Below the pieces are notes generated by a model that did not search any database, was not told the origin of the DNA, and saw only the letters and a list, made by a program, of their open reading frames with translations. From positions 1 through 26,078 of the IMG/VR virus record IMGVR_UViG_3300028025_001003: a DNA stretch of 26,078 nucleotides. One strand, written 5' to 3'. The stretch's first letter is position 1. Every line of letters starts with the position of its first letter. The translations under genes and the position numbers were made by a program. The DNA is from a virus. Shown piece after piece: positions 1 through 26,078 of the stretch.

Positions 1-419
1 ATGACGAGACCTTCCTTGCCCCAATCATCGGGCATCAGAACAGCCCTCGCAGGCTTACGGCGTGAACCAAAATCGGCTTCGTTACTTTTTACCTGTGCCT
101 CTATGCGCATCCAAGCGTTCACTGCAGGCTGGATCTGTTTTCCTGCTTTCACTTCGTTAGCGAACAGTGCATCATTCCAGCGTTCCTCGTTACCATCACC
201 GAACTTATGTGAAGGTGCAACACCGAGACGCTTCCGTGCTGTGCGCTGCTTGCTCAATCCCTTCTGCCGAGACCTTTTCCCTCGGGCTGCAGGATCACTA
301 CACCCCTTGATACGGCGTTTCCCATCACGACCAGCAACACCCAGAGTGCCGAACTTCGGACACCCATCTAGGTTGCATTTTTCTTGATTGCCTTGACATT
401 CACCTTTACGCTCATCCAT
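1..419 (-). CDS. Partial PD-(D/E)XK nuclease, possibly Holliday-junction-resolvase-like (C-terminus cut by window edge)
   Basis: Reading starts at ATG 419 (M-D-E-R-K-G) and stays open to position 1, giving 139 codons without a stop. The N-terminus has cysteines at residues 8, 15, 20 and 40, which could bind zinc. A basic stretch follows (GKRSRQKGLSKQRTARKRLG), then a GDGNEERW segment and an E-V-K triplet in LFANEVKAGKQ. An acidic residue followed by E-x-K is the usual core of PD-(D/E)XK nucleases, and the order and size resemble phage resolvases that cut branched DNA during recombination or before packaging. Overlap with the upstream gene is 8 nt. The fold call rests on motif spacing only. 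It could be another endonuclease of the same superfamily. Confidence 0.5.
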   Translation of the reverse strand, partial: MDERKGECQGNQEKCNLDGCPKFGTLGVAGRDGKRRIKGCSDPAARGKRSRQKGLSKQRTARKRLGVAPSHKFGDGNEERWNDALFANEVKAGKQIQPAVNAWMRIEAQVKSNEADFGSRRKPARAVLMPDDWGKEGLV

Positions 420-657
420 AAACAAACTCTCGCACTTCACAAATAATTGAACACATTGAATTTGATTCTCCAGAAACATGAAGTTGTTGTTTCCACTTAA
501 AAGATGGATCGCCAACACGAACTAGATTTTGTTTCATTAAAGAGATGTCAAACTCCAGCAACTTAAGTCGCTCTATGCCATACCGCAAAGCATCATCTTG
601 CATATATAGATCAGGGCAAAAAAATCCGAACTCTCGCACTTCATGTTTATGACTCAT
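412..657 (-). CDS. Hypothetical protein, 81 aa
   Basis: I do not recognise this gene. It is translationally coupled on both sides: its ATG overlaps the stop of the upstream gene (ATGA, 4 nt) and its end overlaps the next gene by 8 nt. The protein is mixed in charge, has four cysteines and no membrane segment. The pentapeptide EVREF occurs near both ends (HEVREFGF and CEVREFVYG), matching a 15-bp direct repeat AACTCTCGCACTTCA at 425-439 and 629-643. The tight packing in the early operon supports a real gene; nothing indicates its function. Confidence 0.6.
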   Translation of the reverse strand: MSHKHEVREFGFFCPDLYMQDDALRYGIERLKLLEFDISLMKQNLVRVGDPSFKWKQQLHVSGESNSMCSIICEVREFVYG

Positions 658-917
658 TGGATTTCATCATCCAATTCATACACCGCACGCTGAATAGCGT
701 GTAAAGGATTCTCACACTTTTGTAAACATATTGCACCCTGAGCGGAACACTCCTCACAGATGTAATGATCATCAAAAAGTTTGCACAAGTCACGCCAACG
801 ATCACGATCATCCTGCAGCCTTTTATATTCTGCAATCGTGTACATCATGCGACCTTGAGGAATATAAGTGATCTGACCACCAACCTCTGTTCGCTCTAAT
901 CTGATTTCGTCACTCAT
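654..917 (-). CDS. Hypothetical small protein with a four-cysteine cluster, 87 aa
   Basis: ATG 917 is preceded by a good purine-rich ribosome binding site (GAGGAGTAGAGGA), and the stop overlaps the next ATG. The middle (residues 25-48) looks helical and charged. It is followed by C54-x2-C57-x6-C64-x3-C68, a plausible zinc site. The C-terminus is acidic. Small zinc-binding proteins are frequent in phage early operons, where some modify host enzymes, but no specific family is recognised here. A shifted 62-codon reading in the same place is a shadow without a ribosome binding site. Confidence 0.65.
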   Translation of the reverse strand: MSDEIRLERTEVGGQITYIPQGRMMYTIAEYKRLQDDRDRWRDLCKLFDDHYICEECSAQGAICLQKCENPLHAIQRAVYELDDEIQ

Positions 918-1008
918 CGTCCTCTACTCCTCTATCACCGCACAACGGTTTCTCTGGTATTGGTTCTTTACACATACAACGATACGCACTCTGCCCTATC
1001 GCAATCAT
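910..1008 (-). CDS. Very small protein, 32 aa, between whiB and the cysteine-cluster gene
   Basis: ATG 1008 overlaps the WhiB stop codon (ATGA) and the reading ends at 910, overlapping the next start by 8 nt. It therefore fills an otherwise unexplained gap of about 90 nt, with the same coupling used throughout the operon. The product is MIAIGQSAYRCMC followed by KEPIPEKPLCGDRG and an acidic tail, with cysteines at 11, 13 and 23. The 3' part also carries the ribosome binding site of the next gene. No family is recognised; it may be a spacer that is translated only for coupling. Confidence 0.45.
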   Translation of the reverse strand: MIAIGQSAYRCMCKEPIPEKPLCGDRGVEDDE

Positions 1009-1256
1009 TTAACCCCTCGCTTGATTTTGTCACGCATTACACGCCGATCTGCGGGTGACAAACCACCGAACACACCCCACCTATCGTCATCCTCTGGCAG
1101 ACCAATCACTAACTTGAGGCACTCTTTTTTGACGGAACATTCTTTGCATACTGTTTTCGCTAGATCCCAACGATCCTCGGACAATGTTGCAGGGAAAAAT
1201 ACTTCTAACGGTTGCCCTACACATATTGCATCCTCACGCCAGTGATCACGCTTCAT
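1005..1256 (-). CDS. whiB: WhiB-family [4Fe-4S] transcriptional regulator
   Basis: The 83-residue protein has the four WhiB cysteines (C12, C37, C40, C46; spacing C-x24-C-x2-C-x5-C), which bind a redox-sensitive [4Fe-4S] cluster. The family turn motif follows as G61-V-F-G-G-L-S and then a basic C-terminus (RRVMRDKIKRGVK) that contacts DNA. WhiB proteins typically act by binding the primary sigma factor, and phage versions can interfere with host WhiB function. The usual turn is G[VI]WGG; here the tryptophan is phenylalanine. ATG 1256 is chosen because AGGTGAGG lies directly upstream; a GTG at 1262 in frame is possible. It overlaps the preceding small gene by 11 nt. Confidence 0.92.
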   Translation of the reverse strand: MKRDHWREDAICVGQPLEVFFPATLSEDRWDLAKTVCKECSVKKECLKLVIGLPEDDDRWGVFGGLSPADRRVMRDKIKRGVK

Positions 1257-1422
1257 CCTCACCTAACCATTCATTGTATGTGTACAGGGCTGTGCGTAGT
1301 TCCTCTATAGACAAACGATCCGTACCATCAGACCTGACCACAGCACGAGATGCTGCAGCCAGATCTACGAGTATGTCAATCATCCTGCCTCGTAACGCAT
1401 CCATCTCCTCAAAAGGAATCAC
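1246..1422 (-). CDS. Hypothetical small helical protein, 58 aa
   Basis: A GTG at 1422 overlaps the stop of the annealing-protein gene (GTGA) and opens a 58-codon frame that ends 11 nt inside whiB, exactly filling the gap between them. The product begins MIPFEEMDALRGRMIDILVD, continues with an alanine-rich helix and an SIEELRTALYTYNEWLG segment, and ends acidic (EDEA). It looks like a compact two- or three-helix protein with no cysteines. An alternative start is ATG at residue 7. No family is recognised; the coupling at both ends and the protein-like composition are the support. Confidence 0.6.
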   Translation of the reverse strand: MIPFEEMDALRGRMIDILVDLAAASRAVVRSDGTDRLSIEELRTALYTYNEWLGEDEA

Positions 1423-2204
1423 CGCAACTCCATCAGATATTTGATTAGTCCTGATGCCTCTTTGCTAGTCAGATCACCTACGGCGGTCTTTCCAAATAGT
1501 TCCTGCATCACTGGTACGCAGTCACCGTTCACCTTTTCCTTCGCAAGTTTGCTGATCAATCCTTTCTGCTTTTCAGATGCCTTGCCTCCAGAAACATTCG
1601 CCCTTGATATAGGTGTGATGTTCTCAACTGGTGTCGCACTGAACGCTGCAGCGATCTCTGCAATCTCCTGTGGTGTTGGTTCACTATCGTTCACAAAATC
1701 TTGCACGACCTTAGGTGAAGGAACTCCCTTCGCAGGATGATTCTGCACATACGGCTTCGCTTCCTCTGCTCGTTTCATCTGTGCTGCAGGAAGGCTAGTG
1801 ATCGTAGTGTTATCAGACCAATCTTGTTTTGACCAGAGAGACAACGCAATACCGAATCGCATTGCAGCATTTCGCAGGAAGTCTCCGACAAGTTCCTTGT
1901 CCAGATCCTGCTTATCTGCACGAACAGATCCAACACCGAGCATTGACTTGCCTAATAGCGTGAGAGTTCCCCACATAGTTGCTGTGCCATTCTCAACATT
2001 GATTGCTGGTCGTCCATTCACCCACTCAATCGGCTGCCAACTCCAAGACGGATCAACCTCAATCAGAATCTTGGTGATATCCGCATGACTTACATACGCC
2101 AAATTGATTCCGTTACGAGGGATAGTTCCCACGATCTTTGGATCTGGTGTTGCGTACTGATCCAGTACTGCACGAAGTAGTGCCGTGTTCAATTCCTCAC
2201 TCAT
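1419..2204 (-). CDS. Putative single-strand annealing protein (Rad52/ERF-like recombinase)
   Basis: The 261-residue protein has a core at about residues 35-127 containing VSHADITKILIEVDPSWSW, a WGTLTLLG strand and an ELVGDFLRNAAMRFGIAL helix. The last segment resembles the conserved helix of ERF/Rad52-type annealing proteins (the D-A-x-x-R-A-A-x-x-F-G pattern). The C-terminal 55 residues (KASEKQKGLISKL ... LTSKEASGLIKYL) form the small helical tail common in phage recombination proteins. Such proteins coat single-stranded DNA and anneal complementary strands. The upstream neighbour, overlapping by 4 nt, is a YqaJ-type exonuclease, giving the classic exonuclease plus annealase pair. The superfamily is well supported; the exact subfamily is not settled. 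Confidence 0.75.
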   Translation of the reverse strand: MSEELNTALLRAVLDQYATPDPKIVGTIPRNGINLAYVSHADITKILIEVDPSWSWQPIEWVNGRPAINVENGTATMWGTLTLLGKSMLGVGSVRADKQDLDKELVGDFLRNAAMRFGIALSLWSKQDWSDNTTITSLPAAQMKRAEEAKPYVQNHPAKGVPSPKVVQDFVNDSEPTPQEIAEIAAAFSATPVENITPISRANVSGGKASEKQKGLISKLAKEKVNGDCVPVMQELFGKTAVGDLTSKEASGLIKYLMELR

Positions 2205-3142
2205 TTTCCTTTTCCTTTCGTTACACGCATCACACGAAATGGTGCGCCTTGTTTTTCATATTGACTAACTAACTCTGGGTGATCAGCCTTCAACTGTTTA
2301 GTGTCCAGCGAACTCTTGCCTGCTTGTTGTTTCCAAGTCACCAACGGCACACCATCTACCGTACCGATCTCGTTCCCCAACATCATCTGGGCTAGAGCAT
2401 CCTTCGCCTTGCTCTCCAAGTCTGCAGCCTGCTTCGCCATTGCACGAGCCTCCTCAAGTTGTGAAGCCCAATCCACTGCACTCGCAGGAAGTTCCACACT
2501 CGTAGGTGTTGGTTTCCAGATCCGTGCAATATCGGCTGCACTGAAGTTGTTGATGTCCTCATCCATTGGTTCACCATCTACCCACCCACCGAATACGGCG
2601 GTCTCAATCTGTAGTGCATCAATCGCTGCAGGATTCTCTGGCAACTCAACTACAGATATGCGCTGGTCACGATCCAACACCACGAACCATACAGGCACTT
2701 GAAGCACTGCTTGTTGTGCCCAACCTTGCCACAGCCATTCGTCTGGTAGATCCTCACTCTTATAGATGCTGTACCTCGTTGAAGTCTTAGCCTCAACAAC
2801 GACCGTTGGGTTCTGTTCATTGTCCACACCATCCAGACTGATAGACAAACGCCCGTCACGATAAATCACTTCAGGGGTGAATATGTTTGTGCCAAGAATC
2901 CTTGACGCTTCCTCTAGTAGTGGTCTCTCCAAAAGGTTGCCTCGTCTGAACGCTGCAGTTTCCTCACTCGGTACAGGCTCATTCACTTTATCTGCGAACA
3001 ATTCACCACGAGTCTTGTATGGGCTTGCACCCATCAGGGCTGGAACATCAGATGCACCGAATACACATCTCCCGTCCTGATCCTTCCATCTTGCTAACAG
3101 CCATTCCTTACTGCCATGTTTTTGTTTGGGTAGTACTTGCAT
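2201..3142 (-). CDS. YqaJ-type viral recombinase exonuclease (lambda Exo-like, PD-(D/E)XK)
   Basis: The 313-residue protein opens with the family signature FGASDVPALMGASPYK (28-43). The RRGNLLERPLLEEA helix follows (67-80, with E72) and then the catalytic set D104 (SLDGVDN) and E117-x-K119 (VVVEAKTS). A W-Q-x-Q-like helix (WLWQGWAQQAVLQ) follows, as in the family. It should degrade one strand of duplex DNA 5' to 3' and hand the other to the annealing protein encoded next. The C-terminal third is a helical region (EEARAMAKQAADLESKAKDA) and a small domain. ATG 3142 is chosen because AGAGGAGAAGGAAA precedes it; an in-frame TTG at 3184 lacks such a site. Confidence 0.88.
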   Translation of the reverse strand: MQVLPKQKHGSKEWLLARWKDQDGRCVFGASDVPALMGASPYKTRGELFADKVNEPVPSEETAAFRRGNLLERPLLEEASRILGTNIFTPEVIYRDGRLSISLDGVDNEQNPTVVVEAKTSTRYSIYKSEDLPDEWLWQGWAQQAVLQVPVWFVVLDRDQRISVVELPENPAAIDALQIETAVFGGWVDGEPMDEDINNFSAADIARIWKPTPTSVELPASAVDWASQLEEARAMAKQAADLESKAKDALAQMMLGNEIGTVDGVPLVTWKQQAGKSSLDTKQLKADHPELVSQYEKQGAPFRVMRVTKGKGK

Positions 3143-3198
3143 TTTCCTTCTCCTCTGTTTGTTGTTTGATTTAGTTCTACTCAAGGGGTGTAACAGAG

Positions 3199-3558
3199 TT
3201 ATCTGCCAGCCTTGCGATCTGCTTCTGGATCACGGATCTCCCAGACACCACGCTGCACCTTCCGAAAGATATCTGGGCGATCTGTAATGAACTTTCGGAT
3301 CGTAGGAACAGAAAGCCCACACACATCCTCAAGATCGTTCACGGTTACAGACTCAAAGACATTCTCTCGGCAATACACCATGAGGTCGCCCCACGCTTCA
3401 CGCTTCGCTGCACCTTCAGTACTCCACTTGGCACTACGCACAAGTTCACGCAGCGTTTCAAGTGGTACAGCATCCCTGATTGGTTTAGGAACATGAGCGA
3501 CCCACAACGGGCGACCATACTCGGCTATTGCATCAGCAACAATTTCGGTTGCGTTCAT
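3199..3558 (-). CDS. Putative winged-helix/HTH DNA-binding protein, 119 aa
   Basis: ATG 3558 overlaps the upstream stop (TGATG) and is preceded by GGAGGTGAAG. The C-terminal half reads VTVNDLEDVCGLSVPTIRKF, then DRPDIFRKVQRGVWEIRDP, which has the look of a helix-turn-helix followed by a hairpin wing ending in W-E-I-R. The N-terminal half is helical with a GRPLWVAHVPKPIRDA segment. In this early operon it may regulate transcription or act at a replication site. It sits 56 nt before the exonuclease gene. A longer frame starting at 3624 would run through the upstream gene and lacks a ribosome binding site. The assignment rests on visual pattern only. Confidence 0.65.
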   Translation of the reverse strand: MNATEIVADAIAEYGRPLWVAHVPKPIRDAVPLETLRELVRSAKWSTEGAAKREAWGDLMVYCRENVFESVTVNDLEDVCGLSVPTIRKFITDRPDIFRKVQRGVWEIRDPEADRKAGR

Positions 3559-3845
3559 CACTTCACCTCCAGTCTCTTTGCAAAAGTTGCATACTGATCT
3601 TTGGTCAAAAAGTTTTTGATGCACTCATTACCAACAATGCGATGCTCAAACTTTTCAGCATCAATCGGATACAGGGAATCGTTGCTGTACTTCCAATTCA
3701 CCACCCATCCAGTGCCTTCGGTCATTTCTTTATGGCAATGATCACACCATTGTTCAGCACCGATTCGCTCACAGCGACTCTTGTTTTTCTCCCACCAACT
3801 GTGCGCACCAAAACCACCGCACTCAATTCTTTCTGCAGTATTCAT
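3558..3845 (-). CDS. Hypothetical zinc-ribbon-like protein, 95 aa
   Basis: The protein has C34-x2-C37 (WCDHCHKEM), a GTGWVVNWKY strand, and a later G-x-E-C segment (IVGNECIKNFL, C75). C-x2-C followed by a G-x-x-C helix is a recurring small phage zinc-ribbon layout, so metal binding is plausible. The function is unknown. ATG 3845 is used because GGAGGTGAAG lies just upstream; a GTG one codon earlier is also possible. It is coupled by 1-nt TGATG overlaps on both sides. Its last codons (FAKRLEVK) closely resemble those of the upstream gene (FAKEVK). Confidence 0.65.
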   Translation of the reverse strand: MNTAERIECGGFGAHSWWEKNKSRCERIGAEQWCDHCHKEMTEGTGWVVNWKYSNDSLYPIDAEKFEHRIVGNECIKNFLTKDQYATFAKRLEVK

Positions 3846-4108
3846 CACTTCACCTCCTTTGCAAAGATGAAGTATTTGCGATCCATGCTGCTGATCGTGT
3901 AAGTATGTCCATCAGAGCAAGTGACGAGATAGAACCTTGTTCCTGCAGGAATAAAACGCTCTATCACTCCATCAGTCTCTTGAATATCAAGAACTGTTAC
4001 CAGTCGCTCATCATATTGATCTGTCCAGTTGAGCCAGTTTCCAATCAAACCAACTACATCACCAACTTGAATTTGCTCAATCGTTTTTCTACCAATTACT
4101 TTTTGCAT
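3845..4108 (-). CDS. Hypothetical protein, 87 aa, probably beta-rich
   Basis: The gene starts at ATG 4108, directly behind the conserved GATTCAAGAGGAGGATC leader box. An earlier in-frame ATG (4147) lies within the leader hairpin and has no ribosome binding site. The product has IQVGDVVGLIGNWLNW near the start and a FIPAGTRFYLVTCSDGHTY stretch later. These suggest a small barrel-like fold of the kind seen in regulatory or accessory phage proteins, but no family is recognised. It is the first gene of a run that continues through the recombination genes. Confidence 0.62.
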   Translation of the reverse strand: MQKVIGRKTIEQIQVGDVVGLIGNWLNWTDQYDERLVTVLDIQETDGVIERFIPAGTRFYLVTCSDGHTYTISSMDRKYFIFAKEVK

Positions 4109-4112
4109 TTCA

Positions 4113-4146
4113 GATCCTCCTCTTGAATCTCTGGGGTATTTCCCCA
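4113..4146 (-). promoter_or_regulatory. Leader element copy 1: hairpin plus TTCAAGAGGAGGA box
   Basis: On the minus strand a hairpin TGGGG-AAATA-CCCCA (4132-4146) is followed after 4 nt by TTCAAGAGGAGGA (4115-4127), then ATG at 4108. The 17 nt at 4113-4129 are identical to copy 2. A TTGCAATGG motif lies about 31 nt upstream of the hairpin, at about 4177-4185, and could be a -35 region. The gap 4109-4215 otherwise holds no convincing gene, only a 22-codon frame without a ribosome binding site. Confidence 0.65.
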
Positions 4147-4215
4147 TGAAAGAAACTTACAGTGCAGCCCACACCCATTGCAAGTATTTGTTTTGCACCT
4201 TTGCCAGCACGGGAA

Positions 4216-4929
4216 TCAGCGAACCCCCAGATCGTCTGGCTGGTACTCAAACTTGACCTTGCCCGACTCTCGTAACTGATCGGTCATCGCCCAATCAACC
4301 TTGTACCCCCACGACTTAGATGTATCGGTGTATCCATTTATGAATGACCAATCCATTCGCACACCCCACCGCTTCTCTATCACTGGTTTCAATGTTGTGT
4401 AGAAGGTACGACCGTGCGATCCTTCATTATCTCTGTGACGAGATCCAACTACAGCGTGACACAATTCGTGCGCAAGTGTTTCCCATTCAGTAGCACCACC
4501 ACGACTACGACGTGAGATTCGCACGAGTACTGTCCAACCATCCCACAGACCAGACACGCCACCATTTCTTGAATACACCAACTTGATCGGTGGGCGTTTG
4601 CGTGTAGTTCCATTCGGAAAGAACAATGCCCAGATGCGATCCGCTTCTTTCTCAAAGATTCGTTGGCGTTGCGCTTCTCTTTTCTTTCTTTCCTTTAACG
4701 GTTGTAGTTTTGTTGCAGTGCGCTCACGCTTCACCTTGTTCTGTTCTTTGATAACAGCACTACGCTGCTCTCGTTTCTTTTCTAGTGACGGTGCAACTCT
4801 CTCAACTAGTTTCCCAGATTTAGATGAACATGGCAGACAATATCTGCGCACATCATTCTTTCGTGGTTTCGTTGGTGCAAGTAATCCATGATCACAAATT
4901 GCACACTTCCATCTGACTTGCTTACTCAT
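4216..4929 (-). CDS. SprT-like zinc metalloprotease with N-terminal zinc ribbon
   Basis: The 237-residue protein has an N-terminal C9-x2-C12 ... C31-x2-C34 zinc ribbon. A long, very basic helical linker follows (about 45-100, rich in K, R and E). The catalytic core is ETLAHELCHAVVG with H154, E155 and H158 (HExxH), and a third likely ligand is H172 in SHGRTFY. This arrangement matches SprT/Spartan-like proteases, which in cells cut proteins crosslinked to DNA. The basic linker and ribbon would suit DNA binding. The role in the phage is inferred and could be clearing proteins from DNA or attacking a host factor. It stands alone behind its own leader (copy 2) and is followed by a 109-nt gap with copy 1. 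Confidence 0.8.
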   Translation of the reverse strand: MSKQVRWKCAICDHGLLAPTKPRKNDVRRYCLPCSSKSGKLVERVAPSLEKKREQRSAVIKEQNKVKRERTATKLQPLKERKKREAQRQRIFEKEADRIWALFFPNGTTRKRPPIKLVYSRNGGVSGLWDGWTVLVRISRRSRGGATEWETLAHELCHAVVGSRHRDNEGSHGRTFYTTLKPVIEKRWGVRMDWSFINGYTDTSKSWGYKVDWAMTDQLRESGKVKFEYQPDDLGVR

Positions 4930-4932
4930 GTT

Positions 4933-4967
4933 GATCCTCCTCTTGAATCAATCAGTTTGTAACTGAT
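4933..4967 (-). promoter_or_regulatory. Leader element copy 2: hairpin plus TTCAAGAGGAGGA box
   Basis: A perfect 7-bp inverted repeat ATCAGTTTGTAACTGAT (4951-4967) lies 3 nt upstream, on the minus strand, of GATTCAAGAGGAGGATC (4933-4949). ATG 4929 follows 3 nt later. A TAAAAT hexamer 6 nt upstream of the hairpin could be a -10 box, which would put the hairpin at the very 5' end of the transcript. A TTGCAA motif is also present just upstream. Confidence 0.65.
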
Positions 4968-5167
4968 ACATACATTTTATCATGTTGCAAATCACATGAA
5001 ATCAAAAAGTGCGCAAAACAGAAAGTTCGCCCTTACGGTTACTCGCTCAAAAAAAATCTTAAAAATATTTTCAACACTTTTTGGGAGTAACCCCATCTCG
5101 TACTAGGAGACGGGGTTACTCAACCAATTTGTTGCGCAACGGAGAAGGAGAACATCACGCAACTTGA
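4968..5167 (-). other. Intergenic region with 15-bp hairpin and AT-rich tract
   Basis: This roughly 200-nt stretch holds no credible gene. It contains GAGTAACCCCATCTC (5085-5099) and GAGACGGGGTTACTC (5107-5121), a 15-bp stem with a 7-nt loop. The single non-Watson-Crick position is a G-U pair only when transcribed from the minus strand, which suggests selection as minus-strand RNA, probably a terminator for the late operon ending at 5168. There is no immediate U-run; a run of eight T on the minus strand comes about 27 nt further on, within an AT-rich tract (5049-5082). A 10-bp palindrome GTTGCGCAAC (5131-5140) lies on the other side. Confidence 0.55.
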
Positions 5168-5434
5168 TCAGGCTAGATGTTCGGATGCATCCAGTCCACT
5201 GCCTAACACTCGCATTGATTGAACCATCCCAACTGGAACAGATAACACGCAATCCAACTGGTCGTAACTATTCATTGACTGACTCAACACGATGTGATCT
5301 GGTTTCGCTTCAGGCAACAAAATGCCACACGAAACAACTACACAAGGGTTCTCACTGATCTCATCTTTTTCAATCCATGTTGTTGTGTCTGCGTGTGCAT
5401 CATGCCAAACGATCTCCACAAAAGTTGCCACCAC
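5168..5434 (-). CDS. Hypothetical protein, 88 aa
   Basis: It begins with GTG 5434 immediately after the phosphoesterase stop (TGAGTG), with AAGGGTGGTGA upstream as ribosome binding site. The layout is W-H-D-A near the start, a central VVVSCGILLPE strand, DHIVLSQS, and a C-terminal SVPVGMVQSMRVLG. This resembles a common class of short phage proteins with a conserved small beta fold and no known function. It is the last gene of the operon before the hairpin at 5085-5121. Its function cannot be stated. Confidence 0.65.
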   Translation of the reverse strand: MVATFVEIVWHDAHADTTTWIEKDEISENPCVVVSCGILLPEAKPDHIVLSQSMNSYDQLDCVLSVPVGMVQSMRVLGSGLDASEHLA

Positions 5435-6496
5435 TCACCACCCTTCCAACTTCCTATCGGCACAGAATACTGGTGCTTGGATAGTTATGTTTCTTTCGGG
5501 TGTAACAATCGCTAATGCTTGTTGCGGTTGCTCAAAGCCGAAGCCCATCAGCATTGCGTATTCGTCATAACCTTTCATACTTCCGTTCACGATCATTGAA
5601 GGGGTGGAAATATATTGATGCCAGTGACCGAGCCATAAGGTTTGGAATGATTTCCCTGTCACCATGTATCGCTGGTGTTTCCGTGCTCTCATCCTCATGA
5701 TCGGCGGATAGATCCCACCGATACCACCACCACCTGAAACCTGATCCCCGTGCGTTATCAGATGACCATGCTCATAGATATTGATTAGTGCATCTGCAGA
5801 TTCAGGGATCGTGAAGGTGACTCGCTTGTCTTTGCTGAATGTTCTTTCAACCATCTTGGCAAGTAACCAATCAAAGTTTGTTTTGACTCTCTGCTTCATT
5901 CTCGGTTTGCGTGTAGTACGACCATGATTACCCACTACCGATACGACATGGCACTTCTTGAACTCTGTGGTCAGCAATTCAATCGCACCTGACAACTGTT
6001 CAGCCCAGAACAAAAGTGAGCCGATCATCGTGTCCTCGTTAGTGAGGGCTAGTTCCTCGTGGATATCTCCAGAGAAAATGTCGCCACCGAGGATGATCAC
6101 CACGCCGTCATAGTTCACACCTGATAGATAGTGGCGAGAAAGTTTGATGACATTCTGTGCCCACTTCTCTAATCGCATCACAGCAATCTGACGGTTGTAG
6201 GCGTTTAGTCCTTCCATCTCCTCTGGATTAACTACTTCGTCAAAGTGTGTATCTGACAACATGACTACAAGAGTTGCAGCATGAGCCTTCGGTTTCGCTG
6301 GTGCGAGCCATATAGGAGGCTGAACTGCCAGACCATCCACCTGATCCACAAACGAAAGTGCCTTTTCTAACTCCTCAAGTTTTGTTTGCAGCCGAACATT
6401 CTGGTTGGCATAACTGTCACGCTGCTTGCGCATACGCAGTAACTCACCACTGTTCTCTACTTCTAACGCATCATTGATCTGATCACCTAAACCCAT
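5435..6496 (-). CDS. Calcineurin-like metallophosphoesterase
   Basis: The 353-residue protein carries the full metallophosphoesterase motif set: D82-x-H84 (SDTHF), G-G-D139, G-N-H191 (GNHGR), H249-G-D (THGDQV) and G-H291-x-H293 (GHWHQY). These residues hold two divalent metal ions for phosphodiester hydrolysis. The N-terminal 15-48 region (LRMRKQRDSYANQNVRLQTK) is a predicted coiled coil that may allow dimer formation. SbcD/Mre11-type nucleases are in the same superfamily, so a DNA substrate is plausible but unproven. ATG 6496 overlaps the preceding stop (TGATG) with GAGGGAAGGTG upstream. It is coupled to a small helix-turn-helix gene and sits at the end of the late operon. Confidence 0.88.
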   Translation of the reverse strand: MGLGDQINDALEVENSGELLRMRKQRDSYANQNVRLQTKLEELEKALSFVDQVDGLAVQPPIWLAPAKPKAHAATLVVMLSDTHFDEVVNPEEMEGLNAYNRQIAVMRLEKWAQNVIKLSRHYLSGVNYDGVVIILGGDIFSGDIHEELALTNEDTMIGSLLFWAEQLSGAIELLTTEFKKCHVVSVVGNHGRTTRKPRMKQRVKTNFDWLLAKMVERTFSKDKRVTFTIPESADALINIYEHGHLITHGDQVSGGGGIGGIYPPIMRMRARKHQRYMVTGKSFQTLWLGHWHQYISTPSMIVNGSMKGYDEYAMLMGFGFEQPQQALAIVTPERNITIQAPVFCADRKLEGW

Positions 6497-6726
6497 CACA
6501 CACCTTCCCTCATACGCCAGCGAATAATCGCAGTGCGTGTCACATTAACGCCGTTATCATTCAAGACTTGAGCCAACACTGACGCAGAAATCGTTGCGTT
6601 GTGCAGAGCGCACACCAAGTCGGTCTTGTCCTCTCCCTGCATTGACTGTATCGCCAGATCAACTGATGACCTTTTCCCTCCAGTATTAACTGGCGTTGCC
6701 TCTATCTGCTTGAGTAACTTTCCCAT
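6496..6726 (-). CDS. Small helix-turn-helix protein, 76 aa
   Basis: ATG 6726 follows AGAAGGTGAG. The C-terminal half (ISASVLAQVLNDNGVNVTRT followed by AIIRWRMREGV) has the shape of a helix-turn-helix with a basic recognition helix. The N-terminus is basic. The gene overlaps the upstream membrane protein by 41 nt and the phosphoesterase start by 1 nt. A stable HTH plus phosphoesterase pair suggests that this protein may guide the enzyme to DNA; that is inference. It could instead regulate late transcription. Confidence 0.65.
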   Translation of the reverse strand: MGKLLKQIEATPVNTGGKRSSVDLAIQSMQGEDKTDLVCALHNATISASVLAQVLNDNGVNVTRTAIIRWRMREGV

Positions 6727-6952
6727 TGCTCTCACCTTCTCTGTGATCCTGAATATGTTTATCTAACTTGTCGTCCACTTTATTCAAGCCCTTGTAGATC
6801 ATCTTTAGTTGCATCTGCACTACTGCATGATCCTCACGGTTCTCCTTCCGTGCCTCTTTGGTCTCTTTCTTAAATGATTGCATGAATCCAGCCACAATGC
6901 CACCGACCGTTGTGATACAAGCGACAACTACTGCAGCGATCCCCATATCCAT
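6686..6952 (-). CDS. DUF2746-like membrane protein (probable lysis accessory)
   Basis: The 88-residue protein has one N-terminal transmembrane helix (IAAVVVACITTVGGIVAGFM, residues 5-24). A highly charged coiled-coil-like stretch follows, with NREDHAVVQMQLKMIYKGL and KVDDKLDKHIQDH. A single N-terminal helix plus R-x-D-H and K-L-D-x-H-I-x-x-H fits the DUF2746 family of actinobacteriophages, which often lies next to holins and endolysins. Its neighbours here are exactly that: the endolysin directly upstream with no gap. It overlaps the next gene by 41 nt. The precise role (holin, antiholin or spanin-like) is not known. Confidence 0.72.
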   Translation of the reverse strand: MDMGIAAVVVACITTVGGIVAGFMQSFKKETKEARKENREDHAVVQMQLKMIYKGLNKVDDKLDKHIQDHREGESNGKVTQADRGNAS

Positions 6953-7459
6953 CTATGCACCAACGACTACTTGCTCTGGCGGATTCTGTGCGAATACAGC
7001 CTTAATCTGTTCAGATGACTTCTTGCCATCCACTTCAACATGGAACCAATCGCCGTTAGGTGCACCATGAACTGTCTCCTTTGTGTACTTTTGCCATGCC
7101 ATATCTCTATCGCACTTAGATGCACGACCGTGTGGCGCAGGAAAATAATCAATGATCATCTCAATCCCTAAAGCGTCAGCGTGTTTGACCAGATAGTCCA
7201 TTGCACTCATCGCATACTTGCGACCACCCTTAGCGACACCACGCTTCCCATCACCCATGTTTCGCCATGAGATATCGGCTGCACGACCCGTAGCGTGAAC
7301 GGACAAAGATTCTTTGCCACGCATATTGCGAACACCCCACGAACCATTGTTCCACAACGCAGGCGAATAAGCCTTAAATAGTTCTCGCATCAAAGCGGTG
7401 AGTTGTGGATGCTCTCCTACTGCAGCCCCATCCTTGTTACCAGTGTACGGGCGTTTCAC
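6953..7459 (-). CDS. Endolysin: M15/VanY-type peptidoglycan peptidase
   Basis: The 168-residue protein shows the LAS-peptidase zinc site: H55 and D62 in SVHATGRAADISW, and H140 with E142 in DWFHVEVD. The catalytic aspartate or glutamate lies just before the last histidine in this family. Such enzymes cut peptide stems or cross-links of peptidoglycan. There is no signal peptide and no obvious C-terminal wall-binding repeat, so release probably depends on the holins encoded directly upstream. Its ATG overlaps the holin stop (ATGA). At 168 residues it is a single-domain enzyme, shorter than modular actinophage lysins. Confidence 0.85.
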   Translation of the reverse strand: MKRPYTGNKDGAAVGEHPQLTALMRELFKAYSPALWNNGSWGVRNMRGKESLSVHATGRAADISWRNMGDGKRGVAKGGRKYAMSAMDYLVKHADALGIEMIIDYFPAPHGRASKCDRDMAWQKYTKETVHGAPNGDWFHVEVDGKKSSEQIKAVFAQNPPEQVVVGA

Positions 7460-7716
7460 TTTGCTGCCTTCTTGGCTGCAATCTTTTTAGGTGTAGCACC
7501 GAACGCTGCATCAATTTCATCGGCGGTAAGTTTTCCATCCACACTTGCACGAGCGAGAGATTCAACGACCTTGAATACGGACACTGCTCCAGCCAATGCT
7601 GCAGCCTTCCAGATTTCTAATTCGGGGGCGATAACTGATGCACCTGTAATCACACCCAACGCATTAGTGAGAAACAACGCAACAATTCTGCCTGTGACAT
7701 CTTGTACCTTTTTCAT
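7456..7716 (-). CDS. Holin-like membrane protein, 86 aa
   Basis: ATG 7716 (M-K-K-V-Q-D) lies about 10 nt downstream of TAAGGAAAGG. Two hydrophobic segments (residues 10-29 and 34-52) surround a short turn (APELEIW), and the tail is alanine- and lysine-rich (TPKKIAAKKAAK), a normal holin design. Immediate overlap with the endolysin gene supports the role of forming membrane lesions at lysis. A longer frame from 7848 would pass through the small membrane gene in another phase and is not supported. Confidence 0.75.
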   Translation of the reverse strand: MKKVQDVTGRIVALFLTNALGVITGASVIAPELEIWKAAALAGAVSVFKVVESLARASVDGKLTADEIDAAFGATPKKIAAKKAAK

Positions 7717-7883
7717 TCTGGGTCGCCTTTCCTTAACATTGTTGCCACGAAGTGTACTAGCACCGTGAGACAAGTAATCCAGAGAGCCTGTCGCAAGGTA
7801 GTTCCAGAGAGAGTGAGCAACACTAAACCTGTGCCAGCCCATACCCATGCATTCTCTATTAGGTAATCATGGATTCGTTTCAT
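7713..7883 (-). CDS. Small two-helix membrane protein, 56 aa (possible second holin)
   Basis: ATG 7883 overlaps the stop of the PA14-protein gene (ATGA) and the stop overlaps the next ATG (ATGA), so the gene exactly fills the gap between them. The product starts MKRIHDYLIENAW. It has hydrophobic stretches at about 13-26 (VWAGTGLVLLTL) and 33-50 (ALWITCLTVLVHFVATML), then ends KGDPE. The size, topology and position directly before a holin and endolysin suggest a second holin or antiholin. No sequence family is recognised. Confidence 0.72.
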   Translation of the reverse strand: MKRIHDYLIENAWVWAGTGLVLLTLSGTTLRQALWITCLTVLVHFVATMLRKGDPE

Positions 7884-9277
7884 GTGCGCCTCGTGGAAAC
7901 TGGAGAAGGTAAAGCGACCAGAATTGTAGTGCCTGCGATAATCGTGCGCCGTACAGCAACATTCACTGCAGATCCAGTAGGAACATATGTTGCGAAACCA
8001 TCATTGCCAAAAATGTTGATTGACTCCTCAAAGACTTCCTTGACTTCATCAGAAACGCTTGGGTCGTTTAATGCGTCAGCGATAACGGCTGCCATTGATT
8101 CTGATAGTTGAGTTTCCTCTACCTGCTCAAAAAGTTGTTGTGCTTGTTCAGGGGTTACGGCTGAAAGGATCTCGGGTGAGGCGACCAGTTGTTCAGCCTG
8201 TTCTGATGTGATCTCACTATTTAGAATTGTGTCCACAATTTCACCGATCTGTTCTGGGGTCGCTTCCGATAAGGCGGTCAGCACTTCCTCAAACTGTTCA
8301 CTAGTTAGGGGTTCATCAGGGGAAAAGAAAGTTGTCGGGGTAACTTCCACACTGGTTGAGGTTTCCGAAGGCTCTGGGAGGCTTACAGTGCTGTCTGACG
8401 GGATCATAGGCACAGTCGTTGCAGGATCAGTAGTGACCACTTCAACTGGTTCAGGCTGTGTAGTCGTAGTTTCTATCGGCTCTGGTTCTGTAGTCTGAAC
8501 AGATGTATTTGGCTCTGGGGTTGGTAGCGGTATTGGCAGGGGTATTGGGTCTGGCTCTCTTGGGGCTGTCGTGGTTGTTTCAACAGATAGAGAAGTGGGA
8601 TTCGTAGATGAGGTTGTTTGGGGCAATGCTGCTGTTGTTTCTGGTGCTGCCGTTGTACTGGGCTGGTAAATAGTTGAAGTCGTTACTACTAATTCCGTTG
8701 TTGGCGTTTCAAGTATGGAAGTTGTCTCTGGTACTAAAGGCTCACTCGTAAAAAACTCGGGCTGAATAATCTCCCACCCTCTGTCATCAATGTTCCAAGC
8801 CAACATGAAGCAAGTTCCACCGCCGTTCTCGTAAAACCATGCATCCAGATCTCGTGTGCCAGCGTCAATTTGTATCTGCCCTGTATAGGTAGCGGAACAT
8901 CCCTGATCCTCCCAGACCCCGAACTCCTCTGTTCCAATCTTTACTGTTCCACCATCATCCGATGCAATAAAGAACTCAATCGTTTGATGTTCAGGGATCT
9001 GAATGAATCCTGTGTAATGCAGCATGAAGGAATCCCAACCGCACTCACCAAAAAGATTTTGCTCATAATCCCAAGTCGCATTAATAAACGGTTCAATGTT
9101 GCTACCGCACATTGGGTAAGCAAGATCCGACTTCGTTGGTGGTATCTCATCTATCTGATACCCACGAACCAGCAGACCAACCTGCGATGCCTCTGCAGGT
9201 TGTGGTGCAAATAATGCAAACAACGCAACAGGTAGAAAGATCAGCCAGCGACTATGAAATGAGTGCTGCAATCTCAT
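7880..9277 (-). CDS. Secreted PA14-domain protein with Thr/Pro-rich linker and C-terminal hydrophobic segment
   Basis: The 465-residue protein begins with a signal peptide (basic start, then WLIFLPVALFALFAPQPAEA, cleavage likely near residue 31). Residues 32-175 look like a PA14 domain: GLLVRGYQ, WDSFMLHYTGFIQIPE, FFIASDDGGTVKIG, then a W-x-x-N-x-x-G-like end. PA14 domains usually bind carbohydrate. Residues 180-320 are a Thr/Pro/Glu-rich linker of the type seen in exported actinobacterial proteins. A helical region with repeated T-x-E-Q-A motifs follows, and the end is hydrophobic (TIIAGTTILVALP) plus RRT. It overlaps the upstream gene by 26 nt. Export from the host before lysis is implied; a virion role is less likely but not excluded. 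Confidence 0.8.
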   Translation of the reverse strand: MRLQHSFHSRWLIFLPVALFALFAPQPAEASQVGLLVRGYQIDEIPPTKSDLAYPMCGSNIEPFINATWDYEQNLFGECGWDSFMLHYTGFIQIPEHQTIEFFIASDDGGTVKIGTEEFGVWEDQGCSATYTGQIQIDAGTRDLDAWFYENGGGTCFMLAWNIDDRGWEIIQPEFFTSEPLVPETTSILETPTTELVVTTSTIYQPSTTAAPETTAALPQTTSSTNPTSLSVETTTTAPREPDPIPLPIPLPTPEPNTSVQTTEPEPIETTTTQPEPVEVVTTDPATTVPMIPSDSTVSLPEPSETSTSVEVTPTTFFSPDEPLTSEQFEEVLTALSEATPEQIGEIVDTILNSEITSEQAEQLVASPEILSAVTPEQAQQLFEQVEETQLSESMAAVIADALNDPSVSDEVKEVFEESINIFGNDGFATYVPTGSAVNVAVRRTIIAGTTILVALPSPVSTRRT

Positions 9278-9476
9278 CAGCCGTCAAACCTAACGCTGCA
9301 AGTTTGCCCTCTGCTGACGCTTTCGCTTCAGCCTTCGCTGTCGCTTGTGCTTCACGCTCTGCAAGTTCAACAGCCCACGCTGCTGCATCAGCCTCACGCT
9401 GTGCGACTTCCTCATCCGTCAATTCAACTTCGGTTGTGATGCCTGTTGAACAATCCACTACTAGTTTTGTTGCCAT
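9252..9476 (-). CDS. Small tail-fibre-associated protein, 74 aa
   Basis: ATG 9476 follows AGGAAAATATC. The protein starts with a short beta-like head (KLVVDCSTGITTEVELTDEE). It continues as one long alanine- and glutamate-rich helix and ends LTADEIAALIS. Short proteins of this plan, with a V-D-x-x-T-G head and L-T-x-E-E, commonly sit just after tail-fibre genes and are thought to assist fibre assembly or attachment. No enzyme motif is present. The position directly downstream of three fibre-like genes agrees with this. Confidence 0.65.
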   Translation of the reverse strand: MATKLVVDCSTGITTEVELTDEEVAQREADAAAWAVELAEREAQATAKAEAKASAEGKLAALGLTADEIAALIS

Positions 9477-9485
9477 GATATTTTC

Positions 9486-9983
9486 CTAACTGTTTTTGAT
9501 TCCGTAAAGGGATGCTGATGAATATTGAACAAAGTTTCCTGTGTTGCCTGTGAGAGTAAGTGATGTGATTGCGGAAGTGTCTGACCACAGACCAGCAACA
9601 AAGGTTAAATAAGCACCAGTTGCATTGGTTTCAACCGCAGCGTCAGCAGAATATGATTTGTTGGCACTTCCAGCATAGTTCGGGATGTACAGTTCGGCAT
9701 TTCCGAATGTGCTTGCGGTGAATGAGGATGGTGTTGAAGCACCAACATATCTTGCCAATGTTCCAGTCTGCACAGTACTTCCATCACCAATCAAGAACCT
9801 TGCAGAGAAGTTAGATGTAGAGCCGTTTAGTGATAACAGTATTTGTGTGGCTGTATCGCTTGCCCTCAAAGACATAACAACTTTGATGTCCGTGTAAGTC
9901 TGTGGGATTGATGCGAAAGCAATGCTGGCTGCACCACCAGAACCAACCGTGATGGTCTCAATAAGTTGATATGTGACAGCCAT
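9486..9983 (-). CDS. Tail tip/fibre-like protein, LYGIK family copy 3, 165 aa
   Basis: ATG 9983 (M-A-V-T-Y) overlaps the previous stop (TAATG). The product is threonine-, serine- and alanine-rich and beta-strand-like, with few charged residues. Markers shared with the next two genes upstream are an IPQTYTDIKVV strand, a LSLNGSTSNF segment, a GLWSDTSAITSLTLT segment, and the C-terminal LYGIKNS. This looks like one beta-sandwich exposed on the virion, probably binding host surface sugars or decorating the tail tip. An earlier in-frame start would overlap the upstream gene by about 100 nt and is not supported. Confidence 0.7.
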   Translation of the reverse strand: MAVTYQLIETITVGSGGAASIAFASIPQTYTDIKVVMSLRASDTATQILLSLNGSTSNFSARFLIGDGSTVQTGTLARYVGASTPSSFTASTFGNAELYIPNYAGSANKSYSADAAVETNATGAYLTFVAGLWSDTSAITSLTLTGNTGNFVQYSSASLYGIKNS

Positions 9984-10465
9984 TATGCAGCCTTGATTCC
10001 GTACAAGGTGAATGTGCAACCAGAAGAAAATGAACCAGCATTTTGAATAACAGTTATTGAAGTAACTGCGCTTGTATTTCTCCAAAGACCAACAATCGCC
10101 CGAACATCAGCAGCGCCTTTATTTGAACGAGACAGGTTTGTTTTGTATGTGGTTGCGTTTGAGTAGTTCATGATTTGCGCTATGTGATTCCCCTGTGCGG
10201 TGCTACTAAATCCGATGCGTATGCTGGTTTGGCTGGTTGCCCTGCTACTAAATACTCCGCTTCCTGAGTCTGCCCCCAGTTGTGTCCAACTGTAATTGCT
10301 TCCAGTATCACCATTGAATTGCATCAAAATTGGTTCATCAACAGTACTTGTTCCTTGCACCACCAACACCAAATCGGTGTATGTTGCGGAGATTGCTGAC
10401 AAGGTAACGGAAGCCTGCGCTGACCCTAGCGTTTGTGTTGTGATTGGTTCGTATGTTGCTGGCAT
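9983..10465 (-). CDS. Tail tip/fibre-like protein, LYGIK family copy 2, 160 aa
   Basis: It starts M-P-A-T-Y-E-P-I and ends LYGIKAA. The internal order matches its neighbours: ISATYTDLVLV, then MQFNGDTGSNYSW, then a GLWRNTSAVTSITV stretch. The mid-region with YKTNLSRSNKG replaces the equivalent part of the other copies. All three genes therefore look like descendants of one beta-sandwich gene. A role in adsorption or tail-tip decoration is inferred from position between the minor tail genes and the lysis cassette. Confidence 0.7.
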   Translation of the reverse strand: MPATYEPITTQTLGSAQASVTLSAISATYTDLVLVVQGTSTVDEPILMQFNGDTGSNYSWTQLGADSGSGVFSSRATSQTSIRIGFSSTAQGNHIAQIMNYSNATTYKTNLSRSNKGAADVRAIVGLWRNTSAVTSITVIQNAGSFSSGCTFTLYGIKAA

Positions 10466-10467
10466 AA

Positions 10468-11100
10468 CTACCCCTTAATCCCGTACAAAGCAATATGTGA
10501 ACCAGTTAAATAAGTCTTACCAGAAGTAGGACTTAAGAAAAGTTGGATGGAAGTCAAAGCAGCAGAGTTCAACCAGACACCAGAGATTAGATTCATATCG
10601 CCAGCACCGTTTGAATCTTTACCTGACAGAGTTCTGATCGTTGTGTACTTGTTGGTGTCTGTATAGTCAAGAATATCCGTTACAGAAACATACGGGTTCG
10701 TTGAGTCCATCTGATTATTAAACGCAGTAATACGCAGTTTGTTCTGTGAAGTTTGTGCGCTTGCACCAGTAGCCGAACCTTCACCAGTCACAATGTGCCA
10801 AGCATAATTAGACCCCGAATCGCTGTTAAATCTGCTTTCAATGTAACCATCCGTTGTGGCAACAGTTGATGTTCTGATTTGTAAATGCTTAAAGGTTTGT
10901 GGGATGCTGCTAAAAGTGATTGAGTTCAAGCCATTCAGAGTTGTTGAATATGAAGCAATAGATTCATATGAAGTAGGAGCACTAGTTATGGCGTTCCAGT
11001 AATTATTAGTTTGATTGCTACTAGCACGCCTAGATCGTGGTGCTAAAACCCAACCACTAACCGAAGTACCACCGAACAGCGCACGATCAAACTTTGGCAT
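10468..11100 (-). CDS. Tail tip/fibre-like protein, LYGIK family copy 1, 210 aa
   Basis: This is the longest of the three paralogues. An extra N-terminal segment of about 50 residues (MPKFDRALFGGTSVSGWVL, then a basic, polar linker) precedes the shared domain: SSIPQTFKHLQIRT, SRFNSDSGSNYAWH, a SGVWLNSAALTSIQLF stretch, and a terminal LYGIKG. The extra N-terminus could be an attachment module that anchors the fibre to the tail tip. It lies 2 nt before copy 2. Confidence 0.7.
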   Translation of the reverse strand: MPKFDRALFGGTSVSGWVLAPRSRRASSNQTNNYWNAITSAPTSYESIASYSTTLNGLNSITFSSIPQTFKHLQIRTSTVATTDGYIESRFNSDSGSNYAWHIVTGEGSATGASAQTSQNKLRITAFNNQMDSTNPYVSVTDILDYTDTNKYTTIRTLSGKDSNGAGDMNLISGVWLNSAALTSIQLFLSPTSGKTYLTGSHIALYGIKG

Positions 11101-11108
11101 GGTTAAGC

Positions 11109-11471
11109 CTACGCAGTTATGCGATTGACATAACCAGAAATGCAGATCACATTGGCTGTGGCTGCAAAGGCACGAACATTCAATGCTGTTGCATTGCCTT
11201 TCAACAACAAGCCTGAAACGATCAGATACAAACCATTCTCTGCAGGAACAGTGTATTCAATATGATCATCAGGTGACGCAACACCACCCCATTCAATGGT
11301 GAGTTTGACAGCAGTAGCAGAAGTGTTTACTGCATATAACCAAACCTCGTCAAGTGTTGTCGTGGTTGTTGAACCTGTGTGAATCAGCGTGCCTGCTGTG
11401 GCAGTTTGTGCAACTTTGATTTGTTTTCCGTCTGTTGAACCACTAAGGATTTGCTTGCTAAATGTTGCCAT
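11109..11471 (-). CDS. Tail-associated beta-rich protein, 120 aa
   Basis: ATG 11471 follows AAAGGAAAACTC. Recognisable segments are a ILSGSTDGKQIKV start, LDEVWLYAVN, LTIEWGG, and a C-terminal CISGYVNRITA. This set belongs to a frequent small structural protein of environmental siphoviruses, found near tail genes, of unknown exact place in the virion. The all-beta composition suggests a decoration or tip component. Confidence 0.65.
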   Translation of the reverse strand: MATFSKQILSGSTDGKQIKVAQTATAGTLIHTGSTTTTTLDEVWLYAVNTSATAVKLTIEWGGVASPDDHIEYTVPAENGLYLIVSGLLLKGNATALNVRAFAATANVICISGYVNRITA

Positions 11472-11481
11472 GAGTTTTCCT

Positions 11482-11751
11482 TTACCCGAATACTTGCGAA
11501 CTTAAAACAAACTGATCATCCTCACCAAGCGCAGACCACGCTGTGCCAGTGTAATAAAGCAAACTGTTTGCATCAGAAATATAACAAATCATTCCTTCAC
11601 TAAGTGTTGGCTCACCTGCACCACCAAAGGCTGCATCACGGGCTGCTGTACTGGCGAACACCATCACAGCCTGATCCATCAGGAATGTATTGACCTGTGC
11701 TGCTGTAAGTACAGCCCCACTGGTAAAGAGTTTTGCGCCTGCGCCTGCCAT
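11482..11751 (-). CDS. Small tail-fibre-like protein, 89 aa
   Basis: The protein starts MAGAGAKLFTSGAVLTAAQV and continues NTFLMDQAVMVF, ARDAAFGGAGEPTLSEG, then MICYISDANSLLYYTGTAW. The last part is the short strand module often found in tail fibre and tip proteins (display of a value followed by Y-T-G-x-x-W). It is common next to minor tail genes of actinophages and marine siphoviruses. Exact position in the tail is unknown. Confidence 0.65.
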   Translation of the reverse strand: MAGAGAKLFTSGAVLTAAQVNTFLMDQAVMVFASTAARDAAFGGAGEPTLSEGMICYISDANSLLYYTGTAWSALGEDDQFVLSSQVFG

Positions 11752-11772
11752 AATGCCTCCGAGTGTAACACT

Positions 11773-13050
11773 TTATGTTAGTGCGTTTGTTGAATCCATC
11801 ACACCGAATACTGCATCATCCAGAATGAATGGATAGACCAGATCCGCTACCGCTAGCCCATATTCAACAGTATGCGAACTAGGGCTGATCACATGGCGGA
11901 TGTTCTCAATACTGTACTGCTTAGTCACACTGGCTGGTGTACCCGTAGGGTAGGTGCGAGTAATGCTCACTACATCAGCCAAATCAACAGCCGTTAAAGT
12001 TCCCTGATCCCCAGAACTTAACGGATTGTAAATCGTCTGCAATTTGTCAAACCTATATTCGGGCAATTTGTACCTGTCTAACAGATCTGTTGCCAGAGTC
12101 AATGCTGCAGCATCATCCACTAACAGCAAGCCTGAAAGGTTGAGGGTTGAAATTCCATATTCGGTTTGGGATGCCACATTATTAACTGTTTGATCCGTGC
12201 CTCCCTCAACGGTACACACCACCTTGTTGTACAGGAACTCTTGCCCGTACATAACAGAAAGGCTCGTGTACGGAATATTGCTTCCAGTATCGGAGAAGGT
12301 TGCACTCGGTGTTGCAAACGAGGCTGCAATACGGTCGGTGAAAGTCAGATCACCATTTGCTGCGATAAAGAAATAGCCCTGCTCGCTAGTAGCAACTTGT
12401 TGCAGATAGGTCAGAACATTAGTGTTCGCACCAATCTCAAATGTTGCACCACCACCCAGAGTTGCCGACCCTGTATCAATATCTCTAGTCGCAGGATATC
12501 CGACTTCAGGCAAATCAAGAATTGTAGAAACTCGTGTGCCAGACAATTCCTGTGTTGGCGTTAAAGCGTTCTCTGTGAAAGTGTTTGCCAATAGCACGAA
12601 GTCATCTGATGCTGTGATAGTCACATAACTGTTCTCGGTTGTTGCATCAGGGTTGTTCGGTTCGTAGGAAACATCTATGTCTGTGATACGACCAGTAAAT
12701 AAAGCAACACCATCAGAAACGACTGTTACCTTTCTGCGTGGTGCAACACCCGACACACCTAGAGTGCTGTTCCAATATGGGGAACTTTCATTGATTGGGT
12801 CAAACCTTCTGTCACGATTCAACAGGCGAACGCTACAAGTACCTGCGTTAAAGTTCTGTAACTGGTCAGAGCGACCCCGTGATATAGAAAGATCTTGTGC
12901 ATACTGCGACACATCGTCACCAATCAAAGTGCCGTCAAGATAATCCTCATCCAGAACACCGAGCACCGCATCATCCAGAGTGAAAGGATTAACTGGAAAC
13001 CCCAACTCCATGAATATTTGGATGTCCTCACCCCATGCCATTGTTGTCAT
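11773..13050 (-). CDS. Minor tail protein (distal tail/baseplate-like), 425 aa
   Basis: It directly follows the tape measure gene, where distal tail or tail-associated proteins lie in siphoviruses. Visible segments are RGRSDQLQNFNAGTCSVRLL and NRDRRFDPINESSPYW, both typical of the N-terminal domain of such minor tail proteins, then a GVALFTGRITDID strand and repeated beta segments. A short motif occurs at both ends: NPFTLDDAVLGVLD (about 21-34) and YPFILDDAVFGVMD near the C-terminus. ATG 13050 follows GAAGGTTG; the start overlaps no other gene except 3 nt at an in-frame TTG alternative (13059). Confidence 0.75.
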   Translation of the reverse strand: MTTMAWGEDIQIFMELGFPVNPFTLDDAVLGVLDEDYLDGTLIGDDVSQYAQDLSISRGRSDQLQNFNAGTCSVRLLNRDRRFDPINESSPYWNSTLGVSGVAPRRKVTVVSDGVALFTGRITDIDVSYEPNNPDATTENSYVTITASDDFVLLANTFTENALTPTQELSGTRVSTILDLPEVGYPATRDIDTGSATLGGGATFEIGANTNVLTYLQQVATSEQGYFFIAANGDLTFTDRIAASFATPSATFSDTGSNIPYTSLSVMYGQEFLYNKVVCTVEGGTDQTVNNVASQTEYGISTLNLSGLLLVDDAAALTLATDLLDRYKLPEYRFDKLQTIYNPLSSGDQGTLTAVDLADVVSITRTYPTGTPASVTKQYSIENIRHVISPSSHTVEYGLAVADLVYPFILDDAVFGVMDSTNALT

Positions 13051-13051
13051 G

Positions 13052-15544
13052 TCACGCAACCTTCAGTGGTAGTGCACCATTCCTGCGTTGATACCTAGTC
13101 AAAACATCTACGATCTCGTCACCTAGTTTTGCTGGATCTGTTCCCATGCCAGCATTAATCGTGACATTAACTGTCATGCCTGACTGCAACTTATCTAAAG
13201 GAATAATTGCCTCCGCACCTGATTCACCTGCGAGCAGTTGTGTTGGTTTCGTGACGATTCCACCCTGCGCCATCGCTAAACCTTTTGCCTTGTATTCGGA
13301 ATAAAGTTTTGGGAACTGCTTACGGGCATCAGTAACAGGCGTACTTGATTTCAACGCTTGAGAGTTTGGATGAAGTCCACGCACCGCCTCCATAAACGAA
13401 CCAAATGCACCACCCTGCACTGCTGGTGGTGGGGTCACACCGACCTTTGCTTCTGCTGCTGTAGCATCTCCAGCCTTTACACCAACTCGTGCCGCTTGTG
13501 CTTTTTCCTCTGCTTCACGCAAACGATCTGTTGCTTCTGTTTGTCGTTCAATCGCTTCCGTGACTGCATCAGTCGCATCTACCTGTGTTTTCTTGGCATC
13601 ATTCAACTTGTCTAAGGCTTCGGTGTATGCATCACTACCTTCCTTCGCACCATTAATAGCCTCATCCAATAGTGTCTCTGCTTCAGTAAGCGCATTAGTT
13701 GCCTCAACCTGTGACTCTGTTGCATCCTTTACACCCAGTTTTGCTTCAGCGAGAGAGATCTCTGCCTCACGAATTGCTTGTGCGGATGATTCAGGATCAG
13801 CACGAACTGCTGCCAAATCTTTTTCGGCTTGTGTTACAGCAAAAATTGATGTTTCAACATCATATCCAGCCCTCTCAACTGCGCCCTGTGCTTTACGCAA
13901 AGCGACCTGACGATCCTTAGCCTGCTTACTGTTCGCACCATATCCAGCAACTACCTGATTGAAATATGCCTGTGCATCAGTAAGTTTCGTTGTTGCTTCA
14001 GCAAGACTCGTGCGAGACTTCACCAACGACTTGTCAGCATCACGAGCAGACTTCTGTGCCGAACTCATACCCTTCAGCGCATCAATATATTTCTGTAGTT
14101 TTTCCTTAGCAGTCTCAACAGATTTCCCTGCGCCAGCACCACTATTGCTCACATTGTTCAAGGCTTTCACAACATTTTGGATTCCGCCCTCTTTTTCCCT
14201 CATAGCCCCAGCGACCTCTGCAACACCGCCAATCTTTTTCTTGGCAGTATCCGCAGCATTACCAATCACAGTGAACGCTTTATATCCCAACATTTCTATT
14301 TCAGTCAGACCTGCACCAAATAAGTTTGCTGCCTTGATTAGTAAGTTAATGCCTTGAGCGAAACCGTTATACAACATTGCAAAAGCGTTATATACCGCTT
14401 CAATAACATTCATGAAAGCGGTTTTTAATACCAGAGCAATAGTGTTAATGACTGTGCGAACGACCTCAAACTTCAAGTACAGAGCGACAAGAGCAACACC
14501 TAAAGCGATCACTGCTGCAACAACTATGCCAATCGGATTAGAAAATAGTGCGACATTGAAAAGAGTCATAGAAATTGTTGCAGCCATAGCGACTAAACGC
14601 AAAGCAACGAACGCTGCAGTAAGTCCAAGAATCACATTTCCGAATGTTCCCATGTTTGTTGTTGCTGTAAGCAAGTCACCTGCCAACAATTTGATGCCAG
14701 CCCCAACACCTTTCTCACCAATAACATCAGCGAGATTACTGAGATATGGAACTACTTTGTTGATCACATAGTTAGCGAACTTTTCTATATAAGGAATCAG
14801 GATTGCACCGAACTCCTCGGCAACATTTTCCATTGCAACTTTCATTCGGTCAAAACCTGTAGCGGTTGCTGCTGCAGTACCACCGACCTGCGATTCAACT
14901 TCAGCGAGAATCAACTTTTGTGCGCCTAGAACATCTCCAGATGCAACCAATGTTTTGATTTGTTCCTTCTGTTGTTCAGTGAAGTTAATACCTGCACGGC
15001 GCAATGCGGTGATTCCTTTTTCTGGGTCACTTAATGCTTTGCCAAGTTGCATTGCTGCAGCATCAGCCGAACCAAAAACATTGCCCAGATCTTGTGCGGC
15101 GATTACAGCACGATCAAAAATTTGGTTGTTCGCTCCAACTTGATTCTGTACCTGCTTAAAGGTGAGCAAAAGGTTGGCTGACTTTTGGATCAGTTCATCA
15201 TCTACACCGATCTGTGTAGAAAGTGTTTTTGTTAAACTGCTCACCTGTGTTGCTGTCACATTTGCAGCACCACCCGTAGCCTTAATGATCGCAGTGGTCT
15301 GCGCCATAACTTTCTGGGATTCATATGCAGCCGAGGCAAGTTTGTAACCAATAGCACCTGCAGCGACACCAACACCTGCAGCGAGTTTTCCGACAGTCTT
15401 AAGCGTATTGGTTACACCTTTATCAAAGGTTCGCAAACCGAAGGTGGCTTTATTTCCTGCGCCCTCAAGTTTTTGGAAATCCTTAATAGCCCTAGCGATT
15501 CCCTTACTGTCAAATGTACTGACTATATTTACGCCAACTGCCAT
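13052..15544 (-). CDS. Tape measure protein, 830 aa
   Basis: This is the longest gene. The N-terminal third is helical with the family pattern ALSDPEKGITALRRAGINFT (169-188), preceded by KSANLLLTFKQ. A hydrophobic, membrane-like stretch lies at about 302-357. A long alanine- and glutamate-rich coiled-coil region covers about 480-710. The C-terminus carries AQGGIVTKPTQLLAGESG followed by AEAIIPLD, a frequent tape measure end. It sets tail length and helps DNA entry. At roughly 0.15 nm per residue the tail would be near 125 nm. No lysozyme or peptidase domain is visible. Confidence 0.9.
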   Translation of the reverse strand: MAVGVNIVSTFDSKGIARAIKDFQKLEGAGNKATFGLRTFDKGVTNTLKTVGKLAAGVGVAAGAIGYKLASAAYESQKVMAQTTAIIKATGGAANVTATQVSSLTKTLSTQIGVDDELIQKSANLLLTFKQVQNQVGANNQIFDRAVIAAQDLGNVFGSADAAAMQLGKALSDPEKGITALRRAGINFTEQQKEQIKTLVASGDVLGAQKLILAEVESQVGGTAAATATGFDRMKVAMENVAEEFGAILIPYIEKFANYVINKVVPYLSNLADVIGEKGVGAGIKLLAGDLLTATTNMGTFGNVILGLTAAFVALRLVAMAATISMTLFNVALFSNPIGIVVAAVIALGVALVALYLKFEVVRTVINTIALVLKTAFMNVIEAVYNAFAMLYNGFAQGINLLIKAANLFGAGLTEIEMLGYKAFTVIGNAADTAKKKIGGVAEVAGAMREKEGGIQNVVKALNNVSNSGAGAGKSVETAKEKLQKYIDALKGMSSAQKSARDADKSLVKSRTSLAEATTKLTDAQAYFNQVVAGYGANSKQAKDRQVALRKAQGAVERAGYDVETSIFAVTQAEKDLAAVRADPESSAQAIREAEISLAEAKLGVKDATESQVEATNALTEAETLLDEAINGAKEGSDAYTEALDKLNDAKKTQVDATDAVTEAIERQTEATDRLREAEEKAQAARVGVKAGDATAAEAKVGVTPPPAVQGGAFGSFMEAVRGLHPNSQALKSSTPVTDARKQFPKLYSEYKAKGLAMAQGGIVTKPTQLLAGESGAEAIIPLDKLQSGMTVNVTINAGMGTDPAKLGDEIVDVLTRYQRRNGALPLKVA

Positions 15545-15548
15545 AGGG

Positions 15549-16103
15549 TTATCCGTTCAATCGCTTCTGTACTTCACCATCAATCTTACGAATTGAAATC
15601 TCAACTGCTTTCTCAATTAGTGGCAAATGTTTTTCGGTTGCAGGATACATTACACGGGAACGGTATTTGCCCTGTCGTGTTTTAACCCTTAGATGTTTGT
15701 CAAGATTCGCAACAAACTTTTGACCTGCAGTAGCACCTGCACCACGACCAGAACCGACAGCAGATCCTGCCGAGTCATAAACCTGACCACCTGCATCAGA
15801 CTGTTGCAAACGGATCAAACCATGTTGCCCTATGCCTGTTGGTTTCTTAGTAGAGACAGCGACACGAACTTTGTTCTTTGCTGAACTCCCGTTATATTCA
15901 GGGAGTCTTGCCTTACCTCTACGACCTCCAGATGTATGCCAATTCAATAGTGGTTCGTCAGGGAACTCACGACCTACCGCTTCGGCTGCAGGCTTTGCAG
16001 ATAACTTGAGATCCTTTTCAATAGTGTTATATGTTTCACGCTCATACTTGCGTAACTCTGCAAGAGTTTCACGAACTCCGTACACTTCCACATTGATGCC
16101 CAT
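15549..16103 (-). CDS. HK97-gp10-like/tail assembly protein, 184 aa (tentative)
   Basis: The protein starts MGINVEVYGVRETLAELRKY and has a helical N-terminus (TLAELRKYERETYNTIEKDL). A central glycine-rich, probably flexible stretch follows (AVGSGRGAGATAGQKF), then a basic C-terminus. The N-terminal plan resembles gp10-type neck/tail completion proteins, but the usual place for those is before the tail tube gene. Here it sits between the tail chaperones and the tape measure. The ribosome binding site is weak. Function is tentative. Confidence 0.5.
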   Translation of the reverse strand: MGINVEVYGVRETLAELRKYERETYNTIEKDLKLSAKPAAEAVGREFPDEPLLNWHTSGGRRGKARLPEYNGSSAKNKVRVAVSTKKPTGIGQHGLIRLQQSDAGGQVYDSAGSAVGSGRGAGATAGQKFVANLDKHLRVKTRQGKYRSRVMYPATEKHLPLIEKAVEISIRKIDGEVQKRLNG

Positions 16104-16118
16104 AGTACGCCGATACTA

Positions 16119-16534
16119 CTACCGTTTGCGATTAGCCCGTTCTGCTCTCTTGTTCAGATAATCCAACATTGATTGAATCATCACATCGCTTTCGGCTAAC
16201 AATGCTGAAGGTGCAATACCTGTTTCGCAGGCTAGGAAGGCAACGATCCAATGTGCGGAGTCGTCACCTAGTCGGCTTTTGGGGTTTCTACTTCCTCACG
16301 GATCTCAACCGTAGCGACAGTGTTAATCCAGTCTGGATCAAACTTCATACTTGTTTTGCGTGTGCGAGTCTCACTATGCCAAGCCAACCATGCGAGATCG
16401 GTCAAACGAATCTCTGTCTCAAAACGAGCAACACTTCGTTGCCATGTTCTCTCAAACGAAACAAAGTCAGCGAACACTGCATCCACTTCAGATTTCGTAC
16501 CGTCATTAAACTCAACTGTTAAAGCAATTTTCAT
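16119..16534 (-). CDS. Tail assembly chaperone, -1 frameshifted long form (G-T type), 138 aa
   Basis: The zero frame is read from ATG 16534 to the slippery site, then shifts by -1 and continues 52 codons to TAG at 16119. The added part starts SRLGDDSAHWIVAFLACETG, continues IAPSALLAESDVMIQSMLDY, and ends in a basic tail (LNKRAERANRKR). Without the shift, this 150-nt segment would have no gene. The order G, then G-T, then tape measure is the standard arrangement in siphoviruses, where both forms coat the tape measure protein during tail tube assembly. Confidence 0.82.
16268..16534 (-). CDS. Tail assembly chaperone, short form (G type), 88 aa
   Basis: ATG 16534 follows GGAGTGGCG. The product begins MKIALTVEFNDGTKSEVDAV and is followed by FADFVSFERTW and a LTDLAWLAWHSETRT helix, a pattern typical of the short tail chaperone. 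It ends at TAG 16268, 7 nt past the slippery heptamer, with PKAD. It sits between the major tail protein and the tape measure gene. It is probably made in excess over the frameshifted form. Confidence 0.85.
   Translation of the reverse strand: MKIALTVEFNDGTKSEVDAVFADFVSFERTWQRSVARFETEIRLTDLAWLAWHSETRTRKTSMKFDPDWINTVATVEIREEVETPKAD
16277..16283 (-). promoter_or_regulatory. -1 ribosomal frameshift site CCCAAAA
   Basis: On the minus strand the zero frame reads C CCA AAA GCC GAC TAG, a perfect X-XXY-YYZ slippery heptamer (X=C, Y=A). Tandem slippage moves to CCC AAA and opens the 52-codon extension. The stop codon lies 6 nt after the site. Confidence 0.82.
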
Positions 16535-16562
16535 CGCCACTCCTTCTAGTTGTTTTATTTAC

Positions 16563-16973
16563 TTATGCGACTGTCTTTACCAGCGTTCCACCTGTGAAGG
16601 TGAGTGAAGTCATACCGACTTCGCCAACACCACCCGAGATCGGTGTGTGACTCGCAAGATATGCACCCGTAATCGTGTAGGTAGGGTTCGTTGTTGAAGG
16701 TGCGCCAGCAGACTTGACAGGCTCAAAAGTCAAAGTGGTTTGTGTTCCTACCAACGGAAAGATAGTTGCCTCAACATTGGCTGCAGCGAAGTCCTGCATC
16801 AATTCAACTGTGCAAGTGTTGTTCTGCAATCCACCAACGAATGAACGGTTACCACCAAATGCGGTAACTTCCACTGATTCAATTTCGTAATTGACTTCTA
16901 CAGAGTTTGACCTGTCTGACAATTCGGTGCCATTGATAGTGATTCCAACATCTTTGAGAACGATCTGAGCCAT
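16563..16973 (-). CDS. Major tail (tube) protein, 136 aa
   Basis: The protein is almost wholly beta-strand-like and rich in threonine, glycine and valine: MAQIVLKDVGITINGTELSD, VEVTAFGGNRSFV, TCTVELMQDF, TYTITGAYLASHTPI, and MTSLTFTGGTLVKT. This matches the tail tube proteins of siphoviruses, which polymerise around the tape measure. Its place before the chaperone pair and after the tail terminator gene is the standard order. The size is at the short end for the family. Confidence 0.85.
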   Translation of the reverse strand: MAQIVLKDVGITINGTELSDRSNSVEVNYEIESVEVTAFGGNRSFVGGLQNNTCTVELMQDFAAANVEATIFPLVGTQTTLTFEPVKSAGAPSTTNPTYTITGAYLASHTPISGGVGEVGMTSLTFTGGTLVKTVA

Positions 16974-16975
16974 GA

Positions 16976-17143
16976 TTATTTATCCTGTTCGCTTGTTACT
17001 GACTTTGACTTTGCACTGACTTCAGCAAGGTGTCCTGCTTCAACCAACGCTGCAATGTTACACCCAGCAAGAGCATCACTGTCCACTGTCTTACCTATTT
17101 CTCCAAGAGCGAACCTGTCGCTTAATACTTTGTAAGTTGTCAT
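16976..17143 (-). CDS. Small hypothetical protein in the tail gene cluster, 55 aa
   Basis: ATG 17143 follows AGGAACATC. The product begins MTTYKVLSDRFALGEIGKTV and has a short helix LAGCNIAALVEAGHLAEV, ending in a lysine- and serine-rich tail. It sits between the tail terminator and tail tube genes. Short proteins of this plan are frequent at this location in environmental phages, without a proven role. A longer frame reaching 17227 overlaps the upstream gene and is not needed. Confidence 0.6.
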   Translation of the reverse strand: MTTYKVLSDRFALGEIGKTVDSDALAGCNIAALVEAGHLAEVSAKSKSVTSEQDK

Positions 17144-17150
17144 GATGTTC

Positions 17151-17558
17151 CTATCCGTGGACTTCCACTTGCATTTGTATAACGAGAAACTGTGCACCGC
17201 CAGAATCAAGGCTGGTGATGTCTGCACCTGATCGTACTATGAGCGTAGAGCATACGCCACCGAGAGTCGGATCAGCCTCAATCGCTGCACGAACACTCTT
17301 AGCACCTGAATACGATAGGTAATCATCCAGCGATGCGTGTGCTGTTCTGTCAAGGTAACGCCCCACGATCACATATATTGTCCAATCCATAACCACATCA
17401 CCACCTGAAAACGCACGGTGATAATCAATACGGTTGATCTCTGGGTATCCGAACGGAGGGTTCTCCTGTTCAGGCTGATATGAGAAAGTGCGTAGCCCAG
17501 AAATAGTTGCGAGGCGTGTTTTCAATCCTTCAGCAACTTGGGAAACGGTTGCTGGCAT
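17151..17558 (-). CDS. Tail terminator/tail completion protein, 135 aa
   Basis: The protein opens with a helix AEGLKTRLATISGLRTFSY, then strands: VVMDWTIYVIVGRYLD, a small loop with SGAKSVRAAIEADPTLGG, and a C-terminal LIVRSGADITS and FLVIQMQVEVHG. A short N-terminal helix followed by W-T-I-Y-V strands and an A-I-E-A-D-x-T-L-G-G segment is typical of tail terminators that cap the tail tube and meet the head. It overlaps the connector stop by 1 nt (TGATG). Confidence 0.78.
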   Translation of the reverse strand: MPATVSQVAEGLKTRLATISGLRTFSYQPEQENPPFGYPEINRIDYHRAFSGGDVVMDWTIYVIVGRYLDRTAHASLDDYLSYSGAKSVRAAIEADPTLGGVCSTLIVRSGADITSLDSGGAQFLVIQMQVEVHG

Positions 17559-18160
17559 CAGAGAACTCCGAACGCCACATACTGATTCAGTAGATCTCGT
17601 ACATCAGGATCAACGGCACGAACCTGTAATGCCATATCAGCGAAGCCGACAACACCTAGCGCAGCGTTAAGCCTTGCGAACTGTCTCATAGAAAGCAATA
17701 CGCAAGCCTGTGACACATCAGATGGAACAGCGTTCCAACCCCATTGTGCTGTGACCTGACAAGTAGGAAACGAAGGCGTTACATATAGAGGGAAGGTTGC
17801 ACCGCCAACCATACGGGCATGAACATATGGGTATCCACGAAGCGCAGCGTTAGTTGGTTCAAGGATGTAATCAACTCCCTGTGTGAGCGTGGTTGCATAA
17901 GTTCCATTTGCTGTCGTGTCAATCTTGATAGTGACAGTGCTAGTTGCCAAGTCCTCTGGCATCCTCAACAGATATTCGTTGATCGGATAGATATTAATTG
18001 CTGTAGATGCAGTCTTGTAAAAGAATCTACCGCAGTAACCATCAATGCGCCTAGACGCAGACTCAATCGCCTTCTCTAATAGTCCATCATCCGCATTGTC
18101 TGTTAGGCGAAGGGCTGATTTAACTTCAGCGAGGGTGCAGTAACCATTAACGATTGCCAT
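17558..18160 (-). CDS. Head-tail connector protein (gp6/adaptor-like), 200 aa
   Basis: The N-terminal helical start YCTLAEVKSALRLTDNADDG, followed by LLEKAIESASRRIDGYCGR, is the hallmark of HK97 gp6-type adaptor proteins that bind the portal ring from below. The middle is beta-rich (STVTIKIDTTANGTY), with a VTAQWGWNAVPSDVSQACVL segment also common to the family, and the C-terminus is helical. Order after the capsid gene and before the tail terminator agrees. Confidence 0.85.
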   Translation of the reverse strand: MAIVNGYCTLAEVKSALRLTDNADDGLLEKAIESASRRIDGYCGRFFYKTASTAINIYPINEYLLRMPEDLATSTVTIKIDTTANGTYATTLTQGVDYILEPTNAALRGYPYVHARMVGGATFPLYVTPSFPTCQVTAQWGWNAVPSDVSQACVLLSMRQFARLNAALGVVGFADMALQVRAVDPDVRDLLNQYVAFGVL

Positions 18161-18163
18161 TGA

Positions 18164-18367
18164 TTATGCCTTACGCTTTGATGCAGCCTTACGAACAGTG
18201 CGCTCTGTTGCTGGTTCAACGGATGCTGTTTCAGTTTCATCTGTCATATATTTATGATCAAATCCAAGTTCTCGTAACGCTGCATCTACAGCCTTAATGC
18301 GATCCTTCAATCCTCTGCGCTCGTAGCCTTGACGCTCAATGAGTAGTGCTTCTATTTGTTTATTCAT
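18164..18367 (-). CDS. Small head-region protein, 67 aa
   Basis: The protein starts MNKQIEALLIERQGYERRGL and continues KDRIKAVDAALRELGF: one amphipathic helix region with an E-R-x-G-Y-x-x-R-G-L-x-x-R motif found in many short proteins beside capsid genes of actinophages. The tail is lysine/arginine-rich (RTVRKAASKRKA). The function is unknown. The start lies only about 20 nt downstream of the terminator hairpin at 18396-18433 and has no clear ribosome binding site, which is unusual for this genome. Confidence 0.68.
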   Translation of the reverse strand: MNKQIEALLIERQGYERRGLKDRIKAVDAALRELGFDHKYMTDETETASVEPATERTVRKAASKRKA

Positions 18368-18387
18368 AGTTGTTGATCATACACGGT

Positions 18388-18433
18388 AGAAAAAGAAAGA
18401 CCGCCAACACCGTTCAAGATGCTGGCGGTCTTT
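18388..18433 (-). terminator. Rho-independent terminator-like hairpin after the capsid gene
   Basis: AAAGACCGCCA (18396-18406) and TGGCGGTCTTT (18423-18433) form a perfect 11-bp stem. Read on the minus strand it is followed by CTTTTTCT, a U-rich run, so it should act on transcripts leaving the capsid gene (stop at 18464). The next gene starts about 20 nt later, which leaves no space for a separate promoter. Confidence 0.85.
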
Positions 18434-18463
18434 CGGCTCTAATCCGAAATGTAGTTATCGGCT

Positions 18464-19783
18464 TTAGAAGGTTGGTGTTACCAATCCCGTGCCGCCAATC
18501 AATGCAAATGCATTTGGGTAACGGTTAGCAGTAAATGCACTGTAGCCGTACACAATCATCTGAACATCAAGTTCAGCACCCTTTGGTTGCTCAAAGCGCA
18601 ACATCATTGGTGAACCATCGCCCTGTTCCCAGAGGTGTGCCTCTTGGGTGTTACCGATGATGATTACATCCTCGTTTGCTCCAGCACCGTTGGTGGTGAT
18701 CACATTGGCGTCAGTAATTACTGGCAAGCCTGCAATCGTGTAGCCCGAGTTGCCATAGACAACTGAACCTTGTCCAACACCCACAGCATTGAACGCACCG
18801 TTTCCAACTGGTACTGCCAGTGGGCGGTTGGTGCTGTCAAGTGCTGCAAGGATGAAAGCCAAACGGCGAGGGTGCATCAGGATGAAGTTTGGTCCACCGA
18901 AGTAGTTGGTCTGAATACGCTGTACTGCATCCATCAATTTTGGATAGAGTTCCGCAACAGTTGGCGAAGCATCAGTGTAGGTGACAACCTGTGAGATTGT
19001 ATTCGTCAATGATGTTGCGCTGGTCGTTACGAACAACGAATCCAAGTTGGTGTTGTATGCAGAAACGAGATCTGCCATCACCAATGAATCAATTCCCGTG
19101 CCACGCTCAAGAGCCTGACGGGAAACATTCTGCTGACCAGCAACAGTGACAACGGAAACATCTAGTTTCGTGTCATCCATGTTGGTCTCCTGAACTGCTG
19201 CACCTTCAGTTTGTACTGCGGTTGCAGATCCAGTCGTGACCTTGCTGATGCTGATAGTCAAACCTGATGCTGGAAGTTCATGCTTGCGAGCAACATCCAA
19301 GAACGGGCGACCTGCACGAGCAAACGGTGCTGCCAAATCGGTAAGGAATTGTGGAACTACGAGACCAGCAAAGTTTGCACTGGTCACATCACGGCGTTCA
19401 ATTTTTTCCTCTTGCATGTGGCGTGCGAGACGCTCTTTTGCAGAGAAGTCATTGTTGAACTGTGCAGCGTAAGCATCAGCAACGAACGAAACTTCAGCCT
19501 GTGGGCTGTAGGTGCGTGCTTCTGACTTAACTACTGCTGGTGATGCAACTGCATCAAACTTCTTTTCTTTGCGAAGTTCTGCTGCTTCTGCTGAACGCTT
19601 TTCAAGTTCGCTATGGGTAGCGATTTGTGAATCAAGTGAGCGAACCTCATCCAATGCTGCAGCGATTTCTGCATCTTGTTCTGGGGTAAGTTCACGAGCC
19701 TCTGCTTGTGCTGCTTCAACGATTGACTCTGCCTTTACAAGTGCAGCGTCACGCTTTTCTGTAAGTGATTTACTGAATGACAT
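18464..19783 (-). CDS. Major capsid protein, HK97 fold, 439 aa
   Basis: The N-terminal about 100 residues are an alanine- and glutamate-rich helix (VEAAQAEARELTPEQDAEIA, then a long coiled region), the delta scaffold usually removed by the protease. The core includes RAGRPFLDVARKHELPASG, TEGAAVQETNMDDTKLDVSV, SRQALERGTGIDSLVMADL, and FILMHPRRLAFILAALDS, all typical of HK97-type capsid proteins. A strong ribosome binding site GGAGGTCAT precedes ATG 19783. The adjacent upstream protease gene and the following hairpin terminator mark it as the most highly expressed gene of the late region. Confidence 0.93.
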   Translation of the reverse strand: MSFSKSLTEKRDAALVKAESIVEAAQAEARELTPEQDAEIAAALDEVRSLDSQIATHSELEKRSAEAAELRKEKKFDAVASPAVVKSEARTYSPQAEVSFVADAYAAQFNNDFSAKERLARHMQEEKIERRDVTSANFAGLVVPQFLTDLAAPFARAGRPFLDVARKHELPASGLTISISKVTTGSATAVQTEGAAVQETNMDDTKLDVSVVTVAGQQNVSRQALERGTGIDSLVMADLVSAYNTNLDSLFVTTSATSLTNTISQVVTYTDASPTVAELYPKLMDAVQRIQTNYFGGPNFILMHPRRLAFILAALDSTNRPLAVPVGNGAFNAVGVGQGSVVYGNSGYTIAGLPVITDANVITTNGAGANEDVIIIGNTQEAHLWEQGDGSPMMLRFEQPKGAELDVQMIVYGYSAFTANRYPNAFALIGGTGLVTPTF

Positions 19784-19784
19784 A

Positions 19785-19841
19785 TGACCTCCAAGATCAT
19801 CTGATTATGTGTATGTATTTCCTTTCAGTGTTAGGAGGTCA
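19785..19841 (-). promoter_or_regulatory. Possible hairpin covering the capsid ribosome binding site
   Basis: TGACCTCC (19785-19792) and GGAGGTCA (19834-19841) are perfect 8-nt complements separated by 41 nt. On the minus strand the downstream arm, GGAGGTCA, is the ribosome binding site of the capsid gene, ending 1 nt before its ATG. Pairing would hide that site. The arms could also be coincidental remnants of two ribosome-binding-like sequences. Confidence 0.45.
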
Positions 19842-19862
19842 GTGACTAATTAAGTCGGCTGT

Positions 19863-20459
19863 CTAACGGCTGCGAAGTTTCTGCAATGCGACCTGATTTT
19901 TACGCAGGCTCAAAGTAGAAACTGGTGCAACGATAACAGGCTCATTTCGTTTGCGCAACTCGGCAACGGTCTGCTCATATGCAGGGAAGGTAACAACGCT
20001 GACATCAAATAGTTGAACCTCACGCAACTCACGAACCGAACGGTCATTGTTCCAGTTGTCCTTGACTGTTCTGAATGCAAAACTCATCTGCGAAAGATCG
20101 CCACGCTTCATAGCGGACATGATTCGTGCTGCATCAGGATTCATCGGATCTAGTTCAGCCTCAACACGCAAGCCTCGCTCATCCTCCTCAAGTGCAAGAG
20201 TGCCAGACTTAGAACGAGCCAACGGTACGCCCTCGTGATCAATTAGCAGGCGCACATCTGCACCATCATTCAATGTTTTACTGAACGCACCACGCTTAAC
20301 AAACTCGGTGAAACCCATGTACTCCGAAGGGGAATCCCAGACGGCTGCATAACCTACGAGTGTTTTGCCTTCATTCTCTGCACGAACCTCAAGATTAGAA
20401 TACGCAATGCTGCGCTTCTCATCCACTTCTGTTGCTATCCACTGCACGAGTTCGCTCAT
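19863..20459 (-). CDS. HK97-type prohead protease (S78 family), 198 aa
   Basis: Typical segments are LVGYAAVWDSPSEYMGFTEF, VKRGAFSKTLNDG, VRLLIDHEGVPLARSKSGTL, SAMKRGDLSQMSFAF and LFDVSVVTFPAYEQT. The likely catalytic histidine is H75 in LIDHEG and the serine is S126 in SQMSFAF. It cleaves the capsid protein's N-terminal scaffold domain during head maturation. It sits directly before the capsid gene. Length is normal for the family. Confidence 0.9.
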   Translation of the reverse strand: MSELVQWIATEVDEKRSIAYSNLEVRAENEGKTLVGYAAVWDSPSEYMGFTEFVKRGAFSKTLNDGADVRLLIDHEGVPLARSKSGTLALEEDERGLRVEAELDPMNPDAARIMSAMKRGDLSQMSFAFRTVKDNWNNDRSVRELREVQLFDVSVVTFPAYEQTVAELRKRNEPVIVAPVSTLSLRKNQVALQKLRSR

Positions 20460-20501
20460 AGTTCCACCTTACTTGTCTTATATAAATCTTGCCACAGAAT
20501 G

Positions 20502-21791
20502 TTACTCGTTGTTCTCTGAATACTTTGGGTGACCAGAGTTGAGCAGATCATTGTCTTGGACATAGTTAGCGTTCTCTGGTTTTCCATTAGCAGACAAATA
20601 TAGAAACGCATTGACCCGAGCCATAGCCCACTGCCCTCTAGTCATGTTTGGTCTGTGCGAAGTAGAGAACGCCCCAGCCCCACGCCTATAAACAGACTTC
20701 AATGCCCCGACCCGAACCTTTGTCCAGTCTGGCTTGTCATCCTCTTTCATCTTGGCGTTGTGCTCATCGGCTTTGTTCTGTAATGCTTTTTCCGTTGATT
20801 CGTTCAGGGTAATTCCACCGCCCTGATCTTTTGCCGAGCCTGCAGGATTCTTTTCGCTACCGAATATTTGATCCTTCGCTGGTGCTGCAGCCCGTTCACC
20901 ATCCAGCCTCTCAACAATACGATACGCATATTCTTGTGCCCTACGAGCCGATGCTTTACTAGCACCACCACCCCAGAGCAACATTGCGACAAGACCTGCA
21001 GTGATTTCATCACCCTGCACCGCATCCAGATCATCAATATGTCGGGCTATCCACGCACCGATCTTTCTCCACTTTGCTTCGGTCACTTCACCTGAAGCCA
21101 TTTTTCTTGCATCCTCAACGGTTTGCGGCACGAGACCGTCACCCGATAAACCTTGCTCATGTAAAGCAAGACCACGCTTCGCTGATGCCCTCATAAATGC
21201 TGGTGCAGAAAGATCAATCGCACGGAGTTCTGATTCCTCATACTCCTCCTCTGGTTCAATCATTGGTGCAGAATCCTCTGACTTGATTCCGAGCAGTTCC
21301 TCATTGATCACCCAGAGTTTGCAAATACCATTAGGCGATATGCGACCTTCAACTACTTCGCAAGCCTGACCGCCTTCATAAAGGACACAGTTGCCACAGA
21401 TCAAACCACTGTCAGCGAAAGGTGACTCGGCAACATAATGTGCACCATTAGCACCATCACCTTGATTGAACATCCCGAACTGTTCAGCAAGTTTTTCGTA
21501 GAACTCATACATCGCAAACTGTCTGCCGCTCAATCCTTTTTCGTCCATCTCCGATAAGCCTTCAAGCATTTCATCGGTGTCATCCTCTAATTCAACTTCC
21601 ATAAGTTGTCTTTGATTTCCAACTTCGCCTGCTGGTTCTAAACCTTCAGCAAGAGACTGTGCGACCATACGATCTATTGCATCTTGCTTTGTGGTGTAGC
21701 ACTCAAGCGTTGTTGCTGATCCATCTGATTCAATTTTTACTGCAGCCCAATTAGAGCAGTCGGATTGGTTCTGCGAAATTCCGTATGGCAT
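20502..21791 (-). CDS. Multidomain head-region protein with HiPIP-like cysteine cluster, 429 aa
   Basis: Several parts are visible. Residues 10-50 hold DCSNWAAVKIESDG ... LECYTTKQDAI, a small cysteine-pair segment also seen next to prohead proteases. Residues 130-160 have C132-x2-C135-x8-C144-x12-C157 (LICGNCVLYEGGQACEVVEG), the spacing of high-potential iron-sulfur proteins, which bind a [4Fe-4S] cluster. Residues 195-260 include PAFMRASAKRGLALHEQG and KWRKIGAWIARHIDDL. The C-terminus holds VYRRGAGAFSTSHRPNMTRG and WAMARVNAFLYL. It lies between portal and protease, so it may be a minor head or internal virion protein. Whether an iron-sulfur cluster is really bound is inference. Confidence 0.65.
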   Translation of the reverse strand: MPYGISQNQSDCSNWAAVKIESDGSATTLECYTTKQDAIDRMVAQSLAEGLEPAGEVGNQRQLMEVELEDDTDEMLEGLSEMDEKGLSGRQFAMYEFYEKLAEQFGMFNQGDGANGAHYVAESPFADSGLICGNCVLYEGGQACEVVEGRISPNGICKLWVINEELLGIKSEDSAPMIEPEEEYEESELRAIDLSAPAFMRASAKRGLALHEQGLSGDGLVPQTVEDARKMASGEVTEAKWRKIGAWIARHIDDLDAVQGDEITAGLVAMLLWGGGASKASARRAQEYAYRIVERLDGERAAAPAKDQIFGSEKNPAGSAKDQGGGITLNESTEKALQNKADEHNAKMKEDDKPDWTKVRVGALKSVYRRGAGAFSTSHRPNMTRGQWAMARVNAFLYLSANGKPENANYVQDNDLLNSGHPKYSENNE

Positions 21792-22054
21792 TAGTCTGAA
21801 TCAATCGTGATGATGCGGATAGTTTCGGTTTGACCTGAAGCGCAGATACCCCAGAGTCCATCACCAACACCGAGACCACCTTGAATTGGTGCAGTGTGTT
21901 TCACAATAGGAAAACCTTGATCTGATGTTACATTAGATCCACCAATATAAACAGTGTTGTTGCCTTCAATCTGAACATATACAGGGCGATTGATATTGTC
22001 CACTGGAACAAGATTCACAACGGTATCGGTGACATTAACTTTGTATGCTTTCAT
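21791..22054 (-). CDS. Hypothetical beta-rich head-region protein, 87 aa
   Basis: ATG 22054 follows AAGAGGTAAAAC and the stop overlaps the next ATG (TAATG). The protein is beta-strand-rich: VNLVPVDNINRPVYVQIEGN, NTVYIGGSNVTSDQGFPI, LWGICASGQTETIRII. Short proteins of this plan with V-Y-I-G-G are common in head gene clusters, and may be decoration or stabilising proteins. No proof of role. Confidence 0.62.
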   Translation of the reverse strand: MKAYKVNVTDTVVNLVPVDNINRPVYVQIEGNNTVYIGGSNVTSDQGFPIVKHTAPIQGGLGVGDGLWGICASGQTETIRIITIDSD

Positions 22055-22057
22055 GTT

Positions 22058-23254
22058 TTACCTCTTAGGTGGTTCTGCATCTGTTCCGAGTGTTGGCAAG
22101 TCTCCGCCCTCAACGCCAGCCATAGGTGCGCCAGCGACACCGAGAACAAACTGATCGCCACCTTCATACGGTTCACGATTCTCAATTTCACGAGCCTCGT
22201 TAGGTGTCATAGTTCCAGACATGATCTGTGACTGTTGCGCACGAACACGAGTCATGAGGTCAGCACGCAAAAACTCCTCTGGGTTGAAACGAACAGACTG
22301 TAACGGTGGCAACATTTCACTGAACGCAGATTCCAAACGGCGAACCCATCCGAGCAGTGTGTACTTGAAAAACGCTGAACCTAATGCCTCAATGTTTTGA
22401 TATGTCTGTGAATCTCCACCCGTTCCAAGAATCAGATGCAATGGGATTCGGTACACACGAGCAATGTCACGGATGATTGACTCTTTATGTTCCAGCATTT
22501 GCATATCGGCTGCACTCGTAGTGATGCTTCTCCACTTCAGACCACCTTGCAATACGGCGGGCTTGCGATGCTTGTAATGCGATTCAACCCAGTTGTCACG
22601 GATCTGTCGTGCTTGTTCAATAGTTAGTGACGAATCAGTTTCTAATACTGATGATGGTGTTGCACCTTCACCATAGAACTGTGCGAGGAAACGATCCATC
22701 GCTAGACCCATGCCGACAGTGTTGCGCATAGTTTCTAACGGGCTGATGCCACGCAACTGGTTAGGCAGAATCGCCCAATGAATTGCACGAACATCCTTAC
22801 TGCTGTACTGAACTTTTCCTAGATCATAAATCAATTCGCCTGTATCGGTAATCGCTATACCTTTGACTGCGTGGGGATGAATATTGCGCATCTCAACGGG
22901 AAGTCCATCTGCGCCTCGTGGTGCATAAATGTAGGCGTTGCCATGTAACGCAAGAGTAAGCATTGTTTGATGCACGAACTCAAACATATTTTGGTGGTCG
23001 TTAGGTTGCTCAAAGACGGAAGGTGTTGCGAGTCGTACAAGTCTGTCTGCCTTTTTCTCTACCAATTCAACTGGCATCGCTGCGATGGAATCAGCAAGGA
23101 TAGTGACTGAAGCAAGTACTGCGCTATGTGCAACGGCTGTTATCTCCGTAACAATTTCACCTGACCAGTTGTTAAACAACGGGCGAGCAGTTATCTGATA
23201 CGGGTCAATGCTTGTAGGCAGTGCTCGCTGTTCAGATTTTTTCCACAAACTCAT
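22058..23254 (-). CDS. Portal protein, HK97 family, 398 aa
   Basis: Typical portal segments are SVTILADSIAAMPVELVEKK near residue 50, LTLALHGNAYIYAPRG, GISPLETMRNTVGMGLAMDR, FYGEGATPSSVLETDSS, DIARVYRIPLHLILGTGG, and SAFFKYTLLGWVRRLESAF. The protein forms the ring at the head vertex through which DNA is packaged and ejected. The gene overlaps the small membrane gene (ATGA) and is followed after 3 nt by a short head gene. The end is flexible and proline- and glycine-rich. Confidence 0.92.
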   Translation of the reverse strand: MSLWKKSEQRALPTSIDPYQITARPLFNNWSGEIVTEITAVAHSAVLASVTILADSIAAMPVELVEKKADRLVRLATPSVFEQPNDHQNMFEFVHQTMLTLALHGNAYIYAPRGADGLPVEMRNIHPHAVKGIAITDTGELIYDLGKVQYSSKDVRAIHWAILPNQLRGISPLETMRNTVGMGLAMDRFLAQFYGEGATPSSVLETDSSLTIEQARQIRDNWVESHYKHRKPAVLQGGLKWRSITTSAADMQMLEHKESIIRDIARVYRIPLHLILGTGGDSQTYQNIEALGSAFFKYTLLGWVRRLESAFSEMLPPLQSVRFNPEEFLRADLMTRVRAQQSQIMSGTMTPNEAREIENREPYEGGDQFVLGVAGAPMAGVEGGDLPTLGTDAEPPKR

Positions 23255-23394
23255 GCTGCCAAGCCTCCACCGATTACCAAGAGAACGCCTAGAACAATAA
23301 CACTGATCGGAACACTAAACGAGGCGATACCGACAACGATACAAATAGCACCAACTAATTCAACTGCTGTAGTGATTACTTCTCTTAGTTTCAT
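23251..23394 (-). CDS. Small two-helix membrane protein between terminase and portal, 47 aa
   Basis: ATG 23394 overlaps the large terminase stop and its TGA overlaps the portal ATG (both ATGA), filling the gap exactly. The product starts MKLREVITTAVELVGAICIV, continues with VGIASFSVP and a second hydrophobic run (ISVIVLGVLLVIGGGLAA). Two transmembrane segments are clear. Small membrane proteins at this location occur in several actinobacterial siphoviruses without known function. It might affect membrane docking of packaging complexes, but this is speculation. Confidence 0.75.
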   Translation of the reverse strand: MKLREVITTAVELVGAICIVVGIASFSVPISVIVLGVLLVIGGGLAA

Positions 23395-24899
23395 GACCAG
23401 ATATCCAATACTGACGGGGTGATTGTTTCTACGGGTTTAGTTGTTGCACGATCTAATGCCATAACCATAGCGATGCACGAGTCTATCTTTCTCCTTGATT
23501 TTCCTTTAGAGAGTGTCCAGCCTTTATCGCTCATGCGTTGCGCTGCAGATAAAACCTGATCCGTGAAAGTTGGTGACCCATCATGGGCAACCTTTTTGGA
23601 AACGATCATTTCGTAGGCATTACCGCAGGCAGGGATCATTCGTGATGCACTCTGGGGAAAGGTCACGAGGTTCATTCCTTCATCTGATAGTGCTTCGGCT
23701 GATCTCTCAAAGAACGCAGGATCGTACACAAACTCCCGAACCTCATAACTGTTATGGATCTCTCGTAAATATGCTTCTACGCCAGCGATATCAATGCCAT
23801 CCACTTCTGGATTCCAAATCTTTGCCCTAACGACACACCTTTCCCCTTGAGGTTGTGCGATACAGATTCCAATCGTGTCACGCTTCAATGCCATGTCAAT
23901 CCCAACCCACACTGGAAGGTCTGGATCTAGTTGTATCTCTGGTGCAACGCACTGTGCCCACGCTCCCTCTGGAAGCCACGACTCCTGTGAACGCACCCAC
24001 TGATTCAACCTCCAACGGCGAACAGATGTTTCACTTGACTGCTTCACGGCTGCATCAAAATCCTCGTGCGATAACAGACCTTCAGCGAGGTTCGGGTTAG
24101 CGATCAGTCTTGCCTTCCTGTCTTTCAGATCACAATCGGCTGGTGCTTCCCACCAATAGAACCCAAAAGATTCGTCTTGCACTTCTCCTGCAGCAACTTG
24201 TTTGCCGTACTGATACATCTGTCCTGCAGGGGAGTCAAGATCGTAGCCTGCTGTCGTGATACTGATGCTGATTGGTTCAATACGGTTGCCTGAACCTAAC
24301 TGCATCTGGTCTAGGAGGTCACTGTTAGATTGCCCCCAGATTTCGTCAATCAAAGAAACGGATGGGTTAAGTCCTGCGAGACCTTTCACTTCACTAGAGA
24401 GAACACGGAACACCGAACCGAATCGTGGCATCTCAATCGCATCCCGATATATCTTTGCCTCGCTGTTCAACAACGGGCTGTTCTGAATCTGTTGCTTTGC
24501 TTCATTGAAAATAATTCTTGCCTGCTGACGGTCATTCGCTACCGCATAGATCTCTCCGCCTGCTTCTCCAGCGATCATTGAATACACACCGAGCGCACTC
24601 ATCATCAATGACTTGCCGTTCTTTCTAGGCAGACCCACTAGCGCACGGCGATATCTCAAACGCATAGTCGTATCGTTGCGTTCCAACAGTCCACGCATCA
24701 ACCACTTCTGCCAGTCGGTGAACTGTAGAGGAAGTCCAGCCTTGAAACCTTTCAACACTTGGAAGTGTGCTTCGGCGAACTCTATAAGTTCATCACCGTC
24801 AGTCGTTCTATATTTTCTTGGCGTATAGAACGCAGGCTGCCATTTACTTAGAGGCTGAACGCTTTTCGGCAATGCGCCTGTGGAGGTCACTGAACTCAT
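23391..24899 (-). CDS. terL: Terminase large subunit, 502 aa
   Basis: The ATPase half has Walker A V88-G-L-P-R-K-N-G-K-S97 and Walker B S182-L-I-D-E186, which power DNA translocation into the head. The nuclease half has D335 (WVGIDMALKRDT), D393 (FVYDPAFFE) and D473 (RRKIDSCIAMVMALDRA), the acidic residues of the RNase-H-like nuclease that cuts the concatemer. Length and order are normal for HK97-type terminases. It overlaps the small subunit gene by 56 nt. The packaging type (cos, pac or other) cannot be told from sequence alone here. Confidence 0.94.
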   Translation of the reverse strand: MSSVTSTGALPKSVQPLSKWQPAFYTPRKYRTTDGDELIEFAEAHFQVLKGFKAGLPLQFTDWQKWLMRGLLERNDTTMRLRYRRALVGLPRKNGKSLMMSALGVYSMIAGEAGGEIYAVANDRQQARIIFNEAKQQIQNSPLLNSEAKIYRDAIEMPRFGSVFRVLSSEVKGLAGLNPSVSLIDEIWGQSNSDLLDQMQLGSGNRIEPISISITTAGYDLDSPAGQMYQYGKQVAAGEVQDESFGFYWWEAPADCDLKDRKARLIANPNLAEGLLSHEDFDAAVKQSSETSVRRWRLNQWVRSQESWLPEGAWAQCVAPEIQLDPDLPVWVGIDMALKRDTIGICIAQPQGERCVVRAKIWNPEVDGIDIAGVEAYLREIHNSYEVREFVYDPAFFERSAEALSDEGMNLVTFPQSASRMIPACGNAYEMIVSKKVAHDGSPTFTDQVLSAAQRMSDKGWTLSKGKSRRKIDSCIAMVMALDRATTKPVETITPSVLDIWS

Positions 24900-25323
24900 G
24901 CTGTTTCACTTCCCCTTGTCCTAACAATCCTCGCTCTGATGGAGTGAATCCTATCTGACCCAACAGCGTGATGATCTGACGATCAATTTCTCTCAACGCT
25001 CTACGGTCACGCCAACTATCTGGTCGTTCCTGTAATCGGAAACGCAAGCGAGTTCTCTCCTCTGTCGCTTCACATAACATCAAAACTAGTTCGGTGTCCA
25101 TCTGTTGTTTCAACCATCCAGCACCTGACACCCAGACCTGTTGCCATAAACGCAAACCCTGTGAACCTAAAGGTCGGTGAGGTTCAGGAACATGAGAAGT
25201 CGGCAACGCAACTACATCAGCAACGGGTGAAGGCTTAGGCAACTTGCGACCAGATGGATTGCCGATGCGCTGTTTGCGTTCAATCGGTTTCCTGTTATGT
25301 CCTCCGCTACCTTTTCCGCCCAT
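24844..25323 (-). CDS. terS: Terminase small subunit (P27-like), 159 aa
   Basis: It begins MGGKGSGGHNRKPIERKQRI, a glycine-, arginine- and lysine-rich tail, followed by a proline-rich stretch. It continues with helices including LRLWQQVWVSGAGWLKQQ, TELVLMLCEATEERTRLR, and LLGQIGFTPSERGLL. The segment G-F-T-P-S-E-R-x-x-L is typical for P27-type small subunits, which recognise the viral DNA end or pac site. Direct overlap with the large subunit supports the call. AAGGAACAAATAAAC precedes ATG 25323, and the gene starts 42 nt past the terminator hairpin, so a promoter must lie in or close before that gap. Confidence 0.85.
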   Translation of the reverse strand: MGGKGSGGHNRKPIERKQRIGNPSGRKLPKPSPVADVVALPTSHVPEPHRPLGSQGLRLWQQVWVSGAGWLKQQMDTELVLMLCEATEERTRLRFRLQERPDSWRDRRALREIDRQIITLLGQIGFTPSERGLLGQGEVKQHEFSDLHRRIAEKRSASK

Positions 25324-25364
25324 GTTTATTTGTTCCTTGTGTGTTTCATTAGATCTCTAGTGTT

Positions 25365-25414
25365 GCATAAAAGAAATGGGGTCTGCCTCCCCGATCAGTG
25401 AGAGACAGACCCCA
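25365..25414 (-). terminator. Rho-independent terminator before the terminase operon
   Basis: TGGGGTCTGCCTC (25377-25389) pairs with GAGACAGACCCCA (25402-25414): a 13-bp stem with one G-U pair when transcribed from the minus strand. The minus strand continues TTTCTTTTATG, a U-rich tail. It closes the small operon ending at 25431 and insulates it from the late operon. Confidence 0.88.
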
Positions 25415-25430
25415 CGAGGGGTAATCCTTT

Positions 25431-25598
25431 TTACTTAGACAGTGCAGCGCACTCTTTAACGAACTCATCCATCTCACGGGAAGCGAATCTTGCTGCTTCT
25501 GTTTCATCCATCCCTTGACTAGTGGCTTGTTCTATCAAAGCGTTCCAGAGTGTGTACAACTGGATCAAAGTTTCTTTCTGTTGCTTCTTGGTAATCAT
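25431..25598 (-). CDS. Hypothetical helical protein, 55 aa
   Basis: ATG 25598 overlaps the upstream stop (TGATG) and the frame ends just before the terminator. The product starts MITKKQQKETLIQLYTLWNA, continues LIEQATSQGMDETEAARFAS and ends in EMDEFVKECAALSK. It looks like two or three amphipathic helices with mixed charge and one cysteine, and no membrane segment. No family is recognised. The first 40 nt of this gene are part of the inverted duplication whose other arm lies at the end of the window. Confidence 0.68.
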   Translation of the reverse strand: MITKKQQKETLIQLYTLWNALIEQATSQGMDETEAARFASREMDEFVKECAALSK

Positions 25599-25618
25599 CA
25601 CAGCACCACCAACGACTG
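25559..25618 (+). repeat. Left arm of a 51-59 nt inverted duplication (partner 26020-26078)
   Basis: Positions 25559-25609 are the exact reverse complement of 26028-26078, and with one base inserted (25610) the match extends to 25618/26020. The left arm contains the end of one gene and the first 14 codons of the next in their normal context. The copy at 26020-26078 stops at the window end. Confidence 0.9.
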
Positions 25619-25792
25619 AGCAATTTCACCATCAGTGACCAAAAGATTTGCGTAGTAAACCTTCGTACCCTTCGGGCGCATCACTCCAGCAATATGTGTC
25701 CAGCCAAGTTGTGACCTGAAACTATCTGAAGCCTCTAGGACTTCTCTAACGATCCACTCTTGACCTTTGTAGTTGAACTTTTGTCCTTGCAT
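25598..25792 (-). CDS. Hypothetical beta-rich small protein, 64 aa
   Basis: ATG 25792 lies 7 nt behind the conserved TTCAAGAGGAGGA leader box; an earlier GTG (25825) in frame is inside the leader hairpin and is not supported. The product begins MQGQKFNYKGQEWIVREVLE, with strands HIAGVMRPKGTKVYYANLL and an end of AQSLVVL. This looks like a small all-beta fold with no known relative. The gene starts its own unit with the 55-residue gene. Confidence 0.65.
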   Translation of the reverse strand: MQGQKFNYKGQEWIVREVLEASDSFRSQLGWTHIAGVMRPKGTKVYYANLLVTDGEIAQSLVVL

Positions 25793-25799
25793 TTCTATG

Positions 25800-25831
25800 T
25801 CCTCCTCTTGAACATCTGCCCCCACTGGGCA
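25800..25831 (-). promoter_or_regulatory. Leader element copy 3: hairpin plus TTCAAGAGGAGGA box
   Basis: On the minus strand a hairpin TGCCC-AGTGG-GGGCA (25817-25831) is followed after 4 nt by TTCAAGAGGAGGA (25800-25812), then 7 nt to ATG 25792. TTGCAATGG, the same 9-mer as at copy 1, lies 30 nt upstream of the hairpin and could be a -35 region, with TAATAC 16 nt later as a possible -10. Confidence 0.65.
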
Positions 25832-25886
25832 TGATCTAAGTATTACCTATGCACCGATCCATTGCAAACGGATTCCGAATATTTTT

Positions 25887-26027
25887 TCATCGTGGTGAAC
25901 TTCCCCAATGAGCCTCTTGGCAAGTACAGCACCACTGGGTGAGACCGTCATCCCACTTCGCTGAACTCCATGTGCTCAAACGCTTCTTGTTTGAGTCCTG
26001 AATAATTCCTTCACTAGTCCAGTCGTT
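25887..26027 (-). pseudogene. 3' fragment of an unknown gene, no start (broken at the inverted repeat)
   Basis: The frame is open from the inverted repeat edge (about 26027) to TGA at 25887, giving 46 residues that start NDWTSEGIIQDSNKKRLSTW and end CCTCQEAHWGSSPR. The tryptophan-rich, cysteine-containing sequence looks protein-like. There is no start codon with a ribosome binding site, and upstream the frame enters the duplicated segment and meets a stop. It is most likely the true end of a gene whose front was replaced by the fold-back junction. The family is unknown. Confidence 0.45.
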
Positions 26028-26078
26028 GTGGTGCTGTGATGATTACCAAGAAGCAACAGAAAGAAACTTTGATCCAGT
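26020..26078 (-). repeat. Right arm of the inverted duplication at the contig end
   Basis: This arm repeats, in opposite orientation, the start of the 55-residue gene (25431-25598). It interrupts the gene fragment ending at 25887 and runs out at the last base of the window. A short shared stretch at the join (ACCAC/AACGACTG) suits a template-switch or fold-back chimera. Confidence 0.85.

What the first reader, a model, noticed from the sequence alone, without database searches (positions are those of the whole stretch)
4113..25831. Three-copy start-associated leader: variable hairpin followed by conserved TTCAAGAGGAGGA
Seen at 4113-4146, 4933-4967 and 25800-25831, always on the minus strand and always just before a gene that begins a unit. 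The box TTCAAGAGGAGGA is identical in all three (17 nt identical in two). The hairpin 3-4 nt upstream has a different sequence each time (TGGGG/CCCCA, ATCAGTT/AACTGAT, TGCCC/GGGCA) yet keeps perfect pairing, which argues for selection on structure. Two copies share TTGCAATGG 30-31 nt further upstream. Cluster K mycobacteriophages have start-associated sequences, some with inverted repeats upstream; this would be an unrelated-sequence analogue. It could stabilise mRNA 5' ends, control translation start, or bind a phage protein that coordinates the three units.
Basis: partly seen in the sequence, partly recalled or inferred. Interest (0 to 1): 0.82.

Follow-up and report, generated by a model that had tools for sequence, protein, structure and literature searches.

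The report
Phage leaders with ribosome-site hairpin
A family of aquatic phages, probably infecting actinobacteria, starts selected genes with a small RNA hairpin that carries the ribosome-binding sequence in its seven-base loop, often with a second hairpin capping the predicted 5' end of the message; the first hairpin may explain the "start-associated sequences" that have lacked an explanation in other phages since 2011.

Summary
The box occurs exactly three times in the window. Relatives fetched by protein similarity, not by the box, carry its core TCAAGAGGAGG 125 times in 1.57 Mb, 124 of them just before an ATG. The upstream hairpin (H1) marks gene units with their own promoter (64% of unit-leading sites, 4% in shuffles); a -10-like box usually ends 6-8 nt before it, so H1 should sit at the mRNA 5' end. 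The box itself is a second hairpin (H2): 2-5 variable outer pairs plus U.G and C-G around an invariant heptaloop AAGAGGA, so the Shine-Dalgarno lies half in the loop, half in the 3' arm. Its flanks covary (score 0.322 vs 0.172 shuffled, 0/500). Genes inside units mostly have H2 without H1. Most likely H2 is a structured ribosome-binding site and H1 a 5' cap against decay; both functions are inferred. Sister phages use another box of the same design (CCCU-GAGG-AGGG). The published start-associated sequences of Cluster K (GGG-ATAGGAG-CCC) and Microbacterium Cluster EF (GGG-AAAGGAC-CCC) share it, and the papers read propose no hairpin there. New variant of a known kind.

The parts
4178..4183 (-). 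Copy 1: putative -35 (TTGCAA)
   Evidence: Sequence; relatives L228 and L092 have a similar stretch at this place. Not called by the strict consensus scan.
4154..4159 (-). Copy 1: putative -10 (TAAGTT), 6 nt before the predicted +1 A4147
   Evidence: Fixed spacing in the family; weak hexamer here.
4132..4146 (-). Copy 1: H1 hairpin TGGGG-aaata-CCCCA
   Evidence: fold.
4112..4130 (-). Copy 1: H2 hairpin AGATTC-AAGAGGA-GGATCT carrying the Shine-Dalgarno
   Evidence: model match E 4e-5.
3845..4108 (-). Gene after copy 1 (87 aa, unknown); an in-frame ATG at 4147 overlaps the H1 region
4974..4979 (-). Copy 2: putative extended -10 (TGA TAAAAT), 6 nt before the predicted +1 A4967
4951..4967 (-). Copy 2: H1 hairpin ATCAGTT-aca-AACTGAT
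4932..4950 (-). Copy 2: H2 hairpin TGATTC-AAGAGGA-GGATCA; a further pair T4951-A4931 competes with H1
   Evidence: model match E 1.7e-4.
4216..4929 (-). SprT-like gene after copy 2; its close orthologues keep H2 but carry H1 only where the gene leads a unit
   Evidence: Weak SprT-like Pfam match below cut-off; orthologues.
25862..25867 (-). Copy 3: putative -35 (TTGCAA)
   Evidence: Sequence.
25839..25844 (-). Copy 3: putative -10 (AATACT), 17 nt from the -35 and 6 nt before the predicted +1 A25832
25817..25831 (-). Copy 3: H1 hairpin TGCCC-agtgg-GGGCA
25797..25815 (-). Copy 3: H2 hairpin ATGTTC-AAGAGGA-GGACAT
   Evidence: model match E 8e-6.
25598..25792 (-). Small gene after copy 3, ahead of the terminase genes

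Best explanation
Each copy is a leader RNA made of two adjoining hairpins. H2 surrounds the Shine-Dalgarno sequence: a weak stem of variable sequence ends in U.G and C-G pairs and holds the constant purine loop AAGAGGA shortly before the start codon. I think it is a structured ribosome-binding site: the loop offers the purines to the 3' tail of 16S rRNA in an ordered, exposed form, and the stem is too weak to block the ribosome. H1 appears mainly where a promoter lies directly upstream; it should form at the 5' end of the transcript, leave almost no unpaired 5' bases and so slow 5'-end-dependent decay. Shown by sequence comparison and covariation: H2, H1, the module rule (H2 for translation starts, H1 for unit starts) and the -10 spacing. 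Inferred: that they fold in the cell, where transcription starts, ribosome capture by H2 and mRNA protection by H1.
For: H2: 124 of 125 exact core 11-mers precede ATG. 95 of 96 AAGAGGA loops on stems of 5 pairs or more precede ATG, while 34 other heptamers of the same composition average 1.8 stems and 0.5 before ATG. Outer pairs 1-3 are Watson-Crick in 79, 74 and 64 of 83 non-redundant sites against shuffle maxima of 66, 69 and 49. Covariation score 0.322 vs 0.172 +- 0.016, 0/500 shuffles; 50 cells changed on both sides; slid versions 0.103 or less. Stem energies stay weak (mean -2.7, SD 1.25 kcal/mol, against SD 2.5 for random stems). H1: 64% of unit-leading sites, 12% of internal sites, 4% of shuffles, 15% with arms swapped. 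The -10-like hexamer ends 6-8 nt before H1 in 30 of 42 sites. In 84% of inferred transcripts at most 2 nt are unpaired at the 5' end, 35% in shuffles. The same SprT gene has H1+H2 when first and H2 alone when internal.
Against: No transcript, structure-probing or translation data. Outer pair 4 of H2 is not above shuffles on its own, and some sites lack the stem (for example CAACCAAGAGGAGGAAC). Because sequences are related, shuffles overstate significance. G.U mismatches are not commoner than A.C in the outer pairs. The loop hardly varies, although AAAGGAG would pair better with a usual anti-SD, which leaves room for a dedicated binding factor. The host and its 16S 3' end are unknown.
Confidence: 0.55

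Rival explanations
1. H2 is a translational operator: a phage or host RNA-binding protein recognises the constant AAGAGGA loop on any stem and switches the marked genes together, much as CsrA or coat-protein hairpins work.
For: An invariant loop on a free-sequence stem is the usual look of an RNA-protein site; the loop has a G where A would pair better with a usual anti-SD; several copies per record, up to 9.
Against: No candidate protein found: no CsrA or DUF3310 in 17 records. Different loops with the same layout in other phage groups share only the Shine-Dalgarno core, which points to the ribosome.
Confidence: 0.28
2. H1+H2 is a put-like antitermination RNA that loads onto RNA polymerase at the 5' end of phage transcripts.
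For: Two hairpins separated by 0-1 nt in 27 of 42 sites, at predicted transcript 5' ends.
Against: H2 also stands alone before internal genes, at the ribosome-site position before ATG; some unit starts have no H1.
Confidence: 0.06
3. The repeats are DNA operators for a phage regulator, the pairing being a palindrome in DNA.
For: Short inverted repeats near promoters; Pope et al. preferred this for ESAS.
Against: H2 is strand-specific, lies before ATG also deep inside units, and has a near-constant T.G pair that is no DNA palindrome; H1 sequence is not conserved.
Confidence: 0.05
4. Ordinary strong Shine-Dalgarno sequences spread by copying, with the stems a by-product.
For: The core is a good SD and copies could spread by recombination.
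Against: Copying cannot produce compensated stem changes (AAGT/ACTT, TAGT/ACTA, ATGT/ACAT, TGAT/ATCA, AGAT/ATCT, CAGT/ACTG, TGC/GCA) around a constant loop.
Confidence: 0.04

Closest known systems
Start-associated sequence (SAS) of Cluster K mycobacteriophages, GGGATAGGAGCCC (Pope et al. 2011, PMC3203893)
   Same: Multi-copy, 13 nt, mostly one orientation, at the RBS just before ATG, contains the SD with conservation beyond it; same stem, 7-nt loop, stem layout (GGG-ATAGGAG-CCC) with compensated variants TCGG/CCGA, GTAC/GTAC and CTGG/CCAG.
   Different: Unrelated flanks; K stems are mostly fixed GGG/CCC, here they vary freely; the paper noted the outer symmetry but proposed no SAS hairpin.
Extended SAS (ESAS) of Cluster K
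   Same: Found with about half the SASs; contains a SigA-like promoter (Adephagia paper PMC11373665) and an inverted repeat, as the H1 region does here.
   Different: ESAS repeats are 17 bp, conserved in sequence and do not generally support RNA pairing; H1 is short, variable and pairs.
SAS of Microbacterium Cluster EF phages, GGGAAAGGACCCC (PMC7302621)
   Same: Same GGG-N7-CCC layout; one site (L385 40483) has an H1-like hairpin CCGGG-agatg-CCCGG 1 nt upstream.
   Different: Different sequence; no compensated stem variants seen in two genomes; a 6-nt loop is also possible.
CsrA/RsmE target hairpins
   Same: GGA in a small loop closed by C-G, variable stem, overlapping the SD (own knowledge).
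   Different: Heptaloop AAGAGGA lacks ANGGA; no csrA in the records.
T4 RegB sites and gp43 operator
   Same: SD-containing elements in early phage mRNA.
   Different: RegB sites are GGAG motifs protected by structure; the gp43 operator belongs to one gene.
HK022 put RNA
   Same: Two stem-loops nearly touching at the 5' end of phage transcripts (own knowledge).
   Different: Here the second hairpin holds the RBS and also occurs alone inside units.

Membership tests
SAS (Cluster K type) | Multi-copy conserved box a few nt before start codons, one orientation | tested here: met
   124/125 before ATG; up to 9 copies per record
SAS (Cluster K type) | Contains SD, conservation extends beyond it | tested here: met
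SAS (Cluster K type) | Sequence GGGATAGGAGCCC | tested here: not met
   Different box; H2 model finds nothing in three Cluster K genome stretches at E up to 1
SAS (Cluster K type) | Restricted to non-structural genes | tested here: inconclusive
   Copies 1 and 2 lie in the recombination region, copy 3 ahead of the terminase; records are fragments
ESAS | Promoter plus inverted repeat upstream of a subset of SAS | tested here: met
   (promoter by motif only)
ESAS | 17-bp conserved inverted repeats not supporting RNA pairing | tested here: not met
   H1 is 4-9 bp in all but one of 42 sites, variable and paired
CsrA regulon | csrA gene in phage | tested here: not met
   0 of 17 incomplete records; host not testable
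CsrA regulon | ANGGA in loop | tested here: not met
   Loop AAGAGGA
put antiterminator | Causes terminator read-through | not testable with these tools
   Needs a transcription assay
Any Rfam family | Match at gathering score | tested here: not met
   0 matches in the window

The most novel reading that the evidence does not exclude
Start-associated sequences in several actinophage groups (this family, its CCCTGAGGAGGG sisters, Cluster K, Cluster EF) are one recurring kind of RNA device: a weak hairpin that presents the Shine-Dalgarno purines in a small loop, seven bases in most groups, used as a phage-wide translation tag, with an added hairpin or base-paired 5' end on primary transcripts.
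Probability: 0.4. Interest if true: 0.8.

Novelty: new variant of a known kind. Interest (0 to 1): 0.66.

Why it matters
SAS elements were described in 2011 and their role was still called unclear in papers of 2020, 2024 and 2025. Covariation here shows that one such element is an RNA hairpin around the ribosome-binding site, and the same layout fits the conserved outer bases that Pope et al. could not explain by rRNA pairing. That turns an open question into simple reporter tests in Mycobacterium smegmatis or Microbacterium, and suggests compact parts for tuning translation and mRNA life in actinobacteria.

Tried and rejected
Megablast of 25 kb of the window against named phages: no match; SprT-like protein: no match; so naming by similarity failed. 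One host scan with a TerL alignment gave one contig, in a proteobacterial MAG, not taken as the host. A strict sigma-70 scan found no promoter; promoter claims rest on fixed spacing across the family. A loose stem score over all 221 box hits was diluted by unrelated contigs, so later counts use relatives fetched by protein. In Cluster K, deviating sites taken alone do not beat shuffling (3 fully paired, mean 2.7), so the K hairpin is a lead, not proven. CsrA and DUF3310 as binding factors: not found. phiPsal1 does not carry this element. Two paper searches for earlier reports of SD hairpins as phage-wide tags gave nothing relevant, and one failed on syntax.

Full report
Observation. TTCAAGAGGAGGA occurs exactly at 4115-4127, 4935-4947 and 25800-25812, all minus strand, and nowhere else in the record. 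The hairpins 3-4 nt upstream, the 17 shared bases of copies 1 and 2 and the shared TTGCAATGG of copies 1 and 3 are as described. The window is a 26 kb fragment of a tailed phage: terminase, tape measure, RecE-like and single-strand annealing genes, and a WhiB gene that points to an actinobacterial host. The nearest named TerL is that of Pontimonas phage phiPsal1, at 38% identity.

Relatives. A first scan for the box in viral contigs showed many records with 2-4 copies. To avoid selecting by the box, I then fetched 75 loci by the SprT-like protein and 80 by TerL. In this 1.57 Mb the 11-mer TCAAGAGGAGG occurs 125 times, and 124 copies lie just before an ATG. Whole-record counts give up to 9 copies, nearly always on one strand; fragments without a copy also exist.

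The box is a hairpin (H2). The bases on the two sides of the box pair with each other: ATGT/ACAT, TGAT/ATCA and AGAT/ATCT in the window; AAGT/ACTT, TAGT/ACTA, CAGT/ACTG, TGC/GCA and others elsewhere. With the inner U.G and C-G pairs this gives a stem of up to 8 pairs around the heptaloop AAGAGGA. Of 96 such loops on stems of at least 5 pairs, 95 precede ATG; 34 rearranged heptamers average 1.8 stems. On 66 distinct sequences 80.1% of cells pair (shuffled 69.9 +- 1.4), covariation is 0.322 (shuffled 0.172 +- 0.016, 0/500), and sliding the partner drops it to 0.103 or less. Pairs 1-3 outside the constant core carry the signal; pair 4 alone does not. The inner pairs UC/GG also appear as CC/GG and UU/GG. 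Stem energies are narrow and weak, mean -2.7, SD 1.25 kcal/mol, against SD 2.5 for random stems of equal length. By the classical threshold for structure hindering initiation (about -6 kcal/mol, own knowledge) such stems should not block ribosomes.

The upstream hairpin (H1). Sites were split by distance from the stop codon of the preceding gene. H1 is present in 64% of sites with long gaps and 12% of internal sites; shuffling gives 4% and swapping arms between sites 15%, so its pairing is maintained while its sequence changes. A -10-like hexamer ends 6-8 nt before H1 in 30 of 42 non-redundant sites, which puts transcription start at or next to the first base of H1. H1 and H2 are 0-1 nt apart in 27 of 42. 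In the inferred transcripts 84% have at most two unpaired 5' bases, against 35% in shuffles. Some unit starts lack H1; in a few of these the first bases (AUC) pair with GAU at the start codon in an extended H2 (L357 and L360). In the window itself a strict promoter scan found nothing, so promoters rest on the family pattern.

A natural experiment. In the window clade the SprT gene leads a unit and has H1+H2. In other clades the same gene follows another gene by a few nt and has H2 only. This separates the roles: H2 goes with the translation start, H1 with the transcript start.

Other designs. Sister phages with the same SprT gene or TerL use CCCTGAGGAGGGA, which folds as CCCU-GAGG-AGGG, 40 of 40 copies before ATG, several with an H1-like hairpin upstream. 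Another group has CATCATCG-GAAGGAA-CGACGATG at that gene. Cluster K SAS, GGGATAGGAGCCC, has the layout GGG, 7-nt loop with SD, CCC; of 98 sites in six genomes pairs 1-3 are Watson-Crick in 94, 94 and 86, which shuffles reach in 4, 1 and 0 of 2000, with three clear compensated stems. Deviating sites alone do not beat shuffling, so this is a lead. Cluster EF SAS, GGGAAAGGACCCC, has the same layout. Pope et al. noted the outer symmetry of SAS and that its first base and positions 10-13 are conserved without rRNA pairing, but proposed no SAS hairpin.

Mechanism. My best reading is a structured ribosome-binding site (H2) plus a 5'-end cap (H1). Structure and placement are shown by comparison; both functions are inferred. 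The main rival is an RNA-binding protein for the constant loop. It is favoured by the loop's invariance and disfavoured by the lack of a candidate and by different loops in other phages that share only the SD core.

Verdict. The feature is real and richer than reported. It is a new variant of the start-associated sequences of actinophages, and it offers a testable structural explanation for that class.

Noticed in passing
L258-L276, L326-L373 (for example L275 2623, 2851, 3658, 9335): Sister phages carry a different multi-copy box CCCTGAGGAGGGA, a hairpin CCCU-GAGG-AGGG with the SD, 40 of 40 before ATG, some with an H1-like hairpin upstream.
   Followed up: partly
L270, L281, L285, L286 (and L269 with changes), just before the SprT-like gene: CATCATCG-GAAGGAA-CGACGATG: SD in a 7-nt loop with the start codon inside the stem.
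   Followed up: no
L226 (phiPsal1) about 26395-26460 and 27710-27775: Two-copy leader repeat GTGTAGTGGTGTACAGTAGTAATTACCAACCAAGGAGGAACCAAATG, a further start-associated repeat.
   Followed up: no
window 25376-25415 (-): Strong terminator-like hairpin after the small gene that follows copy 3, so this unit may be one short transcript ahead of the terminase genes.
   Followed up: no
window 4147-4108 (-): An in-frame ATG at the start of H1 of copy 1 gives a 13-codon-longer reading frame; the H2-placed ATG at 4108 is preferred.
   Followed up: no
L241 about 2442-2463: SprT leader with a one-base loss in the core (caagttcaagagaggacttatg), a natural variant to test.
   Followed up: no
L385 40483 (AnnaSerena): H1-like hairpin CCGGGagatgCCCGG one nt before the published SAS; its loop differs in Hiddenleaf.
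   Followed up: no
window 1005-1262 (-): WhiB-family gene, pointing to an actinobacterial host.
   Followed up: partly
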